A stretch of 64,000 bases of DNA from positions 49,553 to 113,552 of IMG/VR virus record IMGVR_UViG_3300045051_000987; one strand, written 5' to 3'. Source of the DNA: a virus. The notes under the pieces are model-generated. The model saw nothing but the letters and a program-made list of their open reading frames with translations. It did no database searches and had not been told where the DNA came from. Within the stretch, counting starts at the first letter, position 1. Each line of letters opens with the position of its first letter. This document shows positions 1 through 64,000 of this stretch, piece after piece. Both the position numbers and the translations under genes were made by a program.

Positions 1-12
1 GTGCTTGCTCAT
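1..12 (-). CDS. Start of next downstream gene (partial)
   Basis: Only the first four codons (ATG AGC AAG CAC) are inside the window. The ATG overlaps the TGA stop of the preceding gene in an ATGA junction, the usual arrangement in this genome. Product cannot be judged. Confidence 0.4.
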
Positions 13-1559
13 CGCGTGATCCCCGAGATGCGACGCTGAGCTTCGTTGATCCGCTCACGAGCATCCTCGAGCAGACGGTGTCGCATGACGTCGGCCTCGG
101 TGAGGAAGTTGAGCCAGTTGCGCTGTCCGGCGTCCGTCGAGAGCACGACGCACGGGGGCTCGCTGCGATGGATCTGCGAGAAGAACGCGCCGGTCACGCG
201 GAGCCGTTCCTTCACAGCTCGCGGGTCGAGCTCCGCGCGTGCACGCCATTCCTCACGAAGGGCGATCTGTTCCTCGACCACGATGCGATCGGCCACGCAC
301 AGATCGGTGAACGCCGCCGCCGCGCTGTCGATCACCGTCATCGGGAGCTTGTACGTCATCGGGTCCCCACCACGTCGGCCATGTCGGGGAGCCGATCGAG
401 GCTTCCCATGCCGATCCACCACGTCGCGCACGATGCGCTCGATCACGCTTCCCTGCGTGGCGAACGGCGGTGCGAACTTCCACGTGTCGTGCGTGGGGGA
501 GATGGAGCCCGCGATGTCACCGGGGCGGAGTGCATCGGCCTGCTCGCGCGGGTGTGCACGCATCCGAGCAAGAGTCTCCTCCTCGACGGGTGCTCGCGCT
601 GCATCACGCGCACCGCGGAAGTCGTTCTCGAGCTGATCGGCGAGCACCTTGAGTCGACGATCGATGAATGCCTTGAAGTCCTCATCGCTCGGAAGGCCCG
701 CCGCTGCGCGCTCCTTGTCCTTCGCCACGATCGCGCGCGCCTGACGGACGATGCTCTCGGCATGGTCGGGCCCGTTGCCCTTCGCGCGGAGGTTCGGGAA
801 AAGCTCGACGAGGAAGCGACCGAAGATCTCGCCCACGGCCTGACGCTCGTCGAGGCCTCGACGCATGCCGCGGAGATGAGCGATCACGTTCGAGATCGGT
901 GCGGGGTGATCGGCGAAGCCCTCACACTTGATCACGAGCCCGAGCTCGGTGCACACGGCCTCGTAGTCCGCGCACTCGTCGCGCAGCGGGCTCGCCTTCG
1001 TCGTGCCCTCGGCCCTGAGCTTCTCGATGCGCTTGCACACACGCAACACCGCCTGCTCGGCCGCGACCTCCCTGAACGTGACGAACTGCACGAGCGCGTG
1101 CGTCTCGTCTTCGTCGAGCACGTAGGAGCCTTCGAGGCACGACGTGCGAACGAGGTCTTCGAGATCGCTGATCGCAGCGGACACGTCCGGGTGCTTCCCG
1201 GCGTGCATGTTGAGCTGATAGAGCGCATCGCGAATGCGCTTCTCCGCGTTCGTCGCGATCGGCGTCGGGATGCTCGACTCGGACACGCCGTCGACGACCT
1301 TCACGAAGGTCACGGTCGGATCGCCGAGGTCGTTCTCCTTCATGTCGGCGTTGGGCCCGTAGAACGTCGTCAGCGTCCCTCGCTGATGGCACTTCGGACA
1401 GTGGTCGTTGTCGTCGGGGTCGTACGCGCGCTGCTCCTCAGCGGTGAAGGTCTCGTCGCATTCGATGCAGCCTTCGACGTGCGCGAGCGCGACGAGGATC
1501 CGGTTTCCGAGCGCAGCGCGCTGCTCGGCGGTGAGCGTGATCTCGAGGGGCTTCGTCAT
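9..1559 (-). CDS. Hypothetical protein, 516 aa, CxxC pairs near N-terminus
   Basis: I do not recognise this protein. Residues 31-57 contain two CxxC pairs (CIEC and CPKC) that could bind zinc. The middle is charged and helical. The last ~115 residues follow a basic, low-complexity stretch (PRSAPRHGRRGGDP) and begin at an internal MTYKLPM preceded by a GGTGGGG-like sequence, so the gene may be a fusion of two ancestral genes or have an internal start. The ATG lies 6 nt after a CATGAT box, so a leaderless transcript is expected. First gene of a class B unit. Confidence 0.75.
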   Translation of the reverse strand: MTKPLEITLTAEQRAALGNRILVALAHVEGCIECDETFTAEEQRAYDPDDNDHCPKCHQRGTLTTFYGPNADMKENDLGDPTVTFVKVVDGVSESSIPTPIATNAEKRIRDALYQLNMHAGKHPDVSAAISDLEDLVRTSCLEGSYVLDEDETHALVQFVTFREVAAEQAVLRVCKRIEKLRAEGTTKASPLRDECADYEAVCTELGLVIKCEGFADHPAPISNVIAHLRGMRRGLDERQAVGEIFGRFLVELFPNLRAKGNGPDHAESIVRQARAIVAKDKERAAAGLPSDEDFKAFIDRRLKVLADQLENDFRGARDAARAPVEEETLARMRAHPREQADALRPGDIAGSISPTHDTWKFAPPFATQGSVIERIVRDVVDRHGKPRSAPRHGRRGGDPMTYKLPMTVIDSAAAAFTDLCVADRIVVEEQIALREEWRARAELDPRAVKERLRVTGAFFSQIHRSEPPCVVLSTDAGQRNWLNFLTEADVMRHRLLEDARERINEAQRRISGITR

Positions 1560-1565
1560 GCCGGC

Positions 1566-1571
1566 ATCATG
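1566..1571 (-). promoter_or_regulatory. Class B leaderless promoter -10 (CATGAT)
   Basis: GGCGGCATGATG ends 6 nt before the ATG at 1559, which fits a transcript starting at the start codon. No clear -35 or Shine-Dalgarno. Confidence 0.6.
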
Positions 1572-1581
1572 CCGCCGGTGA

Positions 1582-1755
1582 TCATCGACTCTTCGGGTAG
1601 CGCTTCCCTGTCGGGTTCGGCTGCTTCGAGAGCTTCGCGATCTCCTTGCGCACCTTCGCGACGCGCTGCGCGCTCGCGGGCGTCCTCGGCGCTTCCTCGA
1701 GCTTCTCGAGCTCGGAGCGGAGCTCAGCCATCGTCATGAACTTCGGGTTCGTCAT
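1582..1755 (-). CDS. Small hypothetical protein, 57 aa
   Basis: Starts MTNPKFMTMAELRSELEKLEE and is a short charged helical protein with a lysine/arginine-rich end. The ATG at 1755 was chosen over the upstream in-frame start because it forms an ATGA overlap with the stop of the preceding gene. Function unknown. Confidence 0.65.
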   Translation of the reverse strand: MTNPKFMTMAELRSELEKLEEAPRTPASAQRVAKVRKEIAKLSKQPNPTGKRYPKSR

Positions 1756-2102
1756 GTGCCTCGGATGAGGTGCTCGATGTCGGTGCTCACCGCGTGGTGT
1801 CGACGGGCGCCCACGCGCGCGACGAGTAGCTTCGAGGCCTCGACGGGATCGGGATGCGCGAGGCACCACGCCACCGCACGGCGCGCGAGAGCTGTCCCAC
1901 CGTCCTCATGAAGCGCCGTCGTCTGAAAGACGGCCGTGAGCACCGCGCACACGTGATCGGGCGCGGGATGCTCGTGCACGAGGAGCGTGGCGCCGGGATG
2001 CATGATGTCGGCGACCTCTCGAGGAGGAACGGCCGGCGTGCGGTGCTCCTTCACGAGGATCCGCCGGAGCTCGCGCCGCTCCATGCGCGACCACACCTTC
2101 AC
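1752..2102 (-). CDS. Hypothetical protein, 116 aa
   Basis: Begins MKVWSRMERRELRR. No domain recognised. It contains several histidines (HPGATLLVHEHPAPDH) that could be metal ligands, but the spacing matches no family I can name. It overlaps the following gene by 4 nt and its start lies inside the end of the preceding gene, so it is part of the 1.6-3.4 kb operon. Confidence 0.65.
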   Translation of the reverse strand: MKVWSRMERRELRRILVKEHRTPAVPPREVADIMHPGATLLVHEHPAPDHVCAVLTAVFQTTALHEDGGTALARRAVAWCLAHPDPVEASKLLVARVGARRHHAVSTDIEHLIRGT

Positions 2103-2296
2103 GTGTCCTCGGGATCACGACGTTCCTTCCACACGATCGTGAGCTCGAGGACATGCCCGGAATCGATGCGCTCGTCGATCTGCAAGCCACTCGTCGGGAT
2201 CTGCTTCTCCGGATACCGCGCGCGGATCGCGTCGAGGATGTCTGACCGCGTGAGGATGACGCGGTTCGTCACTTCGACCTGCTTCTCGTGCTTCAT
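2099..2296 (-). CDS. Small hypothetical protein, 65 aa
   Basis: MKHEKQVEVTNRVIL start, with an acidic end. Four-base overlaps with both neighbours show translational coupling. No recognisable domain. Confidence 0.65.
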   Translation of the reverse strand: MKHEKQVEVTNRVILTRSDILDAIRARYPEKQIPTSGLQIDERIDSGHVLELTIVWKERRDPEDT

Positions 2297-2619
2297 CGCT
2301 CCTTGGGCTTTCCGATCAAGTTGCCGTCGACGTCGACGAACTCGATCCGTTTGTAGAGGGTCTCGCAGACCTCGTGCCCACGTTCGTCGAGGTGCACGGG
2401 GCCGTACTCGCAGAGCAGCCAGACGGCTTCATCCGGCATCATGTGCGGATGGTGGATGCCGTCGTGACGGAGCCATCGCTTGCCGGGCCTGACGTCCGAC
2501 GGATGGCTCGCCGAGTACTCGCGGAGCTCCGCCTTGAGCTTGAAGAACTCCGCATGCGTCATGCGCACCGGGATGTTCCGCAGCGTGTCGAAGCCTCGCA
2601 TGGTGATCGTCTGCGTCAT
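2293..2619 (-). CDS. Hypothetical protein, 108 aa
   Basis: Starts MTQTITMRGFDTLRN at an ATGA junction (2616-2619) with the upstream gene; the longer frame further upstream was rejected. Mixed helical and strand protein with a histidine-rich patch (HDGIHHPHMM). Not recognised. Confidence 0.65.
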   Translation of the reverse strand: MTQTITMRGFDTLRNIPVRMTHAEFFKLKAELREYSASHPSDVRPGKRWLRHDGIHHPHMMPDEAVWLLCEYGPVHLDERGHEVCETLYKRIEFVDVDGNLIGKPKER

Positions 2620-2975
2620 CCGTGTGCGTCTCCCGCGAGGTCGAGAAGTCGATCGAGCTCTTGCAGCGCACCGAAGGGACCTTCGGCATCGCCCCGCGAG
2701 CATCCGAGCTTGTCGAGGATCTCGTTGAGGAGCCGTCGATCCTCGCTCTCGACGGTCTCCTTCAAGTCGGCGCCTTCGCGGATCCGCTTCTGACACGAGG
2801 AGCAGATCACGACGCTCAGCATGCCCGCCCGATAGAGGTTCGCGTGACCGACCATCGTGTTCTTCACCTCGAGCTGATCGACCTGCTCGTTCGTCAGGAA
2901 GAAGCCCGCTTCGGAAGTCGGCTCGCCGGTCGTGCTCACCACACCCCGACATCGGATGCAGACCGCGCGGCTCAC
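2616..2975 (-). CDS. Small zinc-ribbon-like protein, 119 aa
   Basis: Two CxxC pairs (CIRC near the N-terminus and CSSC about 50 residues later) look like a four-cysteine zinc ribbon, followed by a charged helical region. GTG at 2975 was chosen because it overlaps the upstream TGA as GTGA; an alternative start at 2996 would overlap by 25 nt. Specific role unknown. Confidence 0.6.
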   Translation of the reverse strand: MSRAVCIRCRGVVSTTGEPTSEAGFFLTNEQVDQLEVKNTMVGHANLYRAGMLSVVICSSCQKRIREGADLKETVESEDRRLLNEILDKLGCSRGDAEGPFGALQELDRLLDLAGDAHG

Positions 2976-3382
2976 TTCGGCAGCTCCGACGGCCACCTCA
3001 CGACCTCGATCTGTTCGAGGTTCGCGTCGACGAGGAGCAAGCGCTCCATGAGCAAGCCGTCGGTCAACGCGTTCACGCTCAACGGGAGGTAGCGCCGGAT
3101 CGACGTGAGCTTGAAGTGAAAGAGAAGCGCTCGATCACCGCGGCTCTCACGCACGACGACCTCTAGATACCGCTCGAAGGCGAACTTCTCCGAGAGCCAC
3201 GTCTCGAGGCCCCCCTTCTCGTCGAGACAGTACGCGCGCGAGATCACGAGACCTTGCGGCGTCGATTCGACCGAGGCTACCGAGAACCATTCGGCGTCGT
3301 CGCGTTCGGGGAAGGGACAGCGGAGAGCGAAGGCGAACGTGCCGAAAGTCGTGCTGTGCTGGAGCGGGGCTGCGGGGATCAT
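2972..3382 (-). CDS. Hypothetical protein, 136 aa, under palindrome leader
   Basis: Begins MIPAAPLQHSTTFG and looks like a small beta-rich protein. No family recognised. AAGGAGG stands 6 nt before the ATG and decides the start. Upstream on the same strand come a CATGAT box (3442-3447) and then the 20-bp palindrome (3401-3420) inside the untranslated leader, so this operon is a good candidate for repression through the palindrome. It heads the 3.4-1.6 kb gene series. Confidence 0.7.
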   Translation of the reverse strand: MIPAAPLQHSTTFGTFAFALRCPFPERDDAEWFSVASVESTPQGLVISRAYCLDEKGGLETWLSEKFAFERYLEVVVRESRGDRALLFHFKLTSIRRYLPLSVNALTDGLLMERLLLVDANLEQIEVVRWPSELPK

Positions 3383-3400
3383 GGGTGGCCTCCTTGGGGC

Positions 3401-3420
3401 GTGTTCACCCGGGTGAACAC
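3401..3420. promoter_or_regulatory. 20-bp palindrome, copy 1
   Basis: GTGTTCACCCGGGTGAACAC. It lies between the CATGAT box at 3442 and the AAGGAGG of the 3382 gene, about 15-35 nt into the predicted leader. Its right arm runs into GCCCCAAGGAGG, which resembles the right half of the leader hairpins at 16.6-40 kb. Confidence 0.9.
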
Positions 3421-3441
3421 CGGGCGTCGTCGTCAGCTCCC

Positions 3442-3447
3442 ATCATG
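3442..3447 (-). promoter_or_regulatory. Class B promoter -10 (CATGAT) with leader
   Basis: GGCGGCATGATGGG upstream of the 3382 gene. Unlike most members of this class it is followed by a ~50-nt leader that contains the palindrome and a strong Shine-Dalgarno. Confidence 0.55.
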
Positions 3448-3452
3448 CCGCC

Positions 3453-3866
3453 TCACCTGATCCGGATCCGCTCGCCGGTCGGGAGCACCTCGAAGATCAT
3501 CGCGGCCGCGTACTTCGATCGCTTCTTCCGCGTGGTGGTGCTCTGCGCCGAACGCACACGGGCCGTCCACTTCGCACGGCGGAGCTTGCCGCTCGGTCGA
3601 TCGGGCCCGCGAGCGATCCACGTCTGACCCGCTTCGCTCTTGAGCCACGCGAGGAAGACCTCGAGAGGGAGGTCCGACTTCGTGTTGTTGCAGGGGTGGC
3701 ACGCGATCACGACCTTGCTCCCGCCGCGCGACTTCGGCTCGACGTGATCGAGCGTGGCCTCCTCGCGGAGGAGCGGATCACCGCAGTACGTGCACGGCAC
3801 CGTTGGTTCGGGTGCGTCAGCGTGCCTTCGACGCTCACGCGTGAAGATGGCGTCTCGTCGGGTCAT
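3453..3866 (-). CDS. HNH endonuclease
   Basis: 137 aa. C25/C28 (CTYCG), D40-H41 (LDHVEPKSRGGS) and C56/C59 with NNTKSD (ACHPCNNTKSD) form the zinc-supported HNH beta-beta-alpha metal site. Families with this layout nick or cut DNA; in phages they act as homing nucleases or help packaging. The basic tail after residue 85 may bind DNA. Not next to a terminase here, so a packaging role is not supported by context. Confidence 0.9.
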   Translation of the reverse strand: MTRRDAIFTRERRRHADAPEPTVPCTYCGDPLLREEATLDHVEPKSRGGSKVVIACHPCNNTKSDLPLEVFLAWLKSEAGQTWIARGPDRPSGKLRRAKWTARVRSAQSTTTRKKRSKYAAAMIFEVLPTGERIRIR

Positions 3867-3877
3867 GTCTCACAGGC

Positions 3878-4237
3878 TCACAGTGTGGTGTCCTTCCGGA
3901 GCTTGATCAGCCGATGGGTGCGCGCGAACGCGCCGAGCGTGAGGTTCCGATCGACGCCCTGCGCGTGGCGGAGGTGCACGAGGAGCTCGGAGGCCTTCCA
4001 CTCCTCGGCGCCATCGAGCTTCACGAAGGTCACGGCGCCGAGCGTCGCGCGCGGTGAGCGCGGATCGCGCACCGTCCACACCGAGCCTTCGAGGAAGGCC
4101 GAGAGGTCGTCCATCGTCACCGCGAAGGCGTCTCCCCACTCCCACGAGCCCGGGATCTCGTCACCGAGCTCAGCGGGGACGGCGAACGGATCCGCGGATG
4201 CGAGGAGGGCCTCGACCTGTTCCTCGAGCGTAGGCAT
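3878..4237 (-). CDS. Hypothetical protein, 119 aa
   Basis: Starts MPTLEEQVEALLASADPF. Soluble mixed-fold protein with no recognised motif. The ATG at 4237 forms an ATGA overlap with the HTH gene upstream; a GTG one codon earlier is the alternative. Confidence 0.65.
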   Translation of the reverse strand: MPTLEEQVEALLASADPFAVPAELGDEIPGSWEWGDAFAVTMDDLSAFLEGSVWTVRDPRSPRATLGAVTFVKLDGAEEWKASELLVHLRHAQGVDRNLTLGAFARTHRLIKLRKDTTL

Positions 4238-5784
4238 CACCCGGTGAACCGCTTGAAGAACGCGACCACGCGATCACGCGTGCGTCCGCGCTGGTAGGTC
4301 TGCGGCTCGAAGTCGGCGAGCGTCCTCGCGTCGAGCTCACGCGCGCGCCGGGTGTTCTCGTGGTTGAGGATGTCCATCACCTCGCCCGCTTCCCCGCGCA
4401 CGTCCGGGCGGCTCTCTCGGAGCTGCGCGGTCGCCATGCCGAGCACGTGCTCGAACCGCTTGTGCGCGAGCATCTTCGGATCGAGGACACGCCACGTCTC
4501 GAGCACGCCATCGCTCACGAAGCGCGAGTCGAGGTCATCGAAGCCGTCGGGCTTCACGCGGACGCAGCGCCACCCCACGAGGTCTGACTGCGTCTGCTTC
4601 TCGATGAGCTTCACAGTCGTGCCCGAGATCGACTGACGCACCTGACCGCGCTCGAGCGGCTCGCGGTTCCGAGGATCGATGCTCTGATCGATCGCGTTCC
4701 ACAGCTCGTCTCGAGCAGGGTCGCCCCATCGCTCGGCGATGTTCGCGCGGATGCGCGTGAGCTGCTTCTCGAGCTCTTCGAGCGCTTCGTCGAACGTGCG
4801 GTGCGGCTGAGGGCCGAACGCTTCGACCATGATCGAGAGGAGCCGCTTCCGAAGCGTGTCGAGCCGTTCGCCGAGGTCGAAGTGCTCGTGCGTGAAGATG
4901 CGCTCGATCACGTGCTGCATGGTGTCGCCGCTCGCACCCGCGGCGCGGAGGTGGTGCACCGCTGCGAAGTAGAGCCGCGTGCGGAGGTTCTCGATTGTCG
5001 GCTTCTCGACGATGGTCCCCTTCGGGAGCTTGATCTTGATCGTCGCGAAGATCCCGTCGCGCGTCGATCGCTCGATCTGCACGTCCTCGACGAGCTCGGC
5101 GTTCGGCGCCATCACGTAGCCGAAGACGTCGACCGTCGACGTGTGGAGCACCTCACCGACGCGCGCGCCGGCCTCGCCGACGGGCGTGACGTGGATCTTT
5201 CGCTCGACCGTGCGGAGCTGCTCGTCGAGCGCCGGTGCTGGCTCGGTGTTCCCGAGCACGAACGCATCGCGCACCTTCGATGCGACCGCGGCCGCGCCGA
5301 TGAGTGCTTCGCTGAGCACGACGACGGGCCTACCGGGGGTCGCGTGTCCGCTCTCGTAGAAGAGGCGCATCTCGTTCGCCCACGTCGAGAGCGTGCGCAT
5401 CTCCTCGCGCGTGATGGTGAAGGTCTCTTCGTCCCTGCTCAGCATGATCTCTGCTCCTCTCACGAACTGCTCGAGCAGCTCGGGCCATCCTTCGACGTCG
5501 GCGTGCCCCGTCTCGATCGCGCTCACGTCCGCGATGCTCAGATCGAGGATGTAGGCCACCTCGCTCAGCTTGAGCTCGCGCTCGCGACGAAGGCGCCGGA
5601 AGCGTTCACCACGCTCGCGGAGCACCTCGCTCGGCTCCTCGAACGTCATGACCTCGCCGATGCCGCACGGGAGCTCCTCGGCCGCCGCTTGGCACGGGCC
5701 GGAGCCATCGGGACCGCAGCACGTGCGCGTCACGAAGCTGCGCGTCGATCCGGTGGGCTTGGCCCTCTTGATCTTGAACGCCAT
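4237..5784 (-). CDS. XRE-type HTH protein with long C-terminal region
   Basis: 515 aa. Residues 1-45 carry C22, C23, C31 and C40. Residues ~57-95 read as a Cro/CI-type helix-turn-helix (ERFRRLRRERELKLSEVA, then SIADVSAIETG). The remaining ~400 residues have no family I recognise. Most phage Cro/CI proteins are far smaller, so a DNA-binding domain fused to a new effector part is inferred. It is a candidate reader of the genome-wide palindrome, but nothing in the sequence proves this. Lies between two small genes on one transcript. Confidence 0.7.
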   Translation of the reverse strand: MAFKIKRAKPTGSTRSFVTRTCCGPDGSGPCQAAAEELPCGIGEVMTFEEPSEVLRERGERFRRLRRERELKLSEVAYILDLSIADVSAIETGHADVEGWPELLEQFVRGAEIMLSRDEETFTITREEMRTLSTWANEMRLFYESGHATPGRPVVVLSEALIGAAAVASKVRDAFVLGNTEPAPALDEQLRTVERKIHVTPVGEAGARVGEVLHTSTVDVFGYVMAPNAELVEDVQIERSTRDGIFATIKIKLPKGTIVEKPTIENLRTRLYFAAVHHLRAAGASGDTMQHVIERIFTHEHFDLGERLDTLRKRLLSIMVEAFGPQPHRTFDEALEELEKQLTRIRANIAERWGDPARDELWNAIDQSIDPRNREPLERGQVRQSISGTTVKLIEKQTQSDLVGWRCVRVKPDGFDDLDSRFVSDGVLETWRVLDPKMLAHKRFEHVLGMATAQLRESRPDVRGEAGEVMDILNHENTRRARELDARTLADFEPQTYQRGRTRDRVVAFFKRFTG

Positions 5785-5786
5785 CG

Positions 5787-6302
5787 TCAGCTCGCCATCG
5801 CTGCGAGAATGCGACCAAGGCTCTCGCGCGCTGCTTCGAGACGCGTGCGGAGCATCGCGAGGGCTTCACGTCGCGCCGCCTGTTCGGTCTTCGCCACAAG
5901 GCTCTCGCAGCGCGGCTTGCCGTTCTCGAAGACCACGAACCAGTCACCGTCGTCGTGACCGATCGTCATGTGGTCGACGTCGCCCACCGCGAAGCGACTG
6001 TGCAGCGCACCGAACTGCACGCGCTCCCACTTCGCGACAAGAGGCTCGACGATGCCCCAGCCGTCCGCGTTGAAGTCGACCACGCCACGACGGCGGAGCT
6101 CCTCGAGCACGCTCAGCGTGAGACGCGGCGAAAGCGTGCCCGACGTCGTCTTCGCAGGCGTCCACTTGGCGACCTCGCGAGCGGTCTTCACACGAGGGAA
6201 TCGCGTGATGTTCGGCGCGCTGCACATCGCATGACGTCGAAGGGCATCGATCACCCGCTCTTCGATCGCGGTGAACGGCTTCTTGGGGTTGGGCTTCGCC
6301 AC
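5787..6302 (-). CDS. Hypothetical protein, 171 aa, winged-helix-like N-terminus
   Basis: Begins (GTG) MAKPNPKKPFTAIEERVIDALRR. Residues ~55-85 (LTLSVLEELRRRGVVDFNADGWGI) look like the recognition helix and wing of a winged-helix fold, which is an inference. Ends in a helical, arginine-rich segment. The GTG start lies exactly 6 nt after a CATGAT box and has no Shine-Dalgarno. Confidence 0.6.
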   Translation of the reverse strand: MAKPNPKKPFTAIEERVIDALRRHAMCSAPNITRFPRVKTAREVAKWTPAKTTSGTLSPRLTLSVLEELRRRGVVDFNADGWGIVEPLVAKWERVQFGALHSRFAVGDVDHMTIGHDDGDWFVVFENGKPRCESLVAKTEQAARREALAMLRTRLEAARESLGRILAAMAS

Positions 6303-6308
6303 GGACCC

Positions 6309-6314
6309 ATCATG
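6309..6314 (-). promoter_or_regulatory. Class B leaderless promoter -10 (CATGAT)
   Basis: GCGGCATGATGGG with a 6-nt gap to the GTG at 6302. Confidence 0.6.
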
Positions 6315-6322
6315 CCGCCTGC

Positions 6323-6580
6323 TCATTGCAGGCCTGGCCGCGTGACAGCCGACGTGAGGATGAAGCGCTCGCGGATCGTCGACTCACGCACGCGCGTCTC
6401 GCGCCCGGTCTCGAGGTTCTTCACGCGCCACACGCGGAGCGGGCCCTTCACGCGCGCGTCGACGGGCTCGAAGAGGATGATCTTCCGCGTCTCGCGCTCG
6501 TCGCGCGGTCGCAGGATGTCGCCCGCGGTGAAGTCACGCATGAGCGTCTCGCGATGGATGTTCGGCTTCGGCCTCTTCAT
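6323..6580 (-). CDS. Small hypothetical protein, 85 aa
   Basis: Starts MKRPKPNIHRETLM at an ATGA overlap with the J-domain gene. Basic, with a KOW/SH3-like feel in the middle (FTAGDILRPRD...KIILFEPV), which is only an impression. Coupled downstream partner of the J-domain protein. Confidence 0.65.
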   Translation of the reverse strand: MKRPKPNIHRETLMRDFTAGDILRPRDERETRKIILFEPVDARVKGPLRVWRVKNLETGRETRVRESTIRERFILTSAVTRPGLQ

Positions 6581-7410
6581 CGTCGGAATGCCTTCCTCGC
6601 GTCGGCGATCGCGTTGTTGAGCTCGACCATCGCCTCGTGCGATCCGCCCGGCCGATCGGGATGACGCTCGAGCGTGAGCTTCTTGTAGACGGCCTCGGCC
6701 GCTGCGATGTCGACGGGGTTGTTGAGGATCTCGCGCCACTTCTCCGAGATGGGGCGCGTCGGGCGAGGAGGGATCCCGCTCTGACCGAAGCCACGTCGGA
6801 ACGCGTTGAAGAAGTCCTCGAAGCCCTCGAACACCTCAGCCGTGGCCTTGCGTGCCTGCTCGCGCTCCCACGCCTGACGCTGTCGGCGCTGGTTCTCTTC
6901 GGCGCGACGGTCCGCGGCTTCCGCTTCCTGACGCTCTCGTCGCTCGCGCACCTCGCGATCGTTCGGATCGGGTGCGTCGACGTGACCGAAGCCTTCCTCG
7001 ACGTGCTGCGATCGAGGCTGCTGTCGCACGCGCTGCCCCACGGTCTTCTTCCAACCACCGAAGGGCTGTCCTTCGACCTCGACCGTGAAGTTGATCGGGG
7101 TCTCTTCGTAGCGCGCGGCCTCCCGAACGCGCGCCTCTTCGGATCGCTGAGCGCTTCCCTTTTCGTCGACGAAGTCGCAATCGTCGTACTCGAAACGCAG
7201 CTCCATGCGCCCGGCGTAGATGCCCTGATCAGCTGTCGGGATCCGGTGCTGCTTCGCGTCGGCCTTCGAGATCCAGCATCCGCGGTAGATGCGCGACCGA
7301 CCCTGATCGTCGATCACCTCGATGTCCATCTTCTCGATGTCGTGTGGTCCACGAGGGAGCCGGAACACGACGCGCGGCGTCGGCCGCTGTGCGGGGCGCT
7401 TGGCTGTCAC
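6577..7410 (-). CDS. J-domain protein (C-terminal DnaJ-like)
   Basis: 277 aa. The C-terminal ~45 residues (AAEAVYKKLTLERHPDRPGG and following) are a J-domain half with the HPD tripeptide at ~250-252, which in DnaJ proteins stimulates Hsp70 ATPase. J-domains are normally N-terminal; a C-terminal one with a ~200-residue arginine/glutamate-rich front part is unusual. Likely recruits host DnaK to a phage substrate (inference). GTG start 6 nt after CATGAT. Confidence 0.75.
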   Translation of the reverse strand: MTAKRPAQRPTPRVVFRLPRGPHDIEKMDIEVIDDQGRSRIYRGCWISKADAKQHRIPTADQGIYAGRMELRFEYDDCDFVDEKGSAQRSEEARVREAARYEETPINFTVEVEGQPFGGWKKTVGQRVRQQPRSQHVEEGFGHVDAPDPNDREVRERRERQEAEAADRRAEENQRRQRQAWEREQARKATAEVFEGFEDFFNAFRRGFGQSGIPPRPTRPISEKWREILNNPVDIAAAEAVYKKLTLERHPDRPGGSHEAMVELNNAIADARKAFRR

Positions 7411-7416
7411 GTCGGC

Positions 7417-7422
7417 ATCATG
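7417..7422 (-). promoter_or_regulatory. Class B leaderless promoter -10 (CATGAT)
   Basis: CGCGGCATGATG with a 6-nt gap to the GTG at 7410. Confidence 0.6.
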
Positions 7423-7431
7423 CCGCGACGC

Positions 7432-8430
7432 TCACGGCGTGAAGTCGGCCTTCGGCGTGCTCGTCTCCGAGATCTCGACCTGCAAGCCTCGCAAGCGCTT
7501 CGTGACGCGCGCGGGCGTGCGCGGGTCGAGATCGATGCCCACCCCACGACGGCCGAGCACGCACGCCGCCTCGAGCACCGTGCCGGTCCCGACGAACGGA
7601 TCGAGCACCACGTCGTTCGGCCGCGAGCTCGCGAGGATGCACCGGCGCGGGAGCTCCACCGGGAACGTCGAGTAGTGGTCGCCCTTGTACCGCCCGCCTC
7701 CGAACGACCACACGTCTCGGAGGTTCGCGCCCATCGGCTCGCCGTTCTCGTCGAGCTTCGCCGCGCGCTTCTTGCCCCACCGCCCGAGCCCGTACGACGC
7801 AGCTCGAGGATCGGGAACCGTCGCCGATCGCGCGGGGCCCTGCGCCTGTAGGCGGAGCGTGTTCGGCCTGAGCGGCTGTCGCACGGCGTTCGCGTCGTAG
7901 AAGTAGTGCGCGCGCCGCGAGAAGAGGAACACGTGCTCGTGAGACGACGTCGGCCGATCCTGCATCGAGCCCGGCACGGGCGAGGGCTTCGACCAGATCA
8001 CCTCGCTGCGAAGGATCCACCCGTCGGCTTGGAGCGCGAGCGCGACGCGCCACGGGATCCCGATCAGGCTCTTGCGCGGCAGACCGCACAGCGTGCTCTT
8101 GCTCTCGATGTTCGGAACGAGGTCATGTCGCTCGGGCGTCGAGAGCTTCGAGCTCTTGCCCGTGCTCCCTCGACGCGAGCCCGAGTAGCTGTCGCCGAGG
8201 TTCAACCACATCGTGCCGTCCTTCCGCAGCCCGCGGCGCGCCTCACGGAACGTGAGCACCATCGCCTCGACGAACGCATCGGGCGTCGGCTCCATCCCGA
8301 TCTGCCCGTCGAGCCGGTAGTCGCGGAGGTGCCAATAGGGCGGGCTCGTCACGATCGTCTGCACGTTCTCGACGGTGCCGGCTAGCTCGCGCGCGTCGCC
8401 GACGAGGATCCGAAACCGCTCCTCGGTCAT
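7432..8430 (-). CDS. DNA methyltransferase, beta class (N4-C or N6-A)
   Basis: 332 aa. Motif IV TSPPYW at residues 28-33 precedes motif I DPFVGTGT at ~277-284, the circularly permuted order of beta-class enzymes. SPPY is typical of N4-cytosine methylases, though N6-adenine members exist. No cognate restriction gene is adjacent, so it is an orphan, probably protecting phage DNA. The palindrome ends about 3 nt before its ATG and there is no good Shine-Dalgarno other than GGGTGA inside the palindrome. Confidence 0.9.
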   Translation of the reverse strand: MTEERFRILVGDARELAGTVENVQTIVTSPPYWHLRDYRLDGQIGMEPTPDAFVEAMVLTFREARRGLRKDGTMWLNLGDSYSGSRRGSTGKSSKLSTPERHDLVPNIESKSTLCGLPRKSLIGIPWRVALALQADGWILRSEVIWSKPSPVPGSMQDRPTSSHEHVFLFSRRAHYFYDANAVRQPLRPNTLRLQAQGPARSATVPDPRAASYGLGRWGKKRAAKLDENGEPMGANLRDVWSFGGGRYKGDHYSTFPVELPRRCILASSRPNDVVLDPFVGTGTVLEAACVLGRRGVGIDLDPRTPARVTKRLRGLQVEISETSTPKADFTP

Positions 8431-8642
8431 CGGTGTTCACCCGGGTGAACAGGCTTCGAGAGCTCGGCGCGCGCCGCGATCATCGCGTGCTTCAACGGCG
8501 AGCCGGTCGGGAGCTCCTCGGTGCTCATGTCGTGAAGGCTGAGGTAGTCCTCGATCGACGTCGTGAGCAGCTCGAGCACCTCGTGCGAGACGCGCGCGCG
8601 CTCGGCGTGCTGCTCCGCTGTGACCTGTGGGCGTGTCGCCAT
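8427..8642 (-). CDS. Small hypothetical protein, 71 aa
   Basis: MATRPQVTAEQHAERARVS start; helical and acidic. Its last residues (VHPGEHR) are encoded by the palindrome that precedes the methyltransferase start, with a 4-nt stop/start overlap. ATG lies 6 nt after CATGAT. Confidence 0.65.
   Translation of the reverse strand: MATRPQVTAEQHAERARVSHEVLELLTTSIEDYLSLHDMSTEELPTGSPLKHAMIAARAELSKPVHPGEHR
8433..8452. promoter_or_regulatory. Palindrome, copy 2
   Basis: TGTTCACCCGGGTGAACA at 8434-8451, inside the 3' end of the 71-aa gene and immediately upstream of the methyltransferase start. Confidence 0.9.
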
Positions 8643-8648
8643 GCGCCC

Positions 8649-8654
8649 ATCATG
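8649..8654 (-). promoter_or_regulatory. Class B leaderless promoter -10 (CATGAT)
   Basis: GCGACATGATGGG with a 6-nt gap to the ATG at 8642. Confidence 0.6.
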
Positions 8655-8985
8655 TCGCGCGTCGACGGCCGGGGATCCGTGCGTACCGGGCGCGCGCAGC
8701 GCGTGCCTCTCGGATGATGTGCACGCCGAACTCGTTCACGCGGATCAGCACGTCCCACCCGATGATCTGGTGCTCGTTGTGGGGCGCCTCGAAGGGAACC
8801 ATCCGCCACTCGCTCCGCTCACCGACCTTGCCGGCGACGATGAACATGAGGCGCGAGCACGCCGCCACCGGGTCGGTCTCCTCGGTGTCGACCCACACGA
8901 GGCCGGGCCGGTAGCCGCGCGCCGGTGCCCACCACACGCGCACGCACACGGTGCCGCGCTCGGGGTGACGCGTTACGAGCTGCAT
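8650..8985 (-). CDS. Hypothetical protein, 111 aa
   Basis: Begins MQLVTRHPERGTVCVRVWWAP; compact beta-rich protein with tryptophans. Start chosen to give a 13-nt overlap with the upstream gene; longer in-frame extensions overlap it heavily. Its stop overlaps the CATGAT box of the next gene. Not recognised. Confidence 0.6.
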   Translation of the reverse strand: MQLVTRHPERGTVCVRVWWAPARGYRPGLVWVDTEETDPVAACSRLMFIVAGKVGERSEWRMVPFEAPHNEHQIIGWDVLIRVNEFGVHIIREARAARARYARIPGRRRAT

Positions 8986-9386
8986 CGACGGATCGTGTAC
9001 GAGAGCCCGCGCGTGCCCACCGGATCGGATCCGATGAGGTAGCTCACCGCGGGCGTCAGGAACGCGAGCTTCGGGCTGTCCGCCTTGAAGTCCCACCCGG
9101 CATGCACTTCGGCGATCGAGAACACGCCGCGCGAGGGGGCGTAGCGCCAGAGCTGCTTGAGCGATCGCGTGAACGCGTAGCGCGCGCGGTAGTCGGCGCC
9201 GTTGTCCTCGGCTCGCACGATGGCATCGATCGGTCCCGTGATCAGCTCTTCGAGGAACGTGCGACACGCCTCGATGCGCTCAGGTCGACCGCCCACGAGA
9301 TGAAGCCCGACGTTCAGCTCGATCACCGAGGGCTGGTGGACGATCACGTGATCGGGCTCGCCCCTGATCAGCTCGCCGCGCCTCAT
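8973..9386 (-). CDS. Hypothetical protein, 137 aa
   Basis: Starts MRRGELIRGEPDHVIVHQPS. Alternating strands and helices, no known motif. ATGA overlap with the gene upstream at 9383-9386. Confidence 0.65.
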   Translation of the reverse strand: MRRGELIRGEPDHVIVHQPSVIELNVGLHLVGGRPERIEACRTFLEELITGPIDAIVRAEDNGADYRARYAFTRSLKQLWRYAPSRGVFSIAEVHAGWDFKADSPKLAFLTPAVSYLIGSDPVGTRGLSYTIRRCSS

Positions 9387-9748
9387 CGGTCGCCGGCCTT
9401 CTTGATCTCGGTCGACGTGAGGATCGGCGGAGCCTGCGGGACCTTCGAGATGATCTCAGCACCGCACTGACCTGCGACGTCGGCGGAGGGGTCGTGCCAG
9501 TGATCGCCGGCGTGTCCGCGTCGAAGCGTGCACACGAAGACGCCCTCGCTCACGAGCGTCACCGCGGTCTTGAGCGGGCTCGTCGCCGGCATCGCGGCCG
9601 CCGCCTCGGCCATCGCGACGTCATGCCGCCGAAGTACTTCGCGCAGCGCGCGAGCGAACGTCGGCCCGTCGATCCCCGCTGCGAACGCGAAGGCCTCGAG
9701 CCCACGCACGAGGCGCTTCACCTCTTCGTCGTCGCTCACCTTGATCAC
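9383..9748 (-). CDS. Hypothetical protein, 121 aa
   Basis: GTG start at 9748 (MIKVSDDEEVKRLVRGLEAF) overlaps the methyltransferase stop as GTGA. GGAGGT stands 7 nt before the GTG and a CATGAT box lies inside the end of the upstream gene, so it may be transcribed both with and without the methyltransferase. Helical first half, then a CxLRRGHAGDHWH patch of unknown meaning. Confidence 0.65.
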   Translation of the reverse strand: MIKVSDDEEVKRLVRGLEAFAFAAGIDGPTFARALREVLRRHDVAMAEAAAAMPATSPLKTAVTLVSEGVFVCTLRRGHAGDHWHDPSADVAGQCGAEIISKVPQAPPILTSTEIKKAGDR

Positions 9749-11517
9749 GTGGGCACCTCCGCGAGCATCATGCCGCCCATCGGGATCCCGTTCGGCTGAA
9801 CCCACACCGATCCCGAGTCGAGCGAGAAGCCGCCGAGCTCGGACGCTGCGAGCGTCACGAGCATCTTCTCCGCGATCGCGCGCGCCGCACCGACGGGCAC
9901 CGCGTTGCCGATGCGCTCCCGCCAGTCGCTCTGACTCTTGCCGGCGAGCACGAGCGGCGCGCCCTTCCACATCGTCGGGATCCCTTGGAGCGACGCAAGC
10001 TCGAGCGTCGTGAGCGGGCGGTGCCATGTCCCGTCCTTCGCGATGATCACGGGGAGGAACGACGGCGCCTTCTTCGGCGTCGCGGCCGCGAGCCTGAGCG
10101 CCTCCTCGATGTCGGCGTTGAACGATGGGCCCGTGCGCGGCTCCGCCACCGCGTACGCGCCGCACCCAACATGCGCGGTGCCTGCGATCGTGCGCGCGGC
10201 CTGCTCCCACCCGAGCACGGCATAGCCGGCGTCATAGGCGTACTTCACGCGGACATCGGCCACACGCGGATCACCGACAGCGGGCCCGCCCGATCCGGGC
10301 TGCGTCGCCTTGATCACCGTGCGCGCGGGCTCGCTCCACTTCCCGACGGCGTACTTGTTCCAGTGCCGGCCCTCGCTCGGCGGGAGCTCGAGCGCGCGCG
10401 GGTCGGCCACCGCGAAGCGACCGTTCGAGGGGAGGCTCTCGCCGCACACCGCGCCGGTCGGTTCCTCCCACGGCGAGACGCCGTAGGCGCCCGCGTGCGG
10501 CCCTCGGGGGTCGGCGACAGCGAACGCCCCGGTCGAGACGCCTGCTCGCCCTGTGACGGTCGGCGCGGGGCCCTCCCATGCCTTCACGCCGAGCACGCCC
10601 CCGAACCATTCGATCCGCGGTTCCTGCACGACGCCGATCGCGTTCGCACCGGCGCCCGTGATCGTGCCGGTCGGCTCATCCCACGGCGCGACCTCGTGCC
10701 GCTTGAAGACCTCGCGCCTCGCCTGACCCTCGGCGAGCACGCCTTCGAGGTCACGCCAATCGCCGCCGGCCGGGATCATCGCGATGCGGACCCAGTTGAG
10801 GAACGAGATCTTCGGGAGCTCGTGGATCTTCCCGAACGCGCGCGCGTCCTCTGTCGCCGGCACGGGGAGCGACTCGAGCACCTCGCCGCACGCGCGCACC
10901 CGCTTCTTCGGGGGCTGGTAGAGCAGGCTCGAGCACCGCGCCTCGAGCCTCGCGACGAGCAGGTAGCGCCGTCGACGCTGAGCGAGCCCGCCGATCTCAC
11001 CGCAGTCGTGGAAGCCCTCGTGCAGCCGGTAGCCGACGCCGCGGAGGAGCTTCTTCACCTGCTCGAGCATCGCCTTCGCGCGCGTCTTGAGGCGCGGCAC
11101 GTTCTCGAGGAGCACGAGCCTCGGGAGCGAGCCCTTCCACGCCTCGATCATCTTGCGCGTCCACGTCAGCGCGAGCGTGTTCATGCGCTGATACTTCTCG
11201 GTCTCGGCGAGCTCCTTCGGGAGGAGCCCGCTCGCCCCCTTGCACGGCGGGCTCATGAAGACGCAGTCGGGACCGATCGCGCCGTACCGCTCGAGGAGCT
11301 CGGCGACGGTGATCTCCTCGACGTCGCGGTGCCACGCCGTGCGCGTGTCGGTGAGGTAGTCGAAGTCGCGACACGCGTCCGGATCGAAGTCGATCCCGCC
11401 GATGCACTCGAAGCGGAGCGCGTGCCCGAAGAGGTGCGCGTGCGCATCGAGGAAGCCGCGAGCTCCCGCGCCGAGACCACCGAAGGGGAAGAGCGCGCGG
11501 AAGACGATCTCGCTCAC
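9745..11517 (-). CDS. C5-cytosine DNA methyltransferase with five-repeat target region
   Basis: 590 aa. Motif I FGGLGAG (12-18), catalytic PC in MSPPC (91-92), ENV (138-140), QRRRR (180-184), late motif IX (TTLELASLQGIP) and X (GNAVP) are all present, so the enzyme looks active. Between motifs VIII and IX (about 275-465) are five imperfect repeats of the form W-x-EP-x-T(V/I)TG...ADPR, starting at W279, W314, W350, W394 and W437. The target recognition region is therefore modular. Most single-specificity enzymes are ~330-420 aa. Confidence 0.92.
   Translation of the reverse strand: MSEIVFRALFPFGGLGAGARGFLDAHAHLFGHALRFECIGGIDFDPDACRDFDYLTDTRTAWHRDVEEITVAELLERYGAIGPDCVFMSPPCKGASGLLPKELAETEKYQRMNTLALTWTRKMIEAWKGSLPRLVLLENVPRLKTRAKAMLEQVKKLLRGVGYRLHEGFHDCGEIGGLAQRRRRYLLVARLEARCSSLLYQPPKKRVRACGEVLESLPVPATEDARAFGKIHELPKISFLNWVRIAMIPAGGDWRDLEGVLAEGQARREVFKRHEVAPWDEPTGTITGAGANAIGVVQEPRIEWFGGVLGVKAWEGPAPTVTGRAGVSTGAFAVADPRGPHAGAYGVSPWEEPTGAVCGESLPSNGRFAVADPRALELPPSEGRHWNKYAVGKWSEPARTVIKATQPGSGGPAVGDPRVADVRVKYAYDAGYAVLGWEQAARTIAGTAHVGCGAYAVAEPRTGPSFNADIEEALRLAAATPKKAPSFLPVIIAKDGTWHRPLTTLELASLQGIPTMWKGAPLVLAGKSQSDWRERIGNAVPVGAARAIAEKMLVTLAASELGGFSLDSGSVWVQPNGIPMGGMMLAEVPT
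9767..9772 (-). promoter_or_regulatory. Class B promoter inside methyltransferase 3' end
   Basis: GGCGGCATGATG, 18 nt before the GTG at 9748 with GGAGGT between them, so a short leadered transcript is expected. Confidence 0.45.
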
Positions 11518-12191
11518 GAGAGATCCTCGAGCGCGTGCGCGAGATCGTGCACCGACATCCGAGGCATGCGCCGATCGTAGTGCGTCGCGTTGTTCGGCGC
11601 GCCCTCGTACGCGCGCCCATCACACTCGGCCTTCACGCTCGCCGCCGCGCGTCGACGCACCTCGAGCGCGACCTCGTTCGGCACCGACCAGATCCCGAGC
11701 ATCCCGCGACAGAGGATCGGCTCGATCGGGATCGCGTCGACGAGGAGCCACCCCACGGGGCCGAGCCACCACCGCGCGCGCTCGAGGTCGACGAGCTCAC
11801 GCCATCGCGGATCGACAGCGGCGAGGTGCCGCCCATCGACACCGAGGACGCGGAGATACGGCCCGCGCTTGTCGAGCGCGCCCTTCACGCGCGCGATGCC
11901 GATGATCCGCCCGTACGGGAGCGCGTCCTTCTCGGGTACGCGCGTGCCCGACGGGAACGCCATGTGTGATCCGGCGTGCTCGATGCTGTCGGTCCCCTCT
12001 GCGATGCGCTTCGGCGATGCGTCGTAGACGAGGCCGGCGTGCACCGCGACGAACGGCCGGCGCCCGGTCTCCGGATCGAGCTTGAGGATCTCGGCGCTCG
12101 GCGTGAGGCGCCCACGGTTCTCGACGTTCTTCGGATCGCGCGGGTCGAAAATCTGAGAGGCCCACGGCTGGTGCAGCGTGATCGCTCGCAC
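11514..12191 (-). CDS. ASCH-domain-like protein
   Basis: 225 aa. The start MRAITLHQPWASQIF followed by VENRGR is the signature opening of the ASCH/PUA-like fold (LxQPWAxxI...ENR), a predicted RNA- or modified-nucleotide-binding domain. GTG start, 2 nt after the stop of the gene upstream; its own stop overlaps the C5-methyltransferase start. Function in phages is unknown; a link to RNA or modified base handling is family inference. Confidence 0.75.
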   Translation of the reverse strand: MRAITLHQPWASQIFDPRDPKNVENRGRLTPSAEILKLDPETGRRPFVAVHAGLVYDASPKRIAEGTDSIEHAGSHMAFPSGTRVPEKDALPYGRIIGIARVKGALDKRGPYLRVLGVDGRHLAAVDPRWRELVDLERARWWLGPVGWLLVDAIPIEPILCRGMLGIWSVPNEVALEVRRRAAASVKAECDGRAYEGAPNNATHYDRRMPRMSVHDLAHALEDLS

Positions 12192-12193
12192 CC

Positions 12194-12460
12194 TCAGCCC
12201 CCGTTGCCCGGCGTGCGGTAGTCCGCGCGCTCGTCGAGCTCCACGTGGAAGGACGACCCGAGCATGATGCGCGCGGGATCGCTGAGCGCCTTGGCGAGAC
12301 GATCGAGCCGCTCCTTCGTCGGAGGGAAGACGACGACCGTGCTCTCGCGCGGCCGCACGATGACCTTGAGCACGAAGCCGAACGGTTCGACCCCCACGAC
12401 GTCGAGCCCGTGCAGCTCAGCCTCGGCTTCGACGTCGGTGCGCGTGATGATGTAGCTCAT
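12194..12460 (-). CDS. Small hypothetical protein, 88 aa
   Basis: MSYIITRTDVEAEAELHG; soluble alpha/beta. ATGA overlap with the upstream gene. Not recognised. Confidence 0.65.
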   Translation of the reverse strand: MSYIITRTDVEAEAELHGLDVVGVEPFGFVLKVIVRPRESTVVVFPPTKERLDRLAKALSDPARIMLGSSFHVELDERADYRTPGNGG

Positions 12461-12786
12461 CGCTCGCGCTCCACCGGGGGCTTCGCGTGATGCGCGTGCG
12501 CGGGGCAGAAGCACACGGGGAGCTCGCGCACCTCGGGACCAGGACCGTTCGGCATGACGATCAGCGGCGAGACCTTGAACGTCACGAGCCCGATGATCCA
12601 CTCCGCGGGGAGGCTCGAGAGCAGCTCTTCGGAGTCGAGCACGAACACGCCGCTCCGATCGGGCACGAGGAGCGGGAGCGCGTCGACCTCGTGCGACGCG
12701 AGGCATCCGGGCGCCGAGCATCGCGCCGTCGTCTTGACCGAGATCGCGAGCCGGATCGGTTCGGGGAACTTCTGCGGGGTAGGCAT
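12457..12786 (-). CDS. Hypothetical protein, 109 aa, cysteine/histidine pairs
   Basis: Starts MPTPQKFPEPIRLAISVKTT. A CSAPGC pair with H near residue 30 and a CFCPAHAHH group near the end may bind a metal. ATG 6 nt after CATGAT, no Shine-Dalgarno. Confidence 0.6.
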   Translation of the reverse strand: MPTPQKFPEPIRLAISVKTTARCSAPGCLASHEVDALPLLVPDRSGVFVLDSEELLSSLPAEWIIGLVTFKVSPLIVMPNGPGPEVRELPVCFCPAHAHHAKPPVERER

Positions 12787-12792
12787 GGCCCC

Positions 12793-12798
12793 ATCATG
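12793..12798 (-). promoter_or_regulatory. Class B leaderless promoter -10 (CATGAT)
   Basis: GGCGGCATGATGGGG with a 6-nt gap to the ATG at 12786. Confidence 0.6.
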
Positions 12799-12806
12799 CC
12801 GCCCGA

Positions 12807-13604
12807 TCACTGCGCGTCGGCGATCACGTCGTCTTCGTCGTCGCGGAGCGTCTCGCCCTCGCCGGGCATCTGTTCACCCGGGTGAACACGCGTCGCCTTC
12901 CGCTCTTCGAGGTAGCTCAGCACGCGCGAGAGGCGCGGTTCAGCGAACCCGAGCGGGCGCAACGATCCATCGCCGAGCACGGTGTCTCGCCCCTCGAAAA
13001 GAGCGGCCACGCCCGCCGTCGCAGCGCCGCACACCGGATCGCAGACGACGTCGCCGGGGCGCGAGTAGTCCTCGACGATCTGCCGCATCGCCCAGAGCGG
13101 CTTACCGCCCGTCATGAGGAGCTTCTCGCGCGGGCCCATGTACGCGCCGCGTCCGATGGTCCCCCAGCTCGAGAGCTCGGCGGGGCGCGCGACGAGGATG
13201 AAGTAGCTCCACGGGCTCGGGCCGTCGCCTCGAAGGCGCACGCGCGAGCCGGTCACCACGAGAGGGATCGGAGGGAAGCCGGCGTAGTACCCTGCGCGCT
13301 CGGCCGCGCGTTGCCATGCGGGCCAGAGCACGTGATCGGTGATCGAGACGAGCCACCCTCGATGCACCTCACGCCACGTGTCGACGAAGACGTGCACGTC
13401 TTCCGGCGTCCAGAACGCGTAGGGGATCGACGAGCGCCCGCCGGGCCGCGTGCTGTCGTGCCCGGTGTGCGTGCGCTCGGAGTAGGGCGTGTCGGCCGTG
13501 ATGAGGTTCACCACCTCACGGCGCGCGCGCAGCTCGCGAGCGAGGTCGGTGGCGTCAGCGTGGAAGAGCGAAACGCGCCGGTGCTCGAGGAGGGAGATCG
13601 TCAC
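12807..13604 (-). CDS. Probable DNA methyltransferase (N4/N6 type)
   Basis: 265 aa. TADTPYSERTHTGH resembles motif IV (DPPY-like, here DTPY) and GDVVCDPVCGAATAGVAAL resembles the SAM-binding motif I (DPFxGxGT-like, with cysteine and alanine replacements). Order is permuted as in beta-class enzymes. Changes in both motifs leave activity uncertain. GTG start 6 nt after CATGAT. The palindrome is embedded near the 3' end (VHPGEQ). Confidence 0.7.
   Translation of the reverse strand: MTISLLEHRRVSLFHADATDLARELRARREVVNLITADTPYSERTHTGHDSTRPGGRSSIPYAFWTPEDVHVFVDTWREVHRGWLVSITDHVLWPAWQRAAERAGYYAGFPPIPLVVTGSRVRLRGDGPSPWSYFILVARPAELSSWGTIGRGAYMGPREKLLMTGGKPLWAMRQIVEDYSRPGDVVCDPVCGAATAGVAALFEGRDTVLGDGSLRPLGFAEPRLSRVLSYLEERKATRVHPGEQMPGEGETLRDDEDDVIADAQ
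12870..12889. promoter_or_regulatory. Palindrome, copy 3
   Basis: TGTTCACCCGGGTGAACA at 12871-12888, inside the last ~30 codons of the methyltransferase gene, about 85 nt upstream of the 12786 gene start. Confidence 0.88.
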
Positions 13605-13610
13605 CGCGGC

Positions 13611-13616
13611 ATCATG
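13611..13616 (-). promoter_or_regulatory. Class B leaderless promoter -10 (CATGAT)
   Basis: GGCGGCATGATGCC with a 6-nt gap to the GTG at 13604; the TGA stop of the upstream gene lies within the box. Confidence 0.6.
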
Positions 13617-13869
13617 CCGCCGGACGCTTCCGCCGTCCCGGGATCCGATCGAAGCGTCGAAGGCCGAGCACCACGATCGGCGAGCCATCCGGCCACGTCG
13701 TCGGCTCCTCGCCCTTCGCGTGCGCGACGCCGATCGGGCACCTCTTGCACGTCGGATCCTCGCCGGCCTTGTGGCGTTTGCCGCACGAGCTCCGAGGGAG
13801 CCGCGTGTGGATCCGCTCGCACTTGAAGACCGGGAGCCGCGCGGACGACGAGAGCGGGAGCGTCTTCAT
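13612..13869 (-). CDS. Small cysteine-rich protein, 85 aa
   Basis: MKTLPLSSSARLPVFKCERI start with GGAGG 8 nt upstream. Cysteines in KCERIH, SSCGKRH and CKRC form a possible zinc site. The end is basic. Function unknown. Confidence 0.65.
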   Translation of the reverse strand: MKTLPLSSSARLPVFKCERIHTRLPRSSCGKRHKAGEDPTCKRCPIGVAHAKGEEPTTWPDGSPIVVLGLRRFDRIPGRRKRPAA

Positions 13870-14147
13870 GGGGATCCCTCCGAGCTGCGGGGTGCCTCGA
13901 GCCGGGCGCCCTCGATGCGCGCCCACTCCTTGAGCCACGCACAGAAGTCGCGGTGATCCTGCTCCTCGAGCACGTGCGAGTCGCGGTAGCTCTTGAGCTC
14001 GCGCCACTGACCCCACCGTCTCGACATCCACGTGATGAAGCCGGCCATCTTCCCGCCCGGCCACGTCTCGCGATCGGCGTCGAGCATCGCCTCGGTATCG
14101 ACCCCGTGCCCGTGCGCGCGCGTGTAGGCGACGAAGTACGGGTTCAC
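13866..14147 (-). CDS. Hypothetical phage protein, 93 aa
   Basis: GTG start (MNPYFVAYTRAHGHG) in a GTGA overlap. NPYFVAYxRAHG followed by a W/G-rich core and a long helix is a pattern I associate with a small conserved phage protein of unknown function. ATGA overlap with the next gene. Confidence 0.65.
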   Translation of the reverse strand: MNPYFVAYTRAHGHGVDTEAMLDADRETWPGGKMAGFITWMSRRWGQWRELKSYRDSHVLEEQDHRDFCAWLKEWARIEGARLEAPRSSEGSP

Positions 14148-14464
14148 GCCGCACCCACGCACGCCGCGCAGACGGTCGCCCCACGCGCGCGCACGAAGTA
14201 GCGGTGATGCGGGGTCGTGCACCGCACGTGCGCGTCGTACCAAGCGCGGCGCGCGTCGTGGTCGGTGGGCTCGGCCGGGATCAGGCCCTCAGCGATCCGC
14301 GCTGCGATGTCTGCCTCGATCGCACGCGCGAGCTCGACGACCTCAGAGGTCGAGATCGGGGAGGTCTTCGACGTCTCCGATGACGTCGTCCGGTGCGAGC
14401 TCGGCGTTGGGATCACCGTCGAGAACGTCGTCTGTGTCGTCGGCTTCTTCGTCCGGGTCTTCAT
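14144..14464 (-). CDS. Hypothetical protein with C-terminal CxxC, start uncertain
   Basis: The C-terminal half (RRAWYDAHVRCTTPHHRYFVRARG, CAAC) is convincing. The N-terminal ~40 residues overlap in another frame the acidic tail of the sigma-like gene and look like low-complexity shadow (KTRTKKPTTQTT). No ATG, GTG or TTG exists after the neighbour's stop, so either a real overlap or a later start (for example GTG near 14404) applies. Confidence 0.5.
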   Translation of the reverse strand: MKTRTKKPTTQTTFSTVIPTPSSHRTTSSETSKTSPISTSEVVELARAIEADIAARIAEGLIPAEPTDHDARRAWYDAHVRCTTPHHRYFVRARGATVCAACVGAA

Positions 14465-14837
14465 CGGGGGGCGCTTCTCCAGCGCCATCATGCCGCGCGC
14501 CCTCGTCGTCCTCGTCGCCGTCGTCGAAGTCGGGCAGCGGTTGGCCCCTGAGCTTCGCGAACGCGATCGTCTCGATCTGCCGCACGCGCTCACGCGATAC
14601 GCCGATCGCCTGAGCGATCATGTCGAGCGTCGCCCCGTCGGGGAACGTCGCGACGAAGAGCTGACACGCGATGTCGTCCTCGTACCGAGTGACCTTGTCC
14701 ACGATCGGGAGCTGCGCGCGGAGGTCGCGTCGAAGGAAGCGATGCCGCTCGCACGTGGTGACGAGCGACCGCGCGGCTCGCACGATCGGAACACCGCACA
14801 CGCGGCACTTCGGCTCGGTGCGTGCCGTCTCGGTCAT
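14343..14837 (-). CDS. Zinc-finger plus sigma-70 region 4-like protein
   Basis: 164 aa in three parts. Residues 11-32 carry C11, C14, C29 and H32, a likely zinc finger. Residues ~68-98 (DGATLDMIAQAIGVSRERVR, then QIETIAFAKLR) match the helix-turn-helix of sigma-70 region 4, which contacts the -35 element. Residues ~100-164 are a D/E-rich tail. There is no region 2, so it cannot melt a promoter alone. It may act as an activator, an appropriator of host sigma, or one half of a split sigma (inference). ATGA-coupled to the gene upstream. Confidence 0.78.
   Translation of the reverse strand: MTETARTEPKCRVCGVPIVRAARSLVTTCERHRFLRRDLRAQLPIVDKVTRYEDDIACQLFVATFPDGATLDMIAQAIGVSRERVRQIETIAFAKLRGQPLPDFDDGDEDDEGARHDGAGEAPPDEDPDEEADDTDDVLDGDPNAELAPDDVIGDVEDLPDLDL
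14487..14492 (-). promoter_or_regulatory. Class B-like box inside sigma-like gene
   Basis: GCGGCATGATGG. No start codon at 6 nt, but GGAGAAG and the ATG at 14464 follow 15-20 nt later, so it may serve the overlapping 14144-14464 gene. Confidence 0.35.
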
Positions 14838-15139
14838 GCCTTCACGCCGCGGAGCACGACCGCGATCCTACCGCGGGCGTCACGCCGTGCACGCTGTACG
14901 TCGACGGCGCTGAGCGACTCCTCGATCGCCGCGAAGTAGGCCGCCTGCTCCGCGGGCGGGACGGTCGACCAGTGCTCCGCGCAGCACGGGGCGCGTGCTG
15001 AGGGCTCCGCCGAGCACCCGAACGCCGCGCACGTCTCGAGCTCGGTGATGGGCACCACGGCGCCCGAGCGCTCCGCGATCGGCATCGGCCGCAACGGCGC
15101 GAGCTCGCAGCGCGGGCGGAATGGAACGATGCGCCTCAC
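14834..15139 (-). CDS. Hypothetical protein, 101 aa, four cysteines
   Basis: GTG start (MRRIVPFRPRCELAPL) overlaps the upstream stop as GTGA. CAAFGC and CCAEHW may form a metal site. Helical C-terminus. Coupled to the sigma-like gene by ATGA. Confidence 0.6.
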   Translation of the reverse strand: MRRIVPFRPRCELAPLRPMPIAERSGAVVPITELETCAAFGCSAEPSARAPCCAEHWSTVPPAEQAAYFAAIEESLSAVDVQRARRDARGRIAVVLRGVKA

Positions 15140-15585
15140 GCGAACACACCGGGGGGCGGGAGGGTCTCGCGCGCGCGGATCGCATCGCTCGAGCGCTTCG
15201 ACGCTGCGACGATCCACTCGAAGACGTCCTCGTCTCGCTCGATCTCGAGGAGCAGCGACCCGAAGTGAAAGACGCCCATGTGCGGGCCCGAGCACACGAT
15301 CGGGCGCCCCGTCGCGTAGGCGATCCCGACCTCGAAGCCTCCGCCGGTCGAGCCCTTCTTCGGCGTGAGGAACCAGATCAGGTCGGCCGAGAGCACCGCG
15401 GCGATCTCGGCCTGCGCGATCGCGGGGCTGCGATGGTCGGCCGCGTCGGTGGGCGAGCACCCCGCGGAAAGCACGGCGGGCGTCCAGTCGTAGGTGACGA
15501 GGACGCCCGCGGCGCGGAGCGCCTCGATCCATCGAGACGCGCGATCAGCTTCGGTTGATCCCGAGGCGACGTAGACCTTGAGCAC
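15136..15585 (-). CDS. Nucleoside 2-deoxyribosyltransferase-like protein
   Basis: 149 aa. LKVYVASGSTEADRASRWIE, a WT loop, then ADLIWFLTPKKGSTGGGFEVG follow the Rossmann-like pattern of nucleoside 2-deoxyribosyltransferase/YtoQ-type proteins, in which the conserved E of GGxxEVG is near the active site. The family exchanges or hydrolyses bases on deoxynucleosides; a NAD or nucleotide hydrolase role is an alternative. GTG start 6 nt after CATGAT. Confidence 0.75.
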   Translation of the reverse strand: MLKVYVASGSTEADRASRWIEALRAAGVLVTYDWTPAVLSAGCSPTDAADHRSPAIAQAEIAAVLSADLIWFLTPKKGSTGGGFEVGIAYATGRPIVCSGPHMGVFHFGSLLLEIERDEDVFEWIVAASKRSSDAIRARETLPPPGVFA

Positions 15586-15591
15586 GGCGGC

Positions 15592-15597
15592 ATCATG
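15592..15597 (-). promoter_or_regulatory. Class B leaderless promoter -10 (CATGAT)
   Basis: CGCGGCATGATGCC with a 6-nt gap to the GTG at 15585. Confidence 0.6.
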
Positions 15598-15625
15598 CCG
15601 CGACGCCTCGGGCGGTGTCACTCGG

Positions 15626-16063
15626 TCAGAGCGCGGCCTCGAGCTCCGAGAGCGCGGCGAGCGCCCCGAGATCGGCACGACCGATCCGCTTCAACGTGAC
15701 CTCGCGCATCCACGTCGCGACGGGGACCTTCTTGCAGTGCTTCGCGATCGCGGCGCCCTGCTTCGTCGTGCTCTTCACCGAGAAGTTGCTCGCGCCCGCG
15801 AGCGTGATCGCGCGCTTGCCGGTGCCCTTCATGGCGTCGACGCCGAGGCCGAGCCCACCACCGATCGCCTCGAGCGAGGCTTCGCGCACGAGGGACGGGG
15901 GCGAGATCTTGTGCTTGCGGCAGTAGTCGCCGATCGCGATGCCCTGCTCGTCGTTCACTCGGATCGTCACCGAGTGATCGAGCGTCCCACCCTTGTAGAG
16001 CTGCGGGCGCCCCGCGCCCTCGCGCCGTCCGCCCTTCGTGCTCGCCTTCTTCTTCGTCGCCAT
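15626..16063 (-). CDS. Tandem ribbon-helix-helix-like DNA-binding protein
   Basis: 145 aa. Basic lead GGRREGAGRP, then two repeats of strand plus two helices (SVTIRVNDEQGIAIGDYC at ~31-48 and NFSVKSTTKQGAAIAKHC at ~93-110, each followed by a helix). One chain could thus form a pseudo-dimer and bind a palindromic operator, making it a candidate regulator. AGGAAGG stands about 11 nt before the ATG. Confidence 0.6.
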   Translation of the reverse strand: MATKKKASTKGGRREGAGRPQLYKGGTLDHSVTIRVNDEQGIAIGDYCRKHKISPPSLVREASLEAIGGGLGLGVDAMKGTGKRAITLAGASNFSVKSTTKQGAAIAKHCKKVPVATWMREVTLKRIGRADLGALAALSELEAAL

Positions 16064-16079
16064 GGTCTCGGTTCCTTCC

Positions 16080-16613
16080 TCAGTCGGCGAGCGAGGAGCG
16101 ACAGAGCTCCGCGGCCACCGCGTACATGGGGTGTGCGCCCTGCGCGATCACGAGCTCCTCGACGCCGACGGTGCTCACCACCTCGACCGACCAGAACCCG
16201 CGCGCGCGCCTCGAGCGGAGCGATCGACCGTCAGAGCGGTCGACCATCGCGACGAGCCGATCGAGGCTGTCGGGCGTCACGAAGTGACCGGCGTGCGAGC
16301 GCTGCCAGATAGCTTGGAGCTCGATGAAGAGATCGTCGGAGGGACCGAAGGCCGGGAGCTTCTCCGCGGCCAGCACGCCCTTGCACTCGCCTCGCTCACG
16401 CGAGCGCGCCTCGTGCCGGTAGACGTGCAAGAGCGCCTTCCGAATGCGGTCACCGTCGGGGCTGTCTTCACCACCGGGGCCCTCGATGAAGATCGGGGCG
16501 AGCGCGTTGTTCACGAGATGCGACGCGAGGCAGACGCCGAAGAGGGGCATCGCTGCGACGATCATGGCCTCGGTCGCGAGGTGCGCGCGTCGGCGCCAGA
16601 GGGGAGAGCTCAT
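16080..16613 (-). CDS. Hypothetical protein, 177 aa, hydrophobic N-terminal segment
   Basis: MSSPLWRRRAHLATEAMIVA leads into one hydrophobic stretch (~16-38) that could be a membrane segment or a buried helix. The rest is soluble and charged. A GGGGCUUGCCCC hairpin followed by AGGAAGG precedes the ATG, as in the neighbouring class A units. No family recognised. Confidence 0.65.
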   Translation of the reverse strand: MSSPLWRRRAHLATEAMIVAAMPLFGVCLASHLVNNALAPIFIEGPGGEDSPDGDRIRKALLHVYRHEARSRERGECKGVLAAEKLPAFGPSDDLFIELQAIWQRSHAGHFVTPDSLDRLVAMVDRSDGRSLRSRRARGFWSVEVVSTVGVEELVIAQGAHPMYAVAAELCRSSLAD

Positions 16614-16629
16614 CGATTCCAACCTTCCT

Positions 16630-16641
16630 GGGGCAAGCCCC
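16630..16641 (-). promoter_or_regulatory. Leader hairpin before Shine-Dalgarno (GGGGCTTGCCCC)
   Basis: Four G:C pairs closed by a CUUG tetraloop, immediately 5' of AGGAAGG for the 16613 gene. One of seven copies. Confidence 0.75.
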
Positions 16642-16643
16642 GA

Positions 16644-16659
16644 GGCCCCCGCGGGGGCC
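16644..16659 (-). terminator. Terminator-like GC palindrome
   Basis: GGCCCCCGCGGGGGCC, a perfect inverted repeat just after the 16666 gene stop, without a U-run. It may attenuate rather than stop transcription into the next two genes. Confidence 0.4.
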
Positions 16660-16665
16660 GAGAGA

Positions 16666-16992
16666 TCACGCGGCGCGGGAGCCGTTGAGCGACTCGCACG
16701 CCGCAACCGTGAGCTCGAACGAGCTGACGTAGCAGCCGTCGAAGTGCTCGGGCATGCGGGTGATGTCGACCACCGGGCACGCGGCCTTCACCGAGACGAG
16801 GAACGCGACCGCCGTGAGGCGCTCGTCGCGCGTCGCGCCGTGGCGCACGCGGACGTTGATCAGGCCGCGCGCGCAGCCCTTGCCGGCCACAATCGAGAGG
16901 TAGCCGAGGCCGAGGTTCTTCGCGAGCTGGCGGAGCTGCGCGACGTTCTCCGAGCGGGGCATCTCGAGGCCGGTCATCGTGTTCGTCATCAT
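16666..16992 (-). CDS. Hypothetical protein, 108 aa, first gene of a class A unit
   Basis: MMTNTMTGLEMPRSENVAQL. Alpha/beta protein with no known motif. It is the only class A gene without the leader hairpin: the -10 TATACC ends 7 nt before the ATG, predicting a leaderless message. Confidence 0.65.
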   Translation of the reverse strand: MMTNTMTGLEMPRSENVAQLRQLAKNLGLGYLSIVAGKGCARGLINVRVRHGATRDERLTAVAFLVSVKAACPVVDITRMPEHFDGCYVSSFELTVAACESLNGSRAA

Positions 16993-17036
16993 GGATTTAG
17001 GTATACAGCCGACATCCGAAAGGCGCCAGAGAAAAA
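16993..17036 (-). promoter_or_regulatory. Class A promoter 1
   Basis: CTGGCG, an 18-nt spacer, TATACC, then TAAATCC. Serves the 16992 gene directly and the two genes after it. Confidence 0.8.
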
Positions 17037-17058
17037 AGACAGTCGTCGAATCTTTTTT
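17031..17058 (-). terminator. A/T-stem terminator
   Basis: AAAAAAGA ... TCTTTTTT inverted repeat starting at the stop of the acetyltransferase gene. Leftward transcripts end in a U-run. It abuts the class A promoter. Confidence 0.6.
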
Positions 17059-17870
17059 CAGGACGCGTCGATCCGGGCTGTCTCGACCGCCTTGCGCGTG
17101 TGCTTCGTGAGCCCGCGGGCCCAGACCGTCTTGCGCCCCGTCGGCGCCTTGTCCTCGCGCGGGCGAGCTGCGCGGTTCCAACTACCGCCCTTGCCACGGC
17201 GCACGCACACGAAGCCCGACGCGCGCAGGCTGACGCCGCTCTCTTCGTCGAGGATGGACGTGATCAGCTTGTCGTATCCGAGCTCGAGTGCGCGCGACCC
17301 GCACGCCGCGTAGAGCTTGCTCGACGCGTTGCGCCTGAGCGCGGGATGCCCCCACGTCGCGACGCGGAGCACCTCGAGCGTGCACGGCTCGGCCTTCTGC
17401 ACGAGGCGCGACACAGGACGACCGACCATCGCCACGCCGACGCGCACGCCGCCGTTGTAGATGGCGATCGAGAACTTGTGACCTTGCGGCTTGCTGTGGT
17501 GCCGGTGATGGCGATCGACCTCCGCGCACACCTCGGAGAACCACCCATCGTGCGACGCGCACTGCTGGTGCCCCGTCTTGCGCGTGGGGTCGTAGATCTC
17601 TAGGCGCGCGACGATCGTCCCGTCCCCGTCCTCGATGATCTCCATGACCTCGAGACTCGGATCGATGAGCTGCACGACGTCGGCGAGCTCGATCCCGTAC
17701 GCCGCCGCGAAGCCATCGAGCGCGACGGCCTCTCGCTGCTCCTCGCAGCACGGCGCCCACGTCAGGAAGCGCGAGCCCGTGCAGGTGAGCACATCGCACC
17801 CGTAGAGGCTCGCAGCGTCGCCGAAGAGCCACGAGGTGCCGCAGTGCACGCACGAGGGATCGTCGTTCAC
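17058..17870 (-). CDS. XF1762-like GNAT acetyltransferase
   Basis: 270 aa. N-terminal ~60 residues have two CxxC-like pairs (CVHCG and CDVLTCTG...CC). The C-terminal ~150 residues follow the XF1762 phage N-acetyltransferase pattern: GRPVSRLVQ, TLEVLRV, NASSKLYAACGSRALELGYD, then ITSILDEESGVSLRASGF. The substrate is unknown. The GTG start overlaps the winged-helix gene stop as GTGA. Confidence 0.8.
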   Translation of the reverse strand: MNDDPSCVHCGTSWLFGDAASLYGCDVLTCTGSRFLTWAPCCEEQREAVALDGFAAAYGIELADVVQLIDPSLEVMEIIEDGDGTIVARLEIYDPTRKTGHQQCASHDGWFSEVCAEVDRHHRHHSKPQGHKFSIAIYNGGVRVGVAMVGRPVSRLVQKAEPCTLEVLRVATWGHPALRRNASSKLYAACGSRALELGYDKLITSILDEESGVSLRASGFVCVRRGKGGSWNRAARPREDKAPTGRKTVWARGLTKHTRKAVETARIDAS

Positions 17871-18079
17871 GACGCGACCCCGATCGCCTCGCGACCCTTC
17901 GCCGTGATCGCGAACGTGCCCGCGGGCGTCCGCTCGAGGAGCCCGGTCGCAAGGCACCGGCGGAGGTGCTCGACGTCGACCGCCTCGACGCGCGCCGGGA
18001 TCTCCTTCGTCCCGTTCTCCGTCTTCTGGCGGAGCACGAATAGGTTCGTGCTCGTGGGCGTGCCCTTCGGCTTCCTCAC
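17867..18079 (-). CDS. Small winged-helix-like protein, 70 aa
   Basis: VEHLRRCLATGLLERTPAGT followed by FAITAKGREAIG reads as helix, recognition helix and wing. Basic N-terminus. Could be a DNA-binding regulator. ATGA and GTGA overlaps tie it to both neighbours. Confidence 0.6.
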   Translation of the reverse strand: MRKPKGTPTSTNLFVLRQKTENGTKEIPARVEAVDVEHLRRCLATGLLERTPAGTFAITAKGREAIGVAS

Positions 18080-18264
18080 GACGCCACCTTCGCAAGCTCA
18101 GCCTCGACGATCGCGCGGAGCTCCGCGGTGCTGACGCGCGACGCGCGGACGTCGAAGACCTCGCCCTTCTCGCTCTGCGCGGTGCCGCACGAGATGCCGT
18201 CCTCGTCATAGACCGCGTGGAAGAAGCTCTTGCGACCCGTCTTGCTCGTCTCGACCGTGAACAT
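18076..18264 (-). CDS. Small hypothetical protein, 62 aa
   Basis: MFTVETSKTGRKSFFHAVYD, a small beta-rich protein with a helical end. First gene of the second class A unit; AAGGAG directly follows the leader hairpin. Function unknown. Confidence 0.7.
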   Translation of the reverse strand: MFTVETSKTGRKSFFHAVYDEDGISCGTAQSEKGEVFDVRASRVSTAELRAIVEAELAKVAS

Positions 18265-18280
18265 CGTCTCTTCTCTCCTT

Positions 18281-18292
18281 GGGGCGAGCCCC
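18281..18292 (-). promoter_or_regulatory. Leader hairpin before Shine-Dalgarno (GGGGCTCGCCCC)
   Basis: Copy 2, followed at once by AAGGAG of the 18264 gene. Confidence 0.75.
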
Positions 18293-18303
18293 GCGAACCG
18301 TCT

Positions 18304-18345
18304 GATTGATTTAGGTATACACGAGCCCTCCGAAACCCGCCAGGG
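18304..18345 (-). promoter_or_regulatory. Class A promoter 2
   Basis: CTGGCG, 18 nt, TATACC, with TGTATACCTAAATCAATC intact. Drives the 62-aa gene, winged-helix gene and acetyltransferase. Confidence 0.85.
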
Positions 18346-18382
18346 GAAATCGACGAGGCCCGGACGATTTCTCGCCGGGCCC
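18344..18382 (-). terminator. Terminator-like hairpin after ardC
   Basis: GGCCCGG / CCGGGCC stem around a CGAGAAATCGT loop, then TCGTCGATTTCC. Weak U-run. The loop resembles those of the terminators at 19.35 and 20.4 kb. Confidence 0.55.
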
Positions 18383-18391
18383 TTCCTCACC

Positions 18392-19273
18392 TCACGCCGC
18401 TTCGGCTTCCTCCGCTTCCTCCTCGGTCGCGAGAAGGAGATCGACAGCCTTCTCAGCCTCACGCGCGACCGTGAAGATCGCGTGCTTGTCGGCCTTGAGC
18501 ACCTTGATCCACGAGGCGAGGTATTCCGCGTGCTGGATGCGCCCGACCACACCGAGGCGTGCGCACGCGAACGCCGCACCGAGCTCGGCGACGAGCTCCT
18601 CCGTCGCATAGGCGTCGTCGCCGAAGCGCTTCCCGAACGCGCGCGCGTTGCGGCTCTCGTGACCCGTCCAGTGCACGAGCTCGTGCAGAAGCGTCGACTC
18701 GTACTCCTCGCGCGTCGCGAACGCGTCGGCGACCGGCATCCCGATCGTGTCGCTCGATGGCGAGAAGAACGCACGGTCACCACCACGCACGACCTTGGCA
18801 CCGACGCGCGCCGCCACACGATCAGCCTCGCCGTCGACGTGCGTGGGCGCGGGGGTGCGCGCGTCGAGCTCAAGCCCGTCGCACTGCTCGACGTTGAAGA
18901 GCGAGAACGTGCGCGCCATCGGGATCCGCTTCTCGTTCGGCGTGCCCTCGTCCTTCACGAGCCACTTCCAGAACACGATCGACGTCGCCTTCTCGCCCTT
19001 GCGGACCGAGCCGCCGAGATCGCGGGCTTGGTTGAACGTGACCCAGCGCGTGTCAGCGTAGCCCTTCGTCAGCGCAGAGGCCCACAGCATCACGACGTTG
19101 ACACCGCGGTAGGTGCGACCCGTCGACGCGTTCGACGGTAGCTCGAGGCCCGTCGTCGGCCCGACGCCATCGCGCCACGGCTTCACCCAGGGAGCAGTGC
19201 CGGCCTCGAGCGCCTCCACGATCTTCGCCGTCACCTCAGCCGCCACGTCCCGCTTCGTCGTCTCGTTCTTCAT
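18392..19273 (-). CDS. ardC: ArdC-like antirestriction protein
   Basis: 293 aa, the usual family length. N-terminal ArdC domain (KIVEALEAGTAPWVKPW, SNASTGRTYRGVN, YADTRWVTFNQA, VRKGEKATSIVFWK) binds single-stranded DNA in plasmid homologues. C-terminal zincin domain carries HELVH at 197-201 with WTGHESR after it. Known members protect incoming DNA from type I restriction. Monocistronic, with its own class A promoter, leader hairpin and terminator, consistent with expression on entry. Confidence 0.93.
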   Translation of the reverse strand: MKNETTKRDVAAEVTAKIVEALEAGTAPWVKPWRDGVGPTTGLELPSNASTGRTYRGVNVVMLWASALTKGYADTRWVTFNQARDLGGSVRKGEKATSIVFWKWLVKDEGTPNEKRIPMARTFSLFNVEQCDGLELDARTPAPTHVDGEADRVAARVGAKVVRGGDRAFFSPSSDTIGMPVADAFATREEYESTLLHELVHWTGHESRNARAFGKRFGDDAYATEELVAELGAAFACARLGVVGRIQHAEYLASWIKVLKADKHAIFTVAREAEKAVDLLLATEEEAEEAEAA

Positions 19274-19286
19274 CGCTCAGCTCCTT

Positions 19287-19298
19287 GGGGTGAACCCC
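19287..19298 (-). promoter_or_regulatory. Leader hairpin before Shine-Dalgarno (GGGGTTCACCCC)
   Basis: Copy 3. Stem retained with a different loop (TTCA), which supports selection on the hairpin rather than the sequence. AAGGAG follows. Confidence 0.75.
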
Positions 19299-19302
19299 GT
19301 TC

Positions 19303-19344
19303 GATTGATTTAGGTATACAGCCGAACGCCTGAACGTGCCAGGA
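19303..19344 (-). promoter_or_regulatory. Class A promoter 3 (ardC)
   Basis: CTGGCA, 18 nt, TATACC with intact CTAAATCAATC. Confidence 0.85.
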
Positions 19345-19382
19345 GAAAAGACGAGCCCCGTCGATTCCTCGCGCGACTCGTC
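19344..19382 (-). terminator. Intrinsic terminator
   Basis: GACGAG ... CTCGTC stem followed by TTTTCTCC on the minus strand, ending the 19381 gene. Confidence 0.6.
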
Positions 19383-19977
19383 ACTTCCCCATCGCAGCGA
19401 GATCCGCCTCAGCCTTCGCAAGCATCGCGCGGAGCTCGACGACACGGCGCTCCGCGAGCGGACGTTGACGCGCACGCGCCGCGCGCAGGTCGTCGTCGGC
19501 CTGAAAGGCCTTCGCCACCCACAAGCCCGCGGCCCACCCCTGCGCCTCCGCGACGGCACTCTCGAAGGCCACGCCGGTGCGCGCGGGCTTCGAGGTCTGG
19601 TAGGTCGCCGGACGGCCGAGGATGTAGCGCACGAGCGCCACGCCACCGAAGCGGAACACCACCGTCGTCGAGCGGTAGTCGGGGAACGCCGCGAGGCACT
19701 CCGCCGCGAGCTCGAGGCCGGCCTCGTTCATCGGGAGCACCACGAAGCGCGTCGACGTCGTCCCGCGGCACTCGGTGAACGAGCCGCGGAGCGCACGCAC
19801 GCGGGCGCCGAAGCGGACCGGGAACGCGCGATCGTCGTCGCCGAACGAGACCGAGCTGAGCTGTAGCTCGACCACCGCCGTCGACGGTTGGAAGCGGATC
19901 GACTCGGACACCGCGCGCTCCGCGGCCGCGAGCCCACCGTCGGTGTTCAGCGAAGACATGGTCTCGAAGCTCAGCAT
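19381..19977 (-). CDS. Hypothetical protein, 198 aa
   Basis: MLSFETMSSLNTDGGLAAAE; central alpha/beta region, then a C-terminal coiled-coil-like helix (LAERRVVELRAMLAKAEADL). AAGGAG and the leader hairpin precede the ATG although no promoter does, so it is the second gene of the 20381 transcript. Not recognised. Confidence 0.65.
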   Translation of the reverse strand: MLSFETMSSLNTDGGLAAAERAVSESIRFQPSTAVVELQLSSVSFGDDDRAFPVRFGARVRALRGSFTECRGTTSTRFVVLPMNEAGLELAAECLAAFPDYRSTTVVFRFGGVALVRYILGRPATYQTSKPARTGVAFESAVAEAQGWAAGLWVAKAFQADDDLRAARARQRPLAERRVVELRAMLAKAEADLAAMGK

Positions 19978-19991
19978 GGCGGGATCTCCTT

Positions 19992-20003
19992 GGGGCAAGC
20001 CCC
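19992..20003 (-). promoter_or_regulatory. Leader hairpin, intercistronic (GGGGCTTGCCCC)
   Basis: Copy 4, between the 20018 gene stop and the 19977 start, without its own promoter. Confidence 0.7.
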
Positions 20004-20017
20004 GGGAACGGGTCGGA

Positions 20018-20332
20018 TCAGAGCGAGAGGTAGAGGCCGGTCGCCTGCTCGAGCGTCGCGCGGAGGCTGTCCGCGTAGACCATCTCGGAGCGCGAGAGCT
20101 CGGTGATCTCGTAGGTGCGGCGCGCGATCTTGAAGCAGACGACCGTGTATGTGTCGTCGTCGGCGAGCTCGATGCGGACCTTCGTGACGCCCTTCGCGTT
20201 CTTCATCACGCCGAACTGGAGACCACCGTTGCCGTCGAGAGCGACGAGATCCTTCGCGCCGATCATGTACATCGCCGAGCCACCGCCGAGCTGCGCCTTG
20301 ATCGTCTCGGCCACCATCATGTTCGTCGTCAT
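20018..20332 (-). CDS. Hypothetical protein, 104 aa
   Basis: MTTNMMVAETIKAQLGGGSA; small beta-rich protein. AAGGAG 8-9 nt before the ATG and leader hairpin just upstream. Function unknown. Confidence 0.68.
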   Translation of the reverse strand: MTTNMMVAETIKAQLGGGSAMYMIGAKDLVALDGNGGLQFGVMKNAKGVTKVRIELADDDTYTVVCFKIARRTYEITELSRSEMVYADSLRATLEQATGLYLSL

Positions 20333-20347
20333 TGTCTTCTGCTCCTT

Positions 20348-20359
20348 GGGGCAAGCCCC
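20348..20359 (-). promoter_or_regulatory. Leader hairpin before Shine-Dalgarno (GGGGCTTGCCCC)
   Basis: Copy 5, followed by AAGGAG of the 20332 gene. Confidence 0.75.
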
Positions 20360-20380
20360 GCGTTCCGCCGTCACCGTCTC

Positions 20381-20422
20381 GATTGATTTAGGTATACACC
20401 CACCCTCCCGAACGCGCCAGAA
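20381..20422 (-). promoter_or_regulatory. Class A promoter 4
   Basis: CTGGCG, 18 nt, TATACC with intact CTAAATCAATC. Confidence 0.85.
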
Positions 20423-20461
20423 AAAAGATTCGGGGCCCTGACGATTTCTCGCGAGGGCCCC
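20421..20461 (-). terminator. Intrinsic terminator
   Basis: GGGGCCCT / AGGGCCCC stem (20454-20461 with 20432-20439), then GAATCTTTTTT. The best rho-independent terminator seen in the window. It closes the 21.8-20.5 kb unit. Confidence 0.8.
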
Positions 20462-20465
20462 TCGA

Positions 20466-20759
20466 TCACGGCTTCTTCGAGATCTCATGCCCGAGCGCCT
20501 CCCACATGCCCTCCGGCTGATGCCCCTTGTACGCAGGCGCACCCGCCCGATACGCGGCCTCATTCCGGAATACCGCGCGCGCGTCCTCGATCGGAACCTC
20601 GGGGTGCTGCTCGACGTGCGCCGCTGCTCCGACGTCTGCCGCTTCGGGCGTCAGCTCGCGCGGGTACGTCATCGCATCGGCCCACGCTCCCGCGGCGCGC
20701 GCGAGCTCGGGATCGAGCCGTCGAAAGACGGCGTTGTCTCGACGCTTCCGGGCCCTCAC
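20466..20759 (-). CDS. Hypothetical protein, 97 aa
   Basis: GTG start (MRARKRRDNAVFRRLDPEL) overlapping the upstream TGA. Helical, no motif recognised. Last gene before a strong terminator. Confidence 0.6.
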   Translation of the reverse strand: MRARKRRDNAVFRRLDPELARAAGAWADAMTYPRELTPEAADVGAAAHVEQHPEVPIEDARAVFRNEAAYRAGAPAYKGHQPEGMWEALGHEISKKP

Positions 20760-21043
20760 GCGCCCGCCTTGTCGAGGATGCCGGCGATCGACTTCGCGAG
20801 CGCTTCGAGATGACGGCCTTCGAGCTCGCCGTTCTCGATCGCCTTCTCGACGCCCGTGCGAATCGCACCGCCAAGCTCCACGAGCGATTCTTCGTAGCCT
20901 TCGCGGGCCTGCTCGCGCTCGAAGCCTCGATTCTCACCGATGCACTTCTTCGCATCGAGCGTGCGCTCGAGAGCATCGAAGATCACGACGCTCGGGGCCT
21001 TCCACGAGGTCGCGCGGTTGTTCTTCTTCTTGGGCGAGCTCAA
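20756..21043 (-). CDS. Hypothetical protein, 95 aa
   Basis: MSSPKKKNNRATSWKAPSVV; lysine-rich start and a helical rest. A TTG start overlapping the upstream TGA as TTGA fits the chain of coupled genes. Confidence 0.6.
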   Translation of the reverse strand: MSSPKKKNNRATSWKAPSVVIFDALERTLDAKKCIGENRGFEREQAREGYEESLVELGGAIRTGVEKAIENGELEGRHLEALAKSIAGILDKAGA

Positions 21044-21300
21044 GCGAGCACCTCACGCAACGGACGCCACGCCTTGTCCGTCAGACGTCGAGCGAGCCCG
21101 CCCCCGGTCTTCGTCGGCGCCATCTCGAGCACGACGATCCGCCCGGTGTCCTTCGGCGTGGTGCGCGCGAGCGGGGAGCGGTGCACGGGGCAGACGGCGC
21201 GCGAGAGCGGGAGCGAGCCCTTCCACGCGTAGACCGTGCACGGGTGCCCGCAGTCGTTGCACTTGCCGAGGCGATGTCCGAGGAGGCCGAAGCGGCTCAC
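21040..21300 (-). CDS. Small zinc-finger-like protein, 86 aa
   Basis: GTG start (MSRFGLLGHRLGKCNDCGHP) in a GTGA overlap. CNDCGHPC and a later CPVH give a plausible four-ligand zinc site. Basic. Role unknown. Confidence 0.6.
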   Translation of the reverse strand: MSRFGLLGHRLGKCNDCGHPCTVYAWKGSLPLSRAVCPVHRSPLARTTPKDTGRIVVLEMAPTKTGGGLARRLTDKAWRPLREVLA

Positions 21301-21779
21301 GACTCGCCTCGCTTCTTCACCGCGTCGATCACGGTGTCGACGAGCTCGGCGCCGCGCATCGTGATCGGGACAGGGCCCGCGATGCACTCGACTCGCACGA
21401 TCTCGGGGAAGACGTCGCCCGGCTCCGCGTTGCGAAGCCATCGGCACACGCTCACGTCGTCGACGTTGCTCGCGAGCATCGCGTGGAGCGAGTAGAGCTC
21501 GGGCTCGTCGTCGCAGCGGAAGTGCACGGCGCGCAGCACGAGCCCGCGCTTGGATCCCGGTGCATCCCACGCGACCTCGAGCGCGAGCGGTGCGAGAGCC
21601 GCTTCGATCTCCTCGGGCGCCTCCTTCGCGCGCACCGCGATCGCGCCCGTGAGCATCGTCGAGACGAAGGCGAGGAAGCAGGACCCGCCCTCAAGCGCTC
21701 GGTGCACGGCCGAGGCTTCCTCCGCGGTGAAGATCTTCCGCCTCGGGCGCGGGCCCGTCGTTGTCGTCGCTGCGTTCAT
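21297..21779 (-). CDS. Hypothetical protein, 160 aa
   Basis: MNAATTTTGPRPRRKIFTAE; the body is alpha/beta. First gene of the fifth class A unit with AAGGAGG 6-7 nt before the ATG and the leader hairpin next to it. Not recognised. Confidence 0.68.
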   Translation of the reverse strand: MNAATTTTGPRPRRKIFTAEEASAVHRALEGGSCFLAFVSTMLTGAIAVRAKEAPEEIEAALAPLALEVAWDAPGSKRGLVLRAVHFRCDDEPELYSLHAMLASNVDDVSVCRWLRNAEPGDVFPEIVRVECIAGPVPITMRGAELVDTVIDAVKKRGES

Positions 21780-21792
21780 CCTGTTCCTCCTT

Positions 21793-21804
21793 GGGGCGAG
21801 CCCC
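21793..21804 (-). promoter_or_regulatory. Leader hairpin before Shine-Dalgarno (GGGGCTCGCCCC)
   Basis: Copy 6. Begins directly after CTAAATCAATC, so the transcript starts almost at the hairpin. Confidence 0.75.
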
Positions 21805-21846
21805 GATTGATTTAGGTATACACGCGACGTCCCAAGGGCGCCAGAT
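21805..21846 (-). promoter_or_regulatory. Class A promoter 5
   Basis: CTGGCG, 18 nt, TATACC with intact CTAAATCAATC. Drives the 21779, 21300, 21043 and 20759 genes. Confidence 0.85.
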
Positions 21847-21852
21847 CTTTTT

Positions 21853-22359
21853 TCAGGCCGAGATCGATGGGCGGAGCGCTTCCGACACCACGAGCGCGAT
21901 CCGGCGCCCGTTCGTGACCGTGCCGGCGACGAGCGTCCAGTCACCGGCGAGGCCCGCGCGGTAGAGCCGCTCGGCTTCGAGGATCGGCCGCACCGCGGGA
22001 AGGTGCGCGAGCATGTCTTCGATCGCGTCGATCGCAGGGAGCTCGAGGCGACGCACGACCTCGTGCGCGCGCCGTCGCGTCTCCGGATCGCAGACATCGA
22101 TCGTGACGAGCACGACGAACGCGTTGATCACGTCGCCCGCGCGGTGCATCACGCGCTCACCGCGGCGCGGTCGCCGGCCGTACGTGAGCGATCGCGCGAT
22201 CGGCGCGAGGAGCGTGAGCGGAGAGACGCGCTTGAGCGACACGCCGAGCGCGAGCGGCACCATCGATCGCGACAGCTCGCAGAGCTCGAAGGGGCGCGCG
22301 ACGTCGCCGATCGCGTCGAGGCGAAGCGTGTCGGTGCTCTGTGCAGGCCACGTGCTCAC
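21853..22359 (-). CDS. Hypothetical protein, 168 aa
   Basis: GTG start (MSTWPAQSTDTLRLDAIGDV) in a GTGA overlap. Helical, with one moderately hydrophobic segment (INAFVVLVTI). No family recognised. Confidence 0.62.
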   Translation of the reverse strand: MSTWPAQSTDTLRLDAIGDVARPFELCELSRSMVPLALGVSLKRVSPLTLLAPIARSLTYGRRPRRGERVMHRAGDVINAFVVLVTIDVCDPETRRRAHEVVRRLELPAIDAIEDMLAHLPAVRPILEAERLYRAGLAGDWTLVAGTVTNGRRIALVVSEALRPSISA

Positions 22360-22922
22360 GGCTCGACCTTCCCATGGAGCGCGTCGACGGCGAATCCGAT
22401 GCGGCTCTCGAGGCGCTTCACGCGCTCGGTCCATCGACGATCCTCAGCCACCGAGTCGGCGAGGAGCATCCGCACCACCGCGCGCAGCGTCATCGACGTC
22501 TGGCCCATCCCGGCGATGTTCTCGATCGGCACCTTGTACGCGACGTGTTCGACGAAGCTGATCGTCGGCTCGCTCGCGCCTGCGCGCTTCATGACGCGGA
22601 TGAAGGCCTCGCGATCGGTCTTCGTCACGTCGGGCGTCGGGCCGATGTTCTTCGCGAGCGCTTCGAGACCCTCACCGCGAGCTCGACGCTCGACGTACGG
22701 GCCGAAGACGCGATCGCGCGTGTGGCACTCACACGAGCACGGCGTCACCGCGCAGAAGGCCGAGAAGCTCCCTCGACACGCATCGCACGGGATCGGGCAC
22801 GCGGTGCACGGCACTTCGCGGTCTCGGGCTCCATCTCCCATCGGCCCGTGCAGCGTCATCCGGTGCGTGTCGTTGCACGTCGAGCAGAGAGGCTCGGGCT
22901 TCTTCGGCTGCTCGGGGTTCAT
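22356..22922 (-). CDS. Cysteine-rich zinc-binding-like protein, 188 aa
   Basis: The first ~70 residues hold about ten cysteines in CSTC, CTACPIPCDAC and CSCECH, reminiscent of DnaJ-type zinc fingers. The rest is helical and ends in a coiled coil. ATG 6 nt after CATGAT. Confidence 0.65.
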   Translation of the reverse strand: MNPEQPKKPEPLCSTCNDTHRMTLHGPMGDGARDREVPCTACPIPCDACRGSFSAFCAVTPCSCECHTRDRVFGPYVERRARGEGLEALAKNIGPTPDVTKTDREAFIRVMKRAGASEPTISFVEHVAYKVPIENIAGMGQTSMTLRAVVRMLLADSVAEDRRWTERVKRLESRIGFAVDALHGKVEP

Positions 22923-22928
22923 GTATGC

Positions 22929-22934
22929 ATCATG
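22929..22934 (-). promoter_or_regulatory. Class B leaderless promoter -10 (CATGAT)
   Basis: CGCGGCATGATG with a 6-nt gap to the ATG at 22922. Confidence 0.6.
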
Positions 22935-22949
22935 CCGCGATGCGCGCGC

Positions 22950-23627
22950 TCAGCCGGGCCGTGTGAGCCCGTGGCGCTCGAGGAGACGCATCGGGAGCTT
23001 CTTCCCCACGTCGTCGCAGCGAGAGCCGTAGAGGCCAATCAGCGCGGCCTCGGCACCGTCCGCCGTCGAGAGCTGCACGTGAGGCGCGAGCTCGGACACG
23101 CGGCGCGTGGCGTGCCGCTTCCAGTCGTCGGGCTCGTTGCGTCGGTTCTCGCCGGTGTCGACGTCGTACGTGACGACGGGGACATCCATCCACGACCGCC
23201 ACCGCTGCGTGAGCGCGTACGAGCAGAGACGCGACGCGGGGCAGAGCACACCCTCACCATCACCACCGCGCGCGCCCATGAGGTGAGCGGCACGCATCCA
23301 GTGCCCGCGCGCGGCGCCGAGGCCGAGCCACGAGTCGATCCCGAGCGGCCCGCCGGCTCCCCACTCCTCGAGCACGAGATGAAGCTCGAGCCCGCGGCCG
23401 CGACAGACCGAGACGGCCTCACGAAGCACGTGCTCGAGCTCGCGCGTCATCGGATCGACGTCGCGCACGAACGCGAGCCACGGCTTCTCGAAGGCTTCGT
23501 CGGGGACTACGAGCGCGGCGCCCGAGACCTTCGAGCCCGGATCGATGCCGAGGATCCCGATCGGCCACGGCCGGCGCGCCCACCACGCTGCGCGCTCGGC
23601 CTGGGCCTTCTTCGTTCGAGTCGCCAC
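22950..23627 (-). CDS. RuvC-like resolvase/nuclease
   Basis: 225 aa. GILGIDPGSKVSGAALVV holds the first catalytic aspartate in the RNase H fold, LVLEEWG the glutamate, and STADGAEAALIGLYG the C-terminal acidic pair typical of RuvC. It would cut branched DNA before packaging. GTG at 23627 was chosen because the palindrome ends exactly before it and overlaps the upstream gene's stop; a start at 23666 would translate the palindrome. Confidence 0.85.
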   Translation of the reverse strand: MATRTKKAQAERAAWWARRPWPIGILGIDPGSKVSGAALVVPDEAFEKPWLAFVRDVDPMTRELEHVLREAVSVCRGRGLELHLVLEEWGAGGPLGIDSWLGLGAARGHWMRAAHLMGARGGDGEGVLCPASRLCSYALTQRWRSWMDVPVVTYDVDTGENRRNEPDDWKRHATRRVSELAPHVQLSTADGAEAALIGLYGSRCDDVGKKLPMRLLERHGLTRPG

Positions 23628-23647
23628 GTGTTCACCCGGGTGAACAC
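23628..23647. promoter_or_regulatory. Palindrome, copy 4
   Basis: Supplies the TGA stop of the upstream gene and abuts the GTG of the RuvC-like gene; its own GGGTGA is the only ribosome-binding candidate. Confidence 0.9.
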
Positions 23648-24027
23648 GCGTCCGCCGGAGGCACATCCTCCGACGGGATCACGGCGACGGGATCAGTGTC
23701 GACCGGCATCTTCGCGAGCTGCAAGACGATCGCGGCGTTCGGATCTCCCTCGCCGACGACGCGCAGCGTGAGCACGGGCGCCGCGCTGATCACCGTGAAG
23801 GGAACGACGACGGCGCCGTTCACGCGCTCGAGATCGGGCCGGTCACGCTGCTCGAGGACGACGATGCGCGCGGTGAGCGCAGCGATCACGCGCATGAGCG
23901 TCTCGCGGTGTCGCTCGCCCGTGAGCGCTGCGTGTGCGGCTTCGGCTCCGACCTTGCGGAGCTTCTCGATGCGCGCTTGCTCGTTGCGGAGCTTCTTCGC
24001 TGCTCGGTTCTTGTGGTGATGCCCCAT
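23632..24027 (-). CDS. Hypothetical protein, 131 aa
   Basis: MGHHHKNRAAKKLRNEQARI start; helical N-terminus, beta-rich middle (VVVPFTVISAAPVLTLRVVG). Its last residues (ACSPG) and stop codon come from the palindrome. TGATG junction with the gene upstream. Confidence 0.62.
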   Translation of the reverse strand: MGHHHKNRAAKKLRNEQARIEKLRKVGAEAAHAALTGERHRETLMRVIAALTARIVVLEQRDRPDLERVNGAVVVPFTVISAAPVLTLRVVGEGDPNAAIVLQLAKMPVDTDPVAVIPSEDVPPADACSPG

Positions 24028-24968
24028 CACTTCGCTCGCTTGCTGCGCGCGGGCTTCTTGCCCTTCTTCAAGCGAACGGCCGCGCGCGCGACCTGCTTCG
24101 CCACCTCGAGATCAGCCTCGAGCCTCTCGACGCGCGAATCCGCAGCGCGGAGGTTGTGCTTCGTGATGTCGAGCTCGCCGCGCACGTGCTTGAGGTCCGC
24201 GAAGGCGCCGTTGCGCTCGACCTCGAAGCGCGAGAGCTCGGCGTTCTTCTCCCGCAGCGCCACGACGTCGTGCATCGCTCGGCGCACGCGCGACGGGTGA
24301 TCGCTCTCGATCTCCATCGCGACGAGCTCCATCGCCTTGCGGTAGTGGTTCCGACGCGAGCCGCCCGGCGACGATGCTCGGCCGAGCACGAAGTGCTCGA
24401 GCGCGCGACCGAGGTTGTACGAGAGGCGGAGCTCTTCGGCGATGTTCGCCATCGAGTAGGGATCGACAGCTACCTCGACGTCACCGATGCCCGGTCGACC
24501 GCGCGGCGAGACCGCCTCGTCTGCGTCGAAGAACGGCGAACGCAGAAGACGATCGGGTGCACGAGGCGACTCCGGCGCCACGGCATCGACGATCTCATCG
24601 GCCTTCTTCGCAGCGGCTTCGAGCGTCGCGCCGTACGCCCCGGCGAGCCGATCGACTACGCGCGAGACGCCCTCCGCATCGCCCTCGACAGAGAGCACGC
24701 GAGCAGTCGCGCGGCTCGCCGGCTTCTTCGGATCGAAGCCGAGCCAGGTGCGGATGTGCACGCGTCCGTTCTGATCAGCGAAGTGCACGATCTTGTCGCG
24801 CACGAAGATGAAAGCGTGCTTGTGGATCGCCGCAGTCGTCTCTACGCCGAGCGCATCACGGATCGACCGCATGATCCGTCCTTCGAGCAACGAGTTGCTC
24901 TCGACGACCTGCGCGCGCCCCACACCCGTCTTCGTCTTGAGGACGATGTCACCCTTCTCGAACTTCAT
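24027..24968 (-). CDS. Hypothetical protein, 313 aa, C-terminal coiled coil
   Basis: MKFEKGDIVLKTKTGVGRAQ opens with an SH3/KOW-like strand pattern. Residues ~215-300 are a long heptad-rich helix (LREKNAELSRFEVERNGAFA and on). The end is strongly basic (KKGKKPARSKRAK). GGGAGG 5 nt before the ATG. Lies in the Rad50/Mre11 operon; role unknown. Confidence 0.68.
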   Translation of the reverse strand: MKFEKGDIVLKTKTGVGRAQVVESNSLLEGRIMRSIRDALGVETTAAIHKHAFIFVRDKIVHFADQNGRVHIRTWLGFDPKKPASRATARVLSVEGDAEGVSRVVDRLAGAYGATLEAAAKKADEIVDAVAPESPRAPDRLLRSPFFDADEAVSPRGRPGIGDVEVAVDPYSMANIAEELRLSYNLGRALEHFVLGRASSPGGSRRNHYRKAMELVAMEIESDHPSRVRRAMHDVVALREKNAELSRFEVERNGAFADLKHVRGELDITKHNLRAADSRVERLEADLEVAKQVARAAVRLKKGKKPARSKRAK

Positions 24969-24987
24969 CTCAGCCTCCCTTACGCGA

Positions 24988-25251
24988 TCAGGTCGCGTCG
25001 TCCTCAGACTCGTTGAAAAAATCGATCGCGTGCCGAACCACACTCTTGAACTCGTCCTGAACGATCCCGATGAGCTCATCGGGATCGTTCACCTCGCCGA
25101 CCAGCACGTCATCTGCGAAGCGCACCTCGCCCGTCACGATCGGATCACCGCCGGTGTCGAACACCGCCTCGTACGTGAACACCGACCGGCTCACTCGCGT
25201 GATCGAGAGATCGATCCCGATCTTTCGCACAATCTTCTCGCCATCCTTCAT
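24988..25251 (-). CDS. Small acidic hypothetical protein, 87 aa
   Basis: MKDGEKIVRKIGIDLSITRV; beta-rich with an acidic end (ESEDDAT). GGAGG upstream of the ATG. Lies between the Rad50-like gene and the coiled-coil gene. Confidence 0.65.
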   Translation of the reverse strand: MKDGEKIVRKIGIDLSITRVSRSVFTYEAVFDTGGDPIVTGEVRFADDVLVGEVNDPDELIGIVQDEFKSVVRHAIDFFNESEDDAT

Positions 25252-25252
25252 C

Positions 25253-27235
25253 TCAGGCCTCCAAGTCCAGGCGGGAGGTGTTGCCCTCCCGAGTCACCAC
25301 CACGCGCGCAGGAAGGCCCGCGAGGAGCTGTGCGTCGTGCGAGACGACGAAGGCCTGCTCGAGGCCCACCGAACCGAGGAGGCCCGCGAACATGCGCGCG
25401 AGCGCGTCTCGGTTCTCGAGGTCGAGCTCACCGAAGGGTTCATCGATGAAGGCCACCTCGAGCGGTGAGCCGCGCCGCTCTCGGAGCATCATGCCGCCCG
25501 CGAGTCTGATCGCAGACGCGACGAGCACCTTCGCGCCGCCGCTCTTCGTGCGCACGTCCTCGATCTCTCCGCTCCCGTCGTCGACGAGCACATCGAGCTC
25601 GTCGCTCTTCTTCCTCGATCGCGGCACCCCGCACGAGGGGCACTCGCGCGCGCGCGTCCGCTTCTCGTAGACGTGCCCGCACTCCGCACACGCGGGAGCC
25701 GGATCGCCGAGCTCGCGCTCCCATGCGAGCGAGAACGAGAGGCCGAGGCCTTCGAGGATCGCGTTCGCGCGGTGCTCGAGGCCGGCGAGCGAGATCGCAG
25801 CGATGCGCGCGGGGATGCCCGACCCACCGAGCGCGCGCGCGACGAGCTGCGCGATGCGCGCCGAGTCTTCGGCCGACGCGATCCCGACGTCGCGCTCTCG
25901 CACGCGACGCGCGTAGGCCTCGCCCTGACGCTCCTCCTCGTCGAGCCGACCGAGCGCCGCGCGGATCTCACCGATGCGTCCCTCGGCCTTCGTGCGCTCT
26001 GCGCGGGCCGTCGCCGCGTTCTCTGAGGCCACGCGATGCGCCTCGGGGTCGAAGCTCCTCTCGAGCTCCTCAAGCGAGGTGCGGGCCGCGCGCACGCGCT
26101 TCGTCGCCTCGTTCATCTGCCCGACGAGCCGGATCCGCTTCTCGGACGCGCCGCGCGCGCTGGTGATCTCCGCGCTCAGCTCGCCGACCTTCGTGCGTGC
26201 GCGCCCGAGCTCGATGTTCGCGAGCCGCGATCGCTCGACGAACGCGCCGCGCTTCTCGGAGACCGAGTCGGCGACCGGGCACGCCTCGCACGTCACCGGG
26301 CACTGACCATCGAAGCGTCCCGCGAGGAGCTGTCGCACGGCCTGCACTTCCTTCTCCGCGGCGTCAACGGCCGCGCGCTCCGCGATCCGCTCCTCGTCGA
26401 GAGCTGCGAAGCGCTCGGGGTCGACGACCTCGGGAAGCGCTGCGAGCTCCGCGCGCACCGAGGAGAGCGACGCCGACGCGGCCTGAACGTTCGCGCGCTG
26501 CGCGTTCAGGTTCGCGAGCACCGCCACCGCGGCCGCGTTGAACTCGATCGCTTCGGCCATCTCGTCGCGCGTCCCCTCGACCTGCACGAGCTCGGCGCTG
26601 AGCGCACCCCGTTCGTCGCGGAGGATCATCGGGTCGCGGGGCTGCTGTCCGATCGTCGCCGCTCGCGCAACGTCGAGCGAGGTGCGCGCGTCGCGGGCTT
26701 GAAGCATCGCGCGCTTGCCCATGCGCTCCCATCGATCGAGCTCGAGCCACCGAGCGAAGACCGCGCGCCGCTCGCCGCTCGTCTGCCCGCAGAGCGCGTG
26801 CACGTCGCCCTGGCCGAACCAGGACGTGTTGTCGAAGTCCGAGACGGTGAGGCGGAAGACGCGCGCGAGGTGCTCTTCCGCGGCCTCGCGCTCGAGGAGC
26901 AGGCCGGGCGCGTTCTTCGGATCGGTCACGCGGAGCACGGTCGGTCCACCACGCGGGTGCACGCGCGAGATCGTGAGGCCAGTGCTCATCTCGACCTCGA
27001 CCTCGAAGCCCGTCTCACCGTGCGTGATGAGCGCGTCGAGCGTGCGCTTGCGGTGCGCGCCGGTGAGCGCGAAGCGGATCGCCTCGAGCCACCCGCTTTT
27101 CCCCGACCAGTTGGAGCGACGCGGGTTCTCGGTGTAGCGGCCGACGACTGCGATCGGACCGGGGGGCAGAGGTCCCACGCGTTGCTCGCCGCGGAAGGCC
27201 ATCCAGTTGAGCGTGCGGACGTTCTTCGGGTACAT
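25253..27235 (-). CDS. Rad50/SbcC-like ATPase (phage gp46 type)
   Basis: 660 aa. Walker A-like ...NWSGKSGW at ~42-49, a central coiled coil interrupted by a CPVTC zinc hook, an ABC signature-like TKSGGAKVLVASAIRLAGG, Walker B EVAFIDEPFGELD and an H-loop VVSHDAQ. A second CAECG...CPSCG zinc ribbon sits before the signature region, which is extra. With the Mre11-like gene it forms the exonuclease complex for double-strand end processing. Confidence 0.93.
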   Translation of the reverse strand: MYPKNVRTLNWMAFRGEQRVGPLPPGPIAVVGRYTENPRRSNWSGKSGWLEAIRFALTGAHRKRTLDALITHGETGFEVEVEMSTGLTISRVHPRGGPTVLRVTDPKNAPGLLLEREAAEEHLARVFRLTVSDFDNTSWFGQGDVHALCGQTSGERRAVFARWLELDRWERMGKRAMLQARDARTSLDVARAATIGQQPRDPMILRDERGALSAELVQVEGTRDEMAEAIEFNAAAVAVLANLNAQRANVQAASASLSSVRAELAALPEVVDPERFAALDEERIAERAAVDAAEKEVQAVRQLLAGRFDGQCPVTCEACPVADSVSEKRGAFVERSRLANIELGRARTKVGELSAEITSARGASEKRIRLVGQMNEATKRVRAARTSLEELERSFDPEAHRVASENAATARAERTKAEGRIGEIRAALGRLDEEERQGEAYARRVRERDVGIASAEDSARIAQLVARALGGSGIPARIAAISLAGLEHRANAILEGLGLSFSLAWERELGDPAPACAECGHVYEKRTRARECPSCGVPRSRKKSDELDVLVDDGSGEIEDVRTKSGGAKVLVASAIRLAGGMMLRERRGSPLEVAFIDEPFGELDLENRDALARMFAGLLGSVGLEQAFVVSHDAQLLAGLPARVVVTREGNTSRLDLEA

Positions 27236-27238
27236 CGA

Positions 27239-27967
27239 TCAGCCTCCCTCGCTCGCGAGGATCTCGAGCGCCTTCGCCTTCGCCGCTTCGCGATCCTCTG
27301 CGGGGATCGGGAGCCCATCGAACCACGCGGTGATCGCGTCCTCGGGTCGCGGCGCCGTCGCGACTTCCTTCTTCGTCTCGGTGTCGGGCGCCTCGTGCAG
27401 CGCGCGCGTCACGACGACGACCTCGCGCGCACCGTGCGCACGGATCGCGCGCTTGATCTCGTGCGTGTTGAAGCCGTCGCGCTCGCTCGGTCGGAGCTCG
27501 GCCGTCACCTTCACGAGCGCGCCCTCGAGATCCTGATCTCGCGGGTTCATGAGCGAGATGGTCTCGAGGTCCATGTCGTAGAGCGGCGTCGCAGCGAGCT
27601 CGTGGAAGATCACGCGCGCGCCCGTCGACGTGACCTTCGCGACCGGCACGAACTTCCTCGATGCGCGCGGCTCGCGCGGCGTCACCACGATCGCCTCTGC
27701 GGCCTGCGTCGCCTCCTCGAGCACCGCGGCCTTCTTTGACTTCGACTTCTGCGACTCGTGTCCCTGCTCGCAGCGCAACACCTCGACGGTGACGCCGGGC
27801 TCGTCGAGATCCTCCATGCGTCGAAGCCGACCGCCGCACGCCTTGCACTTCGATCGCGTGAGCGGGTAGCTGTCCCACGCGCGCGCCGGTGCTCGCACGG
27901 CCTCCTCGGGAAGCGCTCCCGCGTCCATCGCCTGCTCGATCTTCGTCCTCGGCTTCGCCACGGTCAC
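27239..27967 (-). CDS. Hypothetical protein, 242 aa, N-terminal zinc ribbon
   Basis: GTG start (MTVAKPRTKIEQAMDAG). CKACGG...CEQGH near residues 41-70 is a zinc-ribbon-like site. The remainder is alpha/beta without a known motif. It lies between the Mre11- and Rad50-like genes with 3-4 nt junctions, so it may belong to the same complex (inference from position only). Confidence 0.65.
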   Translation of the reverse strand: MTVAKPRTKIEQAMDAGALPEEAVRAPARAWDSYPLTRSKCKACGGRLRRMEDLDEPGVTVEVLRCEQGHESQKSKSKKAAVLEEATQAAEAIVVTPREPRASRKFVPVAKVTSTGARVIFHELAATPLYDMDLETISLMNPRDQDLEGALVKVTAELRPSERDGFNTHEIKRAIRAHGAREVVVVTRALHEAPDTETKKEVATAPRPEDAITAWFDGLPIPAEDREAAKAKALEILASEGG

Positions 27968-28737
27968 ACCTCCACGATCAGGAAGCCGTGCCCGCCGTCC
28001 TTCGCTTCACCGAACGTGAAGGTGATCGGCGCGCCGGGGATCTCGATGTCGAGCTCGCCACGTCGGATCGTCTGCCGCGCGTGGTAGTGCCCATTCACGA
28101 CGAGCGCCGGCCGGAGCTCCTCGACGAGCTGCACGGGGAAGGGCACCTCGCGCCCGTGGGCCATGTCGGTCGACTCCGATCCGGGGTGCATCCCGTCGAA
28201 GGAGAGGTGCCCACCGACGACGATCTTGAACCCGCCGTTGCGTAGCTTGTGCGCGCGCTCGAAGGCCTCACCGAGAGCTCGCCGGTAGTCGTCGGTGCGC
28301 TCGTACGCGCGCGAGACGTACGGGAGCGCGAGGTAGGCGACCTGTCCGAGCTCGAGCACCGTCGGCGCCTCGAGCACACGCACGCATCGCGGATCGGTCA
28401 CGCGGAGCGGGCTGAGCGTGCTCATCGGGCTCGAGGTGTCGATCACGTCGTGGTTGCCGGGGATCGCGACGAGCCCGCACGACATCGACGACGTGCGACC
28501 CACGCGCGTCGCGGCGCCGAGATGCAGGAAGCTCTCGTAGACGAACGTCGCCCAGCGCGCGTCTTGGATCGAGCCCGGATCCCACAGGTCGCCGAGGTTG
28601 AGCACCGTGTCGACCTCGTGCTCGTGGATCGCGGTCTCGAGCGCCGACACGTACTCCGCGAGCTCGGGGAGCCGCTCGACGCCCGCGGTGATCGCGTCCA
28701 CGTGCCAGTCGGACGTGATGAGGAAGCGCGACGTCAT
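27964..28737 (-). CDS. Mre11/SbcD-like nuclease (phage gp47 type)
   Basis: 257 aa. All calcineurin-like phosphoesterase motifs are visible: TSDWH (8-12), NLGDLWD, GNHD, GGHLS and NGHYH. Length fits a minimal phage version without a large capping domain. ATGA overlap with the gene upstream. Partner of the Rad50-like ATPase. Confidence 0.93.
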   Translation of the reverse strand: MTSRFLITSDWHVDAITAGVERLPELAEYVSALETAIHEHEVDTVLNLGDLWDPGSIQDARWATFVYESFLHLGAATRVGRTSSMSCGLVAIPGNHDVIDTSSPMSTLSPLRVTDPRCVRVLEAPTVLELGQVAYLALPYVSRAYERTDDYRRALGEAFERAHKLRNGGFKIVVGGHLSFDGMHPGSESTDMAHGREVPFPVQLVEELRPALVVNGHYHARQTIRRGELDIEIPGAPITFTFGEAKDGGHGFLIVEV

Positions 28738-29114
28738 GACTTCGCCTCGGGCGCGCTCGTCTTCGCACCGCACGCCTTGCACGTGAGGATCGTCGTCCGA
28801 CCGTCGAGGTAGTAGGGCTCGTGGTTCCCGTTCCGATCGGGATGCGTGCACGGTTCATCCCACGCGGGCCGACCATCCTCGGTCGCCTGTTCCTTCACGA
28901 TGTCCGCGCGCCTCTCGCGCTGTCGCGCGATCGAGCTCTTCATCGCGGTGATCTTGCGGATGACGTTCTGCACGATCGGCGAGCGCATCATGAGCCGCGC
29001 ATCGCCACCGCGAAGGAGCGTCGCGAAGAGCTCACCGAGGCCATCGACCTCTTCGGCCGTGAACGACGTCGATGCAGCGAGGCGGACGTCAGCGAGAGGG
29101 GAACGACGCGACAT
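28734..29114 (-). CDS. Hypothetical protein, 126 aa, C-terminal zinc site
   Basis: MSRRSPLADVRLAASTSFTA; helical with a C-terminal CTHPD...CKACG metal site. Begins 1 nt after the RecA-like stop. Function unknown. Confidence 0.65.
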   Translation of the reverse strand: MSRRSPLADVRLAASTSFTAEEVDGLGELFATLLRGGDARLMMRSPIVQNVIRKITAMKSSIARQRERRADIVKEQATEDGRPAWDEPCTHPDRNGNHEPYYLDGRTTILTCKACGAKTSAPEAKS

Positions 29115-29115
29115 G

Positions 29116-30336
29116 TCAGAGAGCTCCGATCTTCGTGTTGATCTCCGCGAGGAGCGCGGTGAGCGCCTCGCGATCCTTCGTGAGCGCAGCGACGGCGTTG
29201 TGGTCGCCGTTCCATCGCTTCTTCCGCCACGTGTACCAAGACCCTGCGAGGTCGATGATCCCGAGCTCCTTGCCCACGAGGATCGCATCGCGCGCGGTGT
29301 CGAAGCCCTCGGGCACGAGCTTGCCGTTGCTCATGTGGAACGTCGCATCCGTGTGGTCGGTCTCCATCATCCCGACCTTCGACTTCCAGATCCTCATGCG
29401 GTGCGCGAAGCCGAAGACCTTCTTCGACGCGCCCTCACCCAACTCGATCGCGCGACCCTTCATCACGCGGATGATCAGGCTCGCGTCGTACTGACTCGCG
29501 GCGCCTCCCTTGAGCGTCGGTTGCTCCCACGGCTTGAGGTCGTCGGCGTCACGTTCCTGCACGATGATCACGAACGCGGTCTCGGCCGCGCCGAGCATCG
29601 GCACGATGTGATCGAGCCACGCCTGGTTCATCGCCGCGCGGTAGCGGCCCCAGCCCTTGTCGATCGCATCACCGCCCTCGGCCTGTAGCTTCTTGAGCTC
29701 CCTCTCGGGCACGAGCTTGTTGAGCGAGTCGACGATCATGAGGCCCGCGAGATCGAGCTCGGGCGGAAGCGGGGGGAGCTTCGCGTCCTTCTTGAGCTTG
29801 AGGTGCTCGCGCCAGTACTCGAAGCGCGCCTTCCTCTCTGCGACCATCCACCCGAGGAAGGTGTCGACCTTGTCGATCGTCTCCTCGTACGTCTTCGGTC
29901 GCTCCGCGAAGAAGTTGGGGAACTCGGAGGCCGGCCGGCCGAGGAACTCGTCGACCCACTTGAGGTCCGTCGCGTGCTCTGCGTCGATGTACGACGCAGC
30001 GTGATCCTGCTCGATGAAGCTGCGGATGAAGCCGCCGATCGCAGCCGTCTTGCCGCCGTGCGTCGGGCCGTGAACCGTCGTGATGCGTCGAACGGGGAGA
30101 CCGCCGACGCGTGTGGCCTTGTTGAAGTGCGGGAAGATCGTTGGGACCGCGCGCACGCGATCGAGCACGTCGCTCGCCTTACCCCATCCCTCCGGCATCT
30201 TGCCCGAGAGCGCGCGGAAGCCGGTCTTCACGAGCGGCGCGGGGGGCGGGATCGTTCCGGCCTCCACCGGGTTCGTGGGCGCTTCCTTCTTCGGGGCCTT
30301 CTTCGAGCTCGGTGTCGGCTTGCTGCGGCTCTTCAT
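29116..30336 (-). CDS. RecA-like recombinase
   Basis: 406 aa. Walker A GPTHGGKT (90-97), the ASYIDAEHA strand with catalytic glutamate, Walker B-like LMIVDSLNKLV, and a later QERDADDLKPW region fit the RecA/UvsX core. A ~40-residue lysine/proline-rich N-terminal tail is extra. The start follows TATGAT, the only perfect consensus-like -10 of the class B set, by 9 nt. Confidence 0.88.
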   Translation of the reverse strand: MKSRSKPTPSSKKAPKKEAPTNPVEAGTIPPPAPLVKTGFRALSGKMPEGWGKASDVLDRVRAVPTIFPHFNKATRVGGLPVRRITTVHGPTHGGKTAAIGGFIRSFIEQDHAASYIDAEHATDLKWVDEFLGRPASEFPNFFAERPKTYEETIDKVDTFLGWMVAERKARFEYWREHLKLKKDAKLPPLPPELDLAGLMIVDSLNKLVPERELKKLQAEGGDAIDKGWGRYRAAMNQAWLDHIVPMLGAAETAFVIIVQERDADDLKPWEQPTLKGGAASQYDASLIIRVMKGRAIELGEGASKKVFGFAHRMRIWKSKVGMMETDHTDATFHMSNGKLVPEGFDTARDAILVGKELGIIDLAGSWYTWRKKRWNGDHNAVAALTKDREALTALLAEINTKIGAL

Positions 30337-30345
30337 CGTGGACCC

Positions 30346-30351
30346 ATCATA
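30346..30351 (-). promoter_or_regulatory. Class B promoter variant (TATGAT) for the RecA gene
   Basis: GGCGGTATGATGGG, 9 nt before the ATG at 30336. Near-leaderless. Confidence 0.6.
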
Positions 30352-30367
30352 CCGCCGAACGCACGAA

Positions 30368-30395
30368 GGCCCGGGGAGGTCACCCGCCCCGGGCC
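30368..30395 (-). terminator. Terminator-like hairpin after SSB-like gene
   Basis: GGCCCGGGG / CCCCGGGCC, a 9-bp stem with a GCGGGTGACCT-type loop, but no U-run. Confidence 0.5.
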
Positions 30396-30426
30396 CACGC
30401 ACGCGCGTGCATCGCAGTCGACGTGA

Positions 30427-32064
30427 TCAGAAGGGGATGTCGTCGCCCTGATCACACCCGCAGTTGTCACACTTCACGACGGGCTTGCCATCCTCTTCGA
30501 CCTTGCGAAGCTTGCCCTTCGTCCCGCAGCCGATGCACTTCCGCTCGGTGATGTCGGCCACCTCCGCCTGCTCCTCGGCCGAGCGAGCCGAGGGACGCTG
30601 CGCGCCGCTCGAGGTCGGCTTCGCAGTCGTCGTCGGTGCCGGATCGGGCTCGACCACCTCGGGCCCGATCTCGTACTCCGTCCCGCACTTCGGGCACTTC
30701 GCGTCCGTGGGGAGGAGCATGTAGTCGCACGAGCCGCCGTCGGGCCCGTCGCACGGGATCCGCTCGGGCTCGGGCGGAGCCTTCGGCTTCGCCGGCTCCT
30801 CGGTCGCGACCTTCTTCCGACGCGGCTGAGGCCCGCTGCTCGTCGCAGGCGCCGCGCTCGACGTGCCGGGGCGCGTCGGTCCGCTCGTCGACGCTGCGGG
30901 GCGTGCAGCGCCACCGGGAGCCGCGCCGGGGCGCGTGACCTGCGTGCCCTCGGTGCGACCCTCGCCGCTCGGACGCGGCGAGCTGCTCGAGACGCGCGCA
31001 CCACCCGCGAGGATCGCGCCCGTGAGAAGCGACTTTCGGATGTCGCTGTCGGGCGAGAAGATCGCGTCGAGAGGGAGCTCGATCTGCGCCGCGGTCTCGA
31101 AGACCTGACGGATCTTGTCCATGTCGCCGTCGTTGACCTTCGTCATCGACGCGGTCTCGGGCGCCTCGACCTTCTCCCACGTGTCGCCCTCGGCCGGCTC
31201 GCCGCCGATCGCCTGCCAGATCTCGTCGGTGCACTGGTGCTTGTCCATCCGGAAGGCGTCGTAGCTGTTCATCGGGCTCGTCGCGCCGTCGATGTACTTC
31301 CACCGGATGCAGTAGGGGTGCTGGAACGGATCACCCTGCTCGCCACGCGACTCGATCTCGCGCTTGATCACCGCGCGCATCTTGTCGCCGAGGAGCTTCG
31401 TCTCGCGCGCGATCTTCGGACCCTCGCCCGGCTTCGCGTTGTTCACGACGACGAAGAGGTATTCGAGCTTCGTGTCGAGCGAGTGCCCTCGGTTCTTCTT
31501 GCCGCGCTTCACCTGACGCGAGGCCTCGCCGACCGTCCACGAGATCAGCTCGCCCTTGTTCTTGTGGTCGACCCACTCGAAGAGCACCTGATCGGGCTCG
31601 AGGATCTTCTTCTCGATCGCCCACCACAGATACTCGCGGAGGAGCAGGAACGGGTCGGTGATGATCAGCGGCTTGCCGAACTCGTCGCGCAGAGGCTTCG
31701 ACGTCTTCGGATCCTTGTTCACGATCTCCGACATCACGCCGGCCATCGCGCCGCCCTTCTCCTTGAAGAACTGGTTCGCGTTGATGTTCGGCTGATCGGG
31801 CGAGACGAAGCGCGGCCATGTAAGCTTCGGCACCTTGCGGCCCGTCTTCTCGCCGTCCTGGTTCTTCTCGTCGTACTCGACCTCGAGCGGGATCTGATGA
31901 CCGTTCACCGGGCGAATGCGCGACTCGGTGTGTAGCCAGATATCGATCTCGCCGACCTTCTTCCACTTGTCGAAGAACTGCCCACCACCACCGCGGAAGC
32001 TGTCCGGGTCGTGATCGAGAAAGTCCTGCAAGCCCAAGCCATCATCGTCGTCGTCGTACGCCAT
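30427..32064 (-). CDS. Putative single-stranded DNA-binding protein with zinc ribbons
   Basis: 545 aa. The N-terminal ~300 residues (FFDKWKKVGEIDIWLHTESR and on) resemble large phage ssDNA-binding proteins. A proline/alanine/serine-rich linker (~340-430) follows, then two zinc ribbons (CDGPDGGSCDY...CPKCG and CIGCG...CDNCGC). The very end is DDIPF, the protein-docking tail of SSB proteins. Two ribbons next to that tail are unusual. GGAGAGAAG precedes the ATG. The core assignment is by pattern and context with RecA and polymerase. Confidence 0.75.
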   Translation of the reverse strand: MAYDDDDDGLGLQDFLDHDPDSFRGGGGQFFDKWKKVGEIDIWLHTESRIRPVNGHQIPLEVEYDEKNQDGEKTGRKVPKLTWPRFVSPDQPNINANQFFKEKGGAMAGVMSEIVNKDPKTSKPLRDEFGKPLIITDPFLLLREYLWWAIEKKILEPDQVLFEWVDHKNKGELISWTVGEASRQVKRGKKNRGHSLDTKLEYLFVVVNNAKPGEGPKIARETKLLGDKMRAVIKREIESRGEQGDPFQHPYCIRWKYIDGATSPMNSYDAFRMDKHQCTDEIWQAIGGEPAEGDTWEKVEAPETASMTKVNDGDMDKIRQVFETAAQIELPLDAIFSPDSDIRKSLLTGAILAGGARVSSSSPRPSGEGRTEGTQVTRPGAAPGGAARPAASTSGPTRPGTSSAAPATSSGPQPRRKKVATEEPAKPKAPPEPERIPCDGPDGGSCDYMLLPTDAKCPKCGTEYEIGPEVVEPDPAPTTTAKPTSSGAQRPSARSAEEQAEVADITERKCIGCGTKGKLRKVEEDGKPVVKCDNCGCDQGDDIPF

Positions 32065-32165
32065 CGTCTTCTCTCCAACATCACCCCGCGCTCGGCGGAG
32101 CCATCGAGGGCCGTTCGGCCCGTGTACGTCGTAGACGGCCACAGGCACCGTCGACTGACGTCCGC

Positions 32166-32171
32166 ATCATG
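32166..32171 (-). promoter_or_regulatory. Class B promoter with ~100-nt leader
   Basis: GCGGCATGATGCGG. The first start downstream is the SSB-like ATG at 32064 with GGAGAGAAG. Confidence 0.45.
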
Positions 32172-32180
32172 CCGCGCGCG

Positions 32181-32858
32181 CTACCTCCCGCGAAGACCTT
32201 CGGCGAGGGTCCTCAGCGAGCTCGCACGACTCCTCCACGCGGTCGCGAGCTCCTCGACCACCGCGCGCGCGGCGTGGAACTCCTCGCTCCGACGCTCGAG
32301 ACTCCGCACCTCGTCGGGCCACGTCGCCATCACCGCGTCACGCACCTCCTCGAGCGTGGCCTTACCGAGCGACTTCGAGCCCGATGCCTGCGCGGCCGCG
32401 CGCTTCTCCGCTTCGATCTTCGATCGCGCCTCGGTGCGGAGCACCTCGAGCTTGAGCTGGATCTCTCGGTCGGCTTCCTGCTCCGCGAGCTTCGCCGCGC
32501 GCACGAGGATCGACGCCTCGAAGAACCGCCGATCGGCGACCTCGAGCGCTGACGCGATCTCCGCGTAGCTCGTGTGATCGCCGATCGCGAGCTGCGACTC
32601 GAGGCGCTCGAACGTCGTCTTCGGATCGACGTTGATCACGCGCTCGGTGATCGTGCTCCACGGGCCGAGGATCGGCGCCGAGAACGCGCTGCTCGGCGCG
32701 CCGTCGACGTCATCGGTCGGTTCGTGTTCACCCGGGTGAACAGGCTCACGCGCCTTCGGTGGCGGGAGCTCCATCCCCCCGCCCGCGTTCGGGTCGGGGA
32801 TCAGCTCCGCCGCTCGGGTCGCTGCTTCTGTCGTGCTCACCTTCTTGCGCCGTTCCAT
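32181..32858 (-). CDS. Hypothetical coiled-coil protein, 225 aa
   Basis: MERRKKVSTTEAATRAAELI; residues ~95-170 are a long charged helix (AAKLAEQEADREIQLKLEVL and on). Starts with AGGAGG and overlaps the polymerase 3' end by 113 nt. Carries the palindrome in frame (PVHPGEHEP, residues ~39-47). Position between polymerase and SSB suggests a replication or recombination role. Confidence 0.68.
   Translation of the reverse strand: MERRKKVSTTEAATRAAELIPDPNAGGGMELPPPKAREPVHPGEHEPTDDVDGAPSSAFSAPILGPWSTITERVINVDPKTTFERLESQLAIGDHTSYAEIASALEVADRRFFEASILVRAAKLAEQEADREIQLKLEVLRTEARSKIEAEKRAAAQASGSKSLGKATLEEVRDAVMATWPDEVRSLERRSEEFHAARAVVEELATAWRSRASSLRTLAEGLRGR
32724..32743. promoter_or_regulatory. Palindrome, copy 5
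   Basis: TGTTCACCCGGGTGAACA at 32725-32742, inside the 5' part of the coiled-coil gene, immediately beyond the polymerase stop. Confidence 0.88.
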
Positions 32859-35800
32859 CCTGCTCCTCCTTCGCGGGCTCTGCGTCCCGCAGCCGACCTA
32901 CACCGACCACGCGCTCGATCGCGAAGCGCGCGCGCTCACTGCGGGCCACGAGGCCCGCGTCTTCGTCGCGGATGTGGTTGTTGTTCACGCGATCGACGAT
33001 GCGGATCGTGAGCGGCGAGCGACCGGGGTACGCGACCACCGCGGCCTTGAGCGCCTCGACCATGCGCGCGAGCTTCGCCTCAGCGAAGTCGATCGGGAGG
33101 TCAGGGAGGTACGCCGTCGCGACGAGCCCGAGCTCGAGCGGGGGAGGCTTGCGCGGCGCGCGCGGCTTCTTCGGCTTGGCGGGCTTCTGCGCCGGTGCCG
33201 GGCTCACGGTGGGCGTCGAGGCCTCGACGGGCGCTGAGGGCAACGTCGGCGCGGGGCGCGGGGTCTCGAGGTGCGGGCTCGACTGCGGCTCGAAGCCGAA
33301 GAGCGGGAGGCCCTCCATCGCCTTCGCAGGGTCGCGCTTGCGCTCGACGCTCGCGATCTCCTTCTCGATCGCGGCCGCGAGCTTGCGACGGCTCGCCGCC
33401 GTCTCCTTCCACTTCTCGGTCGGGTAGACCGCATCGAGGAGGCGCGCAGTCGGTGGGAGGATCTTCTTGTCCCAGTAGTAGTCGCGATCGATGCGCTCGA
33501 GCGCGCCGGGGTCGTACGCCGGCACACCGATGAGCTTGCCGTCGTCATCCTCGTCGTCTTCGGGTCGACCGGCGATCAAGTACTCGATGCGCGTGCCCTC
33601 GGTGACCTGCACGCCGCGCTCGACGAGGATCTTCGCCACGCGCACGTGCACGGGCTGCGATGCGATCTTCCGCTCGGCCCCGCACCGCGGACAGAGCTTC
33701 GACGTCTCCTCGTCGTAGTGCGTGCTCCCGAACTCGTAGCCGCACGACTTCATCCCCTTCTTCGTCTTCGTGCCCGGCGTCTGGATCTTGTTCGTGCACC
33801 GCGGGGACGTGAAGCGCGTTGCGTACTCGCCGAGGTTCTTCACCGACTGCGAGAGCACGATCTCCTCGATCGTGAGCGGAGCTTCGAGGATGCGTGCACG
33901 CCACCGCGCCACGAGCTCGTGGAAGACGTCGGCGCTCGGGGGAGGACGATCGATGTCGAGGAGCAGCTCGATCACCTCGTGCTGCATGTCGCGCGCGAGC
34001 TTGAGCGCGTCGCCGCGCTTGTACTCGAGCCCCTTCACCTCGGGCTTGAGGTCGGCCTTCGCGACCTTGCCCTTCTTCATCGCGAAGCGCGCCGCATAGC
34101 GCTTCTTCCCGACGAGCACGAGACGCCGGAAGCTCTTCTCGAAGTCGAGCTTCACCCGGCTCTCGAGGCACCCCATGCGCGCGAGCAGTGGAGGCCAGCT
34201 CTCGTTCAGCGAGGCGACGATGTTGCCGAAGAGCTTCATCTCCTCCGCGACGCGCTCAGGATCGCGCACGGCCGGCGAGCTCTTCGCCATCGCGAAGACC
34301 GAGTCGGTGTCGCCGTAGATCGCCTCGAGCTCTCCCGTCGCTTCGACGGTCGCCATCACGTGTCGAAGGAGCCACTGACCCGTGAGCGTCACGCCTCCCG
34401 CGACGGCTGGCTCGAAGAAGCGCGTGAACGACGATCCGACGATGCCGTAGAACGAATTCGCGATGATCTTGTACGCCGCCGAGAGGCGCTCGTACTTGCT
34501 CCGCTCGGTCGATCCGAGCTCCGCCGCCTCGGCCTTCTTCGTGTACTCCGCGCGGTTCGCTACGAGCGTGTCGAGCGCCTCCGCGAAGATGCCGCGCCGA
34601 TCAGTGCGGAAAAACGTCTCGCGCTCCTTCATCGGGAGCTTCGCCATCGGCACACCCTCGGCCTGTAGGCGCTTCACGTGGAACGGGGGCACGTACGTCT
34701 CGAGGCTCATGTTCCACGAGCGCATGATCGACGGGTACATGCCCGCGAAGTCGCACACGTGAACGTCGTCGAGCGCGCCCGTGCGCTTCGGCTCGAGCAC
34801 GAAGGCGCCGTCGTACTGCTCCGGCTCGGGGCCGTCGTCGTAGGTCTTCGTCGGCCATCGGTAGCCGCGCGCCGCGCCGAGCGCGAGGAGGTAGCCGTCG
34901 CCCTGCTGAGCTGCGCCGAGTGACCTCGAGTCGGGGAAGCAGCGCGTCACCTGACACACCGCGATGTGCAGCGCGACGAAGCCCGTCTTCGCCTCGATCT
35001 TCGCCATGAGAAGCGTGTCGTCTTCGTTGTACGAGAGGAGCTTCGCGCGCTGCTCGCCTCCCGCGGCCCACGCCTCCCACGTGTGAGCGCTGTCGAAGTC
35101 GGTCTTCCCCTCGCCGACGACGAACTGACCGATCGCGTTCAGGCTGAACGAGCTCCGCTCCTCGCCGCTCTCGTGGGCCTGGTTGTACTTCTTGAAGGCC
35201 TCCATGTGATCGAGCCAGCACCACCGATTCCAGATCGGGAGACGCCCGTTCTCGAGCTTCACGCGGAGCTTGTTCATCCGCATCTCGAGGCACGGGAAGT
35301 CGAAGGCGTCGCCGTTCCACGAGAGCACGAGGTCGAAGCCGTGGAGCTGCTCGAAGAGCTCACGGATCAGCTCGCGCTCGGACGCGTCGGTGTCCTCTGC
35401 GAGGATCGCGCTCGCGACCTTCTTCACCGAGCCGTCGACGAGCGTCGCGAGGCACCACGAGAGGATCCGAGCCTTGCCCGAGGTCATGTCGTCGAAGCGC
35501 TTGCGCGAGTCGACCTCGAGATCGAGGTAGACGCTGCGCGGCGTCCCGATCGAGATCATCGGCATGTCGGAGAGGAAGCGACGCAGCGGCCCGACGTCGC
35601 CCTCGAAGATCCCGCCCTGGTAGAGCTTCGTGTCGTCCTCCTCGAAGAGGACATCCATCTTCCTCGCCTTGATCGCTTCGACGATGCGCTCGTTCACCGC
35701 CTTGCGCGCGAAGCGGTTCTTGAAGTCGACGCGCGTGTAGCCGTTCACCGCATCGTGCTCGACGCGCACGACATCGCGAGAGCGCGAGAGCGCCTGTCGA

Positions 35801-35931
35801 TCGCGCTCATCCATCCCGCGGAAGAACGACGTCCAACGAGCGGGGAAGCGGCGCGCAGACACGTGATCGCCATCGCGCTCGACGAGGAACACGTGCTCGT
35901 CGTCAGACCAGCCGGAAACGATCTCGGACAT
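32746..35931 (-). CDS. Family B DNA polymerase with zinc insert and C-terminal extension
   Basis: 1061 aa. Exonuclease motifs YLDLEVDS (D137, E139), SWNGDAFDFP and SYNEDDTLLM, and polymerase motifs DFAGMYPSIMRSWNMS (A), YKIIANSFYGIVGS (B) and IYGDTDSVF (C), plus KKRYAA, are intact, so proofreading and synthesis are expected. A four-cysteine insert (CTNK...CGYEF...CPRCG) follows the palm. The last ~150 residues, after a PAPAQKPAKPKKPRAP linker, form an extra domain (IVDRVNNNHIRDEDAG) I cannot place. ATG 6 nt after CATGAT. Confidence 0.95.
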   Translation of the reverse strand: MSEIVSGWSDDEHVFLVERDGDHVSARRFPARWTSFFRGMDERDRQALSRSRDVVRVEHDAVNGYTRVDFKNRFARKAVNERIVEAIKARKMDVLFEEDDTKLYQGGIFEGDVGPLRRFLSDMPMISIGTPRSVYLDLEVDSRKRFDDMTSGKARILSWCLATLVDGSVKKVASAILAEDTDASERELIRELFEQLHGFDLVLSWNGDAFDFPCLEMRMNKLRVKLENGRLPIWNRWCWLDHMEAFKKYNQAHESGEERSSFSLNAIGQFVVGEGKTDFDSAHTWEAWAAGGEQRAKLLSYNEDDTLLMAKIEAKTGFVALHIAVCQVTRCFPDSRSLGAAQQGDGYLLALGAARGYRWPTKTYDDGPEPEQYDGAFVLEPKRTGALDDVHVCDFAGMYPSIMRSWNMSLETYVPPFHVKRLQAEGVPMAKLPMKERETFFRTDRRGIFAEALDTLVANRAEYTKKAEAAELGSTERSKYERLSAAYKIIANSFYGIVGSSFTRFFEPAVAGGVTLTGQWLLRHVMATVEATGELEAIYGDTDSVFAMAKSSPAVRDPERVAEEMKLFGNIVASLNESWPPLLARMGCLESRVKLDFEKSFRRLVLVGKKRYAARFAMKKGKVAKADLKPEVKGLEYKRGDALKLARDMQHEVIELLLDIDRPPPSADVFHELVARWRARILEAPLTIEEIVLSQSVKNLGEYATRFTSPRCTNKIQTPGTKTKKGMKSCGYEFGSTHYDEETSKLCPRCGAERKIASQPVHVRVAKILVERGVQVTEGTRIEYLIAGRPEDDEDDDGKLIGVPAYDPGALERIDRDYYWDKKILPPTARLLDAVYPTEKWKETAASRRKLAAAIEKEIASVERKRDPAKAMEGLPLFGFEPQSSPHLETPRPAPTLPSAPVEASTPTVSPAPAQKPAKPKKPRAPRKPPPLELGLVATAYLPDLPIDFAEAKLARMVEALKAAVVAYPGRSPLTIRIVDRVNNNHIRDEDAGLVARSERARFAIERVVGVGRLRDAEPAKEEQDGTAQEGEHDRSSDPSGGADPRPERGRGDGAPATEGA

Positions 35932-35937
35932 CGCGTC

Positions 35938-35943
35938 ATCATG
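35938..35943 (-). promoter_or_regulatory. Class B leaderless promoter -10 (CATGAT), polymerase
   Basis: GGCGGCATGATG with a 6-nt gap to the ATG at 35931. Confidence 0.62.
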
Positions 35944-35950
35944 CCGCCGG

Positions 35951-35984
35951 AACGACAACGGCCCCGAGCGCGAGCTCGAGGCCG
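35951..35984 (-). terminator. Intrinsic terminator before polymerase promoter
   Basis: CGGCCTCGAGC / GCTCGGGGCCG stem with a four-base loop, followed by TTGTCGTT. It separates the 37.2 kb gene from the polymerase unit. Confidence 0.65.
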
Positions 35985-36010
35985 AAGGCGTCAGGACGAT
36001 CCTTGTGGGT

Positions 36011-37207
36011 TCACTCGACGCGGATGAACGACACCGCGACGCCGACGATCGCGCCGTCCTTGTCGTGCTTGAGCGCGATGCGCTGCTTCACGTTCTCGCT
36101 GATGTGGAGCTCGGCATAGGCGTCGTCCTTGTGGGCCTGGATCGGACGACCCGACGCCGCGCTGCGCCACGCGATCACCTGAGGCTTCGATCCGACCTTC
36201 GCAAGGAGCGTGATCTCGTTGCCGCTCTTCTTCGGCGCCGCGGTCTTGTCCTTCGCGCTCGAGCTCGGCGCCTTCGGCTTCGTTCGCCCGTTGCCCGACT
36301 CGTTCGCCTCCGCGCGGTGGCGCTCGATCTCCTTCGTCGACGCACCCGCGGCCGCCGCGTTCAGCGCGTCCGTGCGCGCCTCGGAGTCGGTGATGCCCGA
36401 GATCAGCGCGAGCTTCTTCGAGCCGATCTTCTCGAACGTCGCGCGATCGAACTGCTTCACGATGTCGATCAGCCGGTAGGCGAGCGTGCGGCCGATGTCG
36501 AGCTCCTTCTCGACGAAGGTCTTGAAGCTGTCGTGCCCGTTCGCCTTCCACCGACTGTCCTTGTAGATCTCGGTGAGCTCGAGGCCGAGGTCGAAGCTGT
36601 TCATCGCGAGGTTCGTCTTGAGCTCGTTGATCCGAGCGACCGACGCATCGAGCTTCTTCTTCGCCGCCTCGATGCCACCCGTCGACGCCGTAATCTCGGT
36701 CACGGGCTCGGGCTTCTTCGCACCCTTCGCCGGCTTCTCGGCCTTCGCCTTCGGCTGAGGAGGGGTCTCCTCGGTCTCCTCGGTCTTCGCAGTCGTAGTC
36801 GCGGCCGCTTCCGCAGCCTCCGCCGCGCCCGTCTCGTCGGAGGGCGTGCCCTCGTCACCGCAGAAGGGGCAGAAGTCGGTGTCTTCGGTCGAGACCTCGC
36901 CGCAGACGTTCTCGCACTTGATCATCGAGTCTTCGCTCATGCCCTCGAGCCGCTTGCCGAGCTCCTTGCGCACGAGCTCGAGGAGCTTCGACGTCGGCGC
37001 CTTCGCGTCGAACTTCACCTCGTACTTCTCGAGAGCGCGCGCGAGCGATTCGCGATTCGCGGGCGTCTTGCCGTCCGAGAGCATCACCACCTCGGCACCC
37101 TTGCCGCCCTCGATCACCGAGAGGTTGTTCGGGTTCGGCTTCTTCGCCGCTCCGCTCTTCTTCGCCACCACCGCCGGAGCCGCCGCCTGATTCTTCTTCG
37201 TCGCCAT
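36011..37207 (-). CDS. Putative DNA-binding protein, 398 aa, zinc ribbon and HTH
   Basis: N-terminus basic (MATKKNQAAAP...), then a CENVCG...CPFCG zinc ribbon near 100-120, an acidic linker, and at ~210-260 a helix-turn-helix-like stretch (SFKTFVEKELDIGRTLAYRL) of the kind seen in phage/plasmid replication or partition regulators. Basic linker and a small beta domain follow. AGCGGAGGAAGAG fixes the ATG at 37207 rather than 37240. Next to the sigma gene, so possibly a transcription co-factor. Confidence 0.62.
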   Translation of the reverse strand: MATKKNQAAAPAVVAKKSGAAKKPNPNNLSVIEGGKGAEVVMLSDGKTPANRESLARALEKYEVKFDAKAPTSKLLELVRKELGKRLEGMSEDSMIKCENVCGEVSTEDTDFCPFCGDEGTPSDETGAAEAAEAAATTTAKTEETEETPPQPKAKAEKPAKGAKKPEPVTEITASTGGIEAAKKKLDASVARINELKTNLAMNSFDLGLELTEIYKDSRWKANGHDSFKTFVEKELDIGRTLAYRLIDIVKQFDRATFEKIGSKKLALISGITDSEARTDALNAAAAGASTKEIERHRAEANESGNGRTKPKAPSSSAKDKTAAPKKSGNEITLLAKVGSKPQVIAWRSAASGRPIQAHKDDAYAELHISENVKQRIALKHDKDGAIVGVAVSFIRVE

Positions 37208-37236
37208 CTCTTCCTCCGCTGCTTCGATCGTGTTCT

Positions 37237-37866
37237 TCAACGCGCCTCTGAGGCGCTCGTCACTCTGCGGACCGCGGCGCCGACCATCCGGCGCGCGTGT
37301 CCTTCGGAATCCATGCGATACGTGAGCCGCGCGTCGAAGTCCGCGTAGATCGTCATCGCCGTCTCGTCGATGCTGCGCCCCTCGAGCACGAGCTCGACCG
37401 CGAGCCGCTCAAGGCCCTTGAGCTCGCTCACGAGGCGCGCAGCACGCTCGCGCATCTCAACGATCGTCTCGAGACTCACGCCCTCGGGCTCGATCGCTTC
37501 GAGCGCTTCCACGACGTCGACGGCGACCTGACGAGCAGGATCGCGACGGCGCGGGTCGGGGTAGCCGGCGACCTGACGAAGGCGCCGCTGACACGCACGA
37601 CCGAGCTGCGCGTCGACGTAGGGCACGAGCGCCGCGCGCTCCGGATCCCACGAGTCGACAGCGCGCCACAGCGCGACGAGCATCTCCTGGATCAGATCCT
37701 CAGCGTCGAGGCTCGTCTGCCCGCTCCACATCCACACGCGGAGGAACCGCTTCGCGCGGAGCTCGAGCGCGGGGCGGATGTCGCGCGTGAGCTGATCGAA
37801 GGTGAGGGTGCCCACCCGAAGCGCCTCGAGCGCGCTTCGGTGGGATGCGAGATTGCTCGGACGCAT
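37237..37866 (-). CDS. Phage sigma factor (sigma-70 family, ECF-like size)
   Basis: 209 aa. Residues ~50-98 (SLDAEDLIQEMLVALWRAVD, SWDPERAALVPYVDAQLGRA) match sigma region 2, which binds core polymerase and melts the -10. Residues ~145-170 (ELKGLERLAVELVLEGRSID) resemble the start of region 4. It would direct polymerase to one of the phage promoter classes; which one cannot be told from sequence. Start is 2 nt after the UvrD-type helicase stop. Confidence 0.78.
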   Translation of the reverse strand: MRPSNLASHRSALEALRVGTLTFDQLTRDIRPALELRAKRFLRVWMWSGQTSLDAEDLIQEMLVALWRAVDSWDPERAALVPYVDAQLGRACQRRLRQVAGYPDPRRRDPARQVAVDVVEALEAIEPEGVSLETIVEMRERAARLVSELKGLERLAVELVLEGRSIDETAMTIYADFDARLTYRMDSEGHARRMVGAAVRRVTSASEAR

Positions 37867-37868
37867 GA

Positions 37869-40034
37869 TCAGGCCACCTCTTCCGCGTCGTCGAGATCGA
37901 GCTCTTCGTTCGCAGCGCCCGCCGGCACGAGCCCGGCCTCGATCACGAAGCGGGACACGTCGATCGGGACGACCTTCGCGCCGACCGAGGCCCTCGTGTA
38001 GTAGCTGACGTGGAGCACGTCGCGCGCGCGCGTCATCGCCACGTAGGCGAGGCGCCGCTCTTCGTCCATGTCCTCGGCGCGGCCGTGCGGGAGGAGCTTC
38101 TCGCCCGCGCCCGTGAGGAAGACCACCGGCCACTCGAGGCCCTTGCTGCGGTGGATGCTCATGAGCGTGATGCGATCGACGCCTTCCTCGCCCACCTTCG
38201 CGCGCTCCGCCGCTTCGAGCGTCTCGGCGATGTACTCGAGCAGGCCGTCGACGCTGTTGAAGCGCTCCGACGCGCGCACGAGCTCGCGGATGTTCGAGAC
38301 GCGGTTGTTCTCCGGGCTCTCGGCTCCCTCGTCGCGCGTGAGCCACTTCACGTAGTCGGTGCGCATGAGCATCTCGTCGATGAGAGACGCCGGCGTCGGG
38401 CGGTTCGCGCGCGTCGCAGCCTGAACCGGATCCTTCTCCGCGAGCTCGCGATCGTCGCGGATGCGCGTCGCCATGCCTTCGATGAGCGTGCACCACGCGA
38501 GCGCGCTGTCGCGCTGACGGCCCTGGATGCGCGACTCCGACGAGCGCGCGAGGTCGTGCACGATCTCGGTCCATCCGATCGACTCGCGACCCGACTCGCG
38601 CTCCGCGCGCGCCTCGATCTTCGCGACGAACTCACGACCGAGGAAGCGGAAGGGCGCGTTGATCGAGCGACGCACGTCGTCGAAGGTGCCCTTGCCCGCG
38701 GCGAGGCGGAGGTACGCGAGAACGTCCTTCACCTCCTTGCGCTCGTAGAAGTTGGTCCCGCCGATCACGACGTACGGGATGCGCGAGCCGAGGCACTGCT
38801 CCTCGAGCGCGCGGCTCTGAGCGTTCGTGCGGTAGAGGCACACGATGTCCTTCCACGCGCGCCCGTCCGCGTTGAGCTCGCGGATCGCGGTGACGACGCC
38901 CTCGGCCTCGGTGTCGGCGTCCGAGAATCGACGCACCTCGACGCTTCCCTCGAAGGGAACGCCCGCCGCCGTGCGGTAGTCCGAGACGCCCATCGGCGCG
39001 CCGTTGATCGTGCGCTCCGCCGTGATCTTCGTGCCGAGCGTCGTGCCGGGGCCCATCGCCGAGAGCACGCCGTTCGCGGCGTCGATGATCTTCGAGCCCG
39101 AGCGGTAGTTGCGGTGGAGCGAGATCGACGGGGCCGACCACGTGCTCGCGAAGTTGAGGATGCCGCTCGGGTCCGCGCCGCGGAAGCCGTAGATCGACTG
39201 CGCGGGATCGCCGACGACCATGTAGTTGCGGTGCTCGCCCGCGAGCATCTCGCAGATCGCGCGCTGCACGCCGTTCTCGTCCTGACACTCGTCCTGAAGG
39301 ACGTAGTCCCAGCGCTTCGCCCATCGCGCGCGGAGCTCCTCGCTCTCGTTCATGCGCCACCACATTTCGAGGAGCATGTCGTCGAACGTGATGAGCAGGC
39401 GCGCGCGACGTTCCTGCTCCGAGCGATCGTAGGCCTCCGCGAGACGACGAGGATCGCGCTGCGCGCTCGGCTTCTTCTCGTGGTACGCGACCGCCGCCTC
39501 GTAGGCCTCTTCGCTTCCGGGGAGCGCACAGTTGGCCTTGCACACGCCGATGAACTGCTCGACCGAAGTGAGGTCGGCACCGTCCCAATTCATCCCCTTG
39601 AAGCCGAGACAGTCCTTCACGACGGTGCGGAACCGATCGCGATCGTCGGTCTGCCATCGGCGGAAGTCGGACCACTCCTCGCGAAGAAACTGGTGCGCGA
39701 GGCTGTGGAACGTGCCCACGCGCGCCGAACTCGAGGCCTCGCCGGGGAGGAGCGACACGAGGCGCGACGTCATCTCGTCGGCCGCCTTCTTCGAGAACGT
39801 GAGGGCGAGCACGCGTGCGGGGTGCACGCCGTGCGCGAGGTGGAGCATCGCGATGCGGCGCACGAGCGCGGTTGTCTTCCCCGAGCCGGCGATCGCTGCG
39901 ACGAGCAGCGGCCCGTGGTTGTGCATCACGACCTGAGCCTGCTCGGGGTTGAGCCCTTCGAGGAGGCTCTCGCGAGTCGTCGGCGCGCGCGGAACGGGAC
40001 GCTTGGCGCGAGCGCGAGGCTGATTCTCTTCCAT
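37869..40034 (-). CDS. UvrD/Rep-type superfamily 1 helicase
   Basis: 721 aa, normal for the family. Motif I VAAIAGSGKTTALV (~45-58), Ia LTFSKKAADEM, II LQDECQDEN (variant of DExxD), III VVGDPAQSIYGFRG, IV RNYRS, V MSIHRSKGLEWPVVF and VI VAMTRARD are all visible. Translocates 3'-5' on single-stranded DNA. Leader hairpin and AAGGAG precede the ATG; the class A promoter above it is degenerate. Confidence 0.95.
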   Translation of the reverse strand: MEENQPRARAKRPVPRAPTTRESLLEGLNPEQAQVVMHNHGPLLVAAIAGSGKTTALVRRIAMLHLAHGVHPARVLALTFSKKAADEMTSRLVSLLPGEASSSARVGTFHSLAHQFLREEWSDFRRWQTDDRDRFRTVVKDCLGFKGMNWDGADLTSVEQFIGVCKANCALPGSEEAYEAAVAYHEKKPSAQRDPRRLAEAYDRSEQERRARLLITFDDMLLEMWWRMNESEELRARWAKRWDYVLQDECQDENGVQRAICEMLAGEHRNYMVVGDPAQSIYGFRGADPSGILNFASTWSAPSISLHRNYRSGSKIIDAANGVLSAMGPGTTLGTKITAERTINGAPMGVSDYRTAAGVPFEGSVEVRRFSDADTEAEGVVTAIRELNADGRAWKDIVCLYRTNAQSRALEEQCLGSRIPYVVIGGTNFYERKEVKDVLAYLRLAAGKGTFDDVRRSINAPFRFLGREFVAKIEARAERESGRESIGWTEIVHDLARSSESRIQGRQRDSALAWCTLIEGMATRIRDDRELAEKDPVQAATRANRPTPASLIDEMLMRTDYVKWLTRDEGAESPENNRVSNIRELVRASERFNSVDGLLEYIAETLEAAERAKVGEEGVDRITLMSIHRSKGLEWPVVFLTGAGEKLLPHGRAEDMDEERRLAYVAMTRARDVLHVSYYTRASVGAKVVPIDVSRFVIEAGLVPAGAANEELDLDDAEEVA

Positions 40035-40414
40035 CGTCGATTCTCCTTGGGGCGAGCCCCGAAGCTGTCTCCCTGCGAGACGAGATGGAACCTAGCCGGA
40101 CGCCGCGCGCATGTCCAGATTGATTTAGGTGGCTCCTCTGGATTTCGCGGATCACCCTGTTCACCCGGGTGAACACGAGATCCGCGGGCCTTCTTGCGCT
40201 TCTCTCGACGAAGACGCCTCGCTTCTGCGAGATCGTCCTCAAGCGCGAGGCGAAAGATCCATCGATCGACGGTGTTCTCCTCGACGTTCAGGATCCGCGC
40301 GGCGCCGCAAATGTTGCCCTCGCTCTTCCGCAGCGCGTTCCTCACGCGACGACGAGCGAGCTCGGTCTCGCCCGCGCGCATGATGCGTCCAATCTCGGTG
40401 CTTCGGTTCGGCAT
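39926..40414 (-). CDS. Fis/NtrC-type HTH protein overlapping helicase leader
   Basis: 162 aa. Residues ~23-56 (RVRNALRKSEGNICGAARIL, NVEENTVDRWI) match the Fis-type helix-turn-helix. A very basic helix follows (RREKRKKARG). From ~residue 80 the frame runs through the palindrome (RVHPGEQ), the class A remnant (PKSIWTC) and 108 nt into the helicase in another frame, so the tail may be non-essential read-through. Candidate transcription factor acting on its own downstream region. Confidence 0.65.
   Translation of the reverse strand: MPNRSTEIGRIMRAGETELARRRVRNALRKSEGNICGAARILNVEENTVDRWIFRLALEDDLAEARRLRREKRKKARGSRVHPGEQGDPRNPEEPPKSIWTCARRPARFHLVSQGDSFGARPKENRRWKRISLALAPSVPFRARRRLARASSKGSTPSRLRS
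40049..40060 (-). promoter_or_regulatory. Leader hairpin before Shine-Dalgarno (GGGGCTCGCCCC)
   Basis: Copy 7, followed by AAGGAG of the UvrD-type helicase. Confidence 0.75.
40118..40130 (-). promoter_or_regulatory. Class A remnant (ACCTAAATCAATC)
   Basis: The downstream half of the class A element is intact but TATACC is replaced by GCCACC and no CTGGCR lies 18 nt upstream. Either a dead promoter or a separate protein site. Confidence 0.6.
40157..40176. promoter_or_regulatory. Palindrome, copy 6
   Basis: TGTTCACCCGGGTGAACA at 40158-40175, 27 bp upstream of the class A remnant, in the Fis-type gene. Confidence 0.9.
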
Positions 40415-40421
40415 GACGAGC

Positions 40422-41435
40422 TCATCGTGCACGACGAAGCGCACCGTGCACGTGCGTGATCGCCTCGCGCCACGCGGCGCCGTTCGCTTCGTCGCTCGCA
40501 TCGTCGGGGGCGATGTCGAAGTGCACACGTCGGAGCGTTGTGTAGCGCGCGAGCAGCTCGTAGAGGCGCTCGAAGGCCGTGTCGCCGGCCTTGTCAGGAT
40601 CGGTCGCGACGAGCACCGCGTCGAAGCGTGCGAGGGCTTCGATCTTCTCGGCGCCGAGGTTGTTCGCTCCGAGGATCGCGCACGGGTTCGGCGCTCCCGC
40701 GCGCTCCATCGCGAGAGCCTTGAACACGCCCTCTGTCACCGTCGCGACGCGCACATCGCGATCGAAACCGGGCTCGCCGAAGAGGGCCGCATCGGGACGA
40801 CACCCGCGCTCGCTCTTCGCGTCCGGCGTCAGGTAGCGCACGCGACCGTCGTCGAGGAACGCGCGCGCGACGTACGAAAGCAGGCGCCCGCCGGTGTACA
40901 CGGGCACGACGACGCGCCACGCGCAGCGCCCGATCGTCGCGAAGCCGATGTGCCACCGCGTGATCTGCCAGTCGGGGATCCCGCGCCCGTGATCGACGAT
41001 CGGCTTCGTGAGGTAGCTGAGCGCGCGCGGATGCCACTCGCTCCCGTCGACGCTCGGGATCATCACACCGCGCGGGAGCTCGAGCTCGACGCGATCGCGG
41101 CGCGGCATCACGACGCGGAGCCGCGGAAGGTCGTCGTCCTCGAGCGCACGCGAGTGACCGCGCACGACGTGCTCCCAGCACCAAGCGCCGGCTTCCTCGA
41201 TCGTGAGCCCGCGAACGGCCGCGACGAGCTCCCACGGGCCGCCGCCGAACCCGCAGCTCATGCACCAGTGCGAGCCGTGCCGCACGCCGCCGTCGTCGAT
41301 GATCGACCACGATGGATCGCGATCATCGTGCGCCGGATCCGGGCACACGCTCTTCCACAGCCGACCTTCACGCTTCGCGCGGATCCCAAGCTGCTCGAGG
41401 AGACGCGGGATCGGGACACGGACGCGAGAAGCCAC
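40422..41435 (-). CDS. DnaG-type primase (CHC2 zinc finger plus Toprim)
   Basis: 337 aa. C31, H36, C58 and C61 (SVCPDPAHDD and HWCMSCG) form the CHC2 zinc finger. The Toprim core is VTEGVFKALAM with LVATDPDKAGD. Shorter than bacterial DnaG and lacks the helicase-interaction domain, as is common in phages. GTG start 5 nt after a GATGAT variant box. Sits two genes from the DnaB-type helicase. Confidence 0.9.
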   Translation of the reverse strand: MASRVRVPIPRLLEQLGIRAKREGRLWKSVCPDPAHDDRDPSWSIIDDGGVRHGSHWCMSCGFGGGPWELVAAVRGLTIEEAGAWCWEHVVRGHSRALEDDDLPRLRVVMPRRDRVELELPRGVMIPSVDGSEWHPRALSYLTKPIVDHGRGIPDWQITRWHIGFATIGRCAWRVVVPVYTGGRLLSYVARAFLDDGRVRYLTPDAKSERGCRPDAALFGEPGFDRDVRVATVTEGVFKALAMERAGAPNPCAILGANNLGAEKIEALARFDAVLVATDPDKAGDTAFERLYELLARYTTLRRVHFDIAPDDASDEANGAAWREAITHVHGALRRAR

Positions 41436-41440
41436 GGCCC

Positions 41441-41446
41441 ATCATC
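41441..41446 (-). promoter_or_regulatory. Class B promoter variant (GATGAT)
   Basis: CGGGATGATGGG with a 5-nt gap to the GTG of the primase. Confidence 0.5.
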
Positions 41447-41699
41447 CCGCGCCGTCGCTCTCGAGGAGCTCCATCCGAACGCACCACTCGCACGAGCCCT
41501 CGCCCGCGCAGCGGCACCGACCGTTCGGGTGCATGAGATCCGAGCTCTCGCGCACGCTCATCGCAGCGAGCGCCGTGTCGACGATCGCGCTCTCGGCGCG
41601 CACGTCTTCCTCGATCGGCGTGCCCTCCGCGCGACGGCGTAGGCGCTCCATCGCGTTGCGGATCGCGCGCTCAGGTTCATCTTCGGCGAGGGTGCTCAT
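41442..41699 (-). CDS. Small protein, 85 aa, cysteine-rich end
   Basis: MSTLAEDEPERAIRNAMERL; helical, with a C-terminal CRCAGEGSCEWC cluster likely to bind zinc. Begins 3 nt after the DnaB-type helicase. Role unknown. Confidence 0.65.
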   Translation of the reverse strand: MSTLAEDEPERAIRNAMERLRRRAEGTPIEEDVRAESAIVDTALAAMSVRESSDLMHPNGRCRCAGEGSCEWCVRMELLESDGAG

Positions 41700-41702
41700 C
41701 GT

Positions 41703-43259
41703 TCAGTCCCTTCGCGACGGCTTGCGCTTCGAGGTCTGCTTCACGTTGATCTCGCCGACGTCGCCGAACTCGCGCGACGCCTCGAGCCCCGGATCGTAGG
41801 GCACCTCTTCGCCGCCGGTGATCAGGCCGCACGAGCCCTGCCAGTCGAAGCGCACCGACCAGAACGCGCGGCCCTTGCGCTGCTTGAGGTTGATCACCTC
41901 GAGCGAGTCGTCGGGGATCCCTCGCTTGAAGTGAGCATCGCGGTGCACGCCCCACAGAAGATCCGCGACTTCGACGAAGGCGCCGGAGCCCTTCACCGAC
42001 TCGCGCGTGGGGCGCTTGTCGGGCCGCTGCTCGACCTCCTTGAGCTTGAGCTGGTGGACCATGATCCCGTGCACGTTGTAGCGCGCGTGCATGTCCTGCT
42101 GGCGGTAGAGGGCTTTCGTCACGCCGTCGTACGAAAGATCGATCAGGCACCGCTCCCACAGGTCGGAGACCACGACGTCGCACCCGCTCTCCGCGATGTA
42201 GCCCTCCCACACGTCGAGCGAGCGATCGTTGCTCGGCCGGCCCTTGCCCGAGTCGATCGAGAAAAAGGCGTTGTCCATGAAGTGAATGCGCTCGGTGATC
42301 CAGTCGATCGCGTCGTGCGCGTCGGCGAGCTCGTCGGGCGTGAGGTTCCCTTGCACCACGCGATCGATGTCGATCCGGCATCGCTGCGCGACCATCACAT
42401 CGAGGCCGAGGCTGTCGGTTCCCATCTCCCACGCGCCCACGAGCACGCGTCGATCGAGAGCTGCGAGACGCAGCGCGAAGTCGGCCGTGAACGTGCTCTT
42501 GCCCGAGCCCGAGAGACCGACGACGAGCGACGTGCGCTTCGGCATCACGCCCTCGACGAGACGTGCATCGATCGCGTCGTAGCCCGACGGGTAGAAGTTG
42601 CCCGACGCGGCGCGCGCCGCGAGCTCGGCCTTCCACGATCGGTTCAGCTCATCGGGGCGTCGCATGAACTTCCGCCCGCCGACGCCGCCCTCGACCGCAC
42701 GAAGGAGAGCGCGCGCGGAGCCGGCGAGAGCTTCGGCGCTCGTCTTCGGATCCTTGAGCAGGCGCACGAACTCCGGCATCGCACCGCGCACGATGCGCGC
42801 GCGCGTCGCGTCCCATCGAAGCGTCTCGACGTGATAGGCGAGGTTCTCGGGCACCTTCGCAGCATCCTCGATGCTCTCGAGGTAGCCGTCGTCGACGGGC
42901 ACGCCCTCGTCAGCGATCAGGCGCCGGAACACGTCCGAGTCGAACTCGAGATCGTGCTCCTCCATCACGAGCAACGCGCGCTGCATCGCGGTGTGCTCGG
43001 GCACGAGGAACTCGTCGGGTGAGAGCGAGCGCACGAGCGTCTTGCGCGACGCGCGCGATGCGATCGCAGCCGCGATCACGACCCGCTCGTTCGTCGCGTC
43101 ATAGACGATCTCGTCACGCTTCTCGGCGGGCTTGCGCTGCGTGCGCTCGGTCGGGCGCGGCGCCGTCTTCGGCGCTTCCTCCACGCGCTGATCGAGCTGC
43201 TCCTTCACACGCTCGGCGATCTCCTCCGGCGGGAGGATCGGGGGTCGCTTCGCCGCCAC
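41703..43259 (-). CDS. DnaB-type replicative helicase
   Basis: 518 aa. N-terminal helical domain (ERVVIAAAIASRASRKTLVR at ~58-77), then RecA-type core with Walker A GLSGSGKST (248-256), a DnaB-like GAWEMGTDSLGLDVMVAQR helix, Walker B-like CDVVVSDLWE and a later MVHQLKLKE. Unwinds 5'-3' ahead of the phage polymerase together with the primase. GTG start. Confidence 0.9.
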   Translation of the reverse strand: MAAKRPPILPPEEIAERVKEQLDQRVEEAPKTAPRPTERTQRKPAEKRDEIVYDATNERVVIAAAIASRASRKTLVRSLSPDEFLVPEHTAMQRALLVMEEHDLEFDSDVFRRLIADEGVPVDDGYLESIEDAAKVPENLAYHVETLRWDATRARIVRGAMPEFVRLLKDPKTSAEALAGSARALLRAVEGGVGGRKFMRRPDELNRSWKAELAARAASGNFYPSGYDAIDARLVEGVMPKRTSLVVGLSGSGKSTFTADFALRLAALDRRVLVGAWEMGTDSLGLDVMVAQRCRIDIDRVVQGNLTPDELADAHDAIDWITERIHFMDNAFFSIDSGKGRPSNDRSLDVWEGYIAESGCDVVVSDLWERCLIDLSYDGVTKALYRQQDMHARYNVHGIMVHQLKLKEVEQRPDKRPTRESVKGSGAFVEVADLLWGVHRDAHFKRGIPDDSLEVINLKQRKGRAFWSVRFDWQGSCGLITGGEEVPYDPGLEASREFGDVGEINVKQTSKRKPSRRD

Positions 43260-43262
43260 CGA

Positions 43263-43769
43263 TCAGGCTCCACGTCGCTGCGACGCCGCCACGCGGAAGT
43301 CGGTCACGAGCTTGTCGCCGAACTGCATGCGCCAACCCATGCGGTTCCGATCCTTCTTCTCGCGCTTGGCCCACTCCGAGCGCTCCTTCTCGCGCTTCCA
43401 CGCCCATCGGATGAAGATCGCGCAGCGCGCGCCGTCGTCATCGAAGTGCGTGTGCAGCACGCGCAGCGCCGCGCGCGACGCAGCTCGGAACTCCGCCGCG
43501 TTCTCGAGCTCGACGGGCTCGACCGAATAGACCGAGCGATGACACCACGCGTAGAGCCCGAGCATCGTGCGAGCGTCGGCGCCGTCCCACTCACCGCTCT
43601 TCGCTCGAGCGTCGGCCGATCGGATCGCAGCTTGTATGTCCGAGAGCGCCCGCCCGCGCGTGGCGCCTGCGACGCGATGAGCCTTCGTCGGATCGTCGAG
43701 GAAGTCGCTGAGGCCTTCGGAGACCGCGATCGGCTCGGGGGGCGTTGGTCGACGCACGCGGCTCCTCAC
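43263..43769 (-). CDS. Hypothetical protein, 168 aa
   Basis: GTG start (MRSRVRRPTPPEPIAVSEGL) in a GTGA overlap. Helical, tryptophan-containing, basic towards the end (RWAWKREKERSEWAKREKKD). Directly upstream of the replicative helicase, so a helicase loader or accessory is possible but not shown. Confidence 0.65.
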   Translation of the reverse strand: MRSRVRRPTPPEPIAVSEGLSDFLDDPTKAHRVAGATRGRALSDIQAAIRSADARAKSGEWDGADARTMLGLYAWCHRSVYSVEPVELENAAEFRAASRAALRVLHTHFDDDGARCAIFIRWAWKREKERSEWAKREKKDRNRMGWRMQFGDKLVTDFRVAASQRRGA

Positions 43770-44293
43770 TCGGTCGCTCCCTCTGCGGCCTTCGCTGCCT
43801 TCGCTGCGTCGTTCTTGATGAAGTCTGCGTAGATCCGCCTGTACTTCGCGGTCCCCGCGGCTTCGGCGTGCGCCGCGAGCCACGCCATGATCGTGCGGGC
43901 CTGCTCCTCGACGTCGTCTCCCTCGACGAGCTTGCGCGTGAAGATGAGCCCGCCGAACTTCACCATCGCGTACTGCTTCGGGAGCGGGAGCGTGACCTCG
44001 GGGTACGAGCACACGAGCACGTCGCCATCGCGCGCGATGAAGGTCCCGATCGGCGAGGCCTTGCCGTCACGCTCGACGTGCGCGCGCGCCGCGCCCTTCG
44101 GCGGATCCTTGCGCAGCTCGTCGACCTTCGCGCGCGCCTCCTCGGCCTGAGCTCGAGCAGCGGCTTCCTCGCGTCGCGCTTCGGCTTGGATCGCAGCGGC
44201 CTCTTCGGCGTCGACGTCGTTCGGCGCGGGCGTCGCCGGCTTGCTGAGCTCGGGGCGCTTCACACGCCGCACTGGCTGGGTCTGATCGGTCAC
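43766..44293 (-). CDS. Hypothetical protein, 175 aa
   Basis: GTG start with AGGAGG 6 nt before it. Residues ~30-65 are an alanine/glutamate helix, then a beta-rich part (PIGTFIARDGDVLVCSYPEV). Function unknown. Confidence 0.65.
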   Translation of the reverse strand: MTDQTQPVRRVKRPELSKPATPAPNDVDAEEAAAIQAEARREEAAARAQAEEARAKVDELRKDPPKGAARAHVERDGKASPIGTFIARDGDVLVCSYPEVTLPLPKQYAMVKFGGLIFTRKLVEGDDVEEQARTIMAWLAAHAEAAGTAKYRRIYADFIKNDAAKAAKAAEGATE

Positions 44294-44311
44294 GAGAGCC
44301 TCCTCGGGCGC

Positions 44312-44317
44312 ATCATG
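44312..44317 (-). promoter_or_regulatory. Class B promoter with short leader (CATGAT)
   Basis: GCGGCATGATGCG, 18 nt before the GTG at 44293 with AGGAGG between. Overlaps the SF2 helicase stop. Confidence 0.5.
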
Positions 44318-45770
44318 CCGCGCGGGTGAGGAGCTCTCCGATCTCGACGATGCTCGTGCGTCCGCCGTTCCACCCACCGAAGGTCTTCGGCATCGAAGGG
44401 AACACGTGGCGATCCCACACGACGTAGAGCCGGCCGAGATCCTTCGCTTCGGCGGGACGACACACGCGCCCTCGCACCTGACCGAAGAACTGTCGGTTGT
44501 TCCCGATCGGAGTCGTCATCACGCCCGACCGCACCGCGGGCATATCGATCCCCTGACCGACCGCCTTGAACGTGCCCACGCACACCGGCACCTCGCCCGT
44601 CTTGAGGCGAGCCTTGTCCTCGGAAAAGCGCACGCGGTTCTCGTCACCGCCGAGGAGTAGACCGCTCGAGACGCCGGCGTCGAAGAGCTCGGTGTCGGCG
44701 AGCGTGCGCGCGTGCTCGATGCGATGCGTGAACACGAGTGATGGCGCCTCGCGCGCGCTCAGCCACCGCACGAGCTCGACGATCAGCGCGTTGCGCGCGG
44801 GGTCGGTCGTGATCTCGTCGAGCAGTTGGTTGAAGTCGCGCTCGCCGCCGGCCGCGTCGCGATACCAGTCCGCGCGGAAGTCGGTCGGGACGAAGACGAT
44901 CTCAACGGGCGTGATCGAGCCCTCTTGCTCGAGCACGTCGCGCTCGATCTCGTACACGACGCGCCCGAACTGGTCGTAGATCAGGAACTCCTTCTTGTCG
45001 CGACGCGTCTCGTCGGCCGTCACACCCACGCGGTAGCGCGCGCCGAAGGAGCTGATCACGTTCTGGAACGTCGACGCCGCCACCATGTGAGCCTCGTCGA
45101 CGCCCACGAGCCCGAAGCGCCCGGCGACCTGATCGAGCGGGAAGCTCTTGCTGTTCAACGTCTGCGCGAGCGCGAGCGTGAGGCGTGATCCCGTCGTGAG
45201 CTTCGAGGATCCGCGGAGCACTCCGATCTCGCGCTCGCTCAGCCCGAGCTTCTCCACCGCGACGTCGATCCACTGCGTGAGCAGGTTCGAGTCGTACATG
45301 ATCCAGAGCGCCGGTTGCCCCGCGAACTTCGAGAGCGCGAGGCCCGCGAGCGTCTTTCCGCTCCCGGTCGGCGCGCGGATGATGCCCTGCTCGGCCTTGA
45401 GCACGGCCTCGATCGCTTCGTCCTGATACCACCGCGGCGTGAAGCGCAGCGGAGGCCAGTCCACGGGGTCGTGACGCGTCCGGCGATCGAGGAAACGGAT
45501 CCCGTAGTCGTGGGCCTTCGCGATGTTCCTGAGCCGCTCGGTGGCGCCGCGCGGGAGCGAGAGGCTCTCGGCCGGTGTGCCCTTGTCGTGGAGCTCCCAC
45601 GTCGGGATCTGGCTCGAGGTGCCCCACGTCGCGAAGCCCATCCCCTTCTTCTTGTGGAAGTCCGGATTCGCGTGCGTGGTGGCCTTCTTGAGCTCGGCGA
45701 CGAACGATCGCGGCAGACCGGCCGGGAGCCGGATGCGCGAGTCGAGGATCACCGTGAGGTCTTTCGCCAC
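44313..45770 (-). CDS. Superfamily 2 helicase (UvsW/DEAH-like)
   Basis: 485 aa. Motif I APTGSGKT (133-140), II VDEAH, III VTAD, then LVFTHRIEHARTLA, GTFKAVGQGIDMP (V) and QVRGRVCR (VI). The architecture suits a branch-migration or annealing helicase like T4 UvsW, but sequence alone does not separate these. GTG start 5 nt after CATGAT, with two palindromes upstream, one covering the -35 region. Confidence 0.92.
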   Translation of the reverse strand: MAKDLTVILDSRIRLPAGLPRSFVAELKKATTHANPDFHKKKGMGFATWGTSSQIPTWELHDKGTPAESLSLPRGATERLRNIAKAHDYGIRFLDRRTRHDPVDWPPLRFTPRWYQDEAIEAVLKAEQGIIRAPTGSGKTLAGLALSKFAGQPALWIMYDSNLLTQWIDVAVEKLGLSEREIGVLRGSSKLTTGSRLTLALAQTLNSKSFPLDQVAGRFGLVGVDEAHMVAASTFQNVISSFGARYRVGVTADETRRDKKEFLIYDQFGRVVYEIERDVLEQEGSITPVEIVFVPTDFRADWYRDAAGGERDFNQLLDEITTDPARNALIVELVRWLSAREAPSLVFTHRIEHARTLADTELFDAGVSSGLLLGGDENRVRFSEDKARLKTGEVPVCVGTFKAVGQGIDMPAVRSGVMTTPIGNNRQFFGQVRGRVCRPAEAKDLGRLYVVWDRHVFPSMPKTFGGWNGGRTSIVEIGELLTRAA

Positions 45771-45775
45771 GCCCC

Positions 45776-45781
45776 ATCATG
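45776..45781 (-). promoter_or_regulatory. Class B leaderless promoter -10 (CATGAT), helicase
   Basis: GCGGCATGATGGGG with a 5-nt gap to the GTG at 45770. The palindrome ends 6 nt upstream. Confidence 0.65.
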
Positions 45782-45787
45782 CCGCGC

Positions 45788-45807
45788 GTGTTCACCCGGG
45801 TGAACAC
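45788..45807. promoter_or_regulatory. Palindrome, copy 7 (operator over -35)
   Basis: Lies at about -18 to -37 of the helicase promoter, where a bound dimer would block polymerase. Confidence 0.92.
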
Positions 45808-45823
45808 GAGGGGTGGACGGGGC

Positions 45824-46231
45824 TCAGCGTGAGGACGTGTTCACCCGGGTGAACACGTTCGCCGCCTGCTTCGCGATCGCAGCGATCACGAGGATCGTCT
45901 CGTGACGTCGACGGCGCCGCTGCGCGACCTGCTCCTCGGTGAAGAGCTTCGGCTTGATCACGTCGTCCTCACGGATGAGCTTCTTCTCGAAGTCGATGAG
46001 GTCGTCGATCGTGATCCGATCGATGTGCGAGCCGCGCACGAGGTACGGGTCTCGGAGCGCCGGTGCTTCGAGGTCGACCTCGACACCCACGACGCGCCCG
46101 CTGTCGTCCACCGCGAGGAGCGCAGGCCATTCGTTGCCCGTGACGAGCTGCGCGAACAGGGGGAAGTCGGCCGCTGCGCGCGTCATGGCGAACGTCGGAG
46201 ACACGAGGAGGATCACGGGGGTCTTCTTCAC
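45824..46231 (-). CDS. Hypothetical protein, 135 aa
   Basis: GTG start (MKKTPVILLVSPTFAMTRAA) in a GTGA overlap. Alpha/beta, ending in a basic helix. The last residues (NVFTRVNTSSR) are encoded by palindrome copy 8. Confidence 0.62.
   Translation of the reverse strand: MKKTPVILLVSPTFAMTRAAADFPLFAQLVTGNEWPALLAVDDSGRVVGVEVDLEAPALRDPYLVRGSHIDRITIDDLIDFEKKLIREDDVIKPKLFTEEQVAQRRRRRHETILVIAAIAKQAANVFTRVNTSSR
45837..45856. promoter_or_regulatory. Palindrome, copy 8 (paired with copy 7)
   Basis: 49 bp from copy 7, the only close pair in the window, suggesting cooperative binding upstream of the SF2 helicase. Confidence 0.92.
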
Positions 46232-46641
46232 GCCGAGCCTCCCCACACGTGTCGCTCGAACTTCTCGGGCTTGATGTCGCGCCGGCCAACGAGCTCGCTC
46301 ACGAGCGGTGTCGCCTCGAGCGCGGCTTCGATCGCGCGGAGCTGCACGAGGCGCTGTTCGAGCGTCGGGTAGGTCTCGACGGTCACGAGCAGCGTGTCGC
46401 CGGCCACGAAGAGCCCAAGCGCCGTCCACCACGCTTCGGCGCGGCGGAGGTTCGCCCGGAAGCGCGAGCGGGCCTTCGTCGTGCGCCGGAGGTGCTCGGC
46501 CGCCGCCGGGACGTCTCGCCGACCCACGTGGGCGTCCGCCGCACTGACCGCGCGCCGGACGTGCCTGAGCATCGTCGACACGATCCGGGAGGCCTCAGCG
46601 CCGGGCATCGTATGTCGGGGTGTCGGGGTGAGCTTCGCCAC
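46228..46641 (-). CDS. Hypothetical protein, 137 aa
   Basis: GTG start (MAKLTPTPRHTMPGAEASRI) 6 nt after CATGAT. Almost entirely helical with two heptad-like stretches. First gene left of the non-coding region. Not recognised. Confidence 0.65.
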   Translation of the reverse strand: MAKLTPTPRHTMPGAEASRIVSTMLRHVRRAVSAADAHVGRRDVPAAAEHLRRTTKARSRFRANLRRAEAWWTALGLFVAGDTLLVTVETYPTLEQRLVQLRAIEAALEATPLVSELVGRRDIKPEKFERHVWGGSA

Positions 46642-46647
46642 GTGCCC

Positions 46648-46653
46648 ATCATG
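46648..46653 (-). promoter_or_regulatory. Class B leaderless promoter -10 (CATGAT)
   Basis: GCGGCATGATGGG with a 6-nt gap to the GTG at 46641. Confidence 0.6.
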
Positions 46654-46661
46654 CCGCTCTC

Positions 46662-46679
46662 GTACCTCTCGAGGTGTAC
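46662..46679. promoter_or_regulatory. Near-palindrome at -35 of 46641 promoter
   Basis: GTACCTCTCGAGGTGTAC, one mismatched pair. It occupies the same position relative to CATGAT as the main palindrome does at 45788, but has another sequence. Confidence 0.5.
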
Positions 46680-46792
46680 CCACGGATCGATCACGGTCCT
46701 CACGCCGCCAGGCGTGTTGGTGCGGAGCGCGGAAGCGCGGAGCACCGGGGATCGTCCCCTCCCCCCTACGTACCCCTCTCCTTCGTCTCTCT

Positions 46793-46863
46793 GATCAGGA
46801 TCAGATCTAGATCCTGATCTGATCCTGATCTGATCCTGATCTCGGTCGGATCAGTCTCGGATC
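46793..46863. repeat. GATC-rich iterons (three 11-bp direct repeats plus inverted copy)
   Basis: GATCCTGATCT is repeated head-to-tail at 46810-46820, 46821-46831 and 46832-46842. An inverted copy (GATCAGGATC) lies at 46793-46802 across a TA centre. Eleven GATC sites fall within ~75 bp. Iterons of this kind occur at replication origins and initiator-regulated promoters. Confidence 0.85.
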
Positions 46864-46933
46864 CGAAAGCAGCGCGCGCGTGTACGCACACGCCCACGTG
46901 CGCCCGCGCGTTAGCGGCGTCCCTGGCGTCTGT

Positions 46934-46984
46934 CTACAGCGATCTTCGACCCGTGTGACGGACGCAGTGACGCCCGACCCACAT
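46934..46984 (-). CDS. Possible 16-aa leader peptide
   Basis: MWVGRHCVRHTGRRSL with GGAGG 4 nt before the ATG, about 45 nt after a predicted class C start site. Too short for coding statistics; recorded because the ribosome-binding site and upstream box are both good. Confidence 0.3.
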   Translation of the reverse strand: MWVGRHCVRHTGRRSL

Positions 46985-47034
46985 CGTTCCTCCGAGCAGG
47001 GGGACGGCGAACGACCGGGCCGGGCGTCGAGGTG

Positions 47035-47040
47035 ATGGTA
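47035..47040 (-). promoter_or_regulatory. Class C box (TACCAT) in non-coding region
   Basis: GCTACCATCA just after the 47067 gene stop. No start codon at 7 nt; a transcript from here would read the 16-codon ORF and the iterons. Confidence 0.45.
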
Positions 47041-47066
47041 GCCGCCGCTCGATGGCGGCGCGAGGT

Positions 47067-47273
47067 TCATCGCTCGGTGCGACCGAGGCCCCGACGGCGC
47101 TTCGCGGCACGCCTCTCCCGCCGCGCGCGAGCTCGAGCGGCTCGTCGGTCGTCTTCCTCCGCGCGGGCCTTCTCGAGCTGCGGGGGAGGCCCCGGCATGT
47201 CGAGCGCGCCGAGCGCGAGGAGAGCCCACATCGGGCAGAGGCGAAGCACGCTCATCCCCGAACGGGTCTTCAT
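47067..47273 (-). CDS. Small membrane protein, 68 aa, lysis candidate
   Basis: One hydrophobic segment (~7-27, MSVLRLCPMWALLALGALDM) followed by a highly charged arginine/glutamate tail. This N-in or signal-anchor layout is seen in holins, pinholins and spanins. ATGA overlap with the gene upstream. Confidence 0.55.
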   Translation of the reverse strand: MKTRSGMSVLRLCPMWALLALGALDMPGPPPQLEKARAEEDDRRAARARARRERRAAKRRRGLGRTER

Positions 47274-47692
47274 CGGTGTCGATCACAGCGTCGGATGACG
47301 ATGAGGGCCTCGATCGTGCGGGCCGCGCGCGCGACGGCGCACACGTCGCTCACTGAGCAGCTCCCGCACGCGCTCTCCTCGCGCACGATGGCCTTCCTCT
47401 CGCCGAGGCTCTCGACGTCGGACCAGTCCGGGGCGACCTGCTCGCCGGCACCTTCGCGGAGCGCCGTCGCGAGCGCGTCCTTCCGACCTTCCTCGAAGGC
47501 TGCGCCGAGGAGCTCGCGCGCGCCCTCGTCGTCGAGCAGTACTTCCTCGGCCGCCGCGAGCGCTGCTTCACGCATCTCCTCGGGCGTCTGCTCGGCGACG
47601 CGCTTGGCGACTCGGTGCACGACCACCGCGAGATGCGCGAGCACCTCGTCTTCGCTCGGGGCCGCCTGCTCTTCCTTCGTCTCTTCGCTCAT
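47270..47692 (-). CDS. Hypothetical acidic protein, 140 aa
   Basis: MSEETKEEQAAPSEDEVLAH; alanine/glutamate-rich helices, then a C-terminal CGSCSVSDVC cluster. ATG 6 nt after TACGCT, a class C variant. First gene of the leftmost lysis-region unit. Confidence 0.65.
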   Translation of the reverse strand: MSEETKEEQAAPSEDEVLAHLAVVVHRVAKRVAEQTPEEMREAALAAAEEVLLDDEGARELLGAAFEEGRKDALATALREGAGEQVAPDWSDVESLGERKAIVREESACGSCSVSDVCAVARAARTIEALIVIRRCDRHR

Positions 47693-47698
47693 GCGGCG

Positions 47699-47704
47699 AG
47701 CGTA
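47699..47704 (-). promoter_or_regulatory. Class C leaderless promoter (TACGCT)
   Basis: GCTACGCTCG with a 6-nt gap to the ATG at 47692. Confidence 0.5.
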
Positions 47705-47725
47705 GCCCGACCGACTACGTGCGCG

Positions 47726-48295
47726 TCACCCGCCGACCGCCGCCACGACGGCGAGGGTGAGAGCTCCCGTCACGATCACGCCCACCGCGAACCAGAGTGC
47801 AGGGTGCTCCCACCACGACGGGCCCTCACGCGCGCGGCTCTCCGCGACCACGGCGAGCAGCTCGTCGCGCCGCTCGCGCCACAACCCGGAGATCGTCTCG
47901 GTGCGCTCGTCGCACCGGCGCGAGGCCTCGAGAAGGAGAGCCGCGCGGCCCGCGATCGCCTCGTCGTAGAGCGTGCGCGCGTTGCGGAGGTCGAGATCGA
48001 GGATCGCGATCCTCGACTGCAACGCGAAGAGATCCTCGTCACGCACTAGCATGCCCGCCCACGGCGCGCGGTCCCCGCGCTCGAGCGCGACCGTCTCTCC
48101 GACCTCGGGGAGTGTCGCGGCACCGTTGACGTCCTGAGCGCGCCCCTCGCACGTGCTGAGGAGAATCACGAAGGTGAGGAGGCCGAGGAAGAGCATCCCC
48201 GCGGAGCTCGCCGCGCGCTCGTCTTCCTTCCGCATCCGGCGCCGTCGCTCTTCTCGAACCTGCGCGATCCGCTCGTCGTGGCTCTCGACTCCCAT
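47726..48295 (-). CDS. Membrane protein, 189 aa, two TM segments
   Basis: TM1 at ~34-53 (AGMLFLGLLTFVILLSTCEG) and TM2 at the extreme C-terminus (FAVGVIVTGALTLAVVAAVG), with a charged helical loop between. Starts at a TGATG junction with the next membrane gene. Lysis-region membrane protein, specific role unknown. Confidence 0.65.
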   Translation of the reverse strand: MGVESHDERIAQVREERRRRMRKEDERAASSAGMLFLGLLTFVILLSTCEGRAQDVNGAATLPEVGETVALERGDRAPWAGMLVRDEDLFALQSRIAILDLDLRNARTLYDEAIAGRAALLLEASRRCDERTETISGLWRERRDELLAVVAESRAREGPSWWEHPALWFAVGVIVTGALTLAVVAAVGG

Positions 48296-48666
48296 CACCG
48301 ACCCCCATCCACGAGCAGCGCCGCTCGCGTTCGATCCTTGAACCACGTCGCGAGAGCCGAACGCCCGCGAGCGCGCGTCGCCTCGAACTCGAGCCGGTCG
48401 GCCTCGGTGAAGGCCTCGACCTCTTCGGCGTGCTCGCGCTCAATCGCGGCGAGGCGCTCATCCTCGACGTGCACGGCCGCGTCCATCGCCTGCTCGTACG
48501 CCTCGCGCGCGGGCCCGCCGTCGACGTCGACCGCTGCGGGAAGCTCCACCGGGTCGGGCGCGGTGCATCGACCGAGGCCGAACGCGAGCACGACCACGAG
48601 GAGGAAGGCCGCCACGATCCCGAGGCCGACCTTCCACAGCTCGAGCTTGGCCCCCTCGACCGTCAT
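48295..48666 (-). CDS. Spanin-like membrane/coiled-coil protein, 123 aa
   Basis: N-terminal TM (~11-32, VGLGIVAAFLLVVVLAFGLG) then a periplasmic-type acidic coiled coil (LAAIEREHAEEVEAFTEADR). This is the layout of an inner-membrane Rz-like spanin. A lipobox protein at 50949 could be its outer partner, though it is not adjacent. Confidence 0.6.
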   Translation of the reverse strand: MTVEGAKLELWKVGLGIVAAFLLVVVLAFGLGRCTAPDPVELPAAVDVDGGPAREAYEQAMDAAVHVEDERLAAIEREHAEEVEAFTEADRLEFEATRARGRSALATWFKDRTRAALLVDGGR

Positions 48667-48803
48667 GGCGAGACGTGTTCCTCGCGCGGCGCGCGCTTCT
48701 GCCGGCGACGCTCCTCCGCCTCACGAGCTCGACGCTCGGAGCGATTCTCGCGGCTCGGGGTGGGCTGTTCGTAGGGCGCGGGCTGGTAGTTGTCGGGGCT
48801 CAT
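48663..48803 (-). CDS. Very small charged protein, 46 aa
   Basis: MSPDNYQPAPYEQPTPSREN then an arginine/glutamate helix. ATGA overlaps with both neighbours support it. Function unknown. Confidence 0.55.
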   Translation of the reverse strand: MSPDNYQPAPYEQPTPSRENRSERRAREAEERRRQKRAPREEHVSP

Positions 48804-49384
48804 CGGTTCTCGTTGCTCGAGGCGTCGCCGTCGCCGACGTCGAGCGGTGTGGGGGGCGTGATCGTCGGCGGAGGGCCGAACGAAGGGGGAGGAGGGGGCG
48901 GAGGCGAGCGGCCGATCAGCGCGAGGAGGCGCGCACGGCCTTCGGTGAACGCGAACTTGATCGCCTCGTACACCTGACCGCTGAGCGCGCCCGCGAGCAT
49001 GAACCATGCGCACCGCGCCGCGAGGAACGCGTACGGGCCCGCCTCCGGATCCTTCGCGATCTCGTCGATCACGTGGAGCGTCGGGAGCGGGAGCAGGCCG
49101 AAGAGCGCGCCGCCGATCAGGGGGTGGAGCCTGAGCGTGATGTCGTACCAGCTCGCGTCGGACGGAAGCGGGATGTCACCCGAGCTCGGCTCGATCATCT
49201 CGGGCGCGTCGCGATAGGTCGCCTTCGACGCCGCGATCATCTTCGCGACGTCGCGGCGCCTGTACTTCCGCCATCCGAAGCGATCGGCGATGCGCTTGCT
49301 CGTCGATCCGAGCGCGTAGACCGCGAGCGCGACGGCGACGAATGACCAGAGCTGTGCGACGACCGTGGGGACCCACTCGGGCAT
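48800..49384 (-). CDS. Membrane protein, 194 aa, holin candidate
   Basis: Three hydrophobic segments: ~7-25 (VVAQLWSFVAVALAVYALG), ~85-105 (LHPLIGGALFGLLPLPTLHV) and ~118-145. The C-terminus is proline-rich and hydrophilic. Topology and lysis-region position suit a holin, but length is greater than usual. GAGGTAGG before the ATG. Confidence 0.55.
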   Translation of the reverse strand: MPEWVPTVVAQLWSFVAVALAVYALGSTSKRIADRFGWRKYRRRDVAKMIAASKATYRDAPEMIEPSSGDIPLPSDASWYDITLRLHPLIGGALFGLLPLPTLHVIDEIAKDPEAGPYAFLAARCAWFMLAGALSGQVYEAIKFAFTEGRARLLALIGRSPPPPPPPSFGPPPTITPPTPLDVGDGDASSNENR

Positions 49385-49394
49385 GACCTACCTC

Positions 49395-49415
49395 GGGGGC
49401 GAGGATGCAGCCCCC
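49395..49415 (-). promoter_or_regulatory. GC hairpin before Shine-Dalgarno
   Basis: GGGGGC / GCCCCC stem directly 5' of GAGGTAGG of the 49384 gene, in the space after the 49445 stop. Could be a terminator or a leader hairpin of the type seen at 16.6-40 kb. Confidence 0.4.
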
Positions 49416-49444
49416 TCGGAGGGTCGCGCAAGGAAGGGCCCGGC

Positions 49445-50290
49445 TCAGGCCGCGAGGCGTCGAGCGAGCTCGGCGAACCACATGCGCTGGGGGGTCTGCG
49501 CCTGGCCTCCGATGACCCACTTCGAGCTCCACCACCGGATCTCCTTCGGCTGGTAGGGGAGGCACGCGTCGTAGGCCGTCTGCATCGCTTCGGCGATCGA
49601 GCGGTTCGGCCATCGCTGATCGTAGGCCGCGAGCCCGCACGAGAGCGTGGGCTTGCCGTTCTTCTTCGGGACCGACGCCGCGCGGTCGAAGGTGAGGCGC
49701 TGCATCGAACCGGGCCCGAACTGATGGTTCCACGGAACCTCGAAGGCGACGCCTTGGCCGTCCGTGCGGTTCCGGACGCTGTAGCCCTGGTTCACCGTCC
49801 GATCGCAGTCGTCGGCGAGCTTGGCGCGCGGGCTGTTCTCCTCGTGCATCGTGAACGTGGTGATCTCGGTGCGGACGTCGAACATCGTCTTGAAGCCTGA
49901 GACGACGGCGACGAGCGCGCCCGATGCATCGTCGAGGTTCTTGAAGCCGACGACCTTCTTCCGCGTGAAGTTGCTCTCGGCATCGAACTCGAGCGCGGCC
50001 GCGCCGCTCGCTTCGAGGAAGGTCGGGAGCTTCTTCGCGAGCTCCTCGATGTACTGGAGGCGCGGCTCCGGCCACACGGTCACCACGAGCTCGAGATCGG
50101 CCTTGCGGAACGTCTCGCCGAGGCGCGCGAGATCGCGGGGCGTCCACTTCGGATCGAAGCCGGGCGTCACCGTCTCGAGCATCACGGCGCCGACGCGGAA
50201 GCCGTGCCGGCGGAAGTCGTCGAGATACTCGGGCGTCATGACGCGACGGGGCGCGTCGTCGATCCACAGACCGTGCAGGGGGGCATCCAT
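49445..50290 (-). CDS. Glycosidase-like TIM-barrel protein, endolysin candidate
   Basis: 281 aa. LHGLWIDDAP, a repeated strand-helix rhythm (RVGAVMLETVTPGFD, LELVVTVWPEPRLQY) and AAALEFDAESNF suggest a glycoside-hydrolase-like barrel with acidic residues at strand ends. No exact family recognised. Its place among membrane lysis genes makes a murein hydrolase role likely. GAAGGAG fixes the ATG at 50290; a GTG at 50299 is possible. Confidence 0.55.
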   Translation of the reverse strand: MDAPLHGLWIDDAPRRVMTPEYLDDFRRHGFRVGAVMLETVTPGFDPKWTPRDLARLGETFRKADLELVVTVWPEPRLQYIEELAKKLPTFLEASGAAALEFDAESNFTRKKVVGFKNLDDASGALVAVVSGFKTMFDVRTEITTFTMHEENSPRAKLADDCDRTVNQGYSVRNRTDGQGVAFEVPWNHQFGPGSMQRLTFDRAASVPKKNGKPTLSCGLAAYDQRWPNRSIAEAMQTAYDACLPYQPKEIRWWSSKWVIGGQAQTPQRMWFAELARRLAA

Positions 50291-50295
50291 CGTCG

Positions 50296-50889
50296 TCACT
50301 CCTTCGTGATCTCTACCGCGCGGCGTGCGTGGCTCGCGCCCGTGTTCATGTCGAGCTCGCCCGATGGTGGCCCATCCCGGGCAACACGTGCGAGCCGCGC
50401 GCGGAGCTCGCGGTTCTTCTTCTCCATATCGTCGACGTGGGCGGCGAGCTGCGCGTGGTCGGCCTTGAGCATCTCGTGCTCGAAGGCGAGCGCCTTGGCC
50501 GCGCGATCGAGGCCCGCGTACTTCTCACCGAGGTCGCGGTTCGCCGCCTCGCAGACGTCGTTGGCTCGCTCGAGCTCATCGACGCGCTCGCGGTTCGCGT
50601 CCTGGCGCTTCTCGAGGAGCTCGATGCGGTCGAGCAGCGTGCGTTGGAAGCGCGCGGTGTCGTTCTGCTTCGCCGTCTCGGCCTCGACGGCGACCTTCTT
50701 GAGGTCGACCTCGGCGGTGATCTTCACCTTCTCGACGTCGGTCCCCGCCGCGAGCATGTCCTTCTCGTTCGCGAGCTTTCGGAGGTCACGCTCCTGGCGC
50801 CACCGGATGATCTGCGAGCCGATGCCTCCGGCCGAGAGGACGGAAGCGACGATCGCGAGGATCGTGAACCACAGCGGGGAGCCGTCCAT
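50296..50889 (-). CDS. Membrane-anchored coiled-coil protein, 197 aa
   Basis: N-terminal TM (~6-26, LWFTILAIVASVLSAGGIGS) and a long coiled coil (~35-170). Resembles an inner-membrane spanin or a phage LysB-like protein. ATG 8 nt after TACCAT. Divergent from the lipoprotein gene. Confidence 0.6.
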   Translation of the reverse strand: MDGSPLWFTILAIVASVLSAGGIGSQIIRWRQERDLRKLANEKDMLAAGTDVEKVKITAEVDLKKVAVEAETAKQNDTARFQRTLLDRIELLEKRQDANRERVDELERANDVCEAANRDLGEKYAGLDRAAKALAFEHEMLKADHAQLAAHVDDMEKKNRELRARLARVARDGPPSGELDMNTGASHARRAVEITKE

Positions 50890-50897
50890 CGCGGCCG

Positions 50898-50903
50898 ATG
50901 GTA
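50898..50903 (-). promoter_or_regulatory. Class C promoter (TACCAT)
   Basis: GCTACCATCG with an 8-nt gap to the ATG at 50889. Confidence 0.55.
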
Positions 50904-50948
50904 GCCGCGCGATGATCCAGCGTCACGATGTTCACCCTCGGAGGTCCC

Positions 50949-51209
50949 ATGCGTTCCGCTCTCGTCTTCCTCGCGCTCTCCCTCTCGGCCTGCACGCTCG
51001 CACACGAGCGCACGAACGAAGGCCACCACGGTGGGCCGTGCGCGTGCGTCTCGTGCCACGAGGAGGGCCCCACGCCGACGCTCCGCGCGCGTGCGGACGT
51101 GCCGAGCGAGTGCCGTGAGCTCCGCGTGTGGGCGGAGGCCCTGACCTCGAGCGACGCGGGGGCCGGTGACGTGTTCACCCGGGTGAACACGCCCGATGCT
51201 GGCCGCTGA
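50949..51209 (+). CDS. Lipoprotein, 86 aa, outer-membrane spanin candidate
   Basis: The only plus-strand gene supported. MRSALVFLALSLSAC is a short signal peptide with an LSAC lipobox. GGAGG stands 4 nt before the ATG. The mature part is short and has CACVSC. It would serve as an Rz1-like partner to a coiled-coil spanin. Its last codons contain the palindrome (VFTRVNT). Convergent with the 51210 gene: the two stops abut. Confidence 0.65.
   Translation: MRSALVFLALSLSACTLAHERTNEGHHGGPCACVSCHEEGPTPTLRARADVPSECRELRVWAEALTSSDAGAGDVFTRVNTPDAGR
51171..51190. promoter_or_regulatory. Palindrome, copy 9
   Basis: In the 3' end of the lipoprotein gene, 20 bp past the end of the convergent 51210 tail gene. 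A bound protein would act as a roadblock between two units. Confidence 0.9.
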
Positions 51210-52616
51210 TCAGTGGGTCCGGACGTCGGAGATCACGACGCTCACAGCGACCGCCCACACCAGATCGTTGTTCGTGTCGGCGTCGACGCCGCCCTTGATT
51301 GCGAGCCAGTACTCGCGCGCGGTGTTCGTCGCGCCGGTCGTCACGACCGTGTGACCGCCACCGAGGCCCGAGCTCAGATCGATCACCTGCTCGTTCGCCG
51401 TCGTGTCGTCGAAGGCCGACGCGATCGACACAGGATCCGGGTCGCCGTTCGGCGTCGCGAAGTCGGGCACCTTGTAGAGAAGGGCGAGCTGCATGCGGTC
51501 GCCGCCCGTGCGCGCCGCGCCCGGCGTGCAGATCATGCGGACGTTCGAGATGATCTCGTTGTGCTTGAGGAACTCGTTCAGCGAGCGCTGTAGGCGTCCC
51601 GAGTCGGCGTCGATGCGGATGCCCGTCGACTGGATGCCCGGAAGACCGCCCTGAAACTGGATCTTGTCCTCGGCGACCGTGCTCGCGTAGCGCGTCCATC
51701 CCTGCATCGGGATCAGGAACGTCCGGAGGCGCGCCGGGCTGAATCCGTACTCGCCCGTGTTCACGGTGACCGCGTCCGCGTTGATGTCGTCGACGTCGAT
51801 GATGTCGAAGCCATCCATGTCGATGTTCCCGAGCATCACGCCGCCCGCGCGCGCGAGCTTCTCGGTGTCGAGCTCGGCGATCGCGGTCTGCACGTTCGTC
51901 GCTGCGACGTTGCCCGTCGGAGAGAACGAGACGGCCGATCCGGCGTGCGCGGGGCTCGCCGCGACGTGGGCCGAGAGGCTCCCACCCGTGCCGGCGAGCG
52001 CCGTCGCGAGTGCCTGGATCGCTTCCTCCGCAGTGCCCACGCCGATCACGGTGCCGGTCGTCTTGTAGGCCCACTGCCGGCGCGTCGTGCTGATGTTGCC
52101 GTTGACGATGCTCGAGGCGCCGTAGGCGAGCGTGATGTCGGCGAGGAGGATCTGATCGCCGCGCAGCGCGGGCGCGACGGGCGAGGCGCTCTCGGTGCCC
52201 GCCGCGACGTTGAAGGTGAAGCTCTCGGCGCGCACGAAGTACACGGTCGCGGCGTTGCCGTCGACGCGCGGATCGCTGAGCACGCGATTGAACTCCGCGA
52301 AGATCGAGAGGATGCGACTGTTCGTGCCACCGACGACCGCGGTGTTGAGCCCGTCCTCGTCGACGGCACAGTTGACCGTCTGCGTGCTCGGGATCGCGAT
52401 GCGCTGTCCCGTCTGATCGTAGACGACGCCCGGCCCCGAGACCTGCACGGTGAGGTTCGGCGAGACCTGCTGGGTGACCGCCATCCCCGCCGTGACACCG
52501 ACGTGTCCGAAGTCAGAGGCGAGCGCTCGATCGGCGTTCTCGAGCTCCGCGAAGGCCGCGTCGAGCTCGGCCTCGGTGACCTTCTGCCTGAAAAAGAAGT
52601 CGCGTCGGTTCGCCAT
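51210..52616 (-). CDS. Tail fibre/tail-tip structural protein, 468 aa
   Basis: MANRRDFFFRQKVTEAELDA is a typical N-terminus for tail-attached proteins. The middle is glycine/alanine/threonine-rich beta structure (VAATNVQTAIAELDTEKLAR is a common phage fibre repeat motif). Ends with a compact beta domain. Receptor-binding part not identifiable. GGAGAGG before the ATG. Confidence 0.7.
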   Translation of the reverse strand: MANRRDFFFRQKVTEAELDAAFAELENADRALASDFGHVGVTAGMAVTQQVSPNLTVQVSGPGVVYDQTGQRIAIPSTQTVNCAVDEDGLNTAVVGGTNSRILSIFAEFNRVLSDPRVDGNAATVYFVRAESFTFNVAAGTESASPVAPALRGDQILLADITLAYGASSIVNGNISTTRRQWAYKTTGTVIGVGTAEEAIQALATALAGTGGSLSAHVAASPAHAGSAVSFSPTGNVAATNVQTAIAELDTEKLARAGGVMLGNIDMDGFDIIDVDDINADAVTVNTGEYGFSPARLRTFLIPMQGWTRYASTVAEDKIQFQGGLPGIQSTGIRIDADSGRLQRSLNEFLKHNEIISNVRMICTPGAARTGGDRMQLALLYKVPDFATPNGDPDPVSIASAFDDTTANEQVIDLSSGLGGGHTVVTTGATNTAREYWLAIKGGVDADTNNDLVWAVAVSVVISDVRTH

Positions 52617-52673
52617 TGGGGTCGTTCCTCTCCGGGGCGAGCCTGCACGATCGACGTGCAGCCCGCGAGGGTC

Positions 52674-52871
52674 TCAGGTCATCGTGACGGGTGACGGCAT
52701 CGAAGCGAGCGCCGTCGCGGCCGCGTGCTGCGTGGGGAAGCGCATGCTCTCGCCATCGGCGCCGATCACGGGGAGCTTCCGGGGCCCCGCGACCTTGTAG
52801 ATCGAGAAGTCGTCGGCGAAGAGCCGGCGCTCGATCACGAAGCGCGCGCGCGTCTTCAATGGAGCATCCAC
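52674..52871 (-). CDS. Small hypothetical protein, 65 aa
   Basis: GTG start (MDAPLKTRARFVIERRLFAD) overlapping the tail protein I gene by 16 nt. Small alpha/beta protein; its position suggests a tail chaperone or minor virion part, which is a guess. Confidence 0.5.
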   Translation of the reverse strand: MDAPLKTRARFVIERRLFADDFSIYKVAGPRKLPVIGADGESMRFPTQHAAATALASMPSPVTMT

Positions 52872-54598
52872 TCGTCGCCACCGAGCTCCGAGAGGCCGAG
52901 CTCGAGGTGGTCGATCACGGTCGGCGGGGTCGGCTCGATGATGCGCACGAGGTGCGTGTGCGCGGGCTTCATGTACTCGACGATCTGCCGGATCTGCGTG
53001 CGCTGATCGTCGGTGAGGATGACGGGCGAGATCACGTCGAACGAGTAGCGCTCGCGCGAGGTGCCCGGCCCGAGGTCAGTGTCGATGCCGAGCTCGCTCA
53101 CGCCGAGGATCCACGCGTCCTCGATGAACGCCACGATGTCGATCTCGATGCCGAGGAAGAAGCGGACGACCGAGATGATCCCGGGCTTGGTCCCCTTGAG
53201 TCGGTACATGTCGACGAGCGTGCGCACGAGGCGCCGCTTGCTATCGAGGTCGAGCTCGAAGGTGAAGGGGTTCCCGAGCGAGATCAGCATGTGATCGACG
53301 TAGCGCTCGGGGGCGATGTCGACGTCGATGATGTCGGTCCATCGATCGATGTCGCAGAGGAGGAGATCGACGACCTCTTGAAGCACCGCGATCAGCTTGT
53401 AGAGGTCGCGCGTCGCGTCTCGGTTCCGCGACGTGTCCGAGAGCATCCGCCACAGCTCGAAGCGCCTGCCCGGCACCGGAGGGCACTCGTAGCCCCTGAA
53501 CTCCGCACGATCGAACGGCGCGAGGATGCCGTTACCAAATTCATCCTCCACGACGCCCGACGCGGTAACGGCGTAGAGCACCCCTCGTGTGATGGGGATG
53601 TCGAGCGTGATGTCGTACGTCGACGCGTCGATCTCGGTGACGGCCGTCGCGACGACGTGCACCGCGGGCGCCTCGAGCCGCTCGAAGGTCCACACGCTCG
53701 GATCGTCGGCGCCGACGACAGGCTCATCGAAGCGCACGCGCACGACGTCGTGGTAGCGCGAGACGGCGTCGAGGATGTGCGGGGCGGTGAGATCCTCGAT
53801 CGTGAACGACCAGCTCGTGTCGAGCGTGTGCGTCCCCGAGAGGTTCTCCGAGACGACGCGCACCGGCACCGTGCGGAGGCTCTCGAAGAGGTAGGGCACC
53901 ACGACGCGGAAGCGCCTGACGCCGTCAGCGGGCGTCGTGACGTTCACCGTGTAGCCGGGCTGAGCTCCTCCCGCGCCGCCGTCGTACGCGAGCACGCCGT
54001 CGACGTAGATGAGCGTGTCGCTCACGTCGGGGTCGGTCGCGGTGTCCATGAGGTCGAACTGGATCGCCTCGTCTCGAGGGACGCGCGTCGCGCCGGGCTC
54101 GGGGGATCGGTTCGCGACGATGAGCCCATCGGTCGCCGCGTCGAGCACGATCTCGTCGAGGTAGAACGCCGGGATCTCGAGGTCTTCGGCCTCGGGCGAG
54201 CCACCGGGCCCGACCACGCGCAAGCCGAAGCCGAGGTTCACCGAGCCGCCGAGGCCCTGGGTGCTGATCGCGAGGTCGACGAGATCGCGGGTCGCGCCGG
54301 GGAGGAGCTCGTAGGACCAGGCCTCGTCAGCGCCGACGACCGCGAAGGCCTCCCACTTCCATCCCGTCGGGGGAGCGACGATCGGGCCGCGCAGGCGCGC
54401 GCGCGCGCGGATGAACTTCGCCGACCCGTACGTGTCGACCTGCTCGATCCGAACCTCGTCGTCCGGGAGGAAGTAGCCCTCCCAGCCCGGATCGTCGGAG
54501 CCGAACACGAAGACGAACGACCCCTCGGGAGGCGTCCACCCCGCGGGCGCGACGCGGAGGGAGCGGGTACCCGGCCGGCGTTGAAGCGTCGTCGTCAT
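52856..54598 (-). CDS. Tail protein I-like baseplate component with Ig-like front
   Basis: 580 aa. Residues ~400-560 (ERYVDHMLISLGNPFTFELD, RRLVRTLVDMYRLKGTKPGI, EYMKPAHTHLVRI) match the P2 gpI/tail protein I family that joins fibres to the baseplate wedge. The first ~370 residues are beta-rich and include a Big/Ig-like unit (TAPHILDAVSRYHDVVRVRF). Usual gpI is ~180-200 aa, so this is a fusion. Confidence 0.82.
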   Translation of the reverse strand: MTTTLQRRPGTRSLRVAPAGWTPPEGSFVFVFGSDDPGWEGYFLPDDEVRIEQVDTYGSAKFIRARARLRGPIVAPPTGWKWEAFAVVGADEAWSYELLPGATRDLVDLAISTQGLGGSVNLGFGLRVVGPGGSPEAEDLEIPAFYLDEIVLDAATDGLIVANRSPEPGATRVPRDEAIQFDLMDTATDPDVSDTLIYVDGVLAYDGGAGGAQPGYTVNVTTPADGVRRFRVVVPYLFESLRTVPVRVVSENLSGTHTLDTSWSFTIEDLTAPHILDAVSRYHDVVRVRFDEPVVGADDPSVWTFERLEAPAVHVVATAVTEIDASTYDITLDIPITRGVLYAVTASGVVEDEFGNGILAPFDRAEFRGYECPPVPGRRFELWRMLSDTSRNRDATRDLYKLIAVLQEVVDLLLCDIDRWTDIIDVDIAPERYVDHMLISLGNPFTFELDLDSKRRLVRTLVDMYRLKGTKPGIISVVRFFLGIEIDIVAFIEDAWILGVSELGIDTDLGPGTSRERYSFDVISPVILTDDQRTQIRQIVEYMKPAHTHLVRIIEPTPPTVIDHLELGLSELGGDEWMLH

Positions 54599-54601
54599 GG
54601 A

Positions 54602-55312
54602 TCAGGTCTGCCGACGGACCTCGAGATGATCGAAGAGCGCGCGCCGCGTGACGTCGCTCGAGCGGAAGCAGAAGCCAGCCCGGCCCGACGTGAAGGGAGC
54701 CGAGCCGCTGTTCACGCCGAGCGAGTCGTCGACGAACTCGGTCATGCCGGGGATCGCGGTCCACGTCGGCGCCGTGCCGAGCGCGTGCGCTGCGAGGTCG
54801 TTCTGAAAGACCTGGAGTCGGACGTCGCCGACGTCGTTGAAGATCATGTCGAGGCGGAGGTGCGTCCACGCGTCGGCGTCGATGTCCACCGAGCTCGTCG
54901 AGCGGCGGAGGATGCCGTTGCCCGCTGCCGGCGCGAGGTCGGGAAGGCCCGCGGAGAGCACGCCCTTGCGGAGCACGATGCGCGAGGGGTCCGCGTCGCT
55001 CAGGCCGAGCATGTAGCCCTCGTCATTGATCGAGGGACCTTGCAGGCCGATGAAGAGGAAGGCCGAGAAGCCCAAGGGCCCGCCGCTCGCCGCGCGCTTG
55101 ATCGCGCCCGTGATGCGCCCGCCCTTCGCCATCGGCGCGAAGTCTACGAGGTTCACGAACGAGCCGACGCCGCCGATCGACGTGTCGAGGCTGTGGAAGC
55201 CGTAGACGAACGAGCCGCCGCCGTTGGGGGGCGTGAAGCCCGCGGACACGCCGCGCTTGATGCTTCCGGATCCGAGGGAGTCGTTGAGCTCTGTCCAGTC
55301 TGCTTCGGCCAT
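54602..55312 (-). CDS. Beta-rich virion protein, 236 aa
   Basis: MAEADWTELNDSLGSGSIKR, then a jelly-roll/concanavalin-like pattern (AWTHLRLDMIFNDVGDVRLQ). CGGAGG before the ATG at 55312 was preferred over the GTG at 55345, which would translate the palindrome. Likely a tail-tip lectin-like protein. Confidence 0.65.
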   Translation of the reverse strand: MAEADWTELNDSLGSGSIKRGVSAGFTPPNGGGSFVYGFHSLDTSIGGVGSFVNLVDFAPMAKGGRITGAIKRAASGGPLGFSAFLFIGLQGPSINDEGYMLGLSDADPSRIVLRKGVLSAGLPDLAPAAGNGILRRSTSSVDIDADAWTHLRLDMIFNDVGDVRLQVFQNDLAAHALGTAPTWTAIPGMTEFVDDSLGVNSGSAPFTSGRAGFCFRSSDVTRRALFDHLEVRRQT

Positions 55313-55325
55313 GTGCCTCCGGGGC

Positions 55326-55345
55326 GTGTTCACCCGGGTGAACAC
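55326..55345. promoter_or_regulatory. Palindrome, copy 10
   Basis: Begins 7 nt after the class C TACCAT box, so it occupies roughly +1 to +20 of the transcript for the 55312 gene. Confidence 0.92.
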
Positions 55346-55352
55346 GCGGCCG

Positions 55353-55358
55353 ATGGTA
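55353..55358 (-). promoter_or_regulatory. Class C promoter (TACCAT) with palindrome at +1
   Basis: GCTACCATCGG followed by the palindrome, then CGGAGG and the ATG at 55312. Confidence 0.6.
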
Positions 55359-55391
55359 GCTGGGTCCCCGCGCGCGCGCAGCGCATCGCGA

Positions 55392-56264
55392 TCAGGGCTG
55401 CTCGATCACCCAATGGAACGCGCGATCGACGGCGACGTAGAAGACGCCCACGCCCGCGTCCGTCACGTCGACCTGCGTGCCCGCGGCCGCGAGCGCGACG
55501 CGGAACGTCGTGCCCGTGAGCCCGCTCGCGATCACGTAGTACTCGAAGACCGAGTTGAGGCCCGCGGGGAGCGCGCCCGGGGTCGCACCGGACACACGGA
55601 ACGTGACCTTGTCGTTCGCCACGAGCCCGTGCGCGACGCCCGTCGTGAAGAGGTTCGTCGACGGGTCCGCGGTGACCTGTCGCTCGGGCACCGCGTACTC
55701 GAACGAGTCGTAGGAGTCGGGGACGAACGCACCGAAGAAGGCCGTGACGCCCGCGCCCATCGTGAAGTCGTAGTCGTTGCCGGCGCCCGTGCCGCTCCAT
55801 CCGTCGGAGAAGTCCTCGAACGCCTGCGGGGTGAGCGAGCTGTCGAAGCTCGCCGCCGTGCTCGCGCCGAGCGTGAACGAGTAGCTCTCGTTCGAGTCCC
55901 ATCCCTCCTCGAAGTCTTCGACCGGCTCGGTCGATGGATCGAAGAGCGCGTCGGTGCCGGTGTTGAGCTCGAAGAGATAGGCCTGGTTCCCGTCCCATCC
56001 CTCCTCGAAGTCTTCGAGCGCTTGGCCGGGGCTCACGCTGAGATCGAAGAGCGGGGGCGCGGTGTCGGCGAGCTCGAACGCGAAGAGGTAGTCGTCGTTC
56101 GCCCACTCGCTCTCGAAGCGCTCCTCGTCGTGCGCGGGCGTCTCGGTGCCGAACGCTGCGACCTGCTCCGCCGCCGTCGTGACGATGATCGTCCACGCCT
56201 CGGGCACGCCCTCGCCGGGGGTGCCTGCATCATCGTCCTCGAAGCCGAGGTTCGTGAGCGCCAT
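55392..56264 (-). CDS. Virion protein with four acidic repeats, 290 aa
   Basis: Residues ~48-175 hold four copies of a ~30-residue unit of the form (E)DFEEGWDxNxxYxFxL...A.FD. The C-terminal ~100 residues form a separate beta domain (TGVAHGLVANDKVTFRVSGA). Probably an adhesin or fibre part. Lies between baseplate J and the 55312 gene. Confidence 0.65.
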   Translation of the reverse strand: MALTNLGFEDDDAGTPGEGVPEAWTIIVTTAAEQVAAFGTETPAHDEERFESEWANDDYLFAFELADTAPPLFDLSVSPGQALEDFEEGWDGNQAYLFELNTGTDALFDPSTEPVEDFEEGWDSNESYSFTLGASTAASFDSSLTPQAFEDFSDGWSGTGAGNDYDFTMGAGVTAFFGAFVPDSYDSFEYAVPERQVTADPSTNLFTTGVAHGLVANDKVTFRVSGATPGALPAGLNSVFEYYVIASGLTGTTFRVALAAAGTQVDVTDAGVGVFYVAVDRAFHWVIEQP

Positions 56265-56276
56265 CGCGATCTCCGA

Positions 56277-57800
56277 TCAGGAAACGAGCGCGAGGCCCGT
56301 GTCGCCGTTGATGAGGGTCACCGTGCCGAGCTTCGGGAAGGTGCGCGTGCCGATCTCGTAGTCCGCGCGCGTCCCGTTCACGAGGAAGCCGGCGGGGCCG
56401 GGGTCGACCTTCCGAACGCCGCTCGAGTCGCGCACGACGTTGAAGAGATCGGACCACGCGATCGTGCCGGGATCACCGTCCTCGGTCGTGAGGTAGTAGC
56501 CGAAGTCGACGCCCACCGTGAGCCCGGCCTCGACGTCGGCCGTCGTCGGCGTGATCGCGAACGCGCGCGTGAGCCGGTCACGGATCGCGGCATCGACGGT
56601 CGCAGCCTTCGCGTTCTTCGCGAGGAAGACGATCGCCTCGATGTTCACGAAGCCGTACGGGGCGGTCTGCTCGGTGAGGTCGAACGTGAGCGTGTTCGGG
56701 TACGTCTCGGTGCACATCACGTGCACGGCCTCGAGCAGGTCGTCGCTCGCGACGCCGCCGCCCTCGGGGACGATGAAGAGGATCCCGGCGTTCTCCGCGA
56801 TGCCCGGATCCTGATCACTCGTGAGCATGAGCGCGCGCGCGACGCCGGCCACGCGCCTCGCGTTGATCTCGTAGTCCTCGCGCGCGACGGTGCGGTTCTG
56901 CACGCGGAGCGAGCGCGGCGCGAGGAGCCGGATCTCTTCGACGCTCTGCCGATCGAGCGCGGGCGTGCTCGAAGCGGGATTCGTGACGAGGAGCGTCGCG
57001 GCGTTGCCGAGCTCATCGGTGAAGGTCCCCTCTACCTTCGTGACCTTGCCCGGATCGACGCGTCCCGCGACGCCGCCGCCGACCTTGTACGCGACCGTGA
57101 TCGAGCCCGCGGGGATCACGCCGCTCGAGCCGTTGCCGAAGCGGATCGTCGCGCGGTCGTTCTGATCGACGAGCACGACGAAGTGACGATCAGACGACGT
57201 GCTCTCGAGGAGCGACTCGACCTGCGTGAAGGTGCCGTTCGCCGCGGTGACCTCAGCGGTGTCGTCGAGGTAGGGCGTGCCGTTGAGCCGGAGATCCTGG
57301 TTCGGCAGACCGCTCGAGGTGAAGACCTCGTCGCGGAGCTCGGCGTTCTCGGCCATCACGAGCACGGGGCCCGTCGAGCCTGTGGGGATCATCGCGTCGA
57401 CGATGGTCTCGAAGATGATCGGTGCGAAGACCGACTCGGTCTTCATGCGCGAGCGAGCTGCGATCGGGGTGTTGCCGGCGAGCGCCGTCGAGAGCGTGAG
57501 CGAGAGCTCGACGAGCGCAGCGGTGTTGCCGCGCGGCGTGAAGCCGAGGAGCTTGCAGAGCGCGAGGATGTTCTTCCGCTGCGTGACGCGTCCGATGAAG
57601 GCTTCCGCGGCCTGGTTGTCCTGATACTTCGTGAGCACGTCCGCGACGAACGCGAAGAGCTCCTTGAGGATGTTGCCGAAGTCGGCCTTGTCCTTGTCGG
57701 TCCACTCGGGGAAGGCGGAGTCGATGAGGTTGTCGAGGCGCGCGTTGAGCGCGTCGAAGTCCTTGTCGGTGTAGTCGGTGCTCGGCCCGAGGATCGGCAT
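56277..57800 (-). CDS. Baseplate J-like protein
   Basis: 507 aa. TDYTDKDFDALNARLDNLID followed by DFGNILKELFAFVADVLTKY and AEAFIGRVTQRKNILALCKL is the characteristic N-terminus of the large baseplate J-like (Mu gp47/P2 gpJ) family; VAREDYEINARRVAGVARAL is the second conserved block. Forms the baseplate wedge. ATG 7 nt after TACCAT. Confidence 0.92.
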   Translation of the reverse strand: MPILGPSTDYTDKDFDALNARLDNLIDSAFPEWTDKDKADFGNILKELFAFVADVLTKYQDNQAAEAFIGRVTQRKNILALCKLLGFTPRGNTAALVELSLTLSTALAGNTPIAARSRMKTESVFAPIIFETIVDAMIPTGSTGPVLVMAENAELRDEVFTSSGLPNQDLRLNGTPYLDDTAEVTAANGTFTQVESLLESTSSDRHFVVLVDQNDRATIRFGNGSSGVIPAGSITVAYKVGGGVAGRVDPGKVTKVEGTFTDELGNAATLLVTNPASSTPALDRQSVEEIRLLAPRSLRVQNRTVAREDYEINARRVAGVARALMLTSDQDPGIAENAGILFIVPEGGGVASDDLLEAVHVMCTETYPNTLTFDLTEQTAPYGFVNIEAIVFLAKNAKAATVDAAIRDRLTRAFAITPTTADVEAGLTVGVDFGYYLTTEDGDPGTIAWSDLFNVVRDSSGVRKVDPGPAGFLVNGTRADYEIGTRTFPKLGTVTLINGDTGLALVS

Positions 57801-57807
57801 GGCGCCG

Positions 57808-57813
57808 ATGGTA
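57808..57813 (-). promoter_or_regulatory. Class C leaderless promoter (TACCAT)
   Basis: GCTACCATCGG with a 7-nt gap to the ATG at 57800. A GGCGCC / GGCGCC hairpin (57817-57831) lies just upstream. Confidence 0.6.
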
Positions 57814-57838
57814 GCTGGCGCCCGCGGCGCCCTCTACC

Positions 57839-58351
57839 TCACACCCGGCCGATGGCCGTGAGCGGCACCGACGTAGAGCCCTTGCCGAGCACCTGACCGC
57901 CGCGCGAGAGCGCCTCCCATCCGACGATGAGCACCGCGATCGTCTCGTGCCCGTTGGGATCCTTCTCGCGTCGGATCTTCGAGCCCGTGATCCGGATGCT
58001 CGGGAGCCACCGCGCGATCGCGTCGCGCGCCCATCGATCGAGGAGCGGCTCGAGCACCGCGTCGTTGTTCCTCCACCGCGCGTGCTCGATGAGTGAGCCG
58101 AAGTCGGTCCGCCACGGAAGCTCGCCCTGCGTCGTCGGGCCCGAGCACCGCGTGCCGAGCACCTCGCGGATCTTCGAGCTCATGAGCTGCTGGCCCTCAC
58201 CCGAGGTGAAGTCGTTCGCGCCCCGCCGGAACGGCGTGAGGAGCCCGCGCAGCGGCCGCCCGCCGGTCGCAGCGAGCGAGACCACCGCCTCCTCGGCGAC
58301 GGGCGTAGGAGAGGGCGGGGACGCGAGCGGCCAGGTGTAGCTCGAGGGCAT
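57839..58351 (-). CDS. GPW/gp25-like baseplate protein
   Basis: 170 aa. LPWRTDFGSLIEHARWRNND and LDRWARDAIARWLPSIRITG match the gp25/gpW baseplate family found in contractile tails. Ends with a short beta segment. Directly upstream of baseplate J, the usual gene order. Confidence 0.9.
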   Translation of the reverse strand: MPSSYTWPLASPPSPTPVAEEAVVSLAATGGRPLRGLLTPFRRGANDFTSGEGQQLMSSKIREVLGTRCSGPTTQGELPWRTDFGSLIEHARWRNNDAVLEPLLDRWARDAIARWLPSIRITGSKIRREKDPNGHETIAVLIVGWEALSRGGQVLGKGSTSVPLTAIGRV

Positions 58352-58354
58352 GGG

Positions 58355-59473
58355 TCAGACCTCGTTGCCGGAGGTGTCGAAGGCGAAGACGCGGAGGGTC
58401 GGCGAGGCGAGCCAGCCGCCGTGACGGAGGAGGTTGTAGCGGAAGCCGTCAGTGATCGGGTCGCGCGTGCAGCCGATCGCGTAGGCGCCGACGAAGGCCT
58501 CGCCGTCGTGTGCGAGCTCGGTGACGCCCGCGAGCGGTCCGGTCGAGTACGCGACGAGGAGGAGCACGCGCCGGAGCTCGCCCGAGTTGTCGGTCACGTC
58601 GAGCTGCAAGGGCGTCATCGTGTCGATCGGCGTGCCCGGCGTCGGGGTGACGTTCGCGACCACCGGGGGCGTGTCGTCGAGCACCGGCGGAGGCGTCTCC
58701 GGATCGACGTCGAAGGCTGCGGTGTCCGTGTCGGTGAGCCCGTCATCTTCCGACGCGGTGAGCACGAGCTCGAAGTCTCGAGGCCATCCCGCGTCGCGCG
58801 TGACCTCGAGCTCGATGTGCCCGCTCATGTTCGTCGAGTCGTTCACCGTGTAGCCCGGAGCGGCCGCGGTGCCGTCCCACACGAGCTCGGCCACCGTGTC
58901 GAAGATGGCGTAGACCGCGCTCGAGCCGATGCCGCCCACACCCGGCACGATGTGCATGTCGAGCTGATCGCTCGGACCGATCACGCCGGGGTTCGTGTCG
59001 ATCGCGACCGAGAGAGCGACGGCCGCCGGGTCGCGCGTGAAGACGCCGGTGACGCTCGTGAGGTTCGCCTCTCCGTCGTGCACGTACGCGTAGATCGTGA
59101 AGTCCTCGGGCCATCCGGAGCCCGTGTGGCTCACGCTCACGTCGTAGCCGGGCGGGTTCATCATGAGGCTCGCGCTGTAGGGCTGACGCGCCGAAATGTA
59201 ACCCTGCAACGGGCGGTGCTCGAAGATCGTCTCGGTTCGGTCGGAGTACTGCACGACGACGGTCATCATGATCGGGTACGAGCCCGTCTCTTCGATGTAG
59301 AACGCGATCGGGTCCATCGGCCCGATCGGACCCTCGGCCGTCACGAGGTTGAGCGTCGGCGGATCTGTCTCACCGCCCATGTTCGCGAGCAGGAACGCGA
59401 TCGTCTCGGCCTCGTTGCGCCCGAGCTCGTAGGTGAGCGTCGAGATGAGCCCGTCTGTCGTGTGGTCGGCCAT
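58355..59473 (-). CDS. Ig-like repeat virion protein, 372 aa
   Basis: Three or more beta-sandwich-like units after a short helical N-terminus. The last ~120 residues (PPVVANVTPTPGTPIDTMTP ... LRVFAFDTSGNEV) are a clear paralogue of the end of the 60470-62614 protein. Likely surface-exposed tail decoration or fibre. Confidence 0.7.
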   Translation of the reverse strand: MADHTTDGLISTLTYELGRNEAETIAFLLANMGGETDPPTLNLVTAEGPIGPMDPIAFYIEETGSYPIMMTVVVQYSDRTETIFEHRPLQGYISARQPYSASLMMNPPGYDVSVSHTGSGWPEDFTIYAYVHDGEANLTSVTGVFTRDPAAVALSVAIDTNPGVIGPSDQLDMHIVPGVGGIGSSAVYAIFDTVAELVWDGTAAAPGYTVNDSTNMSGHIELEVTRDAGWPRDFELVLTASEDDGLTDTDTAAFDVDPETPPPVLDDTPPVVANVTPTPGTPIDTMTPLQLDVTDNSGELRRVLLLVAYSTGPLAGVTELAHDGEAFVGAYAIGCTRDPITDGFRYNLLRHGGWLASPTLRVFAFDTSGNEV

Positions 59474-59474
59474 T

Positions 59475-60425
59475 TCAGATCACCGGCGTGACGGTGCTCG
59501 GCCACGGCACGAAGCAGCCGTTCGAGTCGGGCGCGATCATCGCTCGGCCGGTGTCGGCGAGGTCGAGCGTGTCGAAGGCGCTGATCGAGCTCATCGTCGC
59601 GAAGCGGATCGTCGACGCGACGCCCTTGCGCTGCGCGTTGGTCGAGACCTTGTAGATGAGCGGCGCCGCGCGCTCGTGCGTGCCCGTGTAGGGGTTCTGA
59701 CCGAGCGCCGTGCCCGGGAGCGTGTGAAAGATCGCGAGCGCGGTCTCGAGGGCTTGCCCGGTGAGGTTGCGCTTGTACCAGCCACGTCCGTCGCTCGCAC
59801 TGTTCAGCGGGAGATTGTTCCCGCCGGCTTGAAGCCACACCACCCACGGTGCGTCATCGGCATCACCGATCGTGCCGTCTGCGTTCGTCTCGACCGGATC
59901 GAAGACCACGCGACGGTGACCGGCGCCGCTCGATACGACGCGCCCGATCCAGTGGAAGTAGTAGTGCCCGCTCACCGGGGCGGAGTCGGCGCAAAACTGC
60001 CATCGGTAGTTGGTCGCGTTGATCGACGCCCAGCCCCATCCGCCGCCGTCGTAGGAGCCGCTCGAACCGATGATCTGGATCGCGTCCGCGTGCGTCGGAG
60101 GAGCGCTCGCAGTGCCACCTCCACCGAAGCCGATGTCGCAGAGGTAGCCGCGCGCGGAGTAGTCCTCGCCGGAGTTTCGCTGAAGCGTGACCTCGAGCGT
60201 GCCCGTCGGCGCGCGGAGCTGGATCCATCCCGTCGTCGCGACGAGGAACGGGTTCGACACCGGGGTGCCCGCGGTCTTCGTGGTGCCGTTGCCGCTCTGC
60301 ACGCCGGTCCAGCCGGCGGCGATCATCACGCTCGCCATCTCCCACAGCACGTCGCGCGTGCCGTGCCCGCTCGCCGGCACGAAGTTGACCGAGAACCAGC
60401 GCGTGCCGTCTTGGACGATCGCCAT
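59475..60425 (-). CDS. Tail paralogue 1, 316 aa
   Basis: The N-terminal block WEMASVMIAAGWTGVQSGNG is shared with the 62614 and 63622 proteins. The rest is beta-rich with aromatic and glycine loops. Probably a tail-tip or fibre subunit. ATG 7 nt after TACCCT. Confidence 0.68.
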   Translation of the reverse strand: MAIVQDGTRWFSVNFVPASGHGTRDVLWEMASVMIAAGWTGVQSGNGTTKTAGTPVSNPFLVATTGWIQLRAPTGTLEVTLQRNSGEDYSARGYLCDIGFGGGGTASAPPTHADAIQIIGSSGSYDGGGWGWASINATNYRWQFCADSAPVSGHYYFHWIGRVVSSGAGHRRVVFDPVETNADGTIGDADDAPWVVWLQAGGNNLPLNSASDGRGWYKRNLTGQALETALAIFHTLPGTALGQNPYTGTHERAAPLIYKVSTNAQRKGVASTIRFATMSSISAFDTLDLADTGRAMIAPDSNGCFVPWPSTVTPVI

Positions 60426-60432
60426 GGGCGCG

Positions 60433-60438
60433 AGGGTA
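60433..60438 (-). promoter_or_regulatory. Class C leaderless promoter (TACCCT)
   Basis: GCTACCCTCG with a 7-nt gap to the ATG at 60425; a GC inverted repeat lies between it and the upstream stop. Confidence 0.55.
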
Positions 60439-60469
60439 GCAGCGGCCCCGCGCGGGCCGCCACGAGCGC

Positions 60470-62614
60470 TCAGGCCTCGTTGCCGCCCCGATCGAACGCG
60501 AAGACGCGGAGCGTGGGGGAAGCCGTCCATCCGCCCGTGCGAAGCACAGTGAAGCGGAAGCCGTTCGTGATCGGCACGCGCTCGCATGCCGGCGTGGAGT
60601 AGTTGCCGATCCAGGCGTCGCCGTCCCAGCACAGCTCGATGATCCCGCCGAGCTCAACGCCGAGAAGGATCCGACGGAAGAGCCCGGTGTCATCGGTCAC
60701 GTCGACCGACACGGGCTGCGCGATCGCGATCGGCGTGCCCGGCGTCGGCTGCGGGTTCGAGATCACGGGGGCCGTCGTGTCATCGACGTCGATGACTTCC
60801 GGATCGACGTCGATGCTCTCGGTGTCCTCGAAGCGGTCGCCTGCCTCATCGATCACCACCGCGCGCAGCACGAAGTCGGTTCCCCACCCGATCCCGTCGC
60901 GCGTGATCTCGAGGGTGATGTCTCCTCCGCTCGGCGTCTCGATCACCGTGTAGCCCTCGCCCGCGCCGTCGTCGTAGACGAGCTCGGTGCGATCGGAGAA
61001 CTCGGCGTAGACGAGCACGTTCTCGAGCGGGTTCGCGCCCTCGGTGATCTCGACGGTGATCTCGGCGTCGGTCGTGATCGTGCCCGTCGGATCGAAGTCG
61101 AACGTGGGCACGAGCGCGGGCGAGATCGTGAAGGAGCCGTCGTCGGCGCCGAGACCTGCGCCGTTCGTCGCTTCGACGCGGAGCACCATCGCCTCGGCCC
61201 ATCCGGGCGTGCGCTCGAGGTCGACGAAGAGCCCGCCGCCGTTCGGGGTGACGGTCATCGAGTAGGGCGCGATCGCGACCGAGCTCAGGTCGAGCACGTC
61301 CTCGAAGATCACCTCGGTGCGATCGGAGTACTGCGCCGTGATCGTCACGCCGAAGATGCCGGTGCCCTGCACATCGAAGCGCACCGCCGCGCCGTACGCG
61401 ATCGCACCCGGCGAGGTGACGAGGCTGACGTCGGGCGCGCCGCCGAGGAATCCGCCCCACGGATCGAACGTGCCCGAGACCATGTCGGGGATGAGGTTGG
61501 AGTCGACCTCTGCGCCGCTCGCCGGCACCGTTGAGCCGTCCCACAGAAGCCAGAAGCCTCCGGCCTGCGCGAAGAGCGTGCGCCCCGCGGTGACGTTCCG
61601 GTTCGTCGGGCCCTCGGTCGAGAGCTTCTTGATGAACCGCGATTGACCCTTGATCCCGCCGTAGCACGTGGGTCCCGCGTACATTTCGGTGTTCGTGAAG
61701 GGAGGCGTGCCCGTCGTCGGCTTCACGACGCCGTTCCAGTAGTAGCAGGGCCCGATCAGATCCACGTCGCCGTCGTACGGGTTCGCGCCGCCGGGGTTCA
61801 GGATGTTCGTCGACCCCCAGTAGCAGGGCCTCATGATCGCCCATCGGTGAGCGGCGTCTTCTCGAGGGGCCGGGATCGGAGGTCGTCCCCACGGCCCGAA
61901 GTTGCTTTGCGTGATCGTCGCGACACCGCTCACGCCGGGATCGCGGTACGTCCAGCCGGCCGAGTAGTGCGACGCGAGCGTGCCCGTCGGCGTGTTGAAC
62001 GGCGCGGAGTAGCAGCCCGGCGACCACACGATATAGGGATCGTCGTCCTCGGGGTGCGGACCGATCACGCACTCGAAGAAGAGGCCTCCGATGATCTGCC
62101 CGGCCGCGTTGCGGAGGTAGACTGCGAAGCTGTAGCCCTCGTCGGCGTCGCCCATGATGTAGTCGGCGCGTGTGACCGTGTCACCGCCTCCGAACGAGTT
62201 GCCGTTCATGTTCAGGCTCGGACGTCGCTCGCCCACCGCGAGGAAGGCGTCGGTCGCCGTCGGTGCGACGTTCGCAGCGAGAGCTCCATCGCCGGTTCCG
62301 ATGAACCCTGCCGCCGCCGAGTAGGCCACGCTGATGTTGTCGCTCGCGTTGTTGAACGCGGTGTGCTGAATGAGGAGCTCGCGCCCGTTCGGAGCGACGA
62401 GGCGGATCCACGCGCGCCGGTTCGTGATGTGACCTGCTCCGCCGTCGACGCTCGTCGAGTAGCCGGTGATCACGTTGCCTGTCGGCGAGAAGTTGCCGCC
62501 CGTGCCGTCGCCTGATCCGCTCGCGACCCAGCCCGCGGCGATCATGCGCGTGATCGTCTCGTAGAGCGCCTGCTGAGAGCTGTGCGCGTTGTCGACCGAG
62601 AACGTGAACGCCAT
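60470..62614 (-). CDS. Tail paralogue 2 with Ig-like C-terminus, 714 aa
   Basis: N-terminal ~360 residues match the 60425 and 63622 proteins (ETITRMIAAGWVASGSGDGT). From ~390 there are repeated beta-sandwich units (AQYSDRTEVIFEDVLDLSSV, YAEFSDRTELVYDDGAGEGY) and an end shared with the 59473 protein. It looks like a join of the two neighbouring gene types. Confidence 0.72.
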   Translation of the reverse strand: MAFTFSVDNAHSSQQALYETITRMIAAGWVASGSGDGTGGNFSPTGNVITGYSTSVDGGAGHITNRRAWIRLVAPNGRELLIQHTAFNNASDNISVAYSAAAGFIGTGDGALAANVAPTATDAFLAVGERRPSLNMNGNSFGGGDTVTRADYIMGDADEGYSFAVYLRNAAGQIIGGLFFECVIGPHPEDDDPYIVWSPGCYSAPFNTPTGTLASHYSAGWTYRDPGVSGVATITQSNFGPWGRPPIPAPREDAAHRWAIMRPCYWGSTNILNPGGANPYDGDVDLIGPCYYWNGVVKPTTGTPPFTNTEMYAGPTCYGGIKGQSRFIKKLSTEGPTNRNVTAGRTLFAQAGGFWLLWDGSTVPASGAEVDSNLIPDMVSGTFDPWGGFLGGAPDVSLVTSPGAIAYGAAVRFDVQGTGIFGVTITAQYSDRTEVIFEDVLDLSSVAIAPYSMTVTPNGGGLFVDLERTPGWAEAMVLRVEATNGAGLGADDGSFTISPALVPTFDFDPTGTITTDAEITVEITEGANPLENVLVYAEFSDRTELVYDDGAGEGYTVIETPSGGDITLEITRDGIGWGTDFVLRAVVIDEAGDRFEDTESIDVDPEVIDVDDTTAPVISNPQPTPGTPIAIAQPVSVDVTDDTGLFRRILLGVELGGIIELCWDGDAWIGNYSTPACERVPITNGFRFTVLRTGGWTASPTLRVFAFDRGGNEA

Positions 62615-62623
62615 GACGAGACC

Positions 62624-63622
62624 TCAGAAGATGGGGCGCGTCGCGCCGTCCCACGGGATCGTGATCGGCCCGAGCGAGAGTCGCGTGAGATCGTTGTTCA
62701 GCCGGAAGATCCCGAGCTTCTGTAGCGAGGTGCGGAAGAGGCGCGAGATCCCCTTGAAGCCTCGCTCGGTCGTGTGCGTGTTGCCGCCGCGCCAGTACAT
62801 GACCGGCATGTCGTCGATCGGACCGTCGGGCCTGAGCGAGAGCCGGTCATCGCTGAGCGGCCCGATCGAGTTGAACCCGCCCTCTTGCGTGCCTCGAGCG
62901 ACGCACGGATACCCGACGAACGCCGCGCCCGTGAGGCCCTTCTTGAACCAGCCACGGATGCACGCGCTCGTCTGCGTCGGCGTGACCTGGTAGTGCATCG
63001 CGCCTGCGTTGTTCGCGGGGCCGAACGTCGCAGCGTTGAAGTGCTGCCCGAAGACCGCGGGGTCGGCGTCGAGCGCGTGTCCGCCCTCGAGCACGTCGAG
63101 CATGAGGATCGTGTCGTAGCCGGGTGAACCGGTCTGCGGGAAGAGGCGCCGCGCACCGATGAAGAACGAGTGCTCTTCGTCAGCGTCGCCCACGAGCATG
63201 TCGACGAACTCGCCTTGGATCACTGCGGTCGTTCCCGTCGGCGTGTTGATGCATCCCTGTTCGTCCGCTGCCTCACCGCGCGCGGTCGCGGAGGGCGAGC
63301 CTCCGGTGAATCCGGTGCCATCGCTCGAGTACCAAAGGCGGATCTGATCCGTGTTCAGCGCGCTTGGGTGCGTGATCAGGATCGAGCGGCGCACCGTCGC
63401 GGTCGCAGGCTGGCGGAGCTCCATCCACGCGTTCGCGAGATCGAGCGAGCCCGCGTAGGGGCCGCCGGGAGCGTGCACGTCGCCGGCCGCTGAGTAGTTG
63501 CCGCCGGAGCCGTCACCCGAGCGCGCGACGCTCCATCCATTCGCGACGAGGAACTCCTTCATCCGCCACAAGAACTCGCCGTGCCGGATGAAGCGAACGT
63601 TCGGGAGGAGTGACCACGCCAT
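62624..63622 (-). CDS. Tail paralogue 3, 332 aa
   Basis: MAWSLLPNVRFIRHGEFLWR, then RMKEFLVANGWSVARSGDGS as in the two paralogues. Beta-rich remainder. Palindrome copy 11 lies ~47 bp before the ATG, in the probable promoter or leader. Confidence 0.68.
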   Translation of the reverse strand: MAWSLLPNVRFIRHGEFLWRMKEFLVANGWSVARSGDGSGGNYSAAGDVHAPGGPYAGSLDLANAWMELRQPATATVRRSILITHPSALNTDQIRLWYSSDGTGFTGGSPSATARGEAADEQGCINTPTGTTAVIQGEFVDMLVGDADEEHSFFIGARRLFPQTGSPGYDTILMLDVLEGGHALDADPAVFGQHFNAATFGPANNAGAMHYQVTPTQTSACIRGWFKKGLTGAAFVGYPCVARGTQEGGFNSIGPLSDDRLSLRPDGPIDDMPVMYWRGGNTHTTERGFKGISRLFRTSLQKLGIFRLNNDLTRLSLGPITIPWDGATRPIF

Positions 63623-63669
63623 GCGACGCGAGCGTGCCCGCGCGCGCGGATCACGTCCACCTCGCTCCC

Positions 63670-63689
63670 GTGTTCACCCGGGTGAACAC
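63670..63689. promoter_or_regulatory. Palindrome, copy 11
   Basis: In the 76-bp gap between the 63699 and 62624 genes. Confidence 0.9.
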
Positions 63690-63698
63690 GTCGAGGCC

Positions 63699-63980
63699 TC
63701 AGACCGGGATCGTGCGCCTGAACGTGCGGAGCACCGTGATCGCGTCGTTGATCGCGGCCGCCGCCTCGGCCGTGCTCCCGCTCGTGACGTCGAGCGAGAA
63801 CGAGAGGCCGGGGATCCCGATGAGGCTCGCGAAGCTGTTCACGATGAGGATGAGCGGGTCGGCCCCGACGAGCGCCGTCGCGAGGTCTGCACGCTGCACT
63901 CCGACCGCGCCCGTCGCCGAGCTCAGGATCGTCTCGAGCGCCGCGCGCGGGCCCGCGGGGAGCGAGCCGGCCGTCGTCAT
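63699..63980 (-). CDS. Hypothetical virion-region protein, 93 aa
   Basis: MTTAGSLPAGPRAALETILS; alanine-rich helices around a hydrophobic centre (LILIVNSFASLIGIPG). ATGA overlap with the gene entering the window. Function unknown. Confidence 0.62.
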   Translation of the reverse strand: MTTAGSLPAGPRAALETILSSATGAVGVQRADLATALVGADPLILIVNSFASLIGIPGLSFSLDVTSGSTAEAAAAINDAITVLRTFRRTIPV

Positions 63981-64000
63981 GGCCGACGCGATGCGGGCTT
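63977..64000 (-). CDS. End of an upstream gene (partial)
   Basis: Frame ...KPASRRP then TGA, overlapping the next ATG as ATGA. Only seven codons are visible. Confidence 0.4.
   Translation of the reverse strand, partial: KPASRRP

Follow-up and report, generated by a model that had tools for sequence, protein, structure and literature searches.

Separate sigma region-2 and region-4 proteins and three classes of promoter-like sequence in one uncultured phage

We analysed a window of 64,000 nucleotides from one uncultured phage record of 113.5 kb (IMGVR_UViG_3300045051_000987), which encodes a separate region-2 protein, P0002, and a separate region-4 protein, P0001, with 23 kb between their genes. 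Over the whole 113.5-kb record, P0002 was the sole region-2 match and P0001 the sole region-4 match. The original prediction had placed two sigma-related genes here, and both ORFs were confirmed. The sigma gene and its surroundings are as follows.

37237..37866 (-): P0002, sigma-like protein, 209 aa (ORF and Sigma70_r2 match)
37573..37722 (-): P0002 region 2, residues 49-98 (Pfam Sigma70_r2)
37243..37473 (-): P0002 residues 132-208, a predicted helical domain at the C-terminus that takes the position of region 4 (AlphaFold2 model, pLDDT about 74-86)
37869..40034 (-): UvrD-type helicase gene, directly upstream of the sigma gene (same order in relatives)
36011..37207 (-): protein with a Cys motif, encoded between the sigma and PolB genes (no Pfam match)
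32746..35931 (-): family B DNA polymerase (PolB), the lineage marker
40089..40129 (-): CCTAAATCAATC box abutting TGGACA-N17-TAGGTT, a putative promoter for the row of helicase, sigma, Zn/HTH and PolB genes

The gene caller placed the start of P0002 at the GTG at 37815; the ATG at 37866 was favoured because the N-terminal stretch is common to relatives. The protein matched Pfam Sigma70_r2 (E 7.9e-9, 35.6 bits, cut-off 24) and gave no region-4 match in Pfam at E<=1, while TIGR02937 aligned over residues 50-170 with 33.0 bits, under its cut-off of 42.9. These values bear out the clear region 2 and weak region 4 foreseen for this gene. Ten orthologues were scanned with Pfam, resulting in eight with region 2 and none with region 4 at E<=0.1. 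In related phages, divergent ones included, the sigma gene keeps its place between the UvrD-type helicase and PolB. The AlphaFold2 model reached pLDDT 80.0 and pTM 0.51, and all of the best 50 Foldseek matches listed were sigma factors or sigma-bearing complexes. With VIA-align, the model gave Z 8.6 against AlgU (88 aligned, rmsd 3.6), Z 8.5 against T4 gp55 (111 aligned, rmsd 10.7) and, in a full-length alignment bearing on a two-domain sigma2-sigma4 fold, Z 8.4 against sigma-E, with 153 aligned but an rmsd of 14.6. The best explanation of these matches is a small, ECF-like, phage-encoded factor of the sigma-70 family. Its C-terminal domain may be a working, diverged region 4, as the TIGR02937 stretch runs to residue 170.

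The second gene and an overlapping frame carry these features.

14343..14837 (-): P0001, stand-alone region-4 protein, 164 aa (ORF and Sigma70_r4 match)
14547..14657 (-): P0001 region-4 helix-turn-helix (HTH), residues 61-97 (Pfam Sigma70_r4)
14742..14807 (-): P0001 CxxC..CxxH motif (CRVC..CERH), residues 11-32 (sequence)
14346..14534 (-): doubtful acidic tail of P0001, residues 102-164 (sequence)
14144..14491 (-): overlapping ORF, +1 frame, 115 aa, C-terminal CTTPHHRYFVRARGATVCAAC (third-position GC)

As predicted, P0001 has a strong region 4 (Sigma70_r4, E 2.7e-9, 36.8 bits, cut-off 24.1) and no region 2 in Pfam. The region 4 is RpoD-like and matches primary sigma factors in the PDB; its recognition helix, a near-consensus -35-reading helix, is nearly identical to that of the primary sigma. 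The zinc finger proposed for this protein survives as a plausible metal site, CRVC..CERH, but all known zinc families stayed below their cut-offs at the N-terminal motif. The P0001 model was poor (pLDDT 58.9), with weak VIA-align matches only (Z at most 4.1). A direct search found no P0001-like protein in viral contigs; at E<=1 it matched 12 phage records, through the HTH region.

The proposed acidic tail can be read in the sequence, at about residues 102-164, but it is doubtful because it overlaps another ORF and shows a drop in codon-position signal. After position 14505 of the window, third-position GC in the tail frame drops to 0.5-0.75 from about 0.9, whereas in the overlapping frame it is 0.9-1.0 and still high beyond the stop codon. 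Part of this rise is trivial because acid codons begin with G; the fall is not. The overlapping ORF (14144-14491) had no family match above a cut-off, and the region after 14505 may be a genuine tail, an overlapping gene or a frameshift.

The genome also contains promoter-like sequences of three classes, A, B and C, for which the labels early, middle and late were taken from gene content only. Class C, GCGGCATGATG, is an unusually strict 11-base element in front of genes that include replication genes, with the following examples.

15591..15601 (-): class C site, fronting a three-gene row with P0001 last
35937..35947 (-): class C site, fronting PolB
45775..45785 (-): class C site, fronting a DNA helicase
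22928..22938 (-): class C site with a start codon 14 nt downstream
13610..13620 (-): class C site, fronting a methyltransferase-like gene

The window holds 16 copies of GCGGCATGATG, all on the gene strand, against 0.07 expected. Across the record, the gene strand has 18 occurrences of the form GG[CT]ATGATG; in eight of these the distance to the following start codon is exactly 14 nt, and four fall within called genes. PolB, a recombinase, a helicase and the methyltransferase-like protein are among the class C genes. The CATGAT of the element agrees with TATAAT at four of six positions. No TTGAC-type enrichment was detected upstream of class C (p 0.11-0.20 over all 18 sites; p 0.076-0.18 when restricted to the 14 in intergenic DNA). 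Motif searches of seven relatives returned no class C equivalent, so the class has no covariation support.

Class A is of the -35/-10 type, with -35-like and TATACC elements, and fronts early-type small genes. Five promoter-like sites of this class, at 16994..17029, 18308..18343, 19307..19342, 20385..20420 and 21809..21844, all (-), were found in the window against 0.00 expected.

The class A word had three matches in viral contigs; the two that were read were AT-rich and seemingly unrelated, and none of the three records had a PolB match.

Class B, GCTAnnnTCG (TAnnnT), fronts genes that include late ones.

57806..57815 (-): class B site GCTACCATCG, upstream of a baseplate-wedge-like gene whose start lies 15 nt away
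60431..60440 (-): class B site with a start codon 15 nt downstream
55351..55360 (-): class B site
50896..50905 (-): class B site

By number alone this class is ordinary (the window has 6, and whole-window shuffles predict 5.12), and the case for it lies in place and strand. In the whole record, 13 sites on the gene strand are intergenic and three coding, with none on the other strand; a first-order model expects 0.39 in intergenic DNA, which makes up 9,159 of the 113,552 bases. Because a pattern was used to select the sites, their fixed columns carry no evidential weight. A weak TTGAC-type enrichment lies 15-19 nt upstream (p 0.003, 17 sites). The ten class B proteins scanned resulted in one baseplate wedge, one partly matched head maturation protease, one member of a functionless family and seven without a match, so that late is a putative label for part of class B.

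With its own small sigma, a separate region-4 protein and three promoter-like sets, the phage probably redirects the host RNA polymerase in stages. RNA polymerase beta had no match in the record, with the control positive in 14 of 14; the control of the T7-type RNA polymerase search was positive nowhere, and its lack of a match is uninformative. From the domains, the uniqueness of each match, the conserved gene order and the promoter-like classes with their statistics, we infer the following course, to which we give a probability of about 0.45. P0002 would be made from the helicase-PolB gene row, bind the host core RNA polymerase and steer it to the single-element class C promoters (GCGGCATGATG) of replication and other non-virion genes, reading them without a sequence-specific -35 contact. 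P0001 would then be made from a class C operon and act as a co-regulator, not as an obligate half of a sigma factor. Most likely it would bind the beta flap of the polymerase and/or -35-like DNA, and tune the -35-bearing promoters of class A or B together with the host sigma or P0002. The idea that two sigmas serve two promoter classes holds insofar as there is more than one class; a -10 class of its own is unlikely for P0001, because a protein without region 2 cannot alone define one.

P0001 might instead be an ordinary stand-alone DNA-binding regulator or a competitor of the host sigma, acting through its region-4 HTH independently of P0002, which we consider rather unlikely. Such proteins are common in phages, with at least 281 matches to one pattern search; among 79 HTH proteins examined, 37 have fewer than 110 aa before the HTH and are therefore too short there for region 2. 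The neighbourhood of the region-4 gene was read in six relatives, and in four of them it faces a gene for a Fis-like HTH protein, an arrangement often seen for regulators. However, a recognition helix so near to that of the primary sigma suggests -35 DNA or the flap as the target, not an arbitrary operator.

It is unlikely that the host primary sigma serves all three classes, with the effect of P0002 limited to the host or to a few genes, although class C could belong to the host sigma or a host alternative sigma. The -35-like and TATACC elements of class A and the TAnnnT of class B with its weak -35 signal would suit a host factor, as would the housekeeping-type elements in two relatives (TTGAC..TATATC in G002, TGGACA-N17-TATAGT in G005), and a passage of PMC9429907 describes phage sigma factors as sometimes dispensable. 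Against this stand the strictness of the 11-base class C element without a -35 signal and the conserved position of the sigma gene within the replication row, even in divergent phages.

The original prediction also raised a split sigma. Regions 2 and 4 do lie on separate proteins, but an obligate two-subunit factor, in which P0002 reads the -10 and P0001 docks on the flap and reads the -35, the two working only together as in SigO-RsoA, is possible but unlikely. The proteins form a clean complement: none of the ten P0002 orthologues has a Pfam region 4, whereas P0001 and all eight members of the A5 family of the lineage have region 4, with no region 2 reported. Co-occurrence was counted over 16 lineage records (G000-G015), namely the window's record and its 15 best PolB relatives; three more distant records (G016-G018) were searched and left out, seven further remote PolB loci lie outside the count, and a PolB search of genome contigs gave no relative. 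Both genes are present in seven of the 16, the aberrant G010 included, and two further records (G004, G007) have the region-4 gene on a contig that ends before the sigma locus. The TTGAC-type enrichment at class B also agrees with a two-subunit sigma. On the other hand, four records (G002, G013, G014, G015), whose contigs may be incomplete, have the sigma gene without a region-4 match; G009 is the reverse, with no sigma gene between helicase and PolB; and G012 and the very divergent G011 have neither gene at the places examined. Moreover, the genes are unlinked, P0002 retains a predicted folded domain where region 4 would sit, and class C, the best phage-specific class, offers region 4 no -35 signal.

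P0001 is also not clearly orthologous to the relatives' region-4 protein. A5 proteins carry a C-terminal CxxC..CxxC ribbon after the HTH; this is absent from P0001, which has the N-terminal motif instead, without significant similarity, and its strand relation to PolB is unlike most and its neighbours differ. Two candidates were rejected: a circular permutation of the ribbon, good by eye but with a ribbon-profile E of 0.43 (rank 7 of 1000 proteins), and the lost ribbon of the A5 family sought at the C-terminus of the overlapping ORF (2.7 bits, E 8.8).

The Bacillus SigO-RsoA pair likewise has regions 2 and 4 on two proteins, as a passage of PMC8103513 describes; its genes form one operon, whereas here they lie at 14343-14837 and 37237-37866. 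The T4 precedent holds, as PMC2988020 in one passage itself says that gp55 with gp33 may be viewed as a split sigma. There a region-2-like factor works with a separate flap-binding mimic of sigma region 4, and here the domains are separate as known from sequence; gp33 is described in that source as lacking discernible sequence similarity to sigma, which P0001 has. T4 also needs the gp45 clamp, whereas the DNA_pol3_beta model (PF00712) found no sliding clamp in this record. Passages of PMC7892883 and PMC2988020 give the T4 late promoter as a -10-like element; class C, which P0002 would read, is alike in lacking a -35 signal.

It is improbable that P0002 alone reads -10-only promoters and, once joined in trans by the Zn-motif protein P0001 made from those promoters, gains -35 recognition and moves to late class B as a middle-to-late timer.

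To our knowledge, phage sigmas that are split or work without a -35 have been described in few systems. Here, one phage lineage has a replication-linked sigma in which no region 4 can be recognised, and many of its members also encode a stand-alone region 4 whose recognition helix is of the primary-sigma type; three separable promoter-like classes in one genome, together with the two proteins, would permit a direct test of sigma specificity divided between proteins. By its described features, phiEco32 gp36 resembles P0002: a passage of PMC8948821 presents it as lacking region-4 homology and as initiating 6-8 bp downstream of the single element that makes up its promoter. Its element is tAATGTAtA, not GCGGCATGATG, and one phiEco32 element serves middle and late genes. 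SPO1 gp28 and gp34, which in a passage of PMC9429907 are phage sigma factors acting in stages on middle and late genes, are similar by description. Gene 49 of Microbacterium phage Pumpernickel has an HTH like that of P0001 and no region 2 in its annotation. Unlike other stand-alone region-4/HTH phage proteins, P0001 has the extra N-terminal CxxC..CxxH motif, and the A5 family has its extra C-terminal ribbon.

Two separate sigma-related proteins are encoded by the 113,552-base phage record (G000), in which 149 of the 150 called genes lie on one strand. The window covers record positions 49553-113552.

Window 37237-37866, minus strand: P0002, sigma-like protein of 209 aa.
Window 14343-14837, minus strand: P0001, stand-alone region-4 protein of 164 aa.

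P0002 had been described as having a clear region 2 and a weak region 4, and the searches agreed. Sigma70_r2 matched it with E 7.9e-9, the sole match of this family within the record; region 4 had no Pfam match, and the TIGR02937 alignment reached residue 170 with a score under the family cut-off. The predicted model (pLDDT 80.0, pTM 0.51) contained a confident region-2 bundle and an additional helical domain (residues 132-208), which may be a diverged sigma4. VIA-align gave Z 8.6 against AlgU (residues 7-103), 8.4 against sigma-E (residues 7-209, rmsd 14.6, domains turned) and 8.5 against T4 gp55, values that are not proof among helical proteins. RNA polymerase beta had no match in the record while the control search was positive in 14/14; therefore, the phage presumably uses the host RNA polymerase.

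P0001 was likewise the sole Sigma70_r4 match within the record (E 2.7e-9), and its helix GVSRERVRQIETIAFAKLR aligned with primary sigma factors of known structure, which bears out the predicted strong region 4 HTH. The predicted acidic tail fared less well. A tail-encoding frame is present, but its third-position GC drops past window position 14505 and a +1-frame ORF overlaps it, so the tail is an unsafe basis for now; the region may be an acidic tail, an overlapping gene or a frameshift. The P0001 gene is the third in a row headed by a class C promoter-like site (window 15591-15601), and the first gene of the row might have a role in nucleotide salvage or modified bases.

Window 14144-14491, +1 frame: ORF with a Cys-rich end that overlaps the P0001 acidic tail and extends beyond the P0001 stop.
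Window 15136-15585: nucleoside 2-deoxyribosyltransferase-like gene (Pfam E 6.3e-8) that opens the row ending with P0001.

Three promoter-like classes were distinguished. The window has 16 copies of class C (GCGGCATGATG) against 0.07 expected, each of them on the gene strand. With T allowed, the record has 18 sites, of which 14 are intergenic and 8 precede a start codon by exactly 14 nt; this short and fixed distance suggests leaderless transcripts. No -35 enrichment was found upstream of class C (p 0.11-0.20). Ten class C genes were scanned, giving a helicase, a recombinase, a methyltransferase-like protein, a DNA polymerase and six without a match. Class B (GCTAnnnTCG) has 13 intergenic and 3 coding sites on the gene strand and 0 on the other; 8/17 intergenic GCTAnnnT sites precede a start codon by 14-16 nt. 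Upstream of class B, at a distance of 15-19 nt, TTGAC-type matches are mildly enriched (p 0.003 for 17 sites; 0.028 for the 13 strict sites), and the ten class B genes scanned comprised one baseplate wedge, one partial head-protease match, one family without function and seven with no match.

Class A, CTGGC(G/A)..N18..TATACCTAAATCAATC, stands ahead of small genes, with 8 sites in the record and 5 in the window (0.00 expected). The CCTAAATCAATC box is common to class A promoters and the promoter of the row of helicase, P0002, Cys-motif and PolB (family B DNA polymerase) genes, where it lies directly upstream of TGGACA-N17-TAGGTT (window position 40129). The box may be an operator because it recurs there without the TATA part, and is likely to be a regulator site. 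One relative, G002, has its own class-A-like promoter ahead of this row.

Window 40118-40129: CCTAAATCAATC box before the sigma-PolB row.
Window 18304-18315, 19303-19314, 20381-20392 and 21805-21816: CCTAAATCAATC boxes at four class A sites.

P0002 has the parts needed both for core binding and for reading a -10 element. Class C would be its target, since class C consists of one strict element and lacks a -35, P0002 is equipped for core and -10, and phiEco32 gp36 offers a precedent. In phiEco32, gp36 lacks region-4 homology and uses a single promoter element, with transcription starting 6-8 bp downstream (PMC8948821). P0001 would be made after P0002 because its gene is third in a row headed by a class C site, and would act on -35-bearing promoters or the flap because its helix is of the primary-sigma type. 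By analogy, a split sigma is possible: T4 gp33, a flap-binding sigma-4 mimic, acts with gp55 (PMC2988020, PMC7892883), and SigO-RsoA is a true division of regions 4 and 2 between proteins (PMC8103513). The observation in the original prediction was confirmed and its interpretation, a split sigma or two promoter classes, partly supported: the separate region 2 and region 4 proteins, more than one promoter class and the gp55/gp33 precedent stood, and the two proteins may act jointly. The finding is a variant of a known theme, phage sigma appropriation, and is worth an in vitro test.

A search with P0002 itself returned one relative (30% identity). The PolB search returned 15 related contigs (33-54% identity), including that relative. 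A region-2-like protein directly precedes the Cys-motif and PolB genes in G000, G001, G002, G003, G005, G006, G008, G013, G014 and G015; the locus holds a divergent region-2-like protein in G010 and an ambiguous one in G011, none was seen there in G009 and G012, and the G004 and G007 contigs begin within it. Among the ten aligned sigma-like proteins, Pfam region 2 matched 8/10 and region 4 matched 0/10. Besides the syntenic sigma, G005 encodes another, full sigma-like protein whose single reading frame contains both region 2 and region 4 (record positions 87662-88324; L049, L053).

Eight lineage records (G001, G003-G009) and contig L069 encode a DPWxxLEW - region 4 - CxxC..CxxC protein, and Sigma70_r4 matched 8/8 aligned members. 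P0001 differs from these: its Cys motif is N-terminal, whereas theirs is C-terminal of region 4, with no significant similarity between the two Cys ribbons; its gene is on the PolB strand with different neighbours, whereas theirs is opposite PolB in 7/8 (exception G009). In 4/6 surroundings read (G001, G003, G006, G008), their gene faces a putatively Fis-like HTH gene. The G010 region-4 protein is another type again. Outside the lineage, stand-alone region-4 proteins are common (at least 281 confirmed matches), and 37 of the 79 region-4 proteins examined have fewer than 110 aa ahead of the HTH. Searches of open-licence full texts listed no paper on a region-4 and Cys-ribbon phage family.

Across the 16 lineage records (G000-G015), both proteins occur in 7 (G000, G001, G003, G005, G006, G008 and G010, the last with aberrant versions of both), and a sigma without a region-4 match in 4 (G002, G013, G014, G015). 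Region 4 is present with the sigma locus beyond the contig end in 2 (G004, G007) and without a sigma at the expected place in 1 (G009); 2 have neither or are ambiguous (G011, G012). These absences are weak because none of the 16 records is certified complete.

Palindromes also recur. With up to 2 mismatches allowed, the near-perfect GTGTTCACCCGGGTGAACAC occurs 11 times in the window against an expectation of 0.00, often close to gene borders, and its copies are candidate operator, terminator-like or partition sites.

Window 3401-3420, 8433-8452, 12870-12889, 23628-23647, 32724-32743, 40157-40176, 45788-45807, 45837-45856, 51171-51190, 55326-55345 and 63670-63689: GTGTTCACCCGGGTGAACAC copies.

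In G006 (L171-L176), many genes are preceded by the 23-bp palindrome TGAAATACCGCTAGCGCTTTTCA, with TAGnnT roughly 6 nt ahead of the start codon, an arrangement that resembles leaderless promoters with repressor sites. G003 (L159-L164) has the 26-bp palindrome AAGTTGTAACCTCGAGGTTACAACTT, for example at record position 896, with the half-site word in 13 intergenic regions, and G008 (L142-L147) has intergenic repeats of the palindrome type GTATCCCAG..CTGGGATAC, for example at record position 28982.

Follow-up and report, generated by a model that had tools for sequence, protein, structure and literature searches.

Results

Genes and repeated elements at the locus

The DNA analysed here (the window, 64,000 nt) comes from a phage record of 113,552 bp. 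The phage looks lytic and probably infects myxobacteria (Myxococcota); its portal protein matches PF04860 and phages of about 93-110 kb, as does its capsid protein, and its sheath protein matches Streptomyces phage BRock. The genes of interest, numbered by transcription unit, are:

16666..16992, minus: unit 1 gene, 108 aa, no family match
17058..17870, minus: predicted Mom-like DNA modification protein, 270 aa (phrog_1384, E 1.7e-20)
18076..18264, minus: first gene of unit 2, 62 aa, no family match
18392..19273, minus: predicted ArdC-type anti-restriction protein (ArdcN and MPTase-PolyVal domains, phrog_7245)
19381..19977, minus: second gene of unit 4, 198 aa, no family match
20018..20332, minus: first gene of unit 4, phrog_9437, unknown function
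20466..21779, minus: four small genes of unit 5 (20466-20759, 20756-21043, 21040-21300, 21297-21779), no significant match among the families searched

The product of 17058..17870, which the sequence-only reading had called an acetyltransferase, is instead assigned by profile match to the Mom DNA modification family, and it shares 37% identity with the protein annotated as Mom-like in phage ZF40. The same reading's ArdC held up: the predicted protein fits that anti-restriction family in both its N-terminal domain and its zincin domain (PF08401, E 9e-39, and PF18818, E 3e-45; both pass the cut-off). The phrog_9437 product has relatives of 37-44% identity in alphaproteobacterial and other phages.

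Ahead of these genes lies a repeated promoter-like element, which we call class A:

16990..17029, minus: copy 1, CTGGCG-N18-TATACC-TAAATCCATG
18304..18343, minus: copy 2, placed to drive 18076-18264, 17867-18079 and the Mom-like gene
19303..19342, minus: copy 3, placed to drive ArdC; the only copy with CTGGCA
20381..20420, minus: copy 4, identical at 39/40 positions to the copy at G36224
21805..21844, minus: copy 5, with the previous stop codon about 10 nt 5' of its -35

All five sites proposed from the sequence were recovered, each on the minus strand and each with CTGGCR, a spacer of exactly 18 nt and TATACC at 0 mismatches. The shared tail was also as described, reading TAAATCAATC after TATACC at four of the five sites and the slightly altered TAAATCCATG at 16990-17005. 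The idea of tandem transcription units under one repeated promoter is likewise supported, and the array is larger than had been noticed, since the whole record holds eight copies of CTGGCR-N18-TATACCTAAATCAATC in two clusters, three of them outside the window (G32669, G34397 and G36224, in full-record coordinates). Over the complete element, pairs of copies agree at 30-39 of 40 positions, and even the spacer is partly conserved. The 16-mer had 0 matches at up to three mismatches across 100 dinucleotide shuffles of the window, and about 8e-7 exact 16-mers are expected by chance in the entire record.

Compared with the sigma70 hexamers TTGACA and TATAAT, CTGGCG and CTGGCA match at 3-4 of 6 positions and TATACC at 4 of 6, with a spacing inside the 16-18 nt range; a strict sigma70 scan of the class A region found no promoters. 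The DNA 5' of the -35 averages 55% A+T, against 32% for the genome. Because the ATG of its downstream gene sits at the end of the element, the transcript from copy 1 would be almost leaderless.

A leader hairpin fused to a strong ribosome site

Seven of the eight class A copies are followed by a leader in which a GGGG-N4-CCCC hairpin is fused to the Shine-Dalgarno (SD) sequence AAGGAG. This common leader is absent from the earlier reading. Leaders and putative unit ends are:

16624..16641, minus: degenerate leader GGGGCTTGCCCC-AGGAAG, no promoter
18275..18292, minus: leader hairpin and SD, GGGGCTCGCCCC-AAGGAG
19281..19298, minus: variant leader GGGGTTCACCCC-AAGGAG, C-G to U-A at the loop-adjacent pair
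19986..20003, minus: leader hairpin and SD without promoter, 5' of the second gene of unit 4
20342..20359, minus: leader hairpin and SD, GGGGCTTGCCCC-AAGGAG
21787..21804, minus: leader hairpin and SD, immediately adjoining class A copy 5
40043..40060, minus: leader hairpin and SD of the same type, 5' of the UvrD helicase gene (37869-40034)
17031..17059, minus: A/U stem GAAAAAAGA..UCUUUUUUC, z -1.1; weak terminator or UP-like A/T tract
18357..18382, minus: GC hairpin with GAAA loop, no U-run, z -3.1
19350..19382, minus: terminator-like hairpin, then UUUU, z -4.1
20432..20461, minus: terminator-like GC hairpin with GAAA loop, then U-run, z -3.3

Genome-wide, GGGG-N4-CCCC-AAGGAG occurs ten times on the minus strand and never on the plus strand. 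AAGGAG precedes seven of eight cassette first genes as against 8 of 149 other genes, and three of those eight others have the same hairpin leader. An Rfam search of the class A region gave no match, and the leader 18-mer has only two matches in IMG/VR, both chance.

The hairpins previously proposed to end most units proved real in part: strong GC hairpins precede 18304, 19303 and 20381 (z -3.1 to -4.1), while 16993 is preceded by a weak A/U stem and 21805 by none, the stop codon there lying too close to the -35 to leave room for a terminator. Of the eight junctions, three have a strong hairpin (followed by a U-run at two of them), two a weak A/U stem and three neither. The similar loop remarked upon earlier turns out to be a tetraloop of the GNRA type (GAAA, GGAA) with A-U/G-C closing pairs.

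The control unit is repeated, the genes are not

Neither BLASTP nor phmmer detected paralogy among the cassette genes, and we therefore rejected the view of the cassettes as gene duplications. Of the proposal that the genes were copied as a module, what stands is the promoter plus leader: since the downstream genes are non-paralogues, what was copied is the control unit and not its genes. The cargo under class A promoters also includes DpdA.

Both clusters sit in islands, since their flanking genes adjoin in relatives: only 1-31 nt separate the genes flanking cluster 1 in relatives G005 and G010, against about 6.9 kb here, and those flanking cluster 2 overlap in both relatives but lie about 11.6 kb apart here. 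In the relatives compared, which are mostly fragments, orthologues were found by tblastn (E 1e-5) for 0 of 26 cassette-region genes and for 57 of 131 others (Fisher p 2.5e-6).

That the copies are scattered through islands missing from relatives could also mean that the repeats are sites of recombination or mobility, a kind of mini mobile element whose promoter activity is incidental. Copies 4 and G36224 (the pair G36224/G69948, 39/40) do look recently copied, and so do the leaders of G34397 and G68870, which are identical. Against this, every class A copy has the same orientation and -35/-10 geometry and lies just 5' of a gene start, mostly with an SD leader, and the family searches with the cassette genes gave no transposase match; we consider this explanation very improbable.

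Relatives carry arrays of their own

Relatives G005 and G009, whose core proteins are roughly 40-70% identical to those of this phage, have promoter arrays of six and seven copies. Those of G009 read TGGACA-N17-TATAGT, six with a leader hairpin and SD, and those of G005 read TTGCAC-N16-TAnnnT; both are near the sigma70 consensus. Messages from the G005 copies would have almost no leader; this component of the architecture is therefore not constant. In the leader stems of G009, different base pairs hold the stem in different copies. A pairing of CUUCUC with the SD in these leaders was considered and is probably moot, because the CUUCUC bases would fall 5' of the start point.

Within one genome the promoter copies average 74-90% identity, whereas between relatives they cannot be aligned above background and share no detectable sequence. 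No array was seen in two more distant myxobacterial relatives, and the exact class A element was found in no other genome searched. The exact 16-mer has 54 single matches in IMG/VR, which we attribute to chance; nearly all are on low- or medium-GC contigs and none has CTGGC at the right spacing. CTGGC-N17-TGTATACCTAA gave two matches, both chance, and a search of this type across 84,980 genomes gave none. Searches based on PolB and ArdC found no near relatives, only one distant ArdC locus without the element. The sequence-only reading had looked to relatives for the element: its sequence is absent from all of them, and its architecture is present in G005 and G009.

A tail at the UvrD locus and two sigma-like proteins

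Two further features of the window, with the tail motif of the UvrD locus, bear on how class A might be read:

14343..14837, minus: sigma region 4-like protein, possible Zn ribbon, acidic tail
37237..37815, minus: phage protein resembling a sigma factor (sigma70 region 2, E 7e-9), encoded within the UvrD-PolB operon
40118..40133, minus: CCTAAATCAATC tail without TATA, directly 5' of a separate promoter-like TGGACA-N17-TAGGTT (40117-40089)

The 12-mer CCTAAATCAATC is found exactly at nine places, where about 0.0003 are expected per strand, and two of these (G89681 and G44819) lack a class A TATA box. Perhaps, then, CCTAAATCAATC is an operator at which a bound phage regulator would cover the start point, shut class A off and act on the UvrD-sigma-PolB operon, at whose head it abuts the other promoter directly 5' of the -35. 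We regard this as a tentative idea with the odds against it: just two sites are TATA-less, there is no candidate regulator, and the UvrD site could be a remnant of a class A promoter, because G009 has a complete array copy there, between primase and UvrD, where the phage studied retains leader and tail. The operator reading is compatible with the cassette explanation favoured below and does not exclude it.

The sigma-like gene at 37237-37815 is conserved in G009 and G010. Its predicted structure, of low model confidence (pLDDT 64), matches sigma factors along its length in Foldseek, which we take as supporting evidence. Class A might on this account consist of middle promoters, read by this protein or activated by another phage regulator, making the cassettes delayed-early or middle; the unusual hexamers, the conservation over all 40 nt and the fact that modification genes can work after the first minutes would all fit. 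However, the arrays of the relatives are near-consensus sigma70 although G009 has the same sigma-like gene, and the promoter sequence does not share the conservation of the sigma-like protein. We judge middle promoters unlikely.

A dispersed palindrome has 0 of its 21 copies within 900 bp of class A promoters; with about 1.6 expected this is not significant, and its depletion there was dropped from consideration.

Discussion

Probable plug-in expression cassettes

The class A units are probably plug-in expression cassettes for accessory genes of counter-defence and DNA modification, with strong promoters for host RNA polymerase, analogous to the PeSLs of T4. Each unit opens with an A/T-rich tract, which may act as an UP element and at some junctions is the U-run of the preceding unit's terminator. 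There follow the putative sigma70-type promoter CTGGCR-N18-TATACC, whose tail TAAATCAATC would span the start point, then in seven of eight units the short GC hairpin fused to AAGGAG, and lastly one to a few accessory genes. Host RNA polymerase would read these promoters early, the hairpin would protect or present the ribosome site, and identical control units would allow joint expression of the anti-restriction, DNA-modification and other accessory genes that the phage has newly acquired.

Host polymerase is favoured because the corresponding promoters in G005 and G009 lie close to the sigma70 consensus; against it, the class A hexamers match that consensus only moderately, and phage sigma-like proteins could read them instead. 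Immediate-early expression, as first suggested, is plausible, although phage Mu expresses its Mom late.

Comparison with known systems

PeSLs (promoter early stem-loop; Arbiol 2010, Comeau 2014) are described as mobile regulatory cassettes of T4-like phages, with repeated early-type promoters and terminator stem-loops amid variable accessory genes, and are proposed there to drive gene shuffling (PMC4503421, PMC3950731). Class A shares the repeated promoter, with eight copies 5' of variable, lineage-specific ORFs that lie in islands and lack orthologues; its early timing would be a further likeness. It belongs to another phage lineage (PF04860 portal, BRock-like sheath) and has a consensus unrelated to the T4 type, its unit includes a leader hairpin and strong SD, terminators are missing at several junctions, and its shuffling by recombination is putative. 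Since lineage and consensus differ, we say that class A works like a PeSL and do not class it as one.

In T4-like phages, early promoters have an A-rich, UP-like region, stand 5' of many novel ORFs and follow a phage-specific consensus (PMC1524935). They stay recognisably alike between phages, in contrast to the unalignable arrays of the relatives here. The SAS/ESAS of cluster K mycobacteriophages are also short repeats near the starts of genes of different families, and the ESAS, which are inverted repeats of 17 bp for which an RNA hairpin has little support, vary in consensus between subclusters (PMC3203893, PMC12699233). Class A differs in being a promoter with a hairpin leader, and the SAS consensus GGGATAGGAGCCC had 0 matches near start codons in the window at up to two mismatches. 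A small-gene cluster under repeated promoters recalls the host-takeover cluster of the Bacillus phage SPO1, which has repeated early promoters and strong ribosome sites and lies in the terminal redundancy, a location seen only in SPO1 of the two. The genes of that cluster are described as small and host-directed (PMC6873191). In the haloarchaeal virus HGTV-1, most ORFs in one half of the genome have ahead of them a conserved motif that resembles a promoter and contains an inverted repeat, which its authors likened to PeSLs (PMC3950731); its context is an archaeal TATA box, unlike a sigma70-type promoter of bacteria.

The likeness of copies inside one genome and their turnover between relatives might also make class A a private, fast-changing regulatory address within the phage family, one which captured genes would need in order to be expressed and whose evolution may be coupled to that of a phage regulator or of the dispersed palindrome, which is just as phage-specific; we offer this as speculation, and doubt it more than we believe it.

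Meaning for the phage family

These results take the concept of mobile promoter cassettes beyond the T4-like phages into a family unrelated to them, probably infecting myxobacteria, and add a repeated translation leader to the cassette unit. They flag anonymous small genes as likely co-expressed with known anti-restriction and DNA-modification genes, and provide a straightforward signature by which accessory genes of this family, probably serving counter-defence, can be searched for. The sameness of promoters within a genome, set against their full turnover between relatives, makes the concerted evolution of phage promoters testable.

Class A promoters and terminators

All five elements that the sequence-only reading had taken for promoters of tandem cassettes were found on the minus strand, each with CTGGCR, a spacer of exactly 18 nt, and TATACC, and three further copies of this class A promoter lie outside the window at G32669, G34397 and G36224 (G before a long number marks a position in the full 113,552-bp phage record, G000, of which the window covers bases 49,553-113,552). 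The eight copies form two clusters, at G32.6-36.2 kb and G66.5-71.4 kb. In pairwise comparison they are identical at 30-39 of 40 positions, the spacer being partly conserved too, and the expected count of class A 16-mers in the whole record is about 8e-7. In the 30-nt stretch that precedes the -35 box, A+T content averages 55% against 32% genome-wide, a composition of 50% being reached by only about 1% of genomic 30-mers; this A/T-rich tract is a possible UP element, and at some junctions its bases may double as part of a terminator. The claim that most units end in a hairpin held in part: strong hairpins (z -3.1 to -4.1) occur at three junctions, and in two cases a U-run comes next, but the remaining junctions upstream of class A promoters offer two weak A/U stems and three cases without convincing structure. 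The conserved terminator "loop" described earlier is a GNRA-type tetraloop. The 12-mer CCTAAATCAATC, which may be a separate regulator site, also occurs without a class A promoter at two sites (about 0.0003 expected per strand).

Sites of CCTAAATCAATC without a class A promoter
Upstream of UvrD, adjoining TGGACA-N17-TAGGTT
G44819

Leader hairpin and Shine-Dalgarno sequence

Missed by the earlier reading was a leader in which GGGG-N4-CCCC is followed immediately by AAGGAG. All ten copies lie on the minus strand: seven follow a class A promoter, two precede the second gene of a unit and one precedes UvrD.

Leaders ahead of second genes and UvrD, and a degenerate copy
G35870, minus strand, ahead of the second gene of a unit
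G69555, minus strand, ahead of the second gene of a unit
G89612, minus strand, ahead of UvrD
16624-16641 (window), degenerate copy

The loops are CUUG, CUCG and UUCA, and the loop-adjacent pair, C-G with the first two, is U-A with the third, a single compensatory change carried by two near-identical copies. Individual leaders fold no better than shuffled sequence, as expected of so short a stem, and the case for a hairpin rests on exact conservation. AAGGAG precedes the first gene in seven of eight class A units, compared with 8 of 149 other genes; the sole exception is the copy at 16990, where the start codon lies within the element's tail.

Cargo genes and islands

With a simple codon-usage caller, whose gene limits are therefore approximate, 157 genes (g numbers) were predicted in this genome of about 68% G+C, nearly throughout on the minus strand, and family searches identified portal, PolB, UvrD, DnaB-like helicase, Toprim primase, and tail sheath and tube families. 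Family matches in the class A cargo comprise ArdC, a Mom-like protein, DpdA (PF23859, E 1.6e-63) and the uncharacterised families phrog_9437 and phrog_751; most other cargo genes are anonymous, and no paralogy was found among genes behind different class A promoters. Because DpdA comes last in the unit that the G36224 promoter heads, its class A control is an operon inference only, and a Nudix hydrolase of the same island, just upstream of that promoter, is not counted as class A-driven. The genome further encodes C5-methylases, one at 9745-11517 and one beyond the left edge of the window, as well as N6/N4 methylases, among them 12807-13604.

Both clusters lie in islands between genes that are adjacent in relatives G005 and G010: g35 and g53, flanking cluster 1, are 1-31 nt apart there and about 6.9 kb apart in G000, while g93 and g118, flanking cluster 2, overlap there and stand about 11.6 kb apart in G000. 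In a third relative, G009, the g93 and g118 counterparts are separated by just two small genes. For g40-g51 and g99-g112, 0 of 26 genes have orthologues in relatives (tblastn, E 1e-5), against 57 of 131 others (p 2.5e-6); phmmer gave two weak matches, both at the edges of the cassette regions (g99, g112).

Arrays in related phages

No close relative of G000 was found in databases. Its capsid protein matches 12 IMG/VR records (45-70% identity) and two contigs of Myxococcales/Deltaproteobacteria MAGs (54-55%), the latter pointing to Myxococcota as the likely host. The suggested search in related phages found the exact class A sequence in none of 12 relatives; the exact leader is likewise missing from all 12. 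Through de novo word counts, arrays of different sequence were detected in G009 and G005. The G009 array, AAAATAAGTGTGGACA-N17-TATAGTCTTCTCA, has seven copies (the upstream part altered in two), one of them between primase and UvrD; six carry a leader with a GC hairpin and, in most cases, a Shine-Dalgarno sequence after it; the stem base pairs differ from copy to copy, and in the seventh the start codon lies within the tail, as at 16990. The UvrD-like protein of G009 (15210-18020, minus strand, 936 aa) contains an intein-like segment that splits GDPAQC from SIYGWRG. The G005 array, TTGAAATCGTGTTGCAC-N16-TAnnnT, has six copies, mostly with a start codon a few nt downstream, so its messages would be nearly leaderless. 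Within one genome, array copies average 74-90% identity; between genomes, alignments score at the level of shuffled sequence. The G009 and G005 arrays share one gene family (39% identity, E 3e-17).

Other repeated elements

The perfect palindrome GTTCACCCGGGTGAAC, often GTGTTCACCCGGGTGAACAC, has 21 exact copies across G000, 12 of them between predicted genes, though noncoding DNA makes up only about 6% of the genome. Each relative has a different dispersed palindrome (G005 GTTGTAACCTCGAGGTTACAAC, G009 GTGTCTCCTCGAGGAGACAC, G010 GAGTCTCCCCGGGGAGACTC, G002 GCGTCCCGACGTCGGGACGC), and these may be operator-, stoperator- or parS-like. Two further promoter-like classes, with 17 copies each, are confined to the minus strand. 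GGCATGATG (exact copies), hardly present in relatives, typically stands 13 nt ahead of the start codon, which suggests leaderless messages; GCTACC(A/T)TC, counted with variants, often stands about 15 nt ahead of the start codon, in structural genes among others, and shows a strand bias in G002 and G005 as well.

Examples in the window
3403-3418, 12872-12887, 40159-40174, 45790-45805, 45839-45854, palindrome GTTCACCCGGGTGAAC
12799, 15598, 22935, 35944, minus strand, GGCATGATG
50905, 55360, 57815, 60440, minus strand, GCTACC(A/T)TC class

Mechanism and timing

That host polymerase reads class A is suggested chiefly by the good agreement of both the G009 and the G005 array with the sigma70 consensus. 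The main rival holds that class A copies are middle promoters read by a phage sigma-like protein, and the phage does encode one. Proteins resembling sigma region 2 (37237-37815) and sigma region 4 (14343-14837) are encoded separately, both conserved in relatives; they may act independently as regulators or represent the two parts of a split sigma factor. Early expression of class A units is a proposal from sequence; Mom is a late gene in phage Mu, and therefore cargo alone is no proof of early expression.

In the way they work, the units appear similar to the PeSL cassettes known from T4-like phages (PMC4503421, PMC3950731), but this phage is not T4-like and its promoters follow a consensus other than the T4-type early one. 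They also resemble the SAS/ESAS of cluster K in spirit (PMC3203893, PMC12699233), although the SAS consensus has no match in the window with up to two mismatches. Most likely, strong promoters read by the host polymerase would combine with standardised ribosome sites to make plug-in units for accessory genes.
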